Source: Marchantia polymorpha subsp. ruderalis (lineage: Eukaryota > Streptophyta > Marchantiopsida > Marchantiales > Marchantiaceae). Taken from it: a stretch of 64,000 nucleotides of DNA. The DNA lies in the NCBI GenBank assembly GCA_037833965.1, contig AP031358.1, forward strand, positions 16,996,001-17,060,000, read 5' to 3'. Positions 1-64,000 of the stretch are shown here, one piece after another. The notes under the pieces were generated by a model. That model searched no databases. It was not told the origin of the DNA and was given only the letters and a program-made list of their open reading frames with translations. A program made the position numbers and the translations under genes. Position 1 is the first letter of the stretch; every line of letters begins with the position of its first letter.

Positions 1-3000
1 TATATATATATAGTTATCATTAGTCACAAGCATTAATAAGAATTTTTTAATACAAATACATGCATATTGGATTATTTTATAACCCATATGCATAATAAAA
101 AATCCATTTGATATCAAAATAACTTAATAATTAGATTTATAAACATGAAAACACAATTTACTCAATAATTTTTTACAAACTATCACAATCTATGTATCAA
201 AATTAAATTATCAATAAAATAAATAAAAATTTTAAAAATAAATTTCAAGCTTTTTTAGCTTTGAAAAATATAACAAAAACTTGTAAATTAAATTTTCAAT
301 TAAACTTGTTATGACATGACTTACATCAAAGGGGAATTAATAATCTTTAAAATTTCATGTGGATCATATTGAAGATGAGATGTATTTATTCTTATAAATA
401 TCAAATTATTTCAAACATTTTTTACAATGTGTCTATTATACATGTCAATTATAAAACTAATGTACATGCTATCTATCACGGAATAAAAAAACACAATGAG
501 TTAAACAACAATTAATTTATTATTTCAATCATTATTGAATTTATAATATATATGACTTATGAGGATTTCAAAAAATCAAAAATATTTTAAATGTTTTTTC
601 AAATTTGATATTTATATATTTATAACTCAAAATAATATTCATTGCAATGTTACAAATCAAAATGTACTTAACTATTATAAGATTTAACTATAGTAATCAA
701 CCATCATAATACTCATCATTGTAAATGTAAAATGTGAGAATCATCAACCAATCATGAAAGACAGATGTAACGTGGCTCAACCTCGGGAGAGGAGGGCTAC
801 GTCCACCAGAAACATCGATACACCTTATACTCAAGGTTTGTCGAAAATGATTTACTGTACAATGCAGAGTCCAGGTTATTTAACCCCTAGTCCAGACGAC
901 GTGTTAGCTATAAATAGCCAGGTCCAGATGTTACTACTAAACCTGAGTTAATCTCAACAATCATGAGGTAATACATTTATTTATTGCTAAAAAAATCTTT
1001 GATAAACAAAACTTTAGTTGTTGAGTGTTTTTAAATTGCTTTAGATTTGTATATTGAATGTCAAGATTGAACATAGAGTGTGCTTTTTCTAACCAATTTC
1101 AAACATGCTTGTCACAATGTTGTAATAGTAGAGAGAATAATAACAATCATTGCGGCTTGACATATAACAAATGTATCATATCATAAGCACATGAAAAATG
1201 ACTTTTGAACAACACACGAATTTTGTCAAATGTGCATAAGATTTAATACATCATGTTAAATTATCACAACTAAAACTATATGTTATGATTTAAACTCTAT
1301 GAAAATTCATCTTGGAAGTGCAAAATTATGAAGATTTAGATCATATACATTTAACAATCAAATATAGAAGTTTTGATCACATCTATTAGTATTAGGTTGT
1401 TGTGAAATTGAAAGTGATAGAGTGCTTAACTAATTCTCAATTTGTATAGAGTTGGATTGAGTAAGATATTAGGTGAATAAATTTGATTATACATCTATCA
1501 TTTATATCAAAAATTTATTTGTTATAAATTTGGTATATCCCTAAACCCTAAATCTAAATCTTAAGTTTATTTTTATTTTTATAATAAAATAAATATTTCA
1601 TTTATATATTTTTTATGATATTTTTAGAAAAATGTATATTTATTTCAAAAATTAAGTCTGGAATATTATTATCTAATTATTTAATATAATCATGATAAAT
1701 TTCAATTCCTATTCAAAGTATCAAATTATTCCAAAGAGTTAAAGGATAAATATGAAAAATTATGATAATTTTTGCATAAGTAAAAAATACACAAATCAAA
1801 TGATGATGCTTTAGAAAATAGATATATACATTCTGAAAATAATATGAACTGTGAAGTTAACAAGAGTATAGTAACTTTTATTTGTATTTTTTCATGCTAT
1901 ACTTAGTTTTTTTTAAATGAGCTTAATTTTGAAATTTAATTGCAATTATCACATATTACAAAAGTGATACACATTTTTCAAATCAAGAAAAATTAAATTT
2001 AAATAAATAAAAAATTTATATTTATGTCTAAGATTCATATAATAAATAAAAATAATAAAAAAGTTTCATTTTTGGTTTATTTCATTGAATATTTTATGTG
2101 AAACGTGAATATTTTTCATAACATTTCTTTAGACATATTTGTGTGTTTTTTTTGAATTATTTTGAAATAAGAGGCTAAAATACTAAATATATGGGAAATC
2201 AATTTCTTGAAATACTCAAAATAACCAAAAATTGTAAACATATTTAGATATTAAAATTGTGGAGAAAAAAATATGATTGTGTCACATATTTATCACAAGT
2301 TTATAATTGTTTACCAGACTTTTAAAACGATAAAGACAATATTCATGCATAAATATACGTATCAAATCTTGTCTATCAACATGAGTCTTATATGTTGATG
2401 GTGCTAAATGAGTCATACCATGAATTAAACATGTTTTTTTTCAGAGGTTAAAAATCTCTGTTTGTGTTGTATGTGTATTAATACATCTAGTTGCAACATA
2501 TCATAGTTGAATTTTAAACCTTATTTATTATCACAATAAATAATTTCTCTTTGAGAAATCCAATATAAAGCTTAGTACGGTTTTAGAAAAGTTTAGAATA
2601 AAATAACAATATGGATCAAGAGATTAATTGCTGCTTTATCACAATGCTTTTTCTGTGATCTATTAATATTCCATTACTTGTATCTCAATCTAGCATAGTG
2701 AAGTATATTTGAGATTTTAATTCAATTTTCATTATTTTCCAAATGGAAAAAATGCATGCATGTTATGTTATGATCACCTTATAAATCTAGCTGTAATAGA
2801 TGAAGCTTTTTTGTTTCCCATCAACATAAGACTCACGTTGTTCGTATTACTTTCATCACAATTTATTATGTTATCATATATGTTATAAGACGGCAAAGAA
2901 TAAGATCATGGAAATTCAGACTTTAAATTACAAATAACATTTTCCTTTATGAAATATATTAATATGATAAATATATATTATATATAAAAATATTATTATA

Positions 3001-3196
3001 TACTGAGAAAATAAGCCTACGTATTTTTTTGATTTTGAAATTAATTCAAATTGTTCGAATTGATATAGAATTTTGTATAAAAGATGAGATAATGTAATCA
3101 TAATAGTAGATTTAAATAAATTTAAAAGTTACAATTAATCTTGTTCAATTATTGAAATTTACTACATCATGAGGTTTTTTCTCAGTCTCATTAATT
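1..3196. other. AT-rich intergenic DNA, no gene seen
   Basis: About 3.2 kb of very AT-rich sequence with stops in all frames and a short (TA)n run at the very start. The only compositional break is a GC-richer island at about 740-960 containing a 65-codon ORF (754-951) and a TATAAATA motif near 910. Its wording, with a GGGCTACGTCCACC stretch, resembles degraded Copia LTR sequence, but I cannot support that further. A CCCTAAACCCTAAAT stretch near 1539 is an isolated telomere-like word, not an array. Confidence 0.7.
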
Positions 3197-3877
3197 AAAT
3201 GAGAATCTTTAACGAAGTTGCACATGAAGAAAAAAGAATTGAATCTAGCAGAGGATCCGTAGATCCGTCTCAGACCGCCACCCCCCATAACGAATATCAG
3301 CCGTCGATCGAAGAACATCGAGGCGGGACGTCCGATCCACTCCATCGGACTAAACGCTTGACGGACGGACGCAAACAGGTCATCTCTCTCGTGTGTCCAT
3401 CTACCTATTCAGAAGGCTCGAACTCGAGGCGACCCGGAGCATTCCTACCTTGGCCAAATCCAGGGCACCAGGCAGGGCGCGGGCCAAGTTGGCGAGGGCG
3501 CAGCGGAGCGGGACGGAATGTCGTCCCAGGCGTTGATGTGGTGCATGCCGCCGGCGAACTATCGCAAGAAGCGGTACAAAGTCCGGGACAAGGGCCCGTC
3601 GCACCTTCAGCGCTACGGCGGCCGAACGGCGCCCATCCCCGACTCGTTCATCCAGAACGCGACGTGCAGGTCGGGCCGGCCGGGCTACCCCGCGCACATG
3701 TTCGAATTCTTCCTGCAGTTCCCTGTTTTCTGCGGCACGGATCTCTGCCCTTTCGGCAAGGGCCTGGTGCAGAATGGCGTGTTTCTAAGGGGCCTGCGCA
3801 ACCGAGTCGGCGGCCCGAGTTGCTTCGCCCAGGCGCTCTGTGACAAGAAGAAGCAGCTCTGCGAGGGCAGCACCAGG
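3197..3877 (+). other. GC-rich leader or possible N-terminal extension of the methyltransferase gene
   Basis: Base composition switches abruptly from AT-rich to GC-rich at about 3250, as at a CpG-rich plant gene start. A frame open from 3518 runs in phase into the methyltransferase ORF and would add 120 residues, Cys- and Arg-rich, with no family I recognise. The plant methyltransferase family normally starts close to the conserved LDSDG segment, so I treat this stretch as 5' UTR. A transcript would settle whether 3518 or 3878 is the start. Confidence 0.5.
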
Positions 3878-6800
3878 ATGGAGGAGGGATTGGACTCCGA
3901 TGGCAATACTTTCTCCACCCGCGAGGTCATGTGGGAGATCTACACCGGCGATGAGAAAGGCCGGGACGAGTGGTATACCAAGGGTGTGAATTATTGGAGT
4001 GTACGCTTCTTTTCTTCTTCTTCTTCTTTCCTCCTTCGTGATTCTTCTGCATTTGTGTTCGTGCTGGTGAGATCCATTGCCGTAAAAAAAATTTCGACGG
4101 ATGGAGGGCGGAGGAATCAATTTGTTGCCTGAATGTGGGTCCTTGACGTACTGCCGACCGTGTGTTTTCGTCCTGTGATCTTACATTCTTTCCGCTTTCA
4201 CTCGTGCCATATCGTTATGTTTTTGGAGTTTGTCATCTTTGTGTCACGGCTGCAGCGCCGAAACGAATAATATTACTCAAGCACGACTAGGATAAGGACA
4301 TATATGCATGACATTTTCCTCCAGACAGTTCTGCCTGATAAACCCGGCGGGAGAGAGGTTGTCATCTTTATGTTGGGCCATGGATAATTTACCATGTAAC
4401 ACATGTAGGAGCATCGAAGTAGTCTTACCAAGTACTGATATAATTAAAACTAGGCGAAGAACTGCCGAGGGTGAATGAGGCTATTCCAAGACTCATCATC
4501 TTCAGAGGACTTTAAGTAATCAAAATAATATTATTTAATAATTTAAATAACTTTATGTAATTGATTGGATGAACGTAGTTGGTTCAAATTCAAGAGTTCA
4601 CTTTTAATAGAAGACTTGCACCGGTCTGTGGATATTCGATCAGATACTAAAGAGCTGCAAATGTAGGACATTTATTTATGATCAGCTGAGATTAATTCGT
4701 TACATTCAAAGTCCCAAACAGTCTGAACTGGATTAGCTCTGCCTTACATTGTTATTTGCGGGATGTTTTGAGTTTATCCATTGGAGGCCAAAAGTGATTC
4801 ACGACTTTTTTGCTCTTTTGAAATGTAACCCAATATACATCCCAGTTTAACACAAGCATTTAGAGGATAATAACATTACACCTGTGTAAAATCGCGAATA
4901 GAGAAGGTTTTTGAGTGCAGGCCGCTCTTACTAGGTATTTCTAGACGAAATTGGAAGGAGGCAAATACTCATTTCTGACGTTTCTATCCTTGCAACCGAC
5001 AGGCTGTGGAAGCGAGTGTAGATGGTGTTCTCGGCGGGTATGGTAAGATTAGTGGACGTGATGTTTTGGACAGTAACAAGTTCCTCATGGATTGCTTCAA
5101 GACCTTAATACCGGATGCTCGGGATCAGCAGTTGACCGCACTTGGTGAGCACCAGCCTGTTCCATTTATACACCTGGATTTTCGTTCAATGTTATATGAA
5201 AGCTCTCCAGTTTTTTTGTTGCAATAGAAGAATTTTCAAGGTGTTTAATCTGATATAGCTGTTTCATATTGTTCGTAGATTGTGGAGCCGGTGTTGGTCG
5301 CGTTACGAAAAATCTTCTCGTTCATCATTTTTATGAGGTACTGCTTATTCCTCGTGTTTGTATCACGCTTGTCATCTTTGAGTCTCATGGATGTTGTACA
5401 AGGTAACAAATTTAGCAGCGTTGAAGTAGTCTTATCAATTAGTGACACATTTCGTATTAGCAGGATGAATTGCGAGTGTGAAAGAGCCCATTGTTCACCT
5501 CTGAGTTTTCCATCAGGAAATGTTGACTTGTAATTTTGTACGTGACTCTTGTTATTTAATTGTATCATGCACCAGAACTACCCAACATTGCTGCTCTTTA
5601 AGCAGTTTTTGTATCATGGTCAGTCCATTTTAGTTTTTGTCTTTGTCTTTTCGATCTCAAAGTCCTAACAATGTATTGGGTGGTTAGGTCGATCTTGTTG
5701 AGCCTGTACAGCAGTTTCTGGATGTTGCTCGACAAGAATTACACTTCGACTTCGTTGGCACTAAGTTGAAGAATGTTAACTTCTATCATAATTCATTACA
5801 GGTTGTTATCAAAGTTGACCCTCTGAGTGTTCTCATTGTTAATACTCGGGAAGCTTAATTTTTACACCCAACGAATCCGTTCTGGCCCCTGTAGGAATAT
5901 CAACTGTGTGAAAAACTTTCTACAAATTCATATACATGGTTCTGTTTCGTACAATCTGAGTAAGAGAACTGGTTAGTCTGAATTCTATTAGCAGGGTACG
6001 GTATTAACGGGCATGTTTATCCATATGTGCGGAGCAGGATTTTGTACCTCCAGAGGGTCGATACGATGTCATCTGGATACAGTGGTGCATAGGTCACCTC
6101 ACTGATGCTGACGTTGTAGAGTTTTTTTGCCGAGCCAAGGTAATTGAGGATATAGAGTTGCAGACATGCATTTCTTCCAACTTGAGAATTTGTAGGGTAT
6201 GTCTATATGTAGAATTCAAAGGATGTCTATTTGTGCTGAACGGAAGTTGGATGTTGACGCAGCTTGGACTCAAACCGGGCGGTTTTATAGTATTGAAGGA
6301 GAATATAGCAAAATCAGGTAGGCTCATCTTTTCAGGGTCTTTTTCAGGCTCATCTTTTCAGGGTCAATCATTTTTATAAGTGATTACTTCCATTAGGCGA
6401 GCAACTTATACAGTGAGCGAAAGTAATTTTGTATTCGTGGTCTGTTTACATTAGTAAGTTGTGTTCTGGTTGATGTAAGATCTCTGTCGTGTCAATAAGC
6501 AAGTGACAGGCAGGCGGGCTGATGTTTTGCCTGAAAGAGGAATGAAAAAGAAGAACTAAATCGGAGGCAAGTTAGGAAACAGAGTCAAGTTAGCAAAGCA
6601 AGAAAATAAGTCACGTAATTGAAAAGTTTGGTTCTTGACAGTAGGTGTTATTGAAAACACCACAGGGCGCCAACGGCTAAGCATCAATATAGTCAGTGCT
6701 AAACCCCCCTGCTTTGTTGAAACCTCGATGCACCTTTCTCTCTCTTCTAGAAGTTTTGTTCTTGAAGCTTTGCGTCGTGTGAATGGCAGGGTTCGTTCTC

Positions 6801-7447
6801 GATAAAGAGGACGCCAGTGTGACTAGATCGGACGAATATTTCCGGGATCTATTTCAGCAGGGTGGACTCCACGTTTATAAACATCGGGTATTTATCCAGG
6901 GATGCCCACGTCCTCGGTGACTTGTTCTAAATAATGCACAGCTTTCTATCTCTATTTAAATGTAACTTGTGTATGTCTGCTTTCAATACTCGTTCGTTTA
7001 TTAGGCCTCATCTGTCATCTGCATCTGTTGGTTTTTTGAAGTAGTTTTCTGTTCTCTCTTTCCTTTTCTTCTTGTTTTTCCTTCTGATTTCTAAATCTTG
7101 TGAACTCGAAAGAACTGCGGCATGGCAGTTATTCGCCTCTAGGAATAATTCAAAATAATATTCGTTAGCTTATTTTCCTTTACTAGACTTCTCTGCGTTA
7201 TTTCTTCCACCGAGGAAAAAAGAATCCCAATGAACTTCGTCGTCCACCTTCTATGTCCGCGAGTTTTAGCTGTTCTCGAGATTGACATTTGTTCTGCTTG
7301 AATTACTGGACTGTGCAGACTCAAACTGCATTTCCTCGAGAGCTTTTTGCCGTTCACATGTATTGTTTGACAACAGAGTTCAAGAAAAAGAAGAAGAAGA
7401 CTAAGAAGGCCGGAAAGAAAGGGAACACACCTGGAGTGATCAAGTAG
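3878..7447 (+). CDS. Alpha-N-terminal protein methyltransferase 1 (NTM1-like), 8 exons
   Basis: This SAM-dependent enzyme family methylates the free alpha-amino group of proteins starting Xaa-Pro-Lys after Met removal. I assembled exons 3878-4000, 5003-5144, 5279-5337, 5688-5801, 6038-6139, 6263-6317, 6790-6887 and 7319-7447. All junctions are GT-AG and the phases join to exactly 274 codons (273 residues), the usual length of plant members. Visible landmarks are the substrate-side GVLGGYG (about residues 49-55), SAM motif I DCGAGVGR (89-96), the family signature IWIQWCIGHLTD (158-169), LKPGGFIVLKENIA (about 183-196) and a Lys-rich tail (253-265) that could be a nuclear signal. The start at 3878 is chosen because the plant family begins near LDSDG. 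The gene looks intact. An alternative last exon is listed separately. Confidence 0.93.
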
Positions 7448-7697
7448 GTTCGATATACCGCAGATCCTTTAGAACTGAATTATTCTCTACATTTTCGAAT
7501 CAGTCGTATACCGCATTTTAGGGATTAGCTGTGATGGCCTTAATTTGCTTCTGACTGGAATTAATATAGTTAGCTCATGATGCTGGGCGCCACGAGAGTG
7601 TATGGCCTGTAAATATAGAAGTATTTTCGAGGGATTTCAGTCTTCTGGTCCAGTTTTTTTCACATCGAAGTAAGTATGATTGGGAGAGTTTGTGTAG

Positions 7698-7767
7698 GGA
7701 TGAGAAGCGGGAATTTGATCCGGGCTTAGTCCCATCTACATCATCTGGGGTGGATTATGAAGAGTAG
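7698..7767 (+). other. Possible alternative last exon of the NTM1-like gene
   Basis: The TAG stop of the main model lies inside a good donor (A|GTAGGT at 7444). Splicing from 7443 to the acceptor TGTGTAG ending at 7697 joins in frame and replaces the stop by 22 residues, DEKREFDP...DYEE, before a TAG at 7765-7767. Arabidopsis-type proteins end in a similar Ile-Ile-Lys, which favours the shorter form. This is a prediction from splice signals only. Confidence 0.35.
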
Positions 7768-9141
7768 ATCGTAGGGTAAAACTTTCCATACTACCCTCTC
7801 AGTGGAATTGGTTCCATATCTTGAACCCAGGAAGTTTTCAAACTTTCTTGTGTCAGCAGCTCATCAATTTTGACAGTAAAGGCAGAAGGCTTTTTATGAG
7901 TACACAGTCCGCACAGCAGGTCCTCGTCTTGTGCACAGCAGTCTATTGCTCCTTCGGGTCGCTCAGATATGAAGATGTATCAGATTGTGGTGATCATATT
8001 GTACATGACGAGAAATAAGTACTACCTATCACATTGGTCCCACCGCAGCACTATAGCAGAGCATGTCACTATATTTCTTTCTTACATCTATGTGCCAAGC
8101 ATTGTACAGGAGGAAAAAGAGGAGGGAAGAGCAACAGGGCCCTCCTGATCCTCTTTCCAGGTCCCTGTGGGGATGGGGTTGGGGTGCTGCCTTCTCGAAA
8201 GAGAACGAAGGTGCTCTACGTAATGGACGCCAGCCCGTTCAAGCAACTGAACGTCCTGTAACATTGTCCGCCTGCTCGGAATCGGCGTGGGGAACAGGTG
8301 GCTGATTGCGGCCGGATGACGAAATCAACAACATTATACTTTGCTCGGATTGGAGTAGACTGTGTTCGTCTTGTTGATGTGCAAACCGCAGATGACTTAT
8401 TGGGTTCTCGCTCAGAAAGGATCATTCCAGTGAACGCGACAATCTAGCAGAGGAAGGTAAGGAGCTTACTGTACTCCTGTGCGTTTATCGGGTCTTAACG
8501 TCCTGCAGGGTTATCAACTAGACCGAAGCCGCGGAATGCTGTAGAGCCAAGATTGTATTGACGGTATTGATGTCCATCCTCCGTACGTAGTCTGGGGAAT
8601 AGTCCGGGGTTTACCAGACGCTAGCTTGACTGAGAACCAACTACCTAAGATGATCTCACATCCCATTTCTCTCATCCTCTGGGAAGTCGAGACCGAACTG
8701 TGGATGGGTCCTTTGAGATACGGCTGGAAACACACTCTGCAGTCTGGTCACAACTCGAGGTAATGCTGGAAAATAAAACTGATGATGACCACTTCAATGA
8801 CGGGATAATAAGACAATCGTCATATGCGGCCACAAGGTGGTAGAAGATCTCTAGCATGACTACAAATGATGTATGTAATCAATTCCATGCACAATAGCGG
8901 ACTTGAAGAACGTAACAAATTGAAAGAAGCTATTAACATGAAGGAGATAAAAGTTTTCAAAGCACGGAATGAAAATAAGATTCTTACGAAATACGGTTGA
9001 CGGTTTGACGGTTTTCATAGAGAGAGTTGACTATGGGTCTGTGTAATTGGATTGTTCGCGGACTGCGCTGTATAATACCATATAATACCAAATCAATTAT
9101 ACATCATTAAGAGATCCATCACAGTCCAACCCATTCGTCCA
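7768..9141. other. Intergenic region with unassigned short ORFs
   Basis: No gene is recognised. Short plus-strand frames at 8034-8305 include a Lys/Arg-rich stretch followed by WGWGWGAAFS. A 43-codon frame at 8316-8447 ends in VNATI. They could be exons of a small gene or chance. The TATAATACC-rich stretch at 9067-9095 lies just beyond the hAT gene and might be part of its terminal region, but I found no convincing inverted partner. Confidence 0.4.
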
Positions 9142-11227
9142 TCAACTCCTTATCCCGAAGATATCCTTGTCATTTATCCCGTCTATGCCCTGAGATATGT
9201 TAACACTATCAAATTCATCAAGGCTATCACCACCAGCTTCTTCATCCTCGTAGACGAGATCCACTTCATGTTCAGATTCATATCCACTATCAGAGTAGAG
9301 TTGGTGAAGCTAATTGCAGAATTTTGTATCCGTCGTTGAAGTGATTTGACGATTTAGTTGTTCCAAATTGAACAGAATGGCTTTTCCGGTCTCGATCTTG
9401 TGCTTGCCCAACTGAGCCCATGAGCGACTATGAACGCATTTGGCCTCCTTGTGATTGCGCTCACCCGTCGGATTCTTGTGCAATGCAGACAATCCATCTT
9501 TTGATGGCACCGTAGTAATGGTCGTCAGATAAGGTCCACAGAAAGCTTGAAGGTGATGTAGTTGAAATCATCATCTTTGTACATTGAGCGCACAATAAAC
9601 GTGGCAAACTCGCTAAAGAGTTTTTTTCGTAAGTCGACATTGCCATTTGCAAGACAGTTGACTGCGGCCTTCGACTATTGGTTGATTGAAGTCTTCCCCG
9701 ATTGCAAGAATTCTTGGTTGAATTTCGTCGCGATTCTACTGCGTAGAGGGGTGAATAATGGATCGGAAGCAAATGCTAGAGCATGGGCTTTCGTGTAAAT
9801 TGTCGAGAAACGGTGATGAATTATCGTCACAATCCGTTCGATATCATGTTGAGTCAAATTCAATGCGTTTTTGACAATGGAATTCAACGTCTTAACGTGA
9901 AATTTTATCGCCACAAAGCAGGCCTACACAACAAAAAATGTAGCTTAATCTTCTTCCAAATATGTTAAACATGAGCAGATTGTCCTAAACAGTGCTTCAA
10001 TCGCAGACATGCTCTTCCAATAAGACTCATCTGTAACCAATGCTTTCAGTTTGTGGGATACATTAATGTCATAATCGGCATTAAGAATTTCACCTGACAA
10101 CGATGCACATGCCGATTTGACAGTGCTGGCACGCTGAGCGGCGTAGTAGACAGTACCACAATCGAATCTTCGTGAAGAGTATTAACACGTACGTCTTCCT
10201 ATATTTTTCAATGCAAAGCCTGTCGAACAACTCTAGTAGAAGATGGGCCGACTTGAACGTCTTCACCATGAACATAATCTGTTCTAAAAGCCGATTCACT
10301 CCTTGAAAATGTCTGCACAAATCCATGCAAAGGTTGTGAATCGCATGGAGTGCACAGCGGTAGGTAAACATGAACTTGTTCGACTTAAGATATTCCTTGC
10401 GCAGCTTAACCATGACATTTGGTGAATCGCTGCAGAAGCAAAACATCGGTGGAATAACGAAGTGTTCATTCTTGCTGCAGGGCAACCTTTCTTCACCCTG
10501 CTGTTCTACGATTTCAACATCGTTGTTGAGCTTTGCAATCCTTTAGATATTTCTTGATAAGACAAAACCAGGAGCCAGCTTACAGATATTTTCCAAAAGA
10601 CGCAGCTTGCAATCCAAAACTTTCTCCAACAAATTCACCGCACTTTCTCTATGCAGTTCCATTGTAAAATGTTCCAAGAACATTGCAATTGATGAACAAG
10701 CCATCAGGTTGATCACCTACTTGCCTTGCACATTCGTGGCACCATCCAACGTAAGGCAAATAAGCGGCATCTTGCTCAGTGCGAGAAGAACATCGTTCAT
10801 GACATATACGTATTCATCTCGCATCAATTGACCACCAATAGCTTCTGTAGAAGTAAGTTGAAAGCAGCCACGAATCGACGTAAAGAAAAGCTTCCATGTT
10901 GGATGCTCAAATGCAACAAATGACATAGCCGTGCAGTGAACAACACGGGCAAATAGTGTATCGAGCTTCTGCTGTTCGTCCTTCTTCAAGATATCAAAAT
11001 GCTTCCGACCGCCGGAGAAAAAATCGTTCTCAGAATCATTTGGGGACACTGACTTGCTCTAGTTGTTGCTGGCTGGAGCCGATGAACTAACTGTCAATGT
11101 TACCATCTTCTTTCGAGATGGCTGGAACCCAACTTCCAACTGGCCTATTGACCGCGGCCGTTTCTTACAGCCAGCATAATGATCGCGCATGCGACCCACT
11201 GCTGCAATCACCGGTTATTTGCAAGAG
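9142..11227 (-). pseudogene. hAT-type transposase (DUF659/hATC), broken; main part
   Basis: Reading the minus strand, fragments line up in order with a hAT transposase. A DUF659-like segment lies at about 11049-10717, with LTLDGATNVQGK near its end. The RNase H-like core follows, with CSDSPNVMVKLRKEY and CALHAIHNLC (10485-10290), then TVYYAAQRASTVKSA and DESYWKSMSAIEA (10150-10000). A helical region lies at 9914-9675. A dimerisation-like segment with PTGERNHKEAKCVHSR (about 9475-9430) is followed by an acidic tail ending at the TGA at 9142. The parts sit in different frames, so there is at least one frameshift near 10150, and an in-frame TAG lies at 9310-9312. The N-terminal BED zinc finger is split off by unit A; its start is at 16273. 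It cannot encode an active enzyme as it stands. Confidence 0.8.
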
Positions 11228-11620
11228 TGTGGTAACACACTTTTTGTTTTTTTTGCAGAATTTAAACAATCTTGAAAAAGAAGTACCGAAGCAGTGTCTG
11301 TAGTTAAGAAATGGTACATTAAATAGAGTGTATTGAGGAGATCGCGGGTCACGGAGTGGGACGTACCGGCGCCAAACGCCTTCGGCGCCTTCGGCAAGAT
11401 CTCCTTTGCTGAGGTGTCTTTACCCACGCGCCTCCAGCGCTTAGAGAAGGTACACTTCCGGCACGGACACCTCCGGAGGAGATGTCGCTGAAGACGTCAG
11501 AAGCCGGCAAGGACCTCTAAAGGCTCCCGACCATGAGTGCGCCTTCGGCGATGCGCCGTTGGCGCGGGAAAGAAACCTTCATAACGATCAGGATTCACGG
11601 TAGTTCTAGTTGGTTGAGGT

Positions 11621-11657
11621 CTCATTGGAAAGAGCTCGGGACGCTCGTTCTAACGAG
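11621..11657 (+). repeat. Leader inverted repeat in unit A
   Basis: CTCATTGGAA and TTCTAACGAG face each other across 17 bp. The same hairpin occurs in the leaders of B (17728-17760), G (52468-52504) and three times in H, with some changes that keep pairing. Confidence 0.6.
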
Positions 11658-12666
11658 CCCAAGAGCGCCGGAGATGGATCAGGGACGAGGAAGTTATGAG
11701 CGTCGGAAAACTCGCATCCGGAGATGCGCTAGGGTTCACCTTCGGGAAGGACCCCCGTACGCCTTCGGCGATGCGCCTTCGGCGGAACCACGCGCTCATG
11801 AGAGGAGATCAAGTCGGAGGCGGAAGCGCCTTTGGCGACTGCGCAGCGGAAGAGAAGCGCCGGCCTGATGTACGCCTCCGACGTGGCGCGGACAGGCGGG
11901 TGCGCTGGCTTAATCCGTGCCGGTGGGATATGCGCCGTCGGCGATATGCGGGGCAGAACGGACAAAACAAGTGGTAAAAGTACGCGTCGGCGTAATTTGC
12001 GCCGACTTGATGTGCGCCTCCAACGAGGCGCCGACGGAGAAGGAGTACGCATGCGGCGATACGCCTCCGGCGATGGGCAGGTTGGGAAAAGACAACATAG
12101 TCGGAGCGTACGCTCCACTGCGGCGAACTCGAGTCCGGAAGCCCTCGGCGATGGCGAACTCAGAGCCGGAGGACGATGGCGGCGGGAGAATTCAACGTTC
12201 ACGCATGCGAATGCGCGCAGTGCGGAGTCGTGAATTCGAGCATGCGAGGGAGAACCGTTAGGCCGTATAGCCGGCTGCGTAATCAAGTTTGATTGTACCC
12301 AGTGAGAGCGTTGTGCGATCTTGAATTCGGAGAAGAAAAGTCTGCTCTCCAGTCTCATTCTCTCATTCTTGATTGTGAGTTTTCCAGCTTCAGAGCTTGA
12401 GCGCGCAAGGGCGGAGAGACCTTCAGTGAGTTGGAGAGAGTGCAGGAATCAGTGAGCAGGAAGGAGTGCGCAGCAACCAGGCGCGCGGAGGCGAGTTGCG
12501 CGAGGATCCTGACGGACCCCGGAGAGAGTTTGCGAGTAGAGAGATTGAGCGCGCAAGGAAGGAGAGAGCGATTTCAGTTAGTGTCTGAGCGGTCGACGTG
12601 CAGCGGCGATTGTGAGAGATCGAGCGGGAGGGAAGAACGTCTGTGTGTGCAGGGAGAGCAAGAAAG

Positions 12667-15213
12667 ATGTTGAAGGTCCCCCAACTGCGAGTGTCTCCAC
12701 TCAGAGTGCCGCATATCGGTCTGCGCGCATTCCAAGATGTGTTGACAAGGTTGAAGCTTGATTTCCTCCTGTGGGGATGGAATTGGACGTGTCCGGAGAT
12801 GGTGCGCGAATACTTGCGGGAGAAACACCAGCCCTCGCGCGGATTCCGCTCCCACCCCGAGAGGTGGAACATTAGTCACTGGGCGCAGGTATTAGGAAGG
12901 TGTGCAGGCGAGGAAGGGTATCTCCTCTTTGAGGCCGAGAGCGTGAAGGTGTCGAAGGAGGAAGAAGTCTCCTACAATGATCTTTTCAAAGTTGGCAAGC
13001 ATCCCAAAAACGGTTTCCGGACGCGGGATTACAAAGATCGATTGCGGAGAAATGTCGCGACTGCATTGCTTCTGATATTGCAGCCGACCAAGACCGCCTA
13101 CATGCATGGCTGGCAAGTGGGATTTGTGGAGCTAGTGTTGTCAGGAGCTCCGGTTCATTGGGCACGGCTCCTGTGGAAGGTGACGCGCCAACATGCGCAA
13201 GAAGAGAGAGGAGGGACCCTCAATCATCTTTCGCCTTACCTGATCGTGTTTTATCGAGCGATGGGATGTTTGACAGCTTCAGAGCGGGCGCGGTTTCCGC
13301 TGCTGACCCGGAGTAATCCGGGTAGATACTTGCGGGAGGCTGAAGTGGATACTGATCCGGACGAAGCACCGGCCAGTCCAGCTCCGGCTCCGGCAAGAGC
13401 AGAAGAAGGGCATCGAAGTGAGCGCGCACCGCGGAAGCGGAAATGGGATGAGAGACCAGAAGACAGGCAGCCGGAAGCTCCCGCTGCGCCGACTCGGAGT
13501 CGGCCAACCCACGAGCTTCACAGCCGGCCGAAACAGAGGGCACGCAAGATGGTGTTGCCAACTAGTAGTGAGGAGACCGGGCGTACTCCGGTCCGGCGGA
13601 GTGTCCTGCCCACGCAGGAGGAGATAATCGCGCAGGTTCTGGGGAGGTCGGTGAACCCCTCTGCGCAGAAGGCGCGGATGCCTTCAGAAGAAGACAGGCG
13701 AACTGACAGTCGGCCGACTGCGAGTCGGGCGACTGAAGGTCGGCCAACTGCAGGTCGGCAAGAGCAGCGCGTTGAACCGGACAGCAGGCCGGAAGCAGAA
13801 GGGAGTTTGGCTGAAGAGCCAACAACTCTCAGAGAGTCGTCTTCGGCAGAAGACGCTTCTGAGAAAACGCCTCCAGCAAAGAGGCCAAGTGGAGTAAAGA
13901 CGTGCAGAGTGGATCCGACTGCCAGTCGGACAACTGCTAGTCGGCCGACTGCGAGTCGGTCAACTAAGAGTCGGCCAGATTCGCCGACTACGAATCGGAC
14001 AGGACCAGCGACCATTGTGCGGGCGCCTTCGGCGGACACACCTCCGGCGAAGACACCTTCTGCGCAGATCGCGCCGGAAGAGCAGGCAGTAGAAGCGGGC
14101 GGTGCAGAGGTGACAAAAGTAACTGCGGCGCCGACCCCTTCGAGAACCGAAGATCGAGCCGGAACAGAGGCTCAGGCAGTGGGATCCTCCACTGCCTTGG
14201 ATATTTTAGCAGGGAGTGGAGCGGCAGTCGCGGCTGAAGCTGCCGCGCGCCACAGTTCCAGGGAGTCGCCAAGAGATTCTGTGGCGACTGAAATCCTCGA
14301 AACAGAGGATGAGACGAGTTCGGAAGAGCAGGAAGCGGACTCCGTGCGGGGGACGCCAACAGGGGTACGGTGCGAGCAGATAGTGCCGCTCTTGCGATAT
14401 TTGGATCGCAAGGCAGCAAAGTACGCGAGTTCCAGAAAACCGCAGTCTTATGTGGAGATTGTCAAGAGCAGGACGAGGAGCAAGGTGGCCATTTGGGCCA
14501 CTAGGTGCCAAACGTTGGAGATGAGGAATACTGCCCTCCAACAGCACCTGGCGATCATGAAGAGGCTACACCAAACCCTGCAACAACAGCGGGAGGATGC
14601 GGCGACGAAAGCCCAGGCGGATGTCGAGCTAATGCAGGCAAAGATCGAGTTGGAATTGCATGAAGAGCGGAGACAAAACCGCATTCTAACCGAGGAGCTT
14701 GCGCGCCAGACGCGCGTATTAGAGGAAGGTCAAAGCACGCGCAAGGCGGATGAGGAGTTGTTGCGCAACTTGCAATCCGAGTGCGCGGAATTGAGGGCGC
14801 AGCGCGCGGATGCGGAGATGCAACTGGCAGAGGTGGAAGACAGCAGCCGGACGCGAGAGGAGTTGGTGGCGCGGGTGACCCACTGTCTCAGAGGATACAC
14901 CCAATGGGAAGTGGCGGCACAAGAGAAGATCACGCTCAGGGAGTTTGAGCTTCGGGCGGCGGCGTTGACGGAGGGTGACAGTCGGAGTCGGCGGCGAGTG
15001 GCAAGGAAATTAGAGGCCTTCTTGTCGGGTGCGCGCGACACTATGGCGCACTTGGAGTCGGAAGTGACTGCAGTCCTTCGGCGGCTGGGGTTGCGCAGCC
15101 GGTCGGAAGATTGGCAGGGTAGGGAGATAGTGCGAGGCAGTCCGGCGCGCAGGAGGCGCAGTACCGGATCTGCAGAGTGCAGTAGTGTAGCTTGGTTTCG
15201 TGCAGGAGTTTAG
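12667..15213 (+). CDS. Unit A ORF: N-terminal domain, palindrome-rich linker and coiled coil (848 aa)
   Basis: The function is not known. I chose the start at 12667 (MLKVPQLRVSPLRVP) because units C and G start at the same point; an in-frame ATG at 12643 would add 8 residues. Residues about 1-225 form a conserved globular domain with LKLDFLLWGWNW and HWAQVLGRCAG, vaguely like the putative plant transposon-protein domains found next to gag genes (a weak inference). About 226-570 is a disordered Ser/Arg/Pro/Thr linker built from SRPTASR-type repeats. About 575-820 is a long heptad-rich coiled coil, and the tail AECSSVAWFRAGV is shared with unit B. The ORF is open throughout. A self-assembling, gag-like or DNA-binding role is possible but unproven. 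Confidence 0.75.
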   Translation: MLKVPQLRVSPLRVPHIGLRAFQDVLTRLKLDFLLWGWNWTCPEMVREYLREKHQPSRGFRSHPERWNISHWAQVLGRCAGEEGYLLFEAESVKVSKEEEVSYNDLFKVGKHPKNGFRTRDYKDRLRRNVATALLLILQPTKTAYMHGWQVGFVELVLSGAPVHWARLLWKVTRQHAQEERGGTLNHLSPYLIVFYRAMGCLTASERARFPLLTRSNPGRYLREAEVDTDPDEAPASPAPAPARAEEGHRSERAPRKRKWDERPEDRQPEAPAAPTRSRPTHELHSRPKQRARKMVLPTSSEETGRTPVRRSVLPTQEEIIAQVLGRSVNPSAQKARMPSEEDRRTDSRPTASRATEGRPTAGRQEQRVEPDSRPEAEGSLAEEPTTLRESSSAEDASEKTPPAKRPSGVKTCRVDPTASRTTASRPTASRSTKSRPDSPTTNRTGPATIVRAPSADTPPAKTPSAQIAPEEQAVEAGGAEVTKVTAAPTPSRTEDRAGTEAQAVGSSTALDILAGSGAAVAAEAAARHSSRESPRDSVATEILETEDETSSEEQEADSVRGTPTGVRCEQIVPLLRYLDRKAAKYASSRKPQSYVEIVKSRTRSKVAIWATRCQTLEMRNTALQQHLAIMKRLHQTLQQQREDAATKAQADVELMQAKIELELHEERRQNRILTEELARQTRVLEEGQSTRKADEELLRNLQSECAELRAQRADAEMQLAEVEDSSRTREELVARVTHCLRGYTQWEVAAQEKITLREFELRAAALTEGDSRSRRRVARKLEAFLSGARDTMAHLESEVTAVLRRLGLRSRSEDWQGREIVRGSPARRRRSTGSAECSSVAWFRAGV

Positions 15214-15257
15214 AGTAGCAGGTAGTGCAGCGTAGTGTTAGTTAGGACCTTAGAGAA

Positions 15258-15286
15258 TATAAAGTAGTTCAAGGCGTTTTGCCTTG
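15258..15286 (+). promoter_or_regulatory. TATA box and adjoining hairpin in unit A
   Basis: TATAAAG at 15258-15264 is followed at once by CAAGGC-GTTTT-GCCTTG (15270-15286). The arrangement recurs in B, C, D and H. It fits an LTR-type promoter about 0.9 kb before the 3' end of the unit. No transcription start can be shown from sequence. Confidence 0.55.
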
Positions 15287-16182
15287 GGATTCTTCCAGTT
15301 TCGGAAGTGCAGATCAGGAACTCACTTTCTCGGCGTGTTTGTGCGTTTGGTCCTGGCACCACGTAGAGGAGCTACAACTTAGTGAAGTTACCGCATTTTG
15401 TAGTTGAAGGCCTTCGGCTGAATGTTCAGAGCTAGTATACCGGTTAGAGACTTGAGTAGTGCGGATCTGCACCTGCGGGTGATTTCTGATGCTCAAAGCC
15501 GGTTGCGAGTTAGATACTTGAACAGTTCCCCCTTACTCCTTCGAGTGACTTATCCTGATTGTACTCCTACGGGAAGTTTCCCCTGAATGCCAAAGTGAAG
15601 TTTTTGTTACTTCGTGTAAACCTTGGTTATCAATTCAGGTTATGTGTGTGTGTGTTACTGGATTGTGTCTCAGTTGAGTTCTCAGTCGGGCCTGTACTCT
15701 CTGCGCTTAGTGTGAGTTGAGGGTGACGTCCACCGCGTATGAGTGACTTCGTTCCGAAGTGGGAAGTCCAATCCGGGTTCCCTAAGCCAGCAGAAACTAG
15801 CGGGAGGGTTGTAAAAGCCGGAGTGGGAGTCACTACCTGCAGAGTCTCTGAGTGTACTCTTGAGAGATTTTCCCCCTGAAATTCTAAGCGGAGGTCCCGA
15901 CCGACCTCCGAGTTGTGCTTTTCCAGTTTCAGGTGTGTGTGTGTGTGTTGAGTGACTTACGCTGCACTGTGCATCCTCCGAGCATCCTCCGAGTTGAGCA
16001 TCCTCCGAGCGGCCTCCGAGTCGAGCACTGCAGTATTTCTGGGAGTGACAGTCGCCTGAGAATTCAAACTCTCCAAAAGTCTGTTAAACGTGACACTTTG
16101 TACTCTGTGTGTTGCCTCTGTCCCTGTGGGTTCGATCTTTTTACCACCATACTGCAGTTTTAGCCTTTGGTGGGTTATTACA

Positions 16183-16273
16183 AAGAGGAACACTTGCAGT
16201 ACATTGACCTCGCATCACCCTGCCTGTAACAAGCTCCAAATTTCTCCCAAGTAACATCTTTTGGCTTCCCCAT
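16183..16273 (-). pseudogene. hAT transposase N-terminus (BED zinc finger), separated by unit A
   Basis: The minus strand from ATG at 16273 reads MGKPKDVTWEKFGACY and runs to Cys-Lys-Cys-Ser-Ser at the insertion point. Across unit A the other side (from 11222 down) continues with Cys-Lys, one stop, then GRMRDHYAGCKKRPRS. Ignoring the insert and one copy of its 5-bp duplication restores a C-X2-C...H-X3-C BED finger, the usual first domain of plant hAT transposases. This is the strongest evidence that the two parts were one gene and that A is an insertion. Confidence 0.75.
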
Positions 16274-16639
16274 TTTGAATAGAGAACGAGAAAACTGAAA
16301 TTTCAAATCTCACACTTTGTAGCAACCTTAAACCCTCAAAATCTCAGAATTCTGAACTCCATGGATTGCACGTCGGACTCATTTGGACTCTGCAACGGTC
16401 TCATTCAGACTCGTGTCAGACCTTTTATTATACAATTATACAAGGTATGGTTTGAGAGTGCTGTATAATACAGTGGTATAGTACCTCGGGTATAATATCG
16501 CAATTATACATACAAACCTATAGAGGTGACACGGTACTTCGGTCGATCCACCAATTGGTTACGTGCAGATTGGATGACTTGAAATGTTATTGAGATCATC
16601 AATGACATACACTTAGGTTTAGCTGAAAAGGGGGCATTT
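16274..16639. other. Spacer between hAT start and ROCO remnant, nothing recognised
   Basis: Moderately AT-rich sequence with CTGTATAATACAG and GGTATAATA words at 16460-16500, reminiscent of the stretch at 9067 on the other side of the hAT gene. No ORF of note. Confidence 0.4.
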
Positions 16640-17165
16640 ATTGTTAGCCATGTTCTCATCTTCATCATGAGAATGAACCCAATCATTGTTCAGGCTAATT
16701 CAACCTTGATGCAATGATTCCAATTGTTGCAATCGCTTTTGTCGTATCTCATTCACAACCGCTTCAACATCGCTCTCCCACAGCAACTCACTAGCTCTTT
16801 TGAATATAACCTGTGTTGTGTGCCCTTTAATCAAGGGCCAACAGTGCTCATAGTTGAACAACTCATCTTACTTCTCCAAGTGCGATCTCTTCAACGCAAT
16901 ATCCTCAAGTTTGTCATTAATGCTACAAATGAATTTCGATTTCAGATCCTCAATTAGAATTGCCCCTCTCAGATGACTCGGAATTAGCATCTCCACACAA
17001 ATTGTGTGGATCACACCGAGCACTAACGCCACCCCGGGACAACCTTTAGATGATGCGCAAAATGATATCAACTCCTGCACGATATGCTTCATCACATATT
17101 TCAGCGCCCCCTCCCTTGATTTATACTTTGAGCATAACATCAAAAAATCCACGTAACTATGGGAC
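16640..17165 (-). pseudogene. ROCO gene remnant, 3' part (left of unit C)
   Basis: Minus-strand sequence matches the last-exon region of the intact ROCO gene at about 37500-38064, including the encoded segments HIVQELISFCASSKGCPG and LEDIALKRSHLEKE. It is cut at 17165 by unit C and resumes at 27417. The C-terminal coding part seen in the intact gene is absent to the left of 16640, and substitutions have opened stops. It is clearly non-functional. Confidence 0.85.
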
Positions 17166-17727
17166 TGTAATAACCCACCAAAGGCTAAAACTGCAGTATG
17201 GTGGTAAAAAGATCGAACCCACAGGGACAGAGGCAACACACAGAGTAAAAGTGTCACGTTTAACAGACTTTTGTAGAGTTTGAATTCTAGGCGACTGTCA
17301 CTCCCAGAAATACTGCAGTGCTCGACTCGGAGGCTCGACTCGGAGGAGGATCTCGACTCGGAGGATGCTCGGAGGATGCACGGTACAGCGTGGTCACTCA
17401 ACACACACACACTGTGGTACCCCACTTTTGGAAATTTTGAGGGAATTAAAACATTTTTGGAAAACTGTACCCTGGCAGCATTGTAAATAGCCTTCGGTAC
17501 ATCAAAACAGAGTGAATCCGGAAGATCGCGGGGATTCTCGAGGGATCTTGTAGAACCTGGGATTTGGGGTGCCGCAGTAAGGACAGGCACCACCCTCCCT
17601 GCGAGCTCCGCAGTTAGGATCTCTACGGCGCAAGGCGCAAAACCCGCCTTCGGAGGTTGCGTCCGCGGCTGTAGGGAAACCCCCGTAATTAGGTAAACCC
17701 TCGGGCGCCTTTACCAAGTTAGGATCC

Positions 17728-17760
17728 CGTTGGAAAGAGCTCGACGCGCTGATTCCAACG
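17728..17760 (+). repeat. Leader hairpin of unit B
   Basis: CGTTGGAA and TTCCAACG pair perfectly across 17 bp. Relative to the G-unit form (TTAGAA with TTCTAA) one base pair has changed on both sides. Confidence 0.55.
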
Positions 17761-18907
17761 AGCCCAAGAACGCTTGGAACGGACGAGGACTTAGAGAGTT
17801 ATCGCTACTGGAAGAAACGGAGGCGGTCGCCTACGGCGGAAGGAGTTCGCCACCGGCGCGAATTCCGCCTACGCGGAAGGGGGACTCAAGTTTTGTCCTA
17901 TGCACGGACGTAGGCGTTCGCCTGTGCACAGGCGAAGTAGGGTTAGGGAAGGCGCGAAGTCCGCCTACGCACAGACGTTCGCCTGTGCACAGGCACTTCG
18001 GCGTCGGCGGAAAATCCGCCTTGGGCCCTAGAAATGCGCCTTGTGAGGTAGAAAGTGTACGGCGCCTTCCGCGCCAGCGCAGCGCCGCGTACGTCGGAAG
18101 AGCCGCCAGAGTAATCCAACAGGTACGGACCGTGCGGACGGCACGGGTGGATGCGCTCTTGGACGGACGGAGTTGCGGCGGCGGAAGCGCCGACGGAGAG
18201 ACAAGGAACGGACAGACTGGACGGAGACGGCTGACCACGGTCAACGCCTTCCGCGCCAACGCAGCGCCGCGGACGGAATTCGCCTGCGCACAGGCGAACG
18301 CCTGTGCACAGGAGGATGGAGTTCCGCACCGGCGGAGGATCCGCCGAGGCTCCTGCCTGCGCACAGGCAGGAGTTGAATTTTTGTCCGACATGCGGACAC
18401 ACGCGTCAAGGCAGAAGGAGATTGGCCGAGGGGCGGTACGAACAAGTGTACCGCGCAAGGCGGAAAACTCGCCTTCGGCGCTACGCCCCCATGTCCGGAG
18501 GGTGACACGCTCGCGGAGTTCAAATCCGCCAATTCGAGCGTGAGAGTTTAATCGACGACGGCGGAGCGTGAAGCCGCGCGTGAGAGCGAAGACCGTTCCA
18601 GCGTACAGCCGGCGCGGCCATCAAGTGAGACGTTCTTCACGACCAAGAGCCGACCATGACCTTCGACCGGGCGGCGGAGAGCGTCCCATTCTTGAATTCG
18701 CGATTCCAATCTCTTGTGCGCGCTGCGCGCATCCATCTGCTGGCTGCGGACCATTCTCGACGTCGTCACACAGGAGATTTCTTGTTGATTGAGGGAGAAG
18801 TGAGTGCGCGTGATTTGGAATTGAGAGCGATTAGAGTTTGCCGAGAGAGAAAGAAACGCGGACAGTGCGGAAGTAGAATGAGCGGGCGAGCGAACCCCAG
18901 GAACGCA

Positions 18908-21760
18908 ATGACGAGACCGAGCAGATTGCGGATGGTGCCACTTCGCCTGCCGCAGAACGGGCTGCGCGCTTTCGAAGAGCGCTTAATAGCAAGAAAGCTC
19001 GATTTCTTGCTATGGGGATGGAATTACATCTGCGCGAATATGGTGCGCGAGTGGCTAGAGCCACAGGGACCACCCTCGCGCGGATTGCGTCCGCATGTTG
19101 ACCGGTGGACAGTCCAAGATTGGGCGCAGGCGTTGGGAAGATGTGCTGGCATGCCAGGGCATCTCCTTTTCGACAGTGAGAGCATCAAGGTGACCAAGCA
19201 AGAAGAGGCGCAATTTGTGGAGCTGTTCAAGACCGGGAGGTCAACCAAGAATGGGTACAGGACCCGTGATTACAAGGATCGATTTCGCCGGACTTTGTCC
19301 GCGGCGCTGATGCAATTACTGCAGCCACACCGCGCCTGCTACATCACATTGTGGCAGGTCTCTTTTGTGGAGTGCGTCATCGAGGGAACTCCAATTCACT
19401 GGGCGAGCATCCTGCACAGGGTGATGCGACAGCACGCGTTTGAGGAGAAGGGGGGAACTCTAAACCATCTTTCTCCTTTCCTCATCAATTTTTATCGACA
19501 GCGGAATTGTTTGACAGCGGCAGAGCTTGAACATTTTCCGCCATTGTCCATCGACCATCCCGGGAAGTATGTGCGGGAGAACGAGGTCGACACTGATGCG
19601 GAGGAGTCACCGACTTCTACCCCATCAAGACGGAGGGACGAAGGGAGACACACTCCTGCAGCGCGAGTGCCGCGGAAGCGGCGATGGAGGGAAGAGTCTG
19701 AAGAGGAGCAGCATCAAGAACCCTCTGCTCCCATTCGACCGCGGCCGCTGTGCGAGCCATACAGCCGGCCGAAGCAGAAGGCACGCAGACTGGTGTTGCC
19801 AGCTGACAGTGCAGACACGGCGACGATTGCGACGGAGATAGGAAGTGCGTCGCCAGAGAGGCGAGAGGAAGCGCGGACGACCGCAGGAGCGACGGGCCAC
19901 GCTGCAACCTCGTCGGGAGAGAGGCCGCCTACGGGCCAGGGGCCTCCGGAGTTACCACGTGCGATGCGGACAGATGTTCCGTTTGCGCACAGGCGAACCT
20001 CCGCGGACGGACGAGCCTCCGCGGACCGGCGAACACAAGTGGACGTGGATCTACGCTTACGCGTGGGAAGGAGCAGTCCGCCTGTGCACAGGACACCTCC
20101 ACACGTGCTGCCTGTGCACAGGCAAGAATCACCCCCGTTCCAACGTAGGAAGGGGAAGGAGCCGGCGGAAGAACCGCCTACGAGACACCGGCCCACGGGG
20201 CCAGACCCTCCGGCGCACCACGCGCCGCAATTTGCGCCTTCGGCGCCAGGGCCTTCGAGCCGAGGGGATACGAGCAGAGAGCGTGCGGAGGCCGCACCAT
20301 CGGCGGGAAGTCCGCCGATAGATGCGCCTTCGGCGGTAGGGCCTATAGGCCAAGGAACATCGGGCGTGCGGCCCCCGGCCATGTCGCCTTCGGCGATAGA
20401 TGTCCGCGGCGCTACGCCTGCGGCGGACAAGGCGCCGGCAAATGCGCCTGCGCACGGGCCGGGCACGGCCCCCACGGACCGATCAAGGGAGCAGCGGACG
20501 ATGAAGCGGAGCGACTGTCCGCGGGATGAAATCTCGATGCGCGATGCGCAATCCAACCCCGCGCAGCCACCCTCCGCTCAATCGCCTTCGGCGACGGACG
20601 ACGGCGACAGAGAGAATGCGGTAGGCAATCAACCAGCTAGAGACGGGGATGCCGCTCGGGTACATTCGCCTTCCGCCTTAGACATTTTGGCGACGAGCAG
20701 CGAGGCTGCAGCCGTGCCTTCGCAGGCAGCACACGTCGAGGACATGCAGCCCCACTCGGGGCAGTCGCCGACGCAATCAATGGCGACTGAAATCCTCCAC
20801 TCGGATGATGACGACGGAGGCTCCACGGAAGAAATGTCAGGAGCAGAAGACACCGAGGAGGAGGAGGAGGAAATTGTTGGAGCGCCGGCGGCGGCGCTCT
20901 CTGAGCAGGTGATTCCGTTGCTGCGGTACTTGGATCGCAAGGTCGATAAATACGCCGACCCACTCCAGCCGGGATCTTACATCGAGTTAGTGCGCAGGCG
21001 GACTCGCACTAAAGTCCACACCAGCAAGCTATTAGCTAGAGTGGACCAGGAGTTGAGGGACTTGAAGGAGAAGCATGAGTGCTTGTGGGGTCAGTACAAG
21101 CTTAATCAGAAATTCTACAAGCACTCCGAGAAGATGAAGGATGAGAAACTGGGCGAGCTCACCAAGGAGCAGGTGAAGGTCAAGGAAGCACTCAACTCTG
21201 AGCAGGCCCAGAATCGGATTTTGTCAGAGGAGCTCGTGCGACAGACGAGGTTGTTGGAACAGTGTCAGCTCGCACGGCAGGCGGATGAAGAATTAATCCG
21301 CAGGTTACAGTCAGAGTGTGGCGAATTGAGAGCGCAACGTGCCGAAGCCGAATCGCAATTAGTGATAATTGAAGAGGATCGCAGGAAGGAGGCGGATCGC
21401 ACGAAGGTGGAGACGGCGAGGCGAGTCGCCCACTGTCTCAAGGGCTACGCCCACTGGGAAGTGAAGGCACAGGAGAAACTCACACTGCGTGAGTTTGAAT
21501 TGCGCGCAGCCGGGTTGTTGTCAGGCGACAGTAGGAGTCGGCGGAAGGTAGCGAAGAAGCTCGAGGCCTTTCTGTCGAAGGCACAGGATACCATGTCCGC
21601 CCTCGAGGGGGAGGTGTCCGCGGCGTTGCAGCGGTTGGGACTGCGCAGTCGAGCGGAAGAGTGGCAGGGTAGAGAGTTAGTGCGCGGCAGTCGGCCGCGC
21701 AGGAGACGTAGTACAGGTTCCGCGGAGTGTAGTGTAGCGTGGTTCCGTGCAGGCGTGTAG
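18908..21760 (+). CDS. Unit B ORF, subfamily 2 (950 aa)
   Basis: The function is unknown; it is homologous along its ends to the unit A ORF. The start at 18908 (MTRPSRLRMVPLRLPQ) aligns with the A start; the frame is open further up to 18656, which would add 84 residues. Residues about 1-225 are the conserved N-terminal domain (RKLDFLLWGWNYICANMVRE). About 226-665 is a Pro/Ala/Arg-rich linker with many PSA tripeptides and two PVHR motifs, encoded by palindromes CGCCTTCGGCG and CCTGTGCACAGG. About 670-910 is a coiled coil with ELRAQRAEAESQL, and the tail ends SVAWFRAGV. The ORF stays open although the linker has diverged completely from that of A, which suggests selection on both ends. Confidence 0.75.
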   Translation: MTRPSRLRMVPLRLPQNGLRAFEERLIARKLDFLLWGWNYICANMVREWLEPQGPPSRGLRPHVDRWTVQDWAQALGRCAGMPGHLLFDSESIKVTKQEEAQFVELFKTGRSTKNGYRTRDYKDRFRRTLSAALMQLLQPHRACYITLWQVSFVECVIEGTPIHWASILHRVMRQHAFEEKGGTLNHLSPFLINFYRQRNCLTAAELEHFPPLSIDHPGKYVRENEVDTDAEESPTSTPSRRRDEGRHTPAARVPRKRRWREESEEEQHQEPSAPIRPRPLCEPYSRPKQKARRLVLPADSADTATIATEIGSASPERREEARTTAGATGHAATSSGERPPTGQGPPELPRAMRTDVPFAHRRTSADGRASADRRTQVDVDLRLRVGRSSPPVHRTPPHVLPVHRQESPPFQRRKGKEPAEEPPTRHRPTGPDPPAHHAPQFAPSAPGPSSRGDTSRERAEAAPSAGSPPIDAPSAVGPIGQGTSGVRPPAMSPSAIDVRGATPAADKAPANAPAHGPGTAPTDRSREQRTMKRSDCPRDEISMRDAQSNPAQPPSAQSPSATDDGDRENAVGNQPARDGDAARVHSPSALDILATSSEAAAVPSQAAHVEDMQPHSGQSPTQSMATEILHSDDDDGGSTEEMSGAEDTEEEEEEIVGAPAAALSEQVIPLLRYLDRKVDKYADPLQPGSYIELVRRRTRTKVHTSKLLARVDQELRDLKEKHECLWGQYKLNQKFYKHSEKMKDEKLGELTKEQVKVKEALNSEQAQNRILSEELVRQTRLLEQCQLARQADEELIRRLQSECGELRAQRAEAESQLVIIEEDRRKEADRTKVETARRVAHCLKGYAHWEVKAQEKLTLREFELRAAGLLSGDSRSRRKVAKKLEAFLSKAQDTMSALEGEVSAALQRLGLRSRAEEWQGRELVRGSRPRRRRSTGSAECSVAWFRAGV

Positions 21761-21796
21761 CGTAGTGCAGTGTAGTGTTTGGTAGGACTTAGAAGG

Positions 21797-21825
21797 TATA
21801 AAATAGTTCCAGGCGTTTTGCCTGG
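21797..21825 (+). promoter_or_regulatory. TATA box and hairpin of unit B
   Basis: TATAAAAT at 21797-21804 is followed by CCAGGC-GTTTT-GCCTGG (21809-21825). In the other units the stem is CAAGGC/GCCTTG, so one A:T pair is replaced by C:G here. Confidence 0.55.
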
Positions 21826-22760
21826 GGTTCTTTCCCATCAGAAGTGCAGATCAGGAACCCATTTCCTTTGCGTGTTTGTGTCCTTGAGTTCTGTCACCAC
21901 GCACGAGGAGTTACAACTTAGCGTTCCGCATTTTGCAGCTGAAGGCCTTCGGCCGAATGTTCAGAGCTAGTACATTGGTTAGAGACTTGAGTAGTTCGGA
22001 TCTGCACCTGCGGGTGACTGCCGATGCTCAGAGCCAGTGACTAGTTAGATACTTGAACAGTTTCGCCCCTACACCTTCGAGTGTTTCTTTCTGATTGTAC
22101 TCCTTGGGATTTTTCCCCTGAATGCCAAAGTGAAGTTTTGCTACTTCGTGTAAGCCTTGGTTGTAAATTCAGGTTACGCTGCAGCAGGTGCCTTGAGGGT
22201 AACCCCTGTAGTATTTCTGGGAATGACAAGTGCCTGAGAATTCAAACTCTTCAATAGACTGTTGTTGTGTTACTGGAATGTTTCACAGTGAGTCCTTCAG
22301 TGTGGACCTGTGTTCTCTGCGCGTTTTGTGAGTTGAGAGTGTTGTTCACCGCGTCTGAGTGACTTCGATCCGAAGTAGGTAGTCCAAACCGGGTTTCCTA
22401 CACTAGCAGTAAGCTAGTGGAAGCGTTGTAAAAGCCGGAGTTGGAAGTCACTGCCCGCAGCTTTGCCGAGTGTGCTCGTGAGAGACTTTCCCCCTGAAAT
22501 CTTGAAGTAGAGGTCCTAACGGATCTCTGGGTTGTGTTTCTGTAGTTTCAGGTGTGTGTGTGTGTGTGTTACGCTGCACTGTGCGACCTCCGAGTGCGCT
22601 CCGAGTGGACACTTGCAGTATTTCTGGGAGTGACAGTCGCCTGAGAATTCAAACTCCTCAATAGTCTGTTAAAACGTGACACTTTGTACCCTGTGTGTTC
22701 CTCTGTCCCTGTGGGTTCGACCTTTCTACCACTATATTGCAGTTTTAGCCTTTAGTGGGT

Positions 22761-22764
<4 letters not shown>

Positions 22765-22799
<35 letters not shown>
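22765..22799. repeat. CA microsatellite at the B/C junction
   Basis: A run of CA dinucleotides that belongs to the 3' region of unit C; the end of unit B abuts it. Similar GT runs lie at the same relative place in A (about 15933) and H (about 56877). Confidence 0.8.
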
Positions 22800-22800
<1 letters not shown>

Positions 22801-23502
22801 GAAACTGGCAAAAAGCACAACTCGGAGGTCGGTCAGGACCTCCGCTTCGGATTTCAGGAGGAAAGTGTCTCAAAAATTCACTCAGAGGTTCTGCAGGTAG
22901 TGCCTCCCACTCCGGCTTTTACTGCCCTTCCGCCAGGAACTAGCGTAGGGTACCCGGACTGGACTTCCCACTTCGGAACGAAGCCTCTTCATACACCGTG
23001 GACGTCACCCTCGACTCTCACACCAAACGCAGGGAGTGCAGACCCAACTGAGAACTTAACTGAGACACGATCCAGTAACACACACACAACCTGAATTGCA
23101 AACCAAGGCTTACACGAAGTAATAAAACTTCACTTTGGCATTCAGGGGAAACTTCCCGTAGGAGTACAATCAGATATGTCACTCGAAGGAGTAAGGGGGA
23201 ACTGTTCAAGTCTCTAACTCGCAGCCGGCTCTGAGCATCAGAAATCACCCGCAGGTGCAGATCCGCACTACTCAAGTCTCTAACCGGGTGCTAGCTCTAA
23301 ACATTCAGCCGAAGGCCTTCAACTACAACATACGGTAACTTCGCTATGCTGCAGTTTCTCTACGTGGTGCCAGGACCAAAATGCACAAACACGCCAAGAA
23401 AGTGAGTTCCTGATCTGCACTTCCGAAACTGGAAGAGTCCCAAGGCAAAACGCCTTGATCTACTTTATACCCTCAAAAAGTCCTAACCAGCACTACGCTA
23501 TC

Positions 23503-26056
23503 CTATCTACTACTCGCAGCATCTGCGCGAAACCAAACTATACTACTGCACGCGGCGGATCCGGTGCTGCGCCTCCTGCGTGCCGGACTGCTCTGCTCGC
23601 TGTCCCTTCCTTGCCAGTCTTCCGACCGGCTGCGCAACCCCAGGCGTCGGAGCGCTGCAGTGACTTCCGACTCTAAGTGCGCCATAGTGTCGCGCGCACC
23701 CCAAGAAGGTTTCTAATTTCCTCGCCACTCACCGCCGACTCCGACTGTCACCCTCCGTCAATGCCGCCGCCCGAAGCTCGAACTCCCTGAGTGTGATCTT
23801 CTCTTGAGCTGCCACCTCCCAATGGGCGTATCCTTTTGGACAATGGGTCACCCGTGTCGCCAACTCTTCTCGCGCCCTGCAGCTGCCTTCCACCTCTGCT
23901 AGCTGCATTTCCGCTTCCGCACGCTGCGCCCTCAAATCCGAGCACTCGGATTGCAAGTTGCGCAACAACTCCTCATCCTCCTTGCGGGCTCTTTGACTTT
24001 CTTCTAAGGCGCGCGTCTGGCGCGCAAGCTCGGCTGCTAGGACGTGGTTTTGTCTCCGCTCTTCCTGCAATTCCGACTCGATCTTTGCCCGTATTAGCTC
24101 GGCATCCGCCTGACTTTTCGTCGCCGCATCCTCCCTCTGCTGCTGCAAGGCTTGGTATAGCTTCTGTGTGACCGCCAGGTGTTGTCGGAGGGCGGTGTTC
24201 CTATCCACATATACTTGGCACCTAGAGGCCCAACGGGCCACCTTGCTCCTCGTCCTTCGCCTGATAGTCTCCACATAAGACTGCGGTTTTCCAGTACCTG
24301 CGTACTTGGATGTCTTGCGATCCAAATATCGCAGGAGTGGGACTATCTGCTCGCACAACACCCTTGTTGGCGTTTTCTGCACCGAATCCGCTTCCTGCTC
24401 TTCTGAGCTCGTCTCATCCTCAGTCTCGAGGATTTCAGTCGCCACCGAATCCCTTGGCGACTCCCTGGAACTGTGGCGCGCAGCAGCTTCCGCTGCGACT
24501 GCTGCCCCACTGCCTGCTAAAATATCCAGGGCAGTGGGAAATCCCACTGCTTGAGCCCCTGTTCCGGCTCGATCTTCGGTCTCCGAAGGGGTCGACGCCG
24601 CAGTGACTCTTGTCACCTTTGCACCGCCCGCTTCTGCTGCCTGCCCTTCCGGCGCAATCTGCGCAGAAGGTGTCTTCGCTGAAGGTGCGTCCGCCGAAGG
24701 CGTCCACACACTGGTCGCCGGCCCTGTCCGTCTCGCAGTCGGCAAATCCGGCCGACTCTCTGTTGTCCGACTCGCAGTCGGCCGACCAGCAGTTGTCCGA
24801 CTGGGAGTCGGATACACCCTGCGTGTCTTGACTCCACTTGGCCTGCTTGCTGGTGGCGTTTTCCCAGAAGTGCCTTCCGCCGAGGACGACCCTCTGAGGG
24901 TTGTTGGCTCGTCAGCCAAACTCTCTTCTGCTTCCGGCCTGCTGTCCGGTTCAACGCGCCGTTCAGTTGGCCTGCCTTCCGCTTGTCGGCCTTCAGTCGC
25001 CCGACTCGTAGTCGGCCGACTGTCAGTCCGTCCATCTCCTTCCGAAGGCATTGGTGCCTTCTGTGCAGAGGTATTTGTCGTCTTCCCTAGAATCTGCGCG
25101 ATTATATCCTCCTGTGTGAGATTCCGCCGGATCGGAGTACGCCCGGTCTCCTCAGTACCAGTTGGCATTTTGCGTGCCCTCTGTTTTGGTCGACTGTGAG
25201 GCTCGGGGGTGGGCTGACCACGAGTCGGTGCAGCTGGCACTTCCGGCTGCCTGTCCTCAGGTCTCTCATCCCACTTCCGCTTTCGCGGAATGCGCTCACT
25301 TCGACGTTCTTCTGCTGCTCTTGCTGGAGCCGGAGCCGGAGGCGGACTGGCAGGTTCCTCGTCCGGATCCGTGTCTACTTCGGCCTCCCTCGAGTATCTA
25401 CCTGGATAGCTCCGGGTCAGCAGCGGAAACCGTGTTTTCTCAGAATTTGTCAAACATCCCATCGCCCGATAAAACACGATCAAGTAAGGCGAAAGATGAT
25501 TGAGGGTTCCTCCTCTCTCTTCTTGCGCATGTTGGCGCGTCACCTTCCACAGGAGCCGTGCCCAATGCACTGGAGCTCCTGACAACACTAGCTCCACAAA
25601 TTCTACCTGCCAACCATGCATGTAAGCGGTCTTGGTCGGCTGCAATATCTGCAGCAATGCAGTCGCGACATTTCTCCGCAATCGATCTTTGTAATCCAGT
25701 GTCCGGAAACCGTTCTTGGGATGCCTGGCAACTTTGAAGAGCTCATTGTAGGAGATTTCTTCCTCCTGGGACACCTTCACGCTATCGGCCTCGAAGAGGA
25801 GATCCCCTTCCTCGCCGGCACACCTGCCCAACACCTGCGCCCAATTACAAATGTCCCATCTTTCTGGATGTGGACGGAATCCGCGAGAGGGCTTGTGTCT
25901 CTCCTGCAGATACTCGCGCACCATCTCCGGACATGTCCAGTTCCACCCCCACAGGAGAAAATCGAGCTTTAGCCCCAGCAGCACATCTTGAAATGCGCGT
26001 AGACCGATCTACGGCACCCTGAGTGGAGACACTCGCAGCTGGGGAACCTTCGACAT
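23503..26056 (-). pseudogene. Unit C ORF, disabled copy of the unit A ORF
   Basis: From ATG at 26056 the minus strand follows the unit A protein closely. Three lesions are visible. Codon 16 is TAG (26009-26011), where unit G has CAG. A TGA stands at 23729-23731, where A has CGA. A 2-bp deletion near 23705 shifts the last segment, which ends at 23503. The central 750 codons (25984-23729) remain open, so decay is recent. The linker still carries TASRTTESRPD-type repeats made by CCGACT/AGTCGG inverted repeats. Confidence 0.8.
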
Positions 26057-27416
26057 GGCGTTTTCCTGCACACACAAACATTCTCCCCTTCGCTCGTTCT
26101 CTCACAATCGCCACTGCGCGTCGGCCGCTCAAGCCCTGACTGCTCACTCTCTCTTCGCTCACGCTCAAGTTCGCTACTCGCAATTCTCTCCAAGGCCTGT
26201 CAAGATCCTCGCGCAACTCGTCTCCGCACTCTCTCCTCTCACTGCAGGTCTCTCCGCCCTTGCGCGTAATCTTGGAAACTGGAAATCGCAAAATCAAGAA
26301 TGAGAGAATGAGACTGGAGCGCAGTCTTTCTTCTCCGAATTCAAGAACGTCCAACGTTCTTACTGGTTACAACGTACGCAGCCGGCTATACGGCCTAACG
26401 GTTCGCCCTTTGCATGCGCGAATTCACGTCTCCGCACTGCGCGCATTCGCATGCGTGAATGTTGAATTCTCCCGCCGCCGCCGCCTTCCGGACTCGAGTC
26501 CGCCGCAGGGTATACGTCGGCTATGTTGTCTTTCCCTAACCCGTCCGTCACCGGAGGCGTGTCGCCGCTGGTGCGTTCCTTATCCGTCGGCGCCTTGCTG
26601 GAGGCGCACATCTAGTCGGAGCGAATTACGCCGGCGCGCAGTCGTACCGCTTATTTTGTCCTTTATGCCTCGTCCATTGCTGACGGCGCATATCCGCCAG
26701 CGCAAATCATGCCAGCGCATCCGGCCGTCAGCGCCACGCCGGAGGCGTACATCCGACCGGCGCTTTCCTTCCATGAGCAGCCGCCAAAGGCGCTTCCGAC
26801 TCTGAGTTGGTTTCCTCCTATGAGCGCGTGATTCCGCCGAAGGCGCATCGCCGAGGGCGTACGGGAATCCTTTCCGGCTGTGAACCCTAGCGCGAACGGC
26901 GCATGTCCGGCTACGAGTTTTCCGACGCTCATAACTTCTCCGTCCCTGATCCATCTCCGACGCCCTTGGGCTCGTTAGAACAAGCGTCCCGAGCTCTTTC
27001 TAATGAAACTTCAATCAACTGGATCTACCGTGTATTCCGATCGTTATGAAGGTTTTCCCTTTCCGCGCTAGCGGCGCATCGCCGAAGGCGTACTCATGGT
27101 CGGACGCCTTTCAGAGGTCCGGGCCCTTCTCCTGACGTCTTTAGCAAAACCTCCTCCTGAGGTGTCTGCGCCGGGAGTGTAGCTTCCTTATACGCTGGAA
27201 GCGCGTGAGTAGAGACACCTCAGAAAAGGAGCTTTTGCCGAAGGCGCCGAAGACATTGGCGTTGGTACATCCGACTACGTGATTCTTCGTAACCTTGTGA
27301 CGATCTCCTCAATCCACTCTATTTAACGTACCCTTTTCTAACTACAAACACTGCTTCGGTACTAGTTTTCTAAAATTGTTTAAATTCTGCAAAAAAACAA
27401 AAAGTGTGTTACCACA

Positions 27417-27725
27417 GGGAACTATCTTGTTCGATGCAGATCTCGTGCCCATCAAGAAAAAGTTGCAGATAATTTTGAGAGCAGGTCACAGTCTCCTTGT
27501 GAACATCCATCTTTGATATCAACTTGCGTCTCATGAACATCTACAATAATACAAAATTTGGTAAATATTGAGCTGCGCATTTCCAAAAATGAATTCAAAG
27601 AATGAAATGGAAACATTCCATTCATAGTACACAAATTACAATCAGAACTTGACGCATTCATCTTCTGATAGTATATATGAAATCACCTGGAAACATGGAA
27701 AGAATGTGATTTTGAGAGGCATAAC
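27417..27725 (-). pseudogene. ROCO gene remnant, right of unit C
   Basis: It continues the remnant at 16640-17165 across unit C. It matches 38065-38345 of the intact gene (start of the last exon, second intron, end of exon 2) and then jumps to the equivalent of about 39050 (GAATGTGATTTTGAGAGG), so roughly 700 bp of exon 2 is deleted. It is cut at 27725 by unit D. Confidence 0.8.
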
Positions 27726-30241
27726 TGTAATAACCCACCAAAGGCTAAAACTGCAGTATAGCAGCAAACGGTCAAACCCACAAGGATAGAGGCAACACAC
27801 AGAGTACTAAATGTCACGTTTTAATAGACTATTGAGGAGTTTGAATTCTCAGGCTACTGTCACTCCCAAAAATACTGCAATTGCTCAACTCGGAGGTCAC
27901 TCGTAGGGCGCACAGTGCAGCGTAGTTCACCCCAACACACACCTGAAACTGGAAAAGCACAACTCAGAGGTCGGCTAGGACCTCTACTTAAGATCTAGAG
28001 GGAAAGTTTCTCACGAGTACACTTAGAGGATCTGCAGGTAGTGGCCCCAACTCCGAATTTACAACCCTTCCACTAGTTACTGCTAGTGCATGGCATCCGG
28101 GTTGGACTTCCTACTTCGGATGCAGTACCTTCGTCAAACCAAAGTCACTCTCACGCGGTGAACAACACACTCAACTCACAACGCGCAGAGAATACAGGAA
28201 TCCAAATTGAGAAACTCAATTGAGAAAAGATCCAGTGTCACAACTTAACAGTCTATTGACGAGATTGAATTCTCAGGCACTAGTCATTCCCAGAAATACT
28301 GCAGAGGCTACCCCCGAAGGCACCTCAAGCAGCGTAACACACACAACCTGAATTTACAACCAAGGCTTACTCGAAGTAACAAAACTTCACTTTGGCATTC
28401 AGGGGGAAAAATCCCGAAGGAGTACAAACAGGGACAATCGTCCGAAAGTGTAAGTCCGAACTGCTCAGGTTCTAACTAGACTACACTAGCTCTAAACATT
28501 CGGGCGAAGGCCTTCAGCTACAATATGCGGTAACTTCGTCAAGCTGTAGCTCCTCTTGCGCGGTGACGAAACTAAGGACACAAACGCGTAGAGACAACGA
28601 GTTCCTGGACTGCACTTCCGAAACTGGAAAATCCTCAAGGCAAAACGCCTTGAACTACTTTATACAATCTAAGTCCTAACTACCTAACACTCTACTCTAC
28701 GCTACGCTACACGTCACCTGCTATGACTCATGTGCGAAGGCGGATTGCGCACTAACTCCATATCCGATCAGTCTTCGGCTCTACTGCGCAATTCCAGCCG
28801 CTGCAACACCGAGGTCACCTCCGCCTCGAGGTTCGCAATGGCGTCTCGCGACCTCGACAGAAAGGAATCTAACCGCTTCGCAACTCGCCGCCGACTCTGA
28901 CTATCACCCAACATCAAGGCTGCCGCACGAATCTCCAATTCGCGCAAGGTGACTCTTTCCCGCGCTGCAATCTCCCAATGAGTATAACCTCTCAGACAGC
29001 GGTTCACTCGCACTACTAACTACTCTCGCGTACGATCTGTCGCGCGCCGGTTGTTGCCTTCAAACTCCACTAACTGCAGCTCCGCTTCCGCATGCTGCGC
29101 GCTCAATTCGTCGCACTGCAATTGCAGGCGACGCAGTAAATCCTCATCTGCCTTGCGTGCGATCTGACACTGCTCTAGCAACCGTGTCTGCCGCACGAGC
29201 TCCCTTGCCAAGATGCCATTCTGAACTCGCTTAGTATGGAGCTCCGCCTCGAACTTCGCGCGCTGCTTCTCAAATTCGCGCCAGGCCTCGGCTACTGTGT
29301 TATCGCGCAGCTGAAGTACTGTCCTGTGCAGCCTCCGCGAGAATGTAACATGTCCCTGCAGGCAACTGTTCTTCTCCTCCAACTCGTGGTACTTCTGGTT
29401 CAAGGAAATCAACTCGGGATTCGTCCCTACCTTAATCCGCGTCCGATTCTTGACCAATTCGACCTATTTTGCACCGCCGAAGGCGTTGACCCGCAGCGCC
29501 GAAGGCGTACTTCTTGAAGACGTCCGTCGACGTAGGTGCATCGCCGAAGGCGACTGTGCCGAAGGCGTTGACCGTAGTCAACTGGTCTTGTTCTTTCTGT
29601 CGATCCCTTGTGTCCTCCCAAAGGCGCTTTTGCCGCAGGAGTTCCGTTCCGCCGAAGGCGCACATGTCCGTACCGTCGAAGGCGTTGGGCCGAAGGCGGA
29701 CTATACGGAGTTGCTTGACTCGAAGGCGTTGACCTAATCTTGATGCGCTGGCGCCAAAGGCGCCGTACGAAGGATTTCACCCCCGAAGGCGGCTGAGCCG
29801 AAGGCGGCTCTTCCTTCGACCTAGCCCTTCCGCCGAAGGCGCTTCCTCTCAGTATCTTCCGACAATCATAACTCCTTGATTCCTCATTCATTTTAAGCGT
29901 TCTTGGGCTCGTTAGAACAAGCGCGTCGAGCTCGTTTCAACGAGACTCTAACCAAGTCAAGGCGTTATGAATTGAATAAGTTCTGAGGGATTTGCCTAGC
30001 GCCAAAGGTGTATTCTGCGCCTTGCGCTGAAGGAGATTCCCTTCAAAATCGGTCGTTTTGGCCGGGCACCTGTTTCTGGACATTGCGCCCAACTCCTGGA
30101 TTCTACGAGATCATACGAGACCCGCGATTTATCCATTTTCACTCTATTTAAATGTACCGATTACTATTTACACTGCTCCTGCGGTACTGTTTCCAAAAAA
30201 TGTTTTAAATTCTGCACAAAAACAAAAAGTGGGTTACCACA
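27726..30241 (-). mobile_element. Mobile unit D (deleted, 2516 bp), minus strand
   Basis: Both ends are present: TTATTACA complement at 27726 and TGTGGTAACCCAC at 30241. The leader, full of CGCCTTCGGCG palindromes, joins directly to the C-terminal third of the ORF near 29457, so the N-terminal domain and linker are missing. The 5-bp flanks (ATAAC and GCACC) do not match, so the unit was rearranged after insertion or formed by recombination. ORF wording (LLEQCQIARKADEDLL) places it nearer unit B than unit A. Confidence 0.7.
28768..29457 (-). pseudogene. Unit D ORF remnant (coiled-coil part)
   Basis: The minus strand encodes VKNRTRIKVGTNPELISLNQ and the following coiled coil, equivalent to the C-terminal third of the unit B protein. 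An in-frame TAG interrupts it between 29020 and 29013. A TGA where B has TGG ends it early at 28768. There is no start codon or N-terminal domain. Confidence 0.75.
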
Positions 30242-30962
30242 GCACCTGTCCGTCGTCGGCACATTCGTCGGTGCCGCATGTTGTCTTCCTTGACCCGAAG
30301 GCCTTCTTGCTTACTCCGAAGGCGTCCGTGCCTTCGGTGCAGGGAGGTCCGCTGACCTCTCCGCAGTTCGTGGACTCGCATCCTCCCTCGAGGATGGCGA
30401 GTTTCTCCTCTCTGCAGCTCTTCCCGTTTCTGCGCTGCTTGCCGGCAGGACGAGCCTGCGAGCTTTCTGCTTGGGACGACTGCAGAGCTCCTGCATCGGC
30501 CGCTTTCGATTGGGAGCAGCAGCATCGCGTTGCTGGCTCTCCTCCGCCTCTCCTTCCCACTTCCGCTTCCGCTGCACTTGTGTTGCGAGCGGTTCTTCCT
30601 CCGCCCTCGGTTCAGCTGGTGGCGTGCAAGCGTGCGTCTCGTCTTCGTAAGTATCGACTTCGACGTGCTTCACACATCGGCTCGGATTGCTGCGTGACAG
30701 CAATGGAAATTGTACCCGCTACGGTCAGACATCCCATCGACCGATAGAAATTGATCAAGAAGGGGGAGAGGTGATTGATCGATACTCCCTTCTCCTCGAA
30801 TGCGTGTTGTCTCGTCGCCTTCCACAGAATGCGAGCCCAATGAATCGGAGCTCCAGACAACGCCAGCTCCCCACGAACCCCACTTGCCAAGAAGTTATGT
30901 AGGTGGTCCGGTGCGGCTGCAAGAGTTGAATGAGTGCTACCGTGACATTCCTCCGCAAGCCG
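30242..30962 (-). pseudogene. Fragment E: N-terminal ORF piece of a related unit
   Basis: The minus strand encodes pieces equivalent to unit B residues about 120-330: LIQLLQPHRTTYITSWQVGF, GAPIHWARILWKATRQHAFE, NHLSPFLINFYRSMGCLT and a KQKARRLVLPA segment. Frameshifts separate them. It abuts the 5' end of unit D on one side and repeat F on the other, with neither element end, so it is a recombined scrap. Confidence 0.7.
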
Positions 30963-32756
30963 ATGACGGTGAAACCCACTGGATACGGTGACACACGAAT
31001 CGTGTACGTATACATACGGTTTTATTGATAGAGGCAATAGTCTAGGTAATCTTTGGAATTAATTCTTCGAGCAACGTCTTTGGCGAACGCAAAACAATAT
31101 TCCATGTTGTGCAAGGTTCCACAAATTTAAGATAATTTAAAATTTTTCTAACCACAATTGGATGTATTTAGTTAGACTTTTTGTACCCACTTTCCACTTA
31201 TTCCAACAAACTTGCGCTAAAGAAAGTGAAGATGCTCGGATGAACACTATTGACGTTTTTGGTGATACCTTATCTTACAAGTACAATGCACAAAAAAACA
31301 ACTTTACTGCAGAAATCATCAGAATCACGCCAAGCCTACTCTTCTTTTTGAACACACATTCCGAGGCAACTTTAACCTCAGTTGAATATTTCAACCCAGA
31401 AGCCTCATTATTCCAACCCCTTCTTCACTGCGCATGGTGGCACCAGGTCTTCCTGTAGGCACCAGGCTGGTGTCCACAGGAAGACCTGGACAATTCCTAT
31501 TGTAGCCAAAAAGTCCGCAAGGCCCCGTGGACTTCACTTCTGAGGCTTTTGTCTGAATCTGGTTGTTCGAATTTACCCTTGCCTGAAAACAAAAAGCAAA
31601 TGGACATGGCAGACAGCTTGAATTCTGATTAAAATTATACTGTGGGCATGCAATCGACCATGACAATTTAGGTACATTGTTTTAACACAAGCAGTAGTTA
31701 GGAGTTTCTGTTGCACATTTTTCCCTGCTCCAGCTCAGCTACGGTGCAATTGCCAGCACAAATTTCACATCATAAGCTTTGACTGAACAATACCAGCTTT
31801 TACCTGTAGGGCCTTTCAAACTCATCTACCAGGAAGGTTTCCAGGAAAGCACAATAGGTGGCACCACATTCTTAATTCTTGACCCTCTTGATTCACCATC
31901 CTCAACATAAAACTGCAATGTCTTTGGACTGTGATTTCTCAATCATAGGAGGTTCCATACTCTGGCACTAAAATGGAGGACGTGTGTTGCGAATGCCAGA
32001 TGAGGAAAGTCCACATCTTGAACACTGCGTGTGATCGGATCATGCAGATATTCGAGATTTAGTAAGACAAACGAATTGTATACCATAGTGAAGCTATGGA
32101 TCTCTCTCAACTTGATTGAGGCTGAGTTGGAAGAATCAGAATGCTGTTTTCTGGACTTCATTGGTAGATGTACAATCTCGACTGATGTACGGAATCCATT
32201 GATATCCTTCTCCGTTCACTTCATCCCATTCACCATGACCTCTTGTCTCTGACCTCGAAAGAGTATTTAAAGATGGTGATCACGAATCTTACAGAGTGAT
32301 AGCTTAATCCACTTCAAGCCCATGCTTCTGCAATCCAACAATACGATTAATATTATATTCTGCGTGATGAATGTGGAATCCAAATTCGAGTCAAGGATTT
32401 TCAACGAGAATTGCGATCACTTCGATATTCAGCAAACGATCTTCTCCATCCTTCGGTAAAATATTATGTTGTTGAAGTCAAATTTCTGCAAGAGTCTCTG
32501 TGCCTGTAGGTCCACACGCAGTTGGACTGTGTGTGGACGTTCAGCTACAAAGTAACACAGTTCAATTTCCACATTTACACACGCTCACAGTTCTGAGCGT
32601 GCTGGGCTTATCATTCTGCTGAGATCCCGGCCAGCACAAGCATTCCATCAGGGTCTTTCACACAGACACCTCAGCTAGTCAACCATGACCTGAAACATGG
32701 CTTACTAGAACTGAAATGTTGGGATGTGGATGATTCTTTCTGCATGTTCACCAGGT
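30963..32756. repeat. Repeat unit F, copy 1
   Basis: It starts at GGTGAAACCCACTGGATACG, the word that opens every copy. It is diverged from, but collinear with, the copies at 32757, 44575 and 46605. On the minus strand a frame encoding WNNEASGLKYSTEVKVASEC (about 31415-31355) is preserved relative to the other copies, as is a stretch reading CAFLETFLVDEFERPYR (about 31860-31800), with stops between. I do not recognise the family. A hairpin with 11-bp arms (GGTCTTCCTGT and its complement) spans 31447-31487. Confidence 0.65.
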
Positions 32757-35470
32757 TGCGTCACAAGAAATGCTAGACGAAGAGGCCAGCTGGTCACGGT
32801 GAAACCCACTGGATACGGTGACACACTAACGGTGTACTTATACATACGGTCGTATTGATATAGCCAAAAGTCTAGGTAATCTCTGGAATTAACTCTTTGA
32901 GCAGGGTCTTTAGTGAACGCAAAACAATATTCCATGTTGTGCAAAGCTCCACAAATTATAAGATATTTAAAGAAATTTAATCACAATTGGATGTATTTAG
33001 TTAAATTTTCTGTATCCACTTTCCACTTATTTCAACGAACTTCCGCATGTTCACTCCACTAAAGAAAGTGAAGATGCTCGGCTGAATATTATTGACACTT
33101 GGTGGGACCTTATCTAACAAGTAAACCTTAAATTGCAATGTACAAAAAAGTGACTTGATTGCACAGTCCATCCGAATCAAGCCATGCATTCTATTCTTTT
33201 TGAACACACATTCCGAGACGACTTTGAGCTCAGTTGAATATGTCAGCGCAGAGGCCTCATTATTCCAGCGCAGAAGTCTCATGATTACTTCCGCTTTCGC
33301 TTTCTTCACTGCAGGTGGTGGCACCAGGTCTTCCTGTGGACCTGGACTATTCCTGTTGTAGCCAAATAGTCCGCAAGACTCAGTCTCTCAAACGAAGAAT
33401 TTGTTACTCCTTGTCTTTTTCACTTCCCATGGTTTTGTCTGAATCTGGTTGTTTAAATTTACCCTTGCCTGGAAAAGAAAAGAAAATAGAAATTTGGCAC
33501 ACAGCTTGAATTCCGATCATATTTTAATGAGGGCATGTCATAGACTATAACAATTTAGCTACATTTTTAAAAGACAACTAGCAGTTAGAAGTTTCTGTTG
33601 CACATTTTTTCCTTGCTCCAGCTCGAATTTCAAATCGTAAGCTTGGCCTGAACTATACCCCTTTCAGTATCATCTACCGGGAAGGTTTCCATGAAAGCAC
33701 AATAGACCCGACCCTGCCGAGAGAAGTGTATGTTTCCCATTTTCACTTTCTCAGCTCCGGTCCCTTGTGTACAATCAAATCACTGTCGATGAACAATGAT
33801 TTGATTGTAGGCAAATAAGTGGTGATGGGTGACTTACTCCAATTTACTGAAGTGGGCAGTCAATTGTGGAATTGCCACACTGGAAACTGCAAACTTTTAT
33901 CGAATCTTTACCTCATTCTTGTGTTTGACTCTCTGGGAGTCCATGGCGGACCGGGTGATTTTGTTAAAACCGCAAAGCCAAAATGAATGAACCTGAATCA
34001 GTGAAAGCGTGGTGCTTGGATGACACACTATTTTCACCAGTTCAAACCTCACCGCGTCATGAATCTTGCCACCAGAAACAACGTCTGCTGCGGTTTCTGC
34101 AAATCTGCATCACCTTGCGAAGCACGCCTATTACAAGGAATCTCCGAGTACCAGCGAGCAGATTGTCTCAAAATGTGCTGTAAGGAAGACTTTCCCGTAC
34201 CTGATCTCAGCGTTAGCACTTATAAGCAATTATCGACCTCTACTACTGTAGCCTCAAGATCAATTCCTTCAAAATAAATTCCCTTACTTATAGAATTTAC
34301 AGCAGACAACCACGCTGCTACTAAATCACCTTTTCTGTCACTCCTGACAGCAGCTCCAAAATAAGCAGATACATTGTTCACAAATTGTTTCGCAAACTCA
34401 CAAACTCCGCACCATCCTCAACGTAAATCTGCAGTGTCGTTTCAATCACAGGCCATACATCTGACAAGGAGGTTTGCGCCGCTGGTTTTGTCTCTCCCAG
34501 ACCCTGCCGCTAGAATGCATGACGAGTGTTGCGAATTCCAGGTGAGGAAAGTCCACGTTTTGAACACTGCCCGTGGTCGGACCGTGCACATATCTGAGAT
34601 TTAGTTAGGCAAACGGATTGTACACCGCAGTGAAGCTAAACTTGGTTGAGCTTGAGTTGGAGGAATCAGAATGCTTTTTTCTGGAGTACATTGGTAGATG
34701 TACAATCTCGAGTCATGCACCGAATTGAGTATGGATATTCTTCTCCGTTCACTTCATCCCATTGACCATGACCTCTTGTCTTTGATCTCGACAGAGTATT
34801 TACAGGTGGTGATCACCAACCTTACAGAGGGATAGCTTCGTCCACTTCAGGCCCATGCCTCTGCAATGCAACCATACACGATAAATATTATGCGTGATCA
34901 ATTTCGACTCAACATTTTCAACGGAAATCACGCTCACTTCGATATTCAGCAAACGATGTTCTCCATCCTTTTTTTAAAAAAATACTCGATATTGAAGTCA
35001 GATTTCTGCAAGAGTCTGTGTAACTGAACGTCCACACGCAGCCCAAGTGCAAAAGCATGCGTGCTACGAAATTACCTCATTTATACACGTCACAGTTCTG
35101 AAAGCGCTGGCGCTTATCATTCTGCTGAGATCACGGCCAGCACAAGCATTTCATCAGGGTCGTTCACACAGAGACCTTAGCATGACCTGAACCATGGCTT
35201 ACTAGAACTGAAATCTTGGGATGTGGATGATTCCGTTTGCATGTTCAACAGGTTTAAGGAGGGCAGCGATGCCGACTCCTCGAATACCTTCTAAGTAGAA
35301 AGAATAAGATGGGAAGCATCGAGACAGGGGAAGAGACATACGGAACAAAATCACATCAACAATTTAAGCATTGGCGCTTCATGTCTGGTTTAGCAGATGC
35401 AAGCTAAATTATCATCACGTCTCGAGTCAATAGTGGATGACCTGAATCAAACAACGCTGATCCAGTCTCA
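32757..35470. repeat. Repeat unit F, copy 2 (start of a 5-kb segmental duplication)
   Basis: It opens TTGCGTCACAAGAAATGCTA and closely matches copy 4 (46605 onward). The homology continues past the F unit through the spacer into the ROCO gene. Minus-strand ORF 33001-33324 encodes LRWNNEASALTYSTELKV..., conserved in copies 1 and 4. Other short frames (33983-34277 plus strand) are kept between copies 2 and 4 simply because the copies are young. It is probably a decayed gene or an uncharacterised element. Confidence 0.65.
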
Positions 35471-36666
35471 GTAACTTCCGTGAGTGTATGCACATAACTC
35501 TCTTCGTCCAGATAGAAAGAATATCTCTCGTCTAAGCGAAACAGGATACGTTTCAGCTCACTACAAGAGGATTTATGTCAATTTCGAGAGACTTGATCTC
35601 TCAAGTTTCCACTTTGTCTCGCATATGATGCATGAAGCCTTCATTGATTCATACTTTACGGACCACATCACCTCTAAAATTCGAAGCTACAGTTTCAGTC
35701 ATTTTTCATGTTAGAATGGAAACACGATACGTTTCAGCACACTAAAGAAGAATTAATGTCAGTTTCGACAGTCTTGATTTCATAAGTTTCCTCTTCGTCT
35801 AGCATATGATGCATGAAGTCTTCATTGATTGATACTTTACGCTCCATTTCGTCCCTGCATTTCTGAGCTAGTATGGATTTCACTAGTATGTATTAAAATT
35901 GATCTTAAAATGGGAACTACAGCAATTCGGCACCTGGATAGCAATATCCAGCGCTGGATACATTTGCATATCAGATCTTTTGTGATAGATGGGTGATGGA
36001 AGGTTGTGATTTCATTAGCAGCTTATTGGCATCAATAAAGTATCCATCTCCCGGCATTACATACATTGTGTACTTCTGATGATGGCCGAATCGAGGTTTG
36101 TTAAAGATATTTATCAGTACACTTGATGACCCTGTTTGTCAAGCTTTGAAAGAAAGATTGTAGATCTAATAACACCACATCATCTGAGGAAGTGTGTGTA
36201 GCTCTCCTGATACCGCTAATTGTAAGCTCTAGTAAATTATCAAATAACAATTAGGGTTAGTAGCTGATGTGTTCAATAGCTATCGTGGTTAAACGATGCT
36301 ACCAACTCTAAAATATGAAAGAACATAACCTTCATTCCTGTCCATTCTACAGTTGTTGGACCCTCATCATTCAGAACAATATATATATATATATTGTTCT
36401 GAATGATGAGGGTCTATATATTGGAATTCAAGACTGACCGATGGTCACTTTTGAATCAAAAATATTGTCCATAATGTGGAAATTTCATAGTTTAGCCAAA
36501 TTCTGATTTCTTCAGAAACATAACTGCGCGATTGACATAATTGAATAGATTTTAAAAGACTTGTACAAGTGAAAATTCTATGAAAGATTTTGCAGAGGTT
36601 TGAGTGCATGAGGATCTAAACATTTGCTTGTCATTGGCATAATGACATTCTAACCTCTTCAAATTC
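35471..36666. other. Spacer downstream of the ROCO gene, with tandem motif and a perfect palindrome
   Basis: Two diverged copies of a segment containing GCATATGATGCATGAAG lie at about 35600-35680 and 35770-35850. On the minus strand the second reads KVSINEDFMHHMLDEEETYE in one open frame, so this may be coding debris. A 56-bp perfect palindrome occupies 36359-36414. The whole spacer is duplicated at about 49670-50830. Confidence 0.55.
36359..36414. repeat. 56-bp perfect palindrome
   Basis: Each 28-bp arm begins GACCCTCATCATTCAGAAC and the centre is an AT run. The equivalent site in the duplicated copy (about 50548) has the left arm only, followed by unrelated bases, so the second arm arose in this copy after duplication. 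Confidence 0.9.
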
Positions 36667-39600
36667 CTAAACTGTCAAAATTCCTGAACCAAGACCTTTA
36701 TTCATGCACTCCTGGCACACCCATGCATGCCCACCTAATTCTAGCCTCACGTATTTCACCTGAAACAACTTGAAGATTGCCGGATAGTTAATATGCGCAA
36801 GTGTTTGCTGAATCCTCAGCCATGCTTCTTCCAGCTCCTTGCTTTCCTCACCTTTTAGAACTGCCCTACGATCACGATCGCTAATGCCATCTAGTTGAAC
36901 AATATTAGATTTTAACTCTTCCCAATTCGGAATCGCTTGGCCCAATCCGCATATCACATCCAGTCCAGCTTTCAGAGCATAATGCATGACTTTGAGTGAG
37001 ATTTCAATAGTTTTCCGAATCCATGTTCTATTCTCCCAATCCAAGCGTATCCTCAACCCTTCTTGATCTTTGACAATGTGAAACCCATTCACTGACTCAC
37101 ACATCAAATGTAAACGAACAGTTGTCCCAACATGCGCAATTGCACTCATCTTGTAGAAAACGCCAACATCGTCCGTGATGTAAGGTCGCTTGGGAGCTCT
37201 CGCTTGACGAAGCGATTGGGAATACTGAATGATACTGTCCACTTTTGACATGAAAGAACTGGACGTTGACTGCAGTTGTTGTTGCAAAGAGAGTATCTGT
37301 CCCACCTTGTTTTCCAATCTCTGCACAGTGCTCACCAGTGATCTCAACCCTTCATCCACACCATCAAACCTTCGTCCCATATTTCCTTCTAGCTTATCTA
37401 TCTTGGACAAAATAAGTTGGGTTGACCTATTGTCTACACTTGTGGTCGTCCGACTTAAGCACCTGGATGAAAATCGATTGGAATCTTTCATATCAGGAAA
37501 TTTTGAATTGTTGGCCATGTTTTCATCTTCAGCCTGAGAATGCACCAAATCATTGTTCACGCTGATTATACCTTGCTGCAATGACTCCAATTGTTTGGTA
37601 AGGCCTTCCTGCAATGACTCCAATTGTTGCAATCGCTTTTGTCGGATCTGATTCAAAATCGCTTCCACATCGCTCTCCCAAAGCAACTGCCTAGCTCTTT
37701 CGAATATAACATGTGTTGTGTGCCCTTTAATCAAGGGCCAACCGTACTCATAGTTGAACAACTCATCTTCCTTCTCCAAGTGCCACTTTTCCAACGGAAT
37801 ATCCTCAAGTTTGTCGTTACAGCTACGGATGAATTTTGATTTCAGATCCTCAATTAGAATTGTCCCTCTCTGATGACTCGGAATCAGCATATCCACACAA
37901 ATTGTTTGAATAACACGGAGCACTAACGCCACCCCGGGACAGCCTTTAGATGATGCGCAAAATGATATTAACTCCTGGACGATATGCTTCATCACATATT
38001 TCAGCGCCCCCTCCCTTGATTTATAGTTTGAGCATAACATCAAAACATCCACGTAACCATGGGACCTATCTTGTTCGACGTAGATCTCGTGCCCATCATC
38101 AAAAAGTCGCAAATAATGTCGAGAGCAGGTCACACTCTCCTTGAGAACATCCATCTCTGATATCAACTTGCGTCTCATGAACATCTACAATAATACAACA
38201 TTTGGTAAATATTGAGCTGCGCATTTCCAAAAATGAATTCAAAGAATGAAAAGAGAACATTCCATTCATAGTACACAAGTTACAATCAGAACTTGACGCA
38301 TTCACTCTTCTGATAGTATATATGAAATTACCTGGAAGCATGGAAAAAAAGCAGCGGTAAGTGACATTGTTCTTTCATCTTGGCATTGAATCCGGATGCC
38401 GACAAACGTTGAAGGTTCAACCCTAGTTTCCCAAACCATGGACTCCACGTGCGTCCCTTCTTGAAGCTTCTGTTCTTCCGGTATGAAGGAGGGAATGAAA
38501 TACTCAGAAGTATCTTCTAGCTTGAAACACAAATCCAAGTTGATAAGGATTTTCTCAATCAACTCTTTGTGCACAACTCTCTCTCCATGTGGTTTCTTCT
38601 TCACAATCTCCTCTATCAACCGATCAAAGACAGTCTCACTCACACATCCGTCCCTCCTTGTGTATGAGTCACGTGCCACCGTTTTGCAAGAAGATGTAGA
38701 TTCTTGAGCTTGAAAGTTTTGACCCTGAGCTACCAACTTACCCAATAATGTATTGGTAAGCCAGTTGGGATCCACAATGATGTAATCAAGGTTAGGGATA
38801 GAAACTATAGATCCGACGTCATTCAAATATGATATGATTGATTTCATTATCCTTGAATGATCAGTGGCATGAGCAGAAGAAAATGGAATGAATTGTTTCA
38901 AGCTGGGGATGCAGAATTTGTAAAACTCTGTGGATTGCCAAAAAGGGCATTTTCTATTCTCCTTGGTGTTTGCAATCAAGGAAGAAGAGAGTTGAGAACA
39001 CAACTTTGGAACCTGTGGGGATTTTTCACTCAATAATTTCTTGAAGATTTCAAGAATGTGATTTTTGAGAGGCATAACTTGCTTTTTTTTCTGAGCATTC
39101 ACATGGAAACACTCATCAACAGGATGCAGATCCACAAATTTTACAAATCTTTTGGTGAGTTTTTTCACCATGGGGTGAATCCAAGCCAAAGACTTGGAGC
39201 TGGTTTTATCCTTGTGTGTAATCACAACAAGAACTTGTGGACGATTATGTCCTGTGATCCTTGTGCTGGATGTGATGAAACGCAACCATTCCTCCAACTC
39301 TCTCTGGAAACAAAACTCTGGTTTGTCCAAAGAATTTTTATCATCGAAATGGCTATACACAAAAAGAAAAACACAAAAATTGCTGGTTTGAGGAAATAAC
39401 ACACTCTGAAGGGTAGGAAAAATCTCTTGTCCTGCAAGATCCCAAATTGAGATTTGGGATCTGTCATTGTTTTCCAAGAGCTCCACTTCGATGCCTTCAG
39501 TCCTCCACAATTCCTCCCATTTCTTTCCAACCCAACTTTTGCCTTGTACTATCCTCATAAGAGTTTGACGTAATTGAGTCTTGCCTATAGATTGATTACA

Positions 39601-41716
39601 CATAACCACAACAAATATTATTTGTTACTTGAGATACTATTACAGATTGTTTGATAATGTATTCTTTATATATATATATTGTGAAAAAATCCGAATTACA
39701 CAATAAATCTTCATACTATTAAAAATATCTTAGATTAAAATTGAATTCGTTAATATTTGAATCTTTATTTTTTATATTTCCGTTTTATTTGCACACATAT
39801 CCAAATACATCTAGAAAAATAACAAATTTCATAATTTCATGTTAAATTTTTGAAAAGTAAAATCATAGATTGCTAGTTCAAAAGACTAAGAAGTCTTAGA
39901 GCACCTTACCTGCTCTAGGAGAACCGCATAAGAAGAGTCGGCCAGCTTTTGCATCTCCAAATTCTAATTTGGCTTCTCTGAAGATGGACATGTAAACCGC
40001 CCGCTTCTGGTTTTGCTTTAGAGCTTCTTGAATCTGCGCCGCCTTTCCGTCCTTTTTCCATGAGGTTCGTGAGAAGTCAATCTCCTGGAGAGCCAAGTTC
40101 ACTTGTAGTAGCTCCATCAGGTCCCTGAAGGCATCTTCGTCGAGTTTGTTGAATCCGCAGTTAGACAAATTCAAGTGAGTGACACTTGTGTTCACTCGCA
40201 AGCACCCCATCAGGTTCCTGAAGGCATCTTCGTCGAGTTCCCACTCAGACAAATTCAAGTGAGTGACACTTGTGTTCACTCGCAAGCACCCCATCAGGTC
40301 CTTCCATACTCCCTTCCAAATATCTCCCCTTTGAACAGATAACTGCAGACTCTTCAGGACTGAAGTCTCTCCAAGTTTTCCGTTTATCGACGGGATACTT
40401 CCAATTCTATCTTGGTTGCTATCTGAGGTGTCAACTTCTTCCTCCAAATGGAAAGATGAAAAGGATTTGATTTCACCTCGCAGTACACTAACTAATAGGT
40501 TTAGTGATAACAAAAAGTCATGGTCACTCAGAGTAACCAGAATGAGTTCCACTATGGGGTCCTTGACATGGGAGCTAGCAGCACGCGCAAGAGCTTCTAC
40601 TGACTTCCAGTCATCTCTAACATTGTGTTCTAATTCAAACCCTACTAAAATACGTGTTGCTATAGCATTGTCGCGTATGACTTCGCCTAGTTGGTGCCAT
40701 TCCTCAGGACTCATCCGCATGTCACTCAATTTTACTTTCTTCAATGATGCGTTGGAAGTAAGAAGTTGCCTCAAACAGTCTCCGAGTCTATCGATACTTC
40801 GCAGCCTAAGAGTTTGAATGGATCGGTTGCCATCATCTCCGGCCAAAGCTTTCAGCAACAAGGCCGCTCCCCACTTCACGTTCTCTAAGTACAATTTCTT
40901 CAAACCCGAGCTCTGGATCAAAGCCTGGGACAGCATTCCAACGGTCTCCTCGTCCATGTCCATGCTGCAGTTTTCGCCGCCTAATTCCAATTTTTTTAGT
41001 AGAGGAGCACTGCTGATCATGTCAACCACATGCTTCATCACACTCGAGTCCACCCCTAAATCCCTAAGTCTTAGAGACTCGAGTTTAGAATCGTAATTTC
41101 CTCTCAGTCCTGATGCGAGATTCAAGAAACATCTGGCAGTCATCGGGCAATGCATTATTGACAATGTTTTTATGCTAGAAGAATTCAGAATTCTCCCCAG
41201 CTGTAAGCACAAGCTCTCCACTTCCGCATCTGAATTCCATTTCACACCAAAACAGTATATCCCTTGTAGAACGGTACTAGAATGGAAACCTCTCAAAAGA
41301 ACCTCCCACTCGCTAGCGGTGAACCTCGATATATCTCCATCACAAATTTCACGTACGTACAAATAGTGGGGAGTGCATCTGGCGATTGTAAGTGCGATTG
41401 CCTCCAGCACTCGAAGGCGCACTTTGCTCCGCCACCCTGTGATCGTCGAGAGCGATGCACTCTCCGGAAAGAACTCCCGAAATCCTGGCATATGTAAATA
41501 AAAGTAGTCGCTGCCTCTCGGCCCTAAAGTCTCGGCTTTAGCGTCTTCCAGACGCCGTATAAGGTCCTGGACAGCAGACGGAAGCTCCGGTTCCTCGTCT
41601 TTCTCGCTCAAGTAGGACGTCTCTGGTTCCTGGTCTGCGGAGTCCATTCCCCGTATCTCGGCAGCGTCACTGACAATGGACGAACCTGCAACTTCCATTC
41701 TCTTCTCCACTCTCAC
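36667..41716 (-). CDS. ROCO protein: LRR-Roc-COR, TORNADO1-like (3 exons, 1525 aa)
   Basis: Plant ROCO proteins, of which Arabidopsis TORNADO1 is the known case, couple leucine-rich repeats to a Ras-like Roc GTPase and its COR dimerisation domain. Exons on the minus strand are 41716-39910, 39584-38332 and 38184-36667; both introns are GT-AG and phases join to 1526 codons. Exon 1 encodes an acidic N-terminus and LRRs, with two near-identical adjacent repeats (CLRVNTSVTHLNLS twice). Walker A GSPRAGKT (598-605) is split by intron 1. G3 is DLAGQE (651-656) and G4 is THKDK (725-729). COR follows into exon 3 (MRRKLISEMD...). The C-terminal part has coiled coil (QLESLQEGLTKQLESLQQG, KIDKLEGNMGRRFDGVDEGL). 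No kinase domain is seen. A second ATG at 41698 is an alternative start. It is the only intact copy in the window. Confidence 0.88.
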
Positions 41717-43689
41717 AGAGAATGAAACGTTGGCTGCTTGGCATGCGCGAGCGAAATATGACCGGGCCTACAGGAGATCCTCGATCCGCAGGCACGGCTC
41801 ACCCGAAGAAAACTGAACTTCCCGTCGAAGTGTCGAAGCTAATGGGCGAGTGCGTGCTCGGCATGAGAATTTTCGCACTCTGCACGAGAAGCTACACAAA
41901 GATTACTCCAACCTCTGCATAGAATCGGATCAAGAACAATCACTACGAACTCAGTGCAGGCCATGACACAAAGATAAATCCAACCTCTGCACACAATTGG
42001 ATCAAGAACAATCACTACTAACTCAGTGCAGGGCAAGGCAATCGATGTGAACCAAAATGACGGCAGAGAAACACGATTCTGGTTCCAAGCGAAATTGCAG
42101 AGCGTGTGCAGGGGATTTGAAGTGTCTCGGGAAGGCAAACCTGTTTTAAACTCGCACAAAGAGTGGTGTTTGATGTGCGATTGTGACACAACTCGAACTC
42201 AGTGGAAAAGCTGATTGCTGTGCACCTGAATCTGAAAGAGCGGATTGGAGCAAAGATGATCCGATGTGGGCGGAGAATGTCATGGAATCGCAGATATCTC
42301 AGAGGTGGATTACTGAGCGTTGTGTACAAATGGATGTTCCACTGGGAGAATGCGAATTTAGCTGCATCGAGACCCACGAGAAGACAGAAACTACCATGGG
42401 AAACGCGCAGAAAATATATGCAGCTTCTTCATCACAGCTTCTCATTGAACCATGTGGGCAATCGGGGTAACGACAACTTGCGAACACAAGAAGCTTGTTC
42501 CTCTGTACTCGGTGTGATTGGAGAATGTAAGTCTTCACTTGACTTTTTGTGCAAGTGGAAAGTATAATTAGGTGAATGCATAAGTGTGCTAATACACTCG
42601 ATGTCGTCACTATTTCAAACGTCATTTTCATTGAATTTTTGTTTCCTGGAATATTTGATCTATTCAAACTAGTGGATGTATTCTGGCAGGTGAGAGGCAG
42701 GTGAGAGGCACATGAATGGTCACCTTGGTGGACAAAGTCTGTTGTGCTTTTTCTTGCCTCAAAAATTGGTTCAGTGATCTACATTACTCTACATAACTCG
42801 TAGGTTGAGAACAAAGTGATCAACTTTTTGGGAGTTTTCTAAACATTGTGTCGAAGTGCTGTGTATATAGTATACGAGAAGCATTCTTGATCAACTGTCA
42901 AGCATGTGAGAGTATGCAAAGTTCTAATACTAGAGTCTGGAGGGCTAATACGTGCAATCTCAAAATTTTAAACAATAAACAAGCTCCGATAATTTATTTC
43001 TGACCAAAACAATTTTCAATGAAGGTGATATTGCATTTCTCATATACTTCTTAATTGCTTTAGAGTTTTTGAATTTGCAGTTCTTCAGCTGTTTCAGTTG
43101 TTTTTTATTTTCAACTTTTTGATTGTTAGGTTGTTTTGTTTAGATGAATTATTAAAATAAATGCAAATGAATTATTCTAAGATATTACAACTCCACTAAT
43201 GAGAAGAATTTGATGGATCTTTCCGACTTTATAACTAAAGTTGAATCGATGAGATGATCAGAGCATCAACAGTAGATTTTTAAAGTGTGTATCAACATAA
43301 CGTCACACACCCAAACTTTTGATGCATTTTACGTTAATATTGAAATATTGATTACTCATTACAATGAAATATTCTCTAGTTCGTCTCTTATTTAGGATGG
43401 AATGTAGCAAAATATTAGAAAGAAATATGTTTCTGAGAGGATTACAAGCAGCTACTACACAACTTATTTGAGAACTCAATTTCTTCCTAAATCCTTTCCC
43501 ATGTTATTTTAGTTTTTTGTTGTGTATATTCACTATTTATTCGCCATTACAGAATTATTGGATTCAACATGTATCCATTGGTAGTCTTGTAGTAGAATTT
43601 GAGCTAAGTGTTGCGGTTCACATGCTCCCTTGAATCTCTCATCGGATGCTTTGCTAGGAATCTCTTTTGCTCACACCAGTGGAAAGTAT
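41717..43689. other. ROCO upstream region and intergenic DNA
   Basis: It probably contains the ROCO promoter. A 73-bp tandem duplication with one diverged copy lies at about 41890-42036, sharing GGATCAAGAACAATCACTAC. Plus-strand ORFs at 42183-42567 (up to 121 codons) resemble nothing I know and have no supporting context. From 42600 to 43690 the sequence is AT-rich with no gene seen. Confidence 0.5.
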
Positions 43690-44290
43690 CTTGCACTCGT
43701 TGTCATCCAAAACAACGCTATCTTACATGATTATTTTCATTCACTCTTAGTGCAACATGTTCAAGGTGCCCACAACAATATTCCATGGTCTTCAATACTC
43801 CATAAATTATAAGATATTAAAAAAATTGTACAGCCACAATTGGAAATTATTAAATATATTATTTTTCACTTTCCACTTGCCAATTATGCCAGTGAACTTA
43901 GGCGATTTCACTCCACTAAAGAAAGTGAAGATGCTTCGGCTGAATATTATTGCGTTTTTTGGGTGGCACCTTGTCTAACAAGTACAATGCACGCCTTCTA
44001 TTTTTATTGAACACACATTCCTAGTCAACCTTGACTCTGTTGAATATTTCACCCCACAAGCATCATTATTCTTTCCGCTTCTTCACGCCACGTGGTGGCA
44101 CCAAGTCTTCCTGTGACCACCAGGCTGGTGCCCAAAGGAGGACCGTTGAACAGGAACCGGTCAACAGGAAGTGGTTGGCACTTCCTGCGTTCAGACTGAT
44201 AAGTGCCAACTACGTTGTGAATTTGAAACTGAGCATGTTGTTTACGGAGGTTGGTGCGACTGAGTAGCACATCATCCAAGAGGATGAACG
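43690..44290. repeat. Repeat unit F, partial copy
   Basis: It contains the F words CAATATTCCATG, CCACTAAAGAAAGTGAAGAT and CTCGGCTGAATATTATTG-like sequence in the same order as the full copies, but more diverged and without the opening segment. Confidence 0.6.
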
Positions 44291-44574
44291 CTTATGAGGT
44301 TGCATTTCGAGCAATCATGAGGAAGCATCTATATATTTGACTATAATCAAGCTCCTTAGATACGAGAATAATAGAAAACAAGCGGAATTCCATAGATTAG
44401 CACAATTATCAAAGTGATGGATGACTGAGAATGATCAATTAAGATGCTATGAAACTCGTTACACCTCCAAACTGTGTTCCACCAGCAACTGTACAGCATG
44501 AGTGACGGCCGTCTTGATGTTTGTTTTTCTGGAATGCAGAGTACGGGTCTGAGTAAAAAACGAAGAGGCCGGCC

Positions 44575-46604
44575 GGTGACGGTGAAACATACTGGATACG
44601 GTGACACACGAACCGTGTACGTATACATACGGTCTTAATGATAGAGCCAAAAGTCTAGATAATCTTTAGAATTAACTCTTCGAGCGACGTCTTTGGTGAA
44701 CGCAAAACAATATTACATGGTGTGCAAAGTTCCGCAAATTATAAGATATTTCAAAAATTTTCTAAGCACAATTGGATGTATTCAGTTAGATTTTCTGTAC
44801 CCACTTTTCACTTATTCCAACGAACTTGCGCCACTTCGCTCCACTAAAGAATGCGAAGATGCTCGGCTGAACACTATTGACTTTTTGATGATACTTTATC
44901 GAACAAGTACAATGCAGAGTGCATCGGAATCAAGCCAAGCCTACTTTTCTTTTTGAACACACCTTCCCAGGCGACTTTGAGGTCAGTTGAATATTTCAGC
45001 GCAGAATGCTCATTATTCTAACCCCTTCTTCACTGCACGTGGTGGTACCAGGTCTTCCTGTAGCACCAGGAAGACCTGGACTATCCCTGCTGTAGCCAAA
45101 TAGTTCGCAAGGCCCAGTCCTTGTTATTCTTTGTCTTTTTCACTTCCGATGCTTTTGTCTGAATCTGGTTGTTTGAATTTACCATTGCCTGAAAACGAAA
45201 AGCAAATGGACATTGGGCAAACAGCTTGAATTCTGATTATATTTTACTGGGGGCATGCAATCAACCATGACAATTTAGTTACATTCTTCTAAGACATGCA
45301 CGAGTTAGGAGTTTCTGTTGCACATTTTTTTTCTTGCTCTAGCTAGGCTGCCGTGCAATTGCCAGCACAAATTTCACATCATAAGCTTAGCCTGAACGAT
45401 ACACCCTTTTACCTCAAAGGCCTTTCAAACTCATATACCGGGGAGGGTTCCAGTAAAGCACAATAGGTGGCACCACTTTCTTACTTCTTGAATCTCTTGA
45501 TTCACCATCCTCAACGTAAAACTGCAGTGTCTTTGGACTGTGATTTCTCAATCACAGGAGGTCTGGGCCGCTGGTTTTGTCTCTTCCAGACCCTGCTGCT
45601 AAAATGGAGGACGTGTGTTGCGAATGCCAGATGAGGGAAATTCACATCTTCATCACTGCGTGTGATCGGACCATGCACATATCCGAAATTTAGTTAGGCA
45701 AACGAATTGTGAAGCTATGGGTCTCGCTCAACATGATTGAGGCTGAGTTGGAAGAATCAGAATGCTGTTTTCTGGACTTCATTGGTAGATGTACAATCTC
45801 GACTGAATCCATCGATATCCTTCTCCGTTCACTTCATCCCATTGACCATGACCTCTAGTCTCTGACCTCGAAAGAGTATTTAAAGGTGGTGATCACGAAT
45901 CTTACAGAGTGATAGCTTCGTCCACTTCAGACCCATGCTTCTGCAATCCAACAATACGATTAATATTATATTCTGCGTGATGAATGTGGAATCACTATTC
46001 CAGTCAAGTATTTTCAGCTAGAATCGCGATCACTTCGATATTCAGCAAACGATTTTCTCCATCCTTTGAAAACATATTATGATGTTGAAGTCAAGTCCAC
46101 ACGCAGTCCAACTGCGTGTGGACCTTCAGTCACACAAGTTACACAGTTCTATTATCACATTTATACAGGTCACAGTTCTGAGCATGCTGGGCTTGTCATT
46201 CTGCTGAGATCACGGCCAGCACAAGCATTTCATCAGGGTCTTTCACACAGACACCTCAGCATGACCTGATACATGGCTTACTAGAACTGAAATCTTGGGA
46301 TGCGGATGATTCTTTCTGCATGTTCACAAGGTTCAAGGAGGTCAGCGATGCCCACTCCTCGAATACCTTCAAGTAGAAAGATTAAGATGGGAAGCATCGA
46401 GACAAGGGGAGAGACATACGGAACAAAAACACATCAACAATTTTATCAATGGCCCTTCATTTCTGGATGAGCAGACGCAAGCTAAATTCTCATCACGTCT
46501 AGAGTCAATTGTGGATGACCTGAATCAAACAACGCTGATCCAGTCTCAGTAACTCCCGTGAATACACTCTCGGATTGGCGATGGCACGTAGCCAATCCGA
46601 GATT
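44575..46604. repeat. Repeat unit F, copy 3
   Basis: It is collinear with copy 1 (30963-32756) and opens with GGTGAAACATACTGGATACG. It keeps a perfect inverted repeat GTCCACACGCAGT/ACTGCGTGTGGAC around 46095 and a hairpin CTCGGATTGGC/GCCAATCCGAG at about 46567-46599. The minus-strand reading frames seen in copy 1 persist with substitutions and stops. Confidence 0.65.
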
Positions 46605-49600
46605 GCGTCACAAGAAATGCTAGACGAAGAGGCCAGCAGGTCACGGTGAAACCCACTGGATACGGTGACACACTAACGGTGTACTTCTACATACGGTCGT
46701 ATTGATATAGCCAAAAGTCTAGGTAATCTCTGGAATTAACTCTATGAGCAGGGTCTTTAGTGAACGCAAAACAATATTCCATGTTGTGCAAAGCTCCACA
46801 AATTATGAGATATTTAAAGAAATTTAATCACAATTGGATGTATTTAGTTAAATTTTCTGTCCCCACTTTCCACTTATTTCAACGAACTTCCGCATGTTCA
46901 CTCCACTAAAGAAAGTGAAGATGCTCGGCTGAATATTATTGACTTTTTTGGTGGGACCTTATCTAACAAGTAGACCCCAAATTGCAATGTACAAAAAAGT
47001 GACTTGATTGCACAGTCCACCCGAATCAAGCCATGCATTCTATTCTTTTTGAACACACATTCCGAGGAGACTTTGAGCTCAGTTGAATATGTCAACGCAG
47101 AGGCCTCATTATTCCAGCGCAGAAGTCTCATGATTATTTCTGCTTTCTTCACTGCACGTGGTGGCACCAGGTCTTCCTGTGGACCTGGACTATCCCTGTT
47201 GTAGCCAAATAGTCCGCAAGACTCAGTCTCTCAAACGAAGAATTTGTTACTCCTTGTCTTTTTCACTTCCCATGGTTTTGTCTGAATCTGGTTGTTTAAA
47301 TTTACCCTTGCCTGGAAAAGAAAAGAAAATAGAAATTTGGCACACAGCTTGAAATCCGATCATATTTTACTGAGGGCACGCCATCGACTATAACAATTTA
47401 GCTACATTTTTAAAAGACAACTAGCAGTTAGAAGTTTCTGTTGTACATTTCTTCTTTGCTCCAGCTCGAATTTCATATCGTAAGCTTGGCCTGAACTATA
47501 CCCCTTTCAGTATCATCTACCGGGAAGGTTTCCATGAAAGCACAATAGACCCGACCCTGCCGAGAGAAGTGTATGTTTCCCATTTTCACTTTCTCAACTC
47601 CGGTCCTTTGTCTACAATCAAATCACTATCGATGAACAATGATTTGATTGTAGGCAAATAAGTGGTGATGGGTGACTTACTCCAATTTACTGAAGTGGGC
47701 AGTCAATTGTGGAATTGCCACACTGGAAACTGCAAACTTTTATCGAATCTTTACCTCATTCTTGTGTTTGACTCTCTGGGAGTCCATGGCGGACCGGGTG
47801 ATTTTGTTAAAACCGCAAAGCCAAAATGAATGAACCTGAATCAGGAAAAGCGTGGTGCTTGGATGACACACTATTTTCACCAGTTCAAACCTCACCGCGT
47901 CATGAATCTTGCCACCAGAAACAACGTCTGCTGCGGTTTCTGCAAATCTGCATCACCTTGCGAAGCACGCCGATTACAGGGAATCTCCGAGTACCAGCGA
48001 GCAGATTGTCTCAAAATGTGCTGTAAGGAAGACTTTCCCGTACCTGATCTCAGCGTTAGCACTTATAAGAAATTATCGACCTCTACTACTGCAGGCTCAA
48101 GATCAATTCCTTCGGAATAAATTCCCTTGCTTATAGAATTTACAGCAGACAACCACACTGCTACTAAATCACCTATTCTGTCACTCCTGACAGCAGCTCC
48201 AAAATAAGCAGATACATTGTTCAAAAATTGTTCCGACCTAGTTCAGAGAAAATTCAGCATAGATGACAGATTAGGCGTGACCAATCTAGCTAGCTGCAGT
48301 CACATCTCTAAGAAGTCATTCAGATTCTGACTTCTTCTCATAACGAGGTAGCCACGGAGCCCCCTGTCAGATAATGCGTACCACGTAGCAAGTAGATGCG
48401 GCGTCTATCATTATGATTTCGTCTGAAATAACGTCTCGTCACTGTATGGTACTGTGGTCGTGTACGTAATGTCCTGACAAGCGAGAACTCGGTTCTTCTA
48501 AACAGATGTTCTAGTGAAGAAAGATGTCACAGGACATGAAAATGGCTTTTTTAACGGTTATTTTTAACGTTAAACCGATTCTTACTTCTTGCACCCTCTT
48601 TCTCACAAACTTCGCACCATCCTCAACGTAAAACTGCAATGTCTTTCCAATCACAGGCCATACATCTGACAAGGAGGTTTGGGCCGCTGGTTTTGTCTCT
48701 CCCAGACCCTGCCGCTAGAATGCATGACGAGTGTTGCGAATTCCAAGTGAGGAAAGTCCACGTTTTGACTATGGTCGGACCATGCACATATCCGAGATTT
48801 AGTTAGGCAAACGGATTGTACACCGCATTGAAGCTGAGAGTCTCGCTCAACTTGATTGAGCTTGAGTTGGAGGAATCAGAATGCTGTTTTCTGGACTACA
48901 TTAGTAGATGTACAATCTCGAGTCATGCACCGAATCGAGTATGGATATCCTTCTCCGTTCACTTCATCCCATTGACCATGACCTCTTGTCTCTGATCTCG
49001 ACAGAGTATTAAAAGGTGGTTATCACCAACGTTACAGAGGGATAGCTTCGTCCACTTCAGGCCCATGCCTCTGCAATCCAACCATACACGAAAAATATTA
49101 TGCGTGATCAATTTCGACTCAACATTTTCAACCGAAATCACGCTCACTTCGATATTCAGCAAACGATGTTCTCCATCCTTACAAAAAAAATACTCGATAT
49201 TACAGTCAAATTTCTGCAAGAGTCTCTGTAACTGAACGTCCACACGCAGTCCAAGTGCAAAAGCATGCGTTTATACACGTCACAGTTCTGAGCGTGCTGG
49301 CGCTTATCAGTCTACTGAGATCACGGCCAGCACAAGCATTTCATCAGGGTCTTTCACACAGAGACCTTAGCATGACCTGAACCATGGCTTACTAGAATTG
49401 AAATCTTGGGTTGTGGATGATTCTGTCTGCATGTTCAACAGGTTCAAGGAGGGCAGCGATGCCCACTCCTCGAATACCTTTTAAGTAGAGATTAAGACGG
49501 GAAGCATCGAGACAGGGGAAGAGACATACGGAACAAAATCACATCAACAATTTTATCAATGGCGCTTCATTTCTGGTTTAGCAGATGCAAGCTAAATTAT

Positions 49601-49669
49601 CATCACGTCTCGAGTCAATAGTGGATGACCTGAATCAAACAACGCTGATCCAGTCTCAGTAACTCCCGT
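46605..49669. repeat. Repeat unit F, copy 4, with a 370-bp insertion
   Basis: It closely matches copy 2. About 370 bp at 48235-48601 is absent from copy 2; I found no clear inverted ends or duplication for it, though it holds a hairpin AAGAAGTCA/TGACTTCTT. Minus-strand frames 46898-47167, 48959-49243 (94 codons, DGEHRLLNIEVSVISVENVE) and 49592-49792 (LDERYSFYLDEESYVHTL) are the best-preserved coding-like segments of the unit. The product is not recognised. Confidence 0.65.
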
Positions 49670-50830
49670 GAGTGTATGCACATAACTCTCTTCGTCCAGA
49701 TAGAAAGAATATCTCTCGTCTAAGCGAAACAGTATACGTTTCAGCTCACTACTAGAGAATTTATGTAAAATTCGAGAGACTTGATCTCTCAAGTTTCCAC
49801 TTTGTCTCGTATATGATGCATGAAGCCTTCATTGATTCATACTTTACGGACCACCTCACCTCTACAATTCGAAGCTACAGTTTCAGACATTTTTCATGTT
49901 AGAATGGAAAGAGGATACGTTTCAGCACACTAAAGAAGAATTAATGTCAGTTTCGACAGTCTTGATTTCATATGTTCCTCTTCGTCTAGCATATGATGCA
50001 TGAAGTCTTCATTGATTGATACTTTACGCTCCATTTCGTCCCTGCATTTCTGAGCTAGTATGGATTTTCACTAGTATGTATTAAAAATGATCTTAAAATG
50101 GGAACTACAGCAATTCGGCACCTGGATAGCAATATCCAGCGCTGGATACATTTGCATATCAGATCTTTTGTGATAGATGGGTGATGGAAGGTTGTGATTT
50201 CATTAGCAGCTTATTGGTATCAATAAAGTATCCATCTCCCGGCATTACATACATTCTGTACTTCTGATGATGGCCGAATCGAGGTTTGTTAAAAATATTT
50301 ATCAGTACACCTGATGACCCTCTTTGTCAAGCTTTCAAAGAAAGATTGTAGATCTGATAACACAACATCATCTGAGGAAGTGTGTGTAGCTATACTGATA
50401 CCGATAATTGTAAGCTCTAGTAAATTATCAAAAAACAATTAGGGGCAGTAGCTGATGTGTTCAATAGCTGTCGTGCTTAAACAATGCTACCAACTCTAAA
50501 ATATAAAAGAACATAACCTTCATTCCTGTCCATTCTACAGTTGTTGGACCCTCATCATTCAGAACAATCATACAGGTCTATGTATTGGAATTCAAGACTG
50601 ACCGATGGTCAGTCTTGAATCAAAAATTTTGTCCATCATGTGAAAATTTCATAGTTTAGCCAAATTCTGATTTCTTCAGAAACATAACTGCGCGATTGAC
50701 ATGATTGAATAGATTTTAAAAGACTTGTACAAGTGAAAATTCTATGAAAGATTTTGCAGAGGTTCAAGTGCATGAGGATCTAAACATATGCTTGTCATTG
50801 GCATAATGACATTCTAACCTCTTCAAATTC
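49670..50830. other. Duplicate of the ROCO downstream spacer
   Basis: Nearly the same sequence as 35471-36666, but lacking the second palindrome arm. It has a small hairpin AAGACTGACC/GGTCAGTCTT at about 50599-50621 that is imperfect in the other copy. No gene. Confidence 0.6.
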
Positions 50831-52061
50831 CTAATCTGTCAAAATTCCTGAACTATGACCTTTATTCATGCACTCCTCGCACACCCATGCATGCCCACCT
50901 AATTCTAGCCTCAGGTATTTCACCTGGTACAACTTGAAGATTGCCGAATAGTTAATATGCGCAAGAGTTTGCTGAATCCTCAGCCATGCTTCTTCCAGCT
51001 CCTTGCTTTCCTCACCTTTTAGAACTGCCATACTATCACAATCGCTAATGCCATCTAGTCTAACAACATCAGATTTTAACTCTTCCCAATTCGGAATCGC
51101 TTGGCCCAACCCGCATATCACATCCAGTCCAGCCTTCACAGCATAATGCATGAGTTTGATTGAGATTTCAATAGTTTTCCGAATCCATGCTCTATTCTCC
51201 CAATCCAAGCGTATCTTCAACCCTTCTTGATCTTTGACAATGTGAAACCCATTCACTGACTCACACATCAAGTGTAAGCGAACAGTTTTCCTAACATGCG
51301 CAAATGCACTCATCTGGTAGAAAACGCCAACATCGGCCGTGATGTAAGGTCGCTTGGGAGCTCTCGCTTGACAAAGCGATTGGGAATACTGAATGATACT
51401 GTCCACTTTTGACATGAAAGAACTGGACGTTGACTGCAGTTGTTGTTGCAAAGAGAGTATCTGTCCCACCTTATTTTCTAATCTCTGCACAATGCTCACC
51501 ACCGATCTCAACCCCTCATCCACACCATCAAACCTTCGTCCCATATATCCTTCTAGCTTATCTATCTTGGACAAAATAAGTTGGGTTGAACTATTTTCTA
51601 CACTTGTGTTCGCCTGACTTAAGCACCTGGATGAAGGTCGATTGGAGTCTTTCATATCATGAAATTTTGAATTGTTAGCCATGTTCTCATCTTCAGCCTG
51701 AGAATGAACCAAATCATTGTTCACGCTGATTATACCTTGCTGCAATCACTCCAATTGTTGGATAAGGTCTTCCTGCAATGACTCCAATTGTTGCAATCAC
51801 TTTTGTCGGATCTCACTCAAAATCGCTTCCACATCGCTATCCCACAGCAACTCCCTAGCTCTTTCGAATATAACTTGTGTTGTGTGCCTTTTAATCAAGG
51901 GCCAACCGTACTCATAGTTGAACAACTCATCTTCCTTCTCCAAGTGCGATTTCTCCAACGGAATATCCTCAAGTTTGTCATTGATGCTACGAATGAATTT
52001 TGATTTCAGATCCTTGATTAAAATTGTCCCTCTCAAAAGACTCGGAATCAGCAAATCCACA
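50831..52061 (-). pseudogene. ROCO gene copy, C-terminal part only, cut by unit G
   Basis: The minus strand matches the last exon of the intact ROCO gene from its stop up to about 37890, then ends at unit G. A 304-codon frame (51745-50831) is still open and encodes the coiled-coil and C-terminal part. Upstream of it two stops appear where the intact gene has CGA and TCA codons (both now TGA). The LRR, Roc and most of the COR region are absent from the window, lying beyond unit G if they exist. Divergence from the intact copy is low, so the duplication is recent. Confidence 0.85.
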
Positions 52062-53477
52062 TGTGGTAACACACTTTTTGTTTTTTTGCAGAATTTAAAC
52101 AATTTTAGAAAAGAAGTACCGAAGCAGTGTCTGTAGTTAGGAAATGGTACGTTAAATAGAGTGGATTGAGGAGATCGTCACGAAATCACGAAGAATCGTG
52201 GAGTTGGACGTACCAGCGCCAAACGCCTTCGGCGCCTTCGGCAAGATCTCCTTTGCTGAGGTGTCTCTACCCACGCGCCTCCAGCGCTTAGGAAAGGTAC
52301 GCTTCCGGCACAGACAACTCTGGAGGAGATGTCGCTGAAGACGTCAGAAGCCGGCAAGGTTCTCTGAAGGCTTCCGACCATGAGTGCGCCTTCGGCGATG
52401 CGCCGTTGGCGCGGGAGGGAAACCTTCATAACGATCAGGATTCACGGTAGTTCTATTTGATTGAGGTCTCATTAGAAAGAGCTCGGGACGCTCGTTCTAA
52501 CGAGCCCAAGAGCGCCGGGGATGGATCAGGGACGAAGAAGTTATGAGCGTCGGAAAACTTGCATCCGGACATGCGCTGTTCGCGCTAGGGTTCACCGTCG
52601 GAAAGGACCCCCGTACGCCTTCGGCGATGCGCCTTCGGCGGAACCACGCGCTCATAAGAGGAGATCAACTCAGAGGCGGAAGTGCCTTTGGCGGCTGCGC
52701 AGCGGAAGAGAAGCGCTGACCTGATGTACGCCTCCGACGTGGCACGGACAGGCGGGTGCGCTGGCATAATTCGCGCCAGCGGCATATGCGCCGTCGGCGA
52801 TATGCGGGGCAGAACGGACAAAACAAGTGGTACGAATACGCGCCGGCGTAATTCGCGCCGACTTGATGTGCGGCTCCAGCGAGGCGCCGACGGAGAAGGA
52901 ATACGCCAGCGGGGATACGCCTCCGGCGATGGGTAGGTTGGGAAAAGACAACATAGTCGAAGCATACGCTCCACTGCGGCAAACTCGAGTCCGGAAGCCC
53001 TCGGCGATGGCGAACTCAGAGCCGGAGGTCGATGGCGGCGGGAGAATTCAACGTTCACGCATGCGAATGCGCGCAGTGCGGAGTTGTGAATTCGAGCATG
53101 CGAGGGAGAACCGTTAGGCCGTATAGCCGGCAGCGTAATCAAGTTTGATTGTACCCAGTGAGAACGTTGGGCGATCTTGAATTCGGAGAAGAAAAGTCTG
53201 CTCTCCAGTCTCATTCTCTCATTCTTGATTGTGAGTTTTCCAGCTTCAGAGATTAAGCGCAAGGGCGGAGAGACCTGCAGTGAGAAGAGAGAGTGCGGAG
53301 ACGAGTGCACGAGGATCTTGACGGACCTTGCAGAGAGTTTGCGAGCAGAGAAATTGAGCGCGCAAGAGAAGAGAGAGCGATTTCAGTCAGTGTCTGAGCG
53401 GCCGACGCGCAGCGGCGATTGTGAGAGATCGAGCGGAAGGGAAGAACGTCTGTGTGTGTGCAGGGAAAGCAAGAAAG

Positions 53478-54518
53478 ATGTCGAAGGTCCCCCAGCTGCG
53501 AGTGTCTCCACTGAGAGTGCCGCAGATCGGTCTACGCGCATTCCAAGATGTGTTGACAAGGTTGAAGCTTGATTTCCTCCTGTGGGGATGGAATTGGACG
53601 TGTCCGGAGATGGTGCGCGAGTATTTGCAGGAGAAACACCAGCCCTCGCGCGGATTCCGCCCACACCCCGAGAAGTGGGACATTAGTCACTGGGCGCAGG
53701 TGTTAGGAAGGTGTGCAGGCGAGGAAGGGTATCTCCTCTTCGAGGCCGAGAGCGTGAAGGTGTCGAAGGAGGAAGAAGTCTCCTACAATGATCTTTTCAA
53801 AGTTGGCAAGCATCCCAAGAACGGTTTCCGGACGCGGGATTACAAAGATCGATTGCGGAGAAATGTCGCGACTGCATTGCTTCAGATATTGCAGCCGACC
53901 AAGACCGCCTACATGCATGGTTGGCAAGTGGGATTTGTGGAGCTAGTGTTGTCAGGAGCTCCGGTTCATTGGGCACGGCTCCTGTGGAAGGTGACGCGCC
54001 AACATGCGCAAGAAGAGAGAGGAGGGACCCTCAATCATCTTTCGCCTTACCTGATCGTGTTTTATCGAGCGATGGGATGTTTGACAGCTTCAGAGCGGAC
54101 ACGGTTTCCGCTGCTGACCCGGAGTAATCCGGGTAGATACTTGCGGGAGGCTGAAGTGGACACAGATCCGGACGAAGCACCTGCCAGTCCAACTTCAGCT
54201 CCGGCTCCGGCAAGAGCAGCAGAAGAGCGTCGAAGTGAGCGCGCACCGCGGAAGCGGAAATGGGATGAGAGAATTGAAGACAGGCAGCCGGAAGCTCCCG
54301 CTGCGCCGACTCGGAGTCGGCCAACCCACGAGCTTCACAGCCGGCCGAAACAGAGGGCACGCAAGATGGTGTTGCCCACTAGTAGTGAGGAGACTGGGCG
54401 TACTCCAGTCCGGCGGAGTATCCTGCCCACGCAGGAGGAGATAATCGTGCAGATTCTGGGGAGGTCGGTGAACCCCTCTGCGCAGAAGGCGCGGATGCCT
54501 TCAGAAGAAGACAGTTGA
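53478..54518 (+). pseudogene. Unit G ORF, 5' part, ending at a nonsense codon
   Basis: From MSKVPQLRVSPLRVPQIG it follows the unit A ORF for 346 codons and then stops at TGA (54516-54518), where A reads CGA after AGG. H is inserted 30 bp downstream. The rest of the linker continues at 57105-57438 in the same frame as A (GRPTAGRQ...EPTTLRGSS), up to the gypsy insertion. Confidence 0.85.
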
Positions 54519-54770
54519 ACTGACAGTCGGCCGACTGCGAGTCGGGCGTGTGGTAACCCACTTTTTGTTTTTTTGTCGGAACTAAAACATTTTTGAATAG
54601 TAAGTACCGCGGCAGCAGCTGTAAATAGTAATCGGTACGTGAAACCAGAGTAAAAAGAGGATCGAGGACAGTCAAGGGGTTTTGGGCTTAGGCCACAGTG
54701 GGACGCTTAGGACGGAACGGGCGGTTCATGCTGCAGGATCCGCTTCGAGCACCTTCGGCGGTAGATCACT

Positions 54771-55660
54771 CATAACTTTCTCAATTCGTAACGCCTTGAG
54801 TTTCTTCGGGTCTCGTTGGAAAGAACCCAACGCGCTGGTTCTAACGAGCCCAAGAACGTGTGAAACGGATGAGAGGTCACTGAGTTATGAGTGTCGGAAG
54901 TTACTGATGGGAGGCCTTCGGCGGAAGAACCGCCGGAAGATGCGCCTTCGGCGGTAGACGCCTTCGGGTCAACGCCTTCGGCGATGCGGGAGAGTGCATT
55001 TGGCGGAAGAGTGAATCCCTCATAACTTTCTCAATTTGCAACGCCTTGACTTGGTTAGGGTCTCGTTGGAAAGAACTCGACGCGCTGATTCCAACGAGCC
55101 CAAGAACGCCAACAACGGATGAGAACTCCGGGAGTTATGAAGGTTGTAAGATACTCAGCTTTCCGCCTTCGCCAAGGCGAAAAAAGTTTTGTCCTATGCG
55201 CGGACGAAGGAAGTTCGCCTGTGCACAGGCGAAATAGGGTTTTTTTGACGTAGGCGCGAAGTTCGCCTACGCACAGGCGTTCGCCTGTGCACAGGCGCTT
55301 TGGCATCGGCGGGAAATCCGCCTTCGGCCCTAGAAATGCGCCTTCGGGGTTGGAACTTGTACGGCGCCAGCGCAACAGCGCGGAATGACACGGACGCCTG
55401 CAAGTAGGCGGACGCCTGTGGATAGGCGGCCTGTGCACAGGCGGACGGCCTGTGCATAGGCGGTCTGCGGGTAGGACGCAGACGCCTGCGGATAGGCGAA
55501 CGCCTTCGGCGGAAGAGTAAGAACCGTCATAACTTTCTCAATTCTTAACGGTTTGACTTATTTAGGGTCTTGTTGGAAAGAACTCGCAACGCTTGTTCTA
55601 ACGAGACCAAGAACTCTTGGAATGGATAAGGCGTCACTGAGTTATGAGCGTCGAAAGCGG
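54771..55660 (+). repeat. Three tandem blocks with a conserved hairpin in the H leader
   Basis: Blocks near 54771, 55021 and 55528 each carry CATAACTTTCTCAATT followed by the inverted repeat CTCGTTGGAA / TTCYAACGAG (for example 55062-55071 with 55089-55098, a perfect 10-bp stem and 17-bp loop). Confidence 0.75.
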
Positions 55661-56119
55661 CTGTCATGGTTAGGAGAGAGGCCTTCGGCGTTAACATATA
55701 GAGGAGCCTTCGGCGTTAACAGTTAGAGGGGCCTTCGGCCCAAGGCGGCCTGCGAGTAGGCGGCTTGCGTGTAGGACGCGTGGGACCCACAGTACTCGGA
55801 TTTTGGAGAAGGAATTTTGGCCTAGGTTTAGAGATCTTGCGGGGCCCATATCTTTGCGATGGACGGTCGGATGGATGTGAAATTTTGTGGAGCCGTTGAT
55901 CTCGGCCGGCCACGCAGGCCTGCAAATTTTCAGCCTCAGATCTTGGATGGAAAGGCGCTGGCGGCTCTGTACAGTAGGCTTAGGATTCAGATTTAGGGTT
56001 AGGGTTAGATTTAGGTTGTAAGTCAGAGGGGAAGGCAGCCGCCGACTCCTCAGGTGTAGGATCTGTTGCGGCTCGCACCACGGCGTAGTGCAGTGTAGTG
56101 CTAGTTAGGACTTAGAAGG

Positions 56120-56148
56120 TATAAAGTAGTTCAAGGCGTCTTGCCTTG
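56120..56148 (+). promoter_or_regulatory. TATA box and hairpin of unit H
   Basis: TATAAAG at 56120-56126 and CAAGGC-GTCTT-GCCTTG at 56132-56148, at the same place relative to the 3' end as in units A and B. Confidence 0.55.
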
Positions 56149-57438
56149 TGATCTTTCCTAACATCAGAAGTGCAGATCAAGAACTCATTTTCTCTGCGTG
56201 TTTGTGTCCTTACTTCTGTCACCACGCAAGAGGAGCTGCAACTTGGCGTTCCGAATTTTGTAGCTAAAGGCCTTCGGCCGAATGTTCAGAGCTAGTACAT
56301 TGGTTAGAGACTTGAGTAGTTCGGATCTACACCTGCGGGTGATTGCCGATGCTCAGAGCCAGTGACTAGTTAGATACTTGAATAGTTTCGCCCCTACACT
56401 TTCGAGTGTTTGTTCCTGATTGTACTCCTTCGGGATTTTTCCCCTGAATGCCAAAGTGAAGTTTTGCGACTTCGTGTAAGCCTTGGTTGTAAATTCAGGT
56501 TACGCTGCAGCAGGTGCCTTCAGGGTTACCCCTGTAGTATTTCTGGGAATGACAAGTGCCTAAGAATTCAAACTCTTCAATAGACTGTCATTGTGTTACT
56601 GGAATGTTTCTCAGTGAGTCCTTAAGTGCCGACCTGTGTTCTCTGCGTGTTTTGTGAGTTGAGAGTGTTGTTCACCGCGTATGAGTGACTTCGATCCGAA
56701 GTAGGCAGTCCAACCCGGGTTTCCTACGCTAGCAGCAAGCTAGTGGAAGTGTTGTAAAAGCCGGAGTTTGGAGTCACTACCCGCAGCTTCGCTGAGTGTA
56801 CTCTTGAGAGACCTTCCCCCTAAAATCTTGAGTAGAGGTCCTAACGGATCTCTGGGTTGTGTTTCTGTAGTTTCAGGTGTGTGTGTGTGTGTGTGTGTGT
56901 GTTACGCTGCACTGTGCGACCTCCGAGTGCGCTCCGAGTGGACACTTGCAGTATTTCTGGGAGTGACAGTCGCCTGAGAATTCAAACTCCTCAATAGTCT
57001 GTTAAACGTGACACTTTGTACCCTGTGTGTTCCTCTGTCCCTGTGGGTTCGACCTTTCTACCACTATATTGCAGTTTTAGCCTTTAGTGGGTTATTACAG
57101 GGCGACTGAAGGACGGCCAACTGCAGGTCGGCAAGAGCCGCGCGTTGAACCGGACAGCAGGCCGGAAGCAGAAGGGAGTTTGGCTGAAGAGCCAACAACG
57201 CTCAGAGGGTCGTCTTCGGCAGGAGGCGCTTCTGAGAAAACGCCTCCAGCAAGCAGGCCAAGTGGAGTAAAGACGCGCAGGGTGGATCTGACTGCCAGTC
57301 GGACAACTGCTAGTCGGCCAACTGCGAGTCGGTCAACTGAGAGTCGGCCAGATTCGCCGACTGCGAATCGGACAAGGCCGGTGACCATTGTACGGGCGCC
57401 TTCGGCGGACACACCTCCGGCGAAGACACCTTCCGCGC

Positions 57439-58297
57439 TGTAAGACCGGGTGTTGCACATATGTACTAAGTCTTAGAAGTGGTCAAGGGAATAAGGATGA
57501 TTAGCCAAGGCATAGCTAAGACTAGCTAGTTATGGCTAAACTAGTTAGTTATAACTAAGTTTATCTAGTCATGACTAAGTTTAGCTACAATGTCTATAGT
57601 TGGCGGAATATTTAGCGGAGTTCTAGAAGAATGGAGTGAGCACTTCTATTTTGTCTTTTACAAGGAGTGAGCACTTCTATTTTGTCTTATACAAAAGTTC
57701 TAGATTCCAAGGGATTAGATATTTGACTAGAAGCTTGGATTTGATTGGTTTGACTAAATGTATGAAAGATGATTGGCTAGACTAAGTCTAATGTTGACTT
57801 AGTGGCTAGGAAGCTTGTAGAAGTTTAAAAGCTTCAAATGGCATGTCGCCACCTCAACCTTGGATTGCGAAAGCTTCTAGAAGGTTTAGGTAGGCCAATG
57901 GCTTGTTGCCACGTAGAGAAGGTTAGTCAAATTTACCTAGGTAAAAGTAAGTTAGGAGAAATTACCACATGTTACTATGGTAATTTCTCAAGTAGTATAA
58001 ATAGAGAGGTAGAGTAGCACCTCTCAAGCAAGTTTGGAGAGTCATGTGTGAGGACTTGTTTCAGTAATGAAGGAGTGAAGTTTTTGAGTATCTTGGAGTA
58101 TCGACGTGTGTTTGCATTTATGTGGAGAGGGTGATGTGAGGAGAGTTTGTGTGTGAGTTGGAGTGATACATGAGAGTTTGTAAGAGAAGGTGTTTGGGAC
58201 ATGAGTGAGAGTATGAATCTTAGTCTTCTAGAACCATGATGCGCTACCACAAAGCCATCAGAGGTAAACCTGAGTGAGAGTCAGCCCGGAGGTTGCA
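57439..58297 (+). repeat. 5' LTR of the gypsy element
   Basis: It starts TGTAAGACC and ends GAGGTTGCA, the last CA before the primer site; the end is inferred from that site because no second LTR is in view. TATAAATA at 57996-58003 marks the promoter. The region before it holds a 28-bp direct repeat around GGAGTGAGCACTTCTATTTT (57631-57685) and several CTAGTTAGTTAT-type words, possible enhancer repeats. Confidence 0.7.
57996..58003 (+). promoter_or_regulatory. TATA box of the gypsy LTR
   Basis: TATAAATA in an otherwise ordinary context, about 300 bp before the LTR end, as expected for U3/R spacing. Confidence 0.65.
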
Positions 58298-58301
58298 TTT
58301 T

Positions 58302-58322
58302 TGGTTCCGTTGCCGGGACCTC
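58302..58322 (+). promoter_or_regulatory. Primer binding site, Asp-tRNA-like
   Basis: TGGTTCCGTTGCCGGG matches the complement of the 3' end of plant tRNA-Asp (TGGCGCCGTTGCCGGG) except at two positions, and lies four bases after the LTR end. Confidence 0.7.
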
Positions 58323-58337
58323 AATCTAGAAGGCGGA

Positions 58338-58508
58338 ATGTTTAGGATTCGATTTCTAGCTCGAGAGAAAGTATCCATGAGGGATCACTTGGTGTTAACA
58401 TTGGGGAATGAAAGAGCGGAGAGTGTGCTTGAGAGCGAAATTCCTTTTGTGTATCCCATAGTCTCATATGATAGCCTAGAAGTGATTTTGTATGTTTTGT
58501 TCACGTAA
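58338..58508 (+). CDS. Small leader ORF a of the gypsy element
   Basis: 56 codons from ATG at 58338. The segment LTLGNERAESVLESEIPFVY and the residues after it are similar to a second small ORF at 59423-59586, so it is a repeated module rather than a chance ORF. The function is unknown. Confidence 0.45.
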   Translation: MFRIRFLAREKVSMRDHLVLTLGNERAESVLESEIPFVYPIVSYDSLEVILYVLFT

Positions 58509-58976
58509 ACATGTCTTTTTGAGAGAAAAGTAATCTTAGACACCGAAAAAGTATTTTTGAAGGTATTCTTTCAAAGTTTTTATTGATTTTAGAGTGGAAG
58601 ATAGAGAACATTTACGTTTTTGTTTCAGGTCCAGATCATGTGTTAACAGAAAGATATGAGAATTAGAAGTTGAGTGGGTTTTCACGGGTATCAAAAGTCT
58701 GCTCTCTGGAAAGTTTGTACAGAGTTGATTACTTTTTCTGTATTTTGAATTAGGCTTTGAAACTTCGTACGAGTGTGTATTGGAAGATAAGCTACGTTTG
58801 AGTGAAAATTTCACTGAGAGATCACGTCTAGAGACGAAGTTATGTTGAATTGAAGTTGAGGGGGTACAAAAGCAAGATAACAAAGCAAAAGTTTTTGATT
58901 TCTTTATTCACAGTTTTCGTCAAGTACATAGCGTTTCTGGGAGAGGTCTTTTGAGTGGTTTCTACCTTATGGGAAA

Positions 58977-59399
58977 ATGAGTGAACAAGAAGGTTGGAAG
59001 GTTAGGTTATCCAAAGTACCTCAAGGCTTGGATGTTATAGTGTCTTTAGACTTCAATACAAGAGAATTCAAGGTGGAGTTTGAAGAAAGAGTAGTGAGTC
59101 AATCTCCAAGAGTCAAACGTGAAACTTGTTTTTATTGTGGAGAGGAGGGCCATAAGGTTGTCAATTGTTCCCTGCGGAACAAAGATAGAAGATTGAGGAG
59201 CAAGAGGAACTTGGGAGATTTGAAACTTCACTTGGGACCATCATCGCCACATGAATCCCAAAGCGCGACCTTCTGTGACAATTGCGGAGTGATTGGGCTA
59301 CCAGCGGGACACGAATGCAGCGGAGTGAAGGCACTTCTGGAATCACTTGTGGAAAGGTTTGACGGCAAGCTAAGTGCTGAAACAGAGAAAGTGACCTAA
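58977..59399 (+). CDS. Extra leader ORF with a zinc knuckle (140 aa)
   Basis: It starts MSEQEGWKVRLSKVPQGLDV and has a CCHC knuckle CFYCGEEGHKVVNC at residues 51-64, then a basic stretch and a second Cys/His cluster CDNCGVIGLPAGHEC. It stands between the primer site and gag, in a place where gypsy elements normally have no protein. It resembles the knuckle-containing N-terminal proteins of some plant retroelements or nucleic-acid-binding host proteins. It may be captured. An A-rich run follows at about 59618-59638. Confidence 0.6.
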   Translation: MSEQEGWKVRLSKVPQGLDVIVSLDFNTREFKVEFEERVVSQSPRVKRETCFYCGEEGHKVVNCSLRNKDRRLRSKRNLGDLKLHLGPSSPHESQSATFCDNCGVIGLPAGHECSGVKALLESLVERFDGKLSAETEKVT

Positions 59400-59422
59400 G
59401 CGGGCTCAAGCTCCAACTGAAG

Positions 59423-59586
59423 ATGGAGATTATCATTCGAATGATGGAGAAGATGATGATGAGGGTAAGACTCATCGTATGCCTAGGAGAGGAGAGAGCT
59501 TTGGCTATCTTGGAACAACCAATTCCTTTTGTGTTTCCTTTGATGAATTACTCAAGGATGGAGTTAGTGTTGTTTATTTTGTATTA
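59423..59586 (+). CDS. Small leader ORF b of the gypsy element
   Basis: The segment LIVCLGEERALAILEQPIPF and the following FVFPLMNY aligns with leader ORF a (58338-58508) by eye over about 40 residues, ending similarly before a stop. The frame starts with several possible ATG codons (59423, 59441). Confidence 0.4.
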
Positions 59587-59647
59587 AGAAACCCCATATA
59601 AATTTCCAATGGAATAGAAAAAAAAAATAAAAAAAAATTAGTTGGAA

Positions 59648-62600
59648 ATGGGGAAGCTTCCGGTATTTTATGGGAGGGAGAATGAGGATGTAGAAGCTTT
59701 TGTTAGGGACTTCAAGAGGGCTTGCATAGGAAACAATGAGAGGAAGAAAGAAGAGTGGGCTATGCTTTTGCCGGATTTCTTGGAGGATTCTGCTCTCAAG
59801 TGGTACAAGGAGTACAAGAGGGAGCATTCGGAGGACGACACGTGGGAGACATTAACGGAGAACCTGATCGAAAACTTTCTTCCCAGTGAAAGTTATGAAA
59901 AGTTGATGTGTGAGGTCACCTTCTTGAAACAAGGAGAGAACGAGAAGGTGAGGACCTATGTGGAGAGAATTGAGAAGTTGGAATCTAGATTCCACGTGGT
60001 GTTGAGGAAGGGCGGAGACGAAGTGGATGCTACAATGGTGGGGATAAGGGCGATGCTCATGAAGAACTTCGTTGGAGGTTTGAGACCTGAGATTCGAAGT
60101 AAGGTGAGATACGAGAAGCCCTCTTCTAAGGCTGAAGCCATTCGAATTGCTATTAGAATGGAGGAGAGCTTAGAAGATGATGATTCTAGCTTGGTGGCTA
60201 GAGAAGTAGCTCCACCGGTTGTAGGAAGGTCCATTGTTTCAAACCCTTCTACTTCATCCACGATAGCGAATCCTAGTGTGGATTTTCAAAATGAGTTGAA
60301 ATCTATCACGGAGACTCTAGCAGACCTCAAGATCAATGTAGTACAGTTGTGGGAAAAGAGGAATCAGAACGTAGGAGGAGGCTCTAGGGGTTATGGAAAT
60401 TATCCTCCAAGAGGAAATCCACCTTCAGGAAACTTTGCGGTTTCTTGCTTTTCTTGTGGAGGTCCTCATTTTCAGAGGAATTGTCCTAACCCTCGACAAC
60501 ATGATGGAGTTCGGCACAACAACAATGCACCGGCCACACAACAAGCCAAGGATAAGGGAGTAGCATCCATTGATGTATTCCCTCATCAATGCACTTTTGA
60601 GAAAGGGGAGAGCTCGAAATCGAAAGTGGATATCCTTGCTCATGAGAAGAAGCGTGCCCGATTTGCGGACGAGTCGATTTTCATGGAGGACACGCCAAGT
60701 CGAAGTACACGGTCAAGTGGAGTGAGTCAACCAAGAGTACCAAGGAAGAAGTTGGGCATGGATGACTTTTCCATTTCATCTTCTCAAGCTAAGTATGACG
60801 TGGTGGAGGATGTAGGAAATCAGAAGGCCAATATAACAGTTGGTCAGCTGATTGCCTTGAATCCAGCCATTCGGAAGGAGTTAAGAGGAGGTCTTAGCTC
60901 CACAAGGACCAAGAAGCGGAAATCTAAAGGGAAGGCTCACATGACCAATGTGGGAGTTGGTGTGGTGGATGCGGCTGCTTCGGAGGTATGTACACATGCT
61001 TCAAAGATCGAAGTGAGGATCAATGGACATGATGTATCAGATGTGTTGGTTGATGGTGGATCGGCTGTGAATGCCATGTCTGAGAGGTTGATGCAGAAGT
61101 TGGGTATGCAACCTTCTAGACCTTCTAGCATAATTGTTGGTATGGCCAACAAACAGAAGGTAAGACCACTGGGGGTGGTAGACAAAGTTGTGGTTAGTGT
61201 GAGGGGAGTGCAAACTTTGCTTTCCTTCCAAATTCTCAAGGAAGCTAGCTACGACTTGCTGTTGGGACGTCCTTGGTTGAGGGCGGTAAGGACTACGGAC
61301 CGATGGCACAAGGGCTATTTGAGGATAGGCCCAAAGAACCATCGAGTTAAGGTTCCTTTGACGAGAGGAGGGGAATCCACCACTGACTCAGATAGACCAA
61401 CTGACGAGTATTGGAAATCTGAGAGTGAAGAGAGTGATAGCTTTTCAGAAGTTGACACAGACATCTCAACTTCTGATCAAGAAACATCATCGGAGTACTC
61501 TTCTGATGATAATGTTCAAGTAGAAGTCATTGCTGCCATGGAGTTGTTGCCTAGGCCTGGAGTGAAGAAAGATCCTGACAAAGTGGAGATGAGCGAAGAG
61601 GAGGTGTGTCGACGACTGTCCACTCTCAGGTTTGGTCCCAAGGTTACCAAGGAGGAAAAGGCAAAGTTTCTGGATATATTTCGCAAATATATTCATGTTT
61701 TTGCCTTTAGTTACAAGGATCTTAAGCATGTGACGTTGGAGACTCATCGCATCGAGTTGGAGGAGAAAGCTCGTCCTATTCAGCAACGCCGAATAAATCC
61801 ACCTACGGCTCTTGTGGTGAAGGAGGAGATCGACAAGCTCAAGGAGGCTGGCTTCATCTACGAGGTAGAAAATTCTGAATGGGTGTCTCCAATTGTGATA
61901 GTGAAGAAGAAGAATGGTAAGCTACGAGTGTGCGTAGATTACAAAAAGTTGAATGCTGTCACAAAGAAAGACTACTATCCCTTGCCTTTCATAGATGAGA
62001 TTCTAGAGGAGGTTGCTGGCTATGAGTGGTATAGTTTTGGGAATGGTTATAGTGGCTATAACCAAATCCAAATTGCCTTAGAAGACCAACTCAAAACAAC
62101 TTTTACCACTCCATGGGGAACCTTCGCTTTTAGAGTGATGCCGTTTGGTCTATGTAATGCTCCTGCCACTTTTCAAAGGTTCATGAATAGAGTGTTTGAA
62201 ACTTTCATTGGAAAGTTTGTAAGGGATTTCATAGATGATTTTTGCGTTTACGGGAGGAAAGCGGATCATTTCGATCATTTGATCGAAATACTTCAACGGC
62301 TGGAGGAAGCTAAGGCTTCACTCAATCCAGAAAAATGCATTTTTGGATGTGAGGAAGGCCTATTGTTGGGGCATATCATCTCCAAGAATGGTATAGCGGT
62401 GGATCCAGAGAAGGTGACACGGATCATGGAGTTACCTTTTCCGGCGACTTTAACCAAGTTGAGGCAATTCCTTGGTATGGTGGGGTACTATCGACGGTTC
62501 ATCTTGTCCTTCTCCAACAAAGCTCATGCCTTGACGAATTACATGAAGAAGGGAGTGGAGTACGAACTCATTTTCAAGGATGAAGCTGCAAAGACGGCGT

Positions 62601-64000
62601 TCGAAGTTCTCAAGAAGGCGTTGGTGACGGCTCCAATTTTGGCGAAACCGGATTGGGGTAAACCTTTCATTCTCTACACAGATGCATCAAATATTGCTGT
62701 AGGATGCACCTTGAGTCAATTAGATGATGAAAAGCATGATCATCCAATTGCCTATGCTAGTAGACAAATGGTTCAAGCGGAGAAGAACTACTCAGTGACA
62801 GAGAGAGAGGCCTTAGCTGTAATCTTCTCACTTAAGAAGTTTCGACATTATTTGTTGGGTGGGAGATTCACTATAGTGATGGATCATAAGGCTTTGAAAT
62901 ACATTTTCAACAAGCCTAATGCTGAAGGGAGGATAGCTAGATGGAAGCTACTACTAGCAGAGTTTGATTATACCATTGAGGATAGACCTGGAAAGAAGCA
63001 TGCTAATGCGGATTTGATGTCGAGAGCATATGATGATGGAGGAGATCAGTCAGTAGATGACACCTTTCCGGATGAGGACTTGCTAGTCATGGACACGGTG
63101 ACAACAGTACCGGAGGAGTACAAGGAAATTTGGGATTTCATCTCTAGAGGAGAGTTTCCTCAAGGAATGCATCAAAGGGAGAAAAATGCATTAGTGAAGA
63201 GATGTCAACCTTATATGATCATGGAGAAGGTACTTTTTCATCAAGGAGCTGACGGACTTCTACGAAGGGTGGTTGGGAGAGGAGAGGCATTACAACTCAT
63301 GAAGGAGTTTCATGATGGTGCAGTATGTGGAGGACATTTTGCGGGGAAGGTAACTGCCTTCAAAATTCTTGATGCTGGTTATCATTGGAAGGGTATTTTT
63401 AAGGATTGTGTGGAATATTGCAAAAGTTGTGATGTGTGTCAAGCTTTTGCTAAAAAGTCCATGAAAACCCCTCCTATGATTTCTGTACCAGTGTTAGGTC
63501 CTTTTGAAAAGTGGGGAATAGATTTTGTAGGTCCTTTGAATCTTACTCCTCGAGGGAATAAGTTCATTGTGATAGCTACAGATTATCTTACGAAGTGGGT
63601 AGAGGCAAGACCACTTAAATCTACTAATGAGAAGGAGGTTGGTAGATTTTTGTATGAGAGAATCATTACTCGATTTGGTTGTCTATTGGAGTTAGTATCA
63701 GATAGAGGAGTAGAATTTGTGGGAAGTATGATTCAAGCCATGTTGGAGCACTTCTCCATCAAGGCTCGAGTGACCACTTCCTACAAACCTAACGCTAACG
63801 GGTTGGCGGAGCGGACCAACTACACTTTGTGTATGATGTTGGCCAAGGATGCAGACATGGACGGGAGTAAACACAATTGGGACAAGAGGCTCCATGCTAT
63901 CTTATGGGAGTATCGCACAACGTGGAAGACATCTACCGGATACTCACCTTTTCGGATGGTGTATGGAGTTGAGTCAAAACTTCCCATACAGTTTGACTTG
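59648..64000 (+). CDS. Gag-Pol polyprotein of the gypsy element, partial (1451 codons in view)
   Basis: One frame is open from ATG at 59648 (TAG at 59639-59641 just before) to the window end. A retrotransposon gag domain (FLEDSALKWYKEY) is followed by a knuckle CFSCGGPHFQRNC (267-279). The protease has LVDGGSAVN (Asp469; Asp-Gly-Gly instead of the usual Asp-Thr/Ser-Gly). The reverse transcriptase has RVMPFGLCNAPATFQ and FIDDF (Asp863-Asp864). RNase H has LYTDAS (Asp1012). The integrase has an HHCC-like region ending CKSCDVC and a catalytic triad Asp1292, Asp1352, Glu1388 (DD35E spacing). No frameshift or stop was seen, so the copy may be recent. A chromodomain, if any, and the 3' LTR lie outside. 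Confidence 0.93.
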   Translation, partial: MGKLPVFYGRENEDVEAFVRDFKRACIGNNERKKEEWAMLLPDFLEDSALKWYKEYKREHSEDDTWETLTENLIENFLPSESYEKLMCEVTFLKQGENEKVRTYVERIEKLESRFHVVLRKGGDEVDATMVGIRAMLMKNFVGGLRPEIRSKVRYEKPSSKAEAIRIAIRMEESLEDDDSSLVAREVAPPVVGRSIVSNPSTSSTIANPSVDFQNELKSITETLADLKINVVQLWEKRNQNVGGGSRGYGNYPPRGNPPSGNFAVSCFSCGGPHFQRNCPNPRQHDGVRHNNNAPATQQAKDKGVASIDVFPHQCTFEKGESSKSKVDILAHEKKRARFADESIFMEDTPSRSTRSSGVSQPRVPRKKLGMDDFSISSSQAKYDVVEDVGNQKANITVGQLIALNPAIRKELRGGLSSTRTKKRKSKGKAHMTNVGVGVVDAAASEVCTHASKIEVRINGHDVSDVLVDGGSAVNAMSERLMQKLGMQPSRPSSIIVGMANKQKVRPLGVVDKVVVSVRGVQTLLSFQILKEASYDLLLGRPWLRAVRTTDRWHKGYLRIGPKNHRVKVPLTRGGESTTDSDRPTDEYWKSESEESDSFSEVDTDISTSDQETSSEYSSDDNVQVEVIAAMELLPRPGVKKDPDKVEMSEEEVCRRLSTLRFGPKVTKEEKAKFLDIFRKYIHVFAFSYKDLKHVTLETHRIELEEKARPIQQRRINPPTALVVKEEIDKLKEAGFIYEVENSEWVSPIVIVKKKNGKLRVCVDYKKLNAVTKKDYYPLPFIDEILEEVAGYEWYSFGNGYSGYNQIQIALEDQLKTTFTTPWGTFAFRVMPFGLCNAPATFQRFMNRVFETFIGKFVRDFIDDFCVYGRKADHFDHLIEILQRLEEAKASLNPEKCIFGCEEGLLLGHIISKNGIAVDPEKVTRIMELPFPATLTKLRQFLGMVGYYRRFILSFSNKAHALTNYMKKGVEYELIFKDEAAKTAFEVLKKALVTAPILAKPDWGKPFILYTDASNIAVGCTLSQLDDEKHDHPIAYASRQMVQAEKNYSVTEREALAVIFSLKKFRHYLLGGRFTIVMDHKALKYIFNKPNAEGRIARWKLLLAEFDYTIEDRPGKKHANADLMSRAYDDGGDQSVDDTFPDEDLLVMDTVTTVPEEYKEIWDFISRGEFPQGMHQREKNALVKRCQPYMIMEKVLFHQGADGLLRRVVGRGEALQLMKEFHDGAVCGGHFAGKVTAFKILDAGYHWKGIFKDCVEYCKSCDVCQAFAKKSMKTPPMISVPVLGPFEKWGIDFVGPLNLTPRGNKFIVIATDYLTKWVEARPLKSTNEKEVGRFLYERIITRFGCLLELVSDRGVEFVGSMIQAMLEHFSIKARVTTSYKPNANGLAERTNYTLCMMLAKDADMDGSKHNWDKRLHAILWEYRTTWKTSTGYSPFRMVYGVESKLPIQFDL

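Follow-up and report, generated by a model that had tools for sequence, protein, structure and literature searches.

What are the giant repeated units in this part of the Marchantia polymorpha subsp. ruderalis genome, and why do they carry a long open reading frame (ORF)? The analysed window is a stretch of 64 kb (C9:16996001-17060000 of a 241-Mb source genome in nine contigs). A sequence-only reading had described the units as a row of separate elements with common TGTGGTA...TTATTACA ends, each encoding a long protein but no polymerase or transposase, and had left two explanations standing: solo long terminal repeats (LTRs), or an element with terminal inverted repeats (TIRs). We find that the units are very probably the LTRs of a Ty3/gypsy-type retrotransposon of ~15.5 kb, which is abundant, has moved recently and has a constrained gene in U3. 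We directly observed its anatomy, its copy numbers, the pairing of its LTRs, one recent insertion and the constraint on the U3 gene.

Unit boundaries were set by self-BLAST and end mapping (Table 1), and our unit letters may differ from those used before. The units in the window are solo, nested or truncated LTRs; what had been taken for a row of separate elements is a set of nested insertions. Unit B itself inserted into a repeat that has another copy at 37604-38346 (self-BLAST). The 5-bp target site duplications (TSDs) noted previously stood for part of the units: they are exact in A, C (CACAC) and S (GGGCG), that of B has one change (TTCCC/GTCCC), and none was found for D. Note that the duplication of C is weak evidence, because CACAC falls in a CA repeat. 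The claim of a long ORF in each unit also held only in part, for A, B and C; S lacks all of it and D most, the C-terminal piece kept in D showing 49% identity across 240 aligned residues. An inner ATG at codon 85 of the unit C ORF is the start codon in some database relatives.

Table 1. Features of the LTR family, in window positions unless another locus is named.
Feature	Position	Strand	Remarks
Unit A	11228..16182	+	Complete solo LTR, TGTGG..TTACA; 4955 bp; identified by ends and TSD
TSD of unit A	11223-11227 / 16183-16187		AAGAG, exact
U3 gene of unit A	12643..15213	+	856 codons from GTG; first ATG 12667; purifying selection by dN/dS
TATA box of unit A	15258..15263	+	45 bp past ORF stop; sole TATAWA word on LTR strand
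Unit B	17166..27416	-	LTR split by unit C; parts 27416..22768 and 17412..17166
Unit B ORF	23729-25984	-	751 codons
Unit C	17413..22767	+	Complete LTR, second subfamily; 5355 bp; in (CA)n stretch of unit B
U3 gene of unit C	18656..21760	+	1034 codons
Unit D	27726..30241	-	LTR; N-terminal part of U3 gene lost, C-terminal piece kept
Unit H, 5' part	52062..54548	+	A-type LTR; ORF fragment 53421-54518
Unit S	54549..57099	+	LTR without U3 gene; 2551 bp; inside U3 gene of unit H
Unit H, continuation	57100..57438	+	3' end cut off by next element
Gag-protease/pol TAG	L045 2980-2982		Minus-strand reading

Two other features of the window lie beside these units. A second gypsy element (57439-64000, plus strand) starts within unit H, with TGTAAGACC as its first bases. 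Its gag-protease-pol frame runs without a stop from 59642 up to the end of the window (1453 codons), and 801 aligned residues of its pol show 47% identity to the pol of the LTR family. The region at 30900-52061 consists of duplicated blocks (34397-37897 and 48602-52061 share 93% identity) with an ORF on the minus strand (38302-39609) that matches Roc and COR-A; the blocks resemble a Roc-COR gene family that was duplicated and into which the LTRs inserted.

Self-comparison and end searches confirmed that the units share their ends. These pair in inverted orientation over 13 bp, as previously claimed, with three mismatches in A, three in C and two in S; short imperfect inverted ends are usual in LTRs. 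Among 11 complete LTRs, the sole TATAWA word on the LTR strand lies 922-1036 bp before the 3' end, in agreement with the earlier estimate of 0.9-1 kb, and the larger part of unit B, a twelfth row, has the same TATA box despite being cut by an insertion. The gypsy-like word near it was likewise borne out: CCCTGTGGGTTCGA has four exact occurrences and a fifth with two mismatches, where shuffled sequence would give 0.26 at up to two mismatches. We infer that the TATA box is the promoter of a retroviral-type transcript. Given a transcript start there, the full-size units do have the proposed U3 of about 4 kb with its long ORF. A palindrome lies behind the TATA box at ~15268-15284 (CAAGGCGTTTTGCCTTG in A, CCAGGCGTTTTGCCTGG at the matching place in C), with both arms changed between the two subfamilies. 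Folding of three stretches near the TATA box, which begin past most of the palindrome, gave nothing above shuffles.

If these are LTRs, the source genome should hold them in pairs around an internal region, and it does. We compared the first 1 kb of unit A with the genome, scored the best 40 of 2106 first-look candidates, and read 20 of these copies in stretches of ~10 kb. Half of the 20 are single LTRs with a duplication (nine exact, one with one change; the one at L023 flanks a different unit, inserted within the one that the query matched). Seven run past TTATTACA into one conserved word (L024, L025, L026, L027, L029, L034 and L036), which breaks off at the primer site in L029, L034 and L036. 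Three rearranged or nested copies (L022, L028 and L033) were left out of the scoring. Genome-wide, a 22-nt spacer followed by the first bases of the primer site occurs 1255 times at up to three mismatches, and TGTGGTA with a polypurine tract immediately ahead of it was counted 1230 times when up to two mismatches were allowed (control 0 for both).

These two junctions are paired. From 100 listed starts and 100 listed ends, all exact matches, we paired by hand the 55 starts on C1-C3. An end junction lies 5758-5787 bp downstream on the same strand in 35 of the 55; four have their end at 612-731 bp and are internally deleted copies, three have it at 10-16 kb, and 13 have no listed end within 25 kb. 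Among the matches listed, the controls at 5-7 kb gave one pair in reversed order and none on opposite strands. The paired copies on C1 are not all independent, because some look like parts of duplicated blocks. One C1 element (393369..377831) is 15539 bp long, with LTRs of 4870 bp and a GGACG TSD on both sides, and its LTR 3' ends are identical over 1470 of 1470 bp; it therefore moved recently. Direct-orientation pairs of units around gag-pol are thus present in the source genome, as the LTR reading had predicted, and the statement that the units have no polymerase is true of the units themselves but not of the family, whose polymerase is in the genome. At C3:17733784-17740911, three start/end pairs stand in a row, ~730 bp from start to end and spaced ~3.19 kb apart; this is a short-internal derivative in tandem.

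Solo or fragmentary copies appear to prevail. LTR 3'-end words number 6406 at up to one mismatch (control 17), and 1378 LTR ends run on into the internal start (29 bases, up to two mismatches allowed). If there are equally many 3' LTRs, solo or fragmentary copies would make up more than half of all LTR ends, a comparison between counts whose thresholds differ. For one M. polymorpha ruderalis assembly, 222 full-length LTR elements have been reported (excerpt of PMC9985172).

The internal region of ~5.8 kb encodes gag-protease, reverse transcriptase (RT), RNase H and integrase, and ends in the polypurine tract. A Pfam scan of one element (L045) returned Retrotrans_gag (PF03732, 1e-13), three zinc knuckles and a weaker protease match (1e-4) in the gag part, and RVT_1 (8e-27), RNase H (9e-36), zinc-binding integrase (7e-14) and the rve core (4e-14) in the pol part. 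This domain order, gag-protease-RT-RNase H-integrase, is that of Ty3/gypsy elements. The scan of this element's pol showed no chromodomain at E up to 10, and no second RNase H of the additional, archaeal type was listed. A primer binding site had been anticipated right after TTATTACA; it is present, 22 nt downstream rather than adjoining. Its sequence, TGGCGCCGCTGCCGGGGA, is the exact complement of the 3' end of tRNA-Asp(GTC) plus CCA (18 of 18 nt). That tRNA end has 31 exact genome occurrences, and the two checked by ARAGORN are both tRNA-Asp. Primers other than tRNA-Met are described as a non-chromovirus trait (in the part of PMC6317226 at hand), and the tRNA-Asp primer is in this respect like those of the OTA group (Tat/Athila).

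In all five copies read (L045 and L051-L054), an in-frame TAG CAA CTA stands between gag-protease and pol. This fits the UAG-CARYYA consensus of tobamovirus-type stop readthrough (excerpt of PMC3542737), and the stop may be read through. A leaky stop is described as a rare form of gag-pol organisation (PMC3441728, in the text available). The pol stop lies 37 nt before the 3' LTR, which leaves no room there for an internal third gene. Under the general scheme of reverse transcription, a 22-nt spacer places the cDNA end 22 nt beyond the integrated end. We found 20 copies in which the spacer and TG are followed by a base other than G, and read three of these loci. In L034 and L036, the LTR, 22 nt and TG are joined to foreign DNA without a TSD, and 9 bp of target are missing relative to L018; both represent one duplicated event, and L029 has the same breakpoint. 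As a lead, the L034/L036 junction fits an unprocessed cDNA end joined without integrase, while plain point changes are possible elsewhere.

Full-size LTRs carry a U3 gene of 850-1030 codons, and intact frames of ~850-1050 codons recur. A complete ORF lies between the LTR start and the inferred promoter, in U3 as in sag, and in A and C it ends in a TAG stop ~40-45 bp before the TATA box. Its C-terminal part also occurs in LTRs that continue into the internal region: among eight LTRs joined to a full primer site at a listed junction (L037-L044, several of them near-identical neighbours on C1), the last 173-177 codons are present in all eight and open in seven. Two full-length copies of the gene, both with stops (C1:2091541-2094111 and C3:29869219-29871774), directly precede listed start junctions. 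Among the best 53 of 13460 first-look candidates for the U3 gene, nine have no stop and 44 have stops, as in any decaying family.

The terminal parts of the gene are, by their dN/dS, under purifying selection. When A is aligned with C, identity is 44-58% in the 5' 1.4 kb of U3, 55-62% in the N-terminal domain, which aligns gaplessly, and 40-75% in the C-terminal part; the stretch after the TATA box, at 79-94%, is the most conserved of all. We estimated dN/dS by the Nei-Gojobori method for 14 of 21 long frames (pairs of at least 60 codons, saturated pairs being given no value), and obtained ranges of 0.04-0.45 for the N-terminal domain, 0.18-1.12 for the middle and 0.09-0.67 for the C-terminal part; the A-C pair gave 0.22, 0.44 and 0.15, respectively. 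The frames were chosen as open, the pairs are non-independent and dS is near saturation between subfamilies, but the direction is consistent for the N-terminal domain despite these sampling caveats. To judge from this selection, the gene is presumably expressed.

The protein has a low-complexity middle and a C-terminus with heptad-like patterning. Pfam gave only weak sub-threshold matches for the protein (best E 0.019), and a scan of the N-terminal domain listed nothing with E values of up to 10. A poor structural model of that domain (pLDDT 41, pTM 0.31) is all helical, which suggests, with low confidence, a helix-rich fold. We had presumed a resemblance of this domain to PF20167; a search found no match for it, and none in the control genomes either. 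A duplicate capsid was considered and rejected (hhalign of the domain alignment against the element's gag, probability 0.65%). The protein has no transmembrane segment, the highest 19-residue Kyte-Doolittle mean being 1.14 in C and 1.24 in A, and in this respect is not Env-like. Among the 39 database matches listed, 33 bear a name, and all of these are hypothetical proteins of Marchantia polymorpha.

A form of the LTR without the gene has also spread. Unit S is 93% identical to unit C from the last base of the latter's ORF stop to the LTR end, is only patchily similar to it elsewhere, and does not clearly match the U3 protein (best E 0.016). With an 801-bp query across the gene-less boundary, we scored the best 40 of 3259 first-look candidates and found that at least 39 further copies span the boundary at 93-96% identity. 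Because these share it, the form has spread beyond unit S, as opposed to having lost the gene after insertion. The U3 gene is therefore probably dispensable in cis, and its product may be supplied in trans.

How do these observations weigh on the possible explanations? A cut-and-paste DNA transposon with TIRs, TGT..ACA ends and 5-bp duplications, its ORF transposase-like or accessory, would account for the inverted pairing of the ends and for single copies with exact 5-bp duplications. But more than 1200 units continue into the primer site and more than 1200 follow the polypurine tract, with gag-pol at a fixed spacing between them; single copies with exact TSDs are the product of LTR-LTR recombination; the ORFs of A, B, C and H have no transposase family among their Pfam matches; and the N-terminal domain is without any match at E up to 10. 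Paired units around gag-pol refute this explanation, and we give it practically no chance. Alternatively, the ORF might do nothing for the element, being either a captured fragment of a host gene or a frame that is open by chance because the sequence is GC-rich. Its low-complexity middle third is nearly neutral in several pairs, an LTR form without it has spread, and LTR elements are known to take up host genes (excerpt of PMC7264820). We nevertheless consider this quite unlikely: the N-terminal domain has been kept gapless while the 5' U3 flanks have diverged, both terminal parts show low dN/dS between A and C, long intact frames recur, and three protein searches that needed shared 5-residue words gave no source host gene among the matches listed.

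A further possibility concerns transcription. If it began near the LTR 5' end, the ORF would be a leader cistron upstream of gag and R would measure ~4 kb. A public gene model (P0011) does join part of the ORF to gag, and the ORF has a leader of over 1 kb ahead of it. But that model is predicted and partial. In the complete gene-bearing LTRs examined, the sole TATAWA box comes after the ORF, and the stretch behind it is the most conserved between subfamilies. Moreover, an R of 4 kb would be unusual. On balance, we think this arrangement unlikely, and return to a gene that lies in U3.

The element reads: LTR of 4.9 kb, tRNA-Asp primer site, gag-protease, conserved TAG, RT-RNase H-integrase, polypurine tract, LTR. 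Transcription would start just past the TATA box, ~0.9-1 kb before the LTR end, which makes U3 ~4 kb long. The U3 gene would then occur once per genomic RNA, near its 3' end, in the place that a third gene, env or accessory, would take, and could be expressed as the last gene on the genomic RNA or from a transcript of its own. As it lies beyond the polypurine tract, every round of replication would place a copy in both LTRs. Recombination between LTRs would lose gag-pol and keep the gene, so that solo LTRs would be free-standing, mostly decayed gene copies. Most likely, the protein serves the family as a trans-acting accessory factor. The arrangement likely arose when the polypurine tract shifted to a site 5' of a sense-strand gene that had stood between pol and the 3' LTR; from then on, each reverse transcription would have written the gene into both LTRs. 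More tentatively, and rather less likely than not, intact solo LTRs may go on supplying the trans-acting factor after the loss of gag-pol, the gene-less LTR being a cheater lineage that uses it. If so, the U3 gene would evolve at the level of the LTR population, not of the full-length element.

Every full-size LTR, solo ones included, is thus a potential gene copy, and a solo LTR is a retained gene rather than a scar. The family also makes it possible to test whether a gene has crossed the polypurine tract. Since it is large in a model-plant genus, and relatives of its U3 protein stand in databases as hypothetical Marchantia polymorpha proteins, gene annotation there is affected.

Accessory genes in or running into U3 are familiar from retroviruses, namely sag of mouse mammary tumour virus and nef of lentiviruses. 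The Marchantia gene is like these in lying in U3 as a probable accessory gene. It differs in that its protein is much larger and its carrier is a plant retrotransposon without env; nef, moreover, only overlaps U3. Among plant elements, the family resembles non-chromoviral ones, as described in the available part of PMC6317226, in its non-tRNA-Met primer, 5-bp duplications, giant LTRs (theirs reach ~5 kb) and in that no additional RNase H was found. Unlike theirs, whose extra genes are internal, up- or downstream of gag-pol, its extra gene is inside the LTRs. Athila and Bagy2 (PMC7264820) and SIRE (PMC6317226), according to the same excerpts, have a further sense-strand ORF, which follows pol and precedes the 3' LTR. 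The Marchantia element likewise has a third sense gene directly 3' of pol; unlike in those elements, it lies 3' of the polypurine tract, is present in both LTRs and is kept by solo LTRs. Extra ORFs of plant LTR elements are placed in the internal region in the parts available of PMC7264820, PMC11963269 and PMC6317226. In the open-access literature searched, we found neither an account of a plant element whose LTRs contain a third gene nor, among the titles listed, a Marchantia element with a gene in its LTR, and a phrase search for ORFs in LTRs gave no plant case among titles and the opening lines of abstracts. Taken singly, giant LTRs, extra ORFs and solo LTRs are familiar; the placement of the gene in U3 appears to be the new part.
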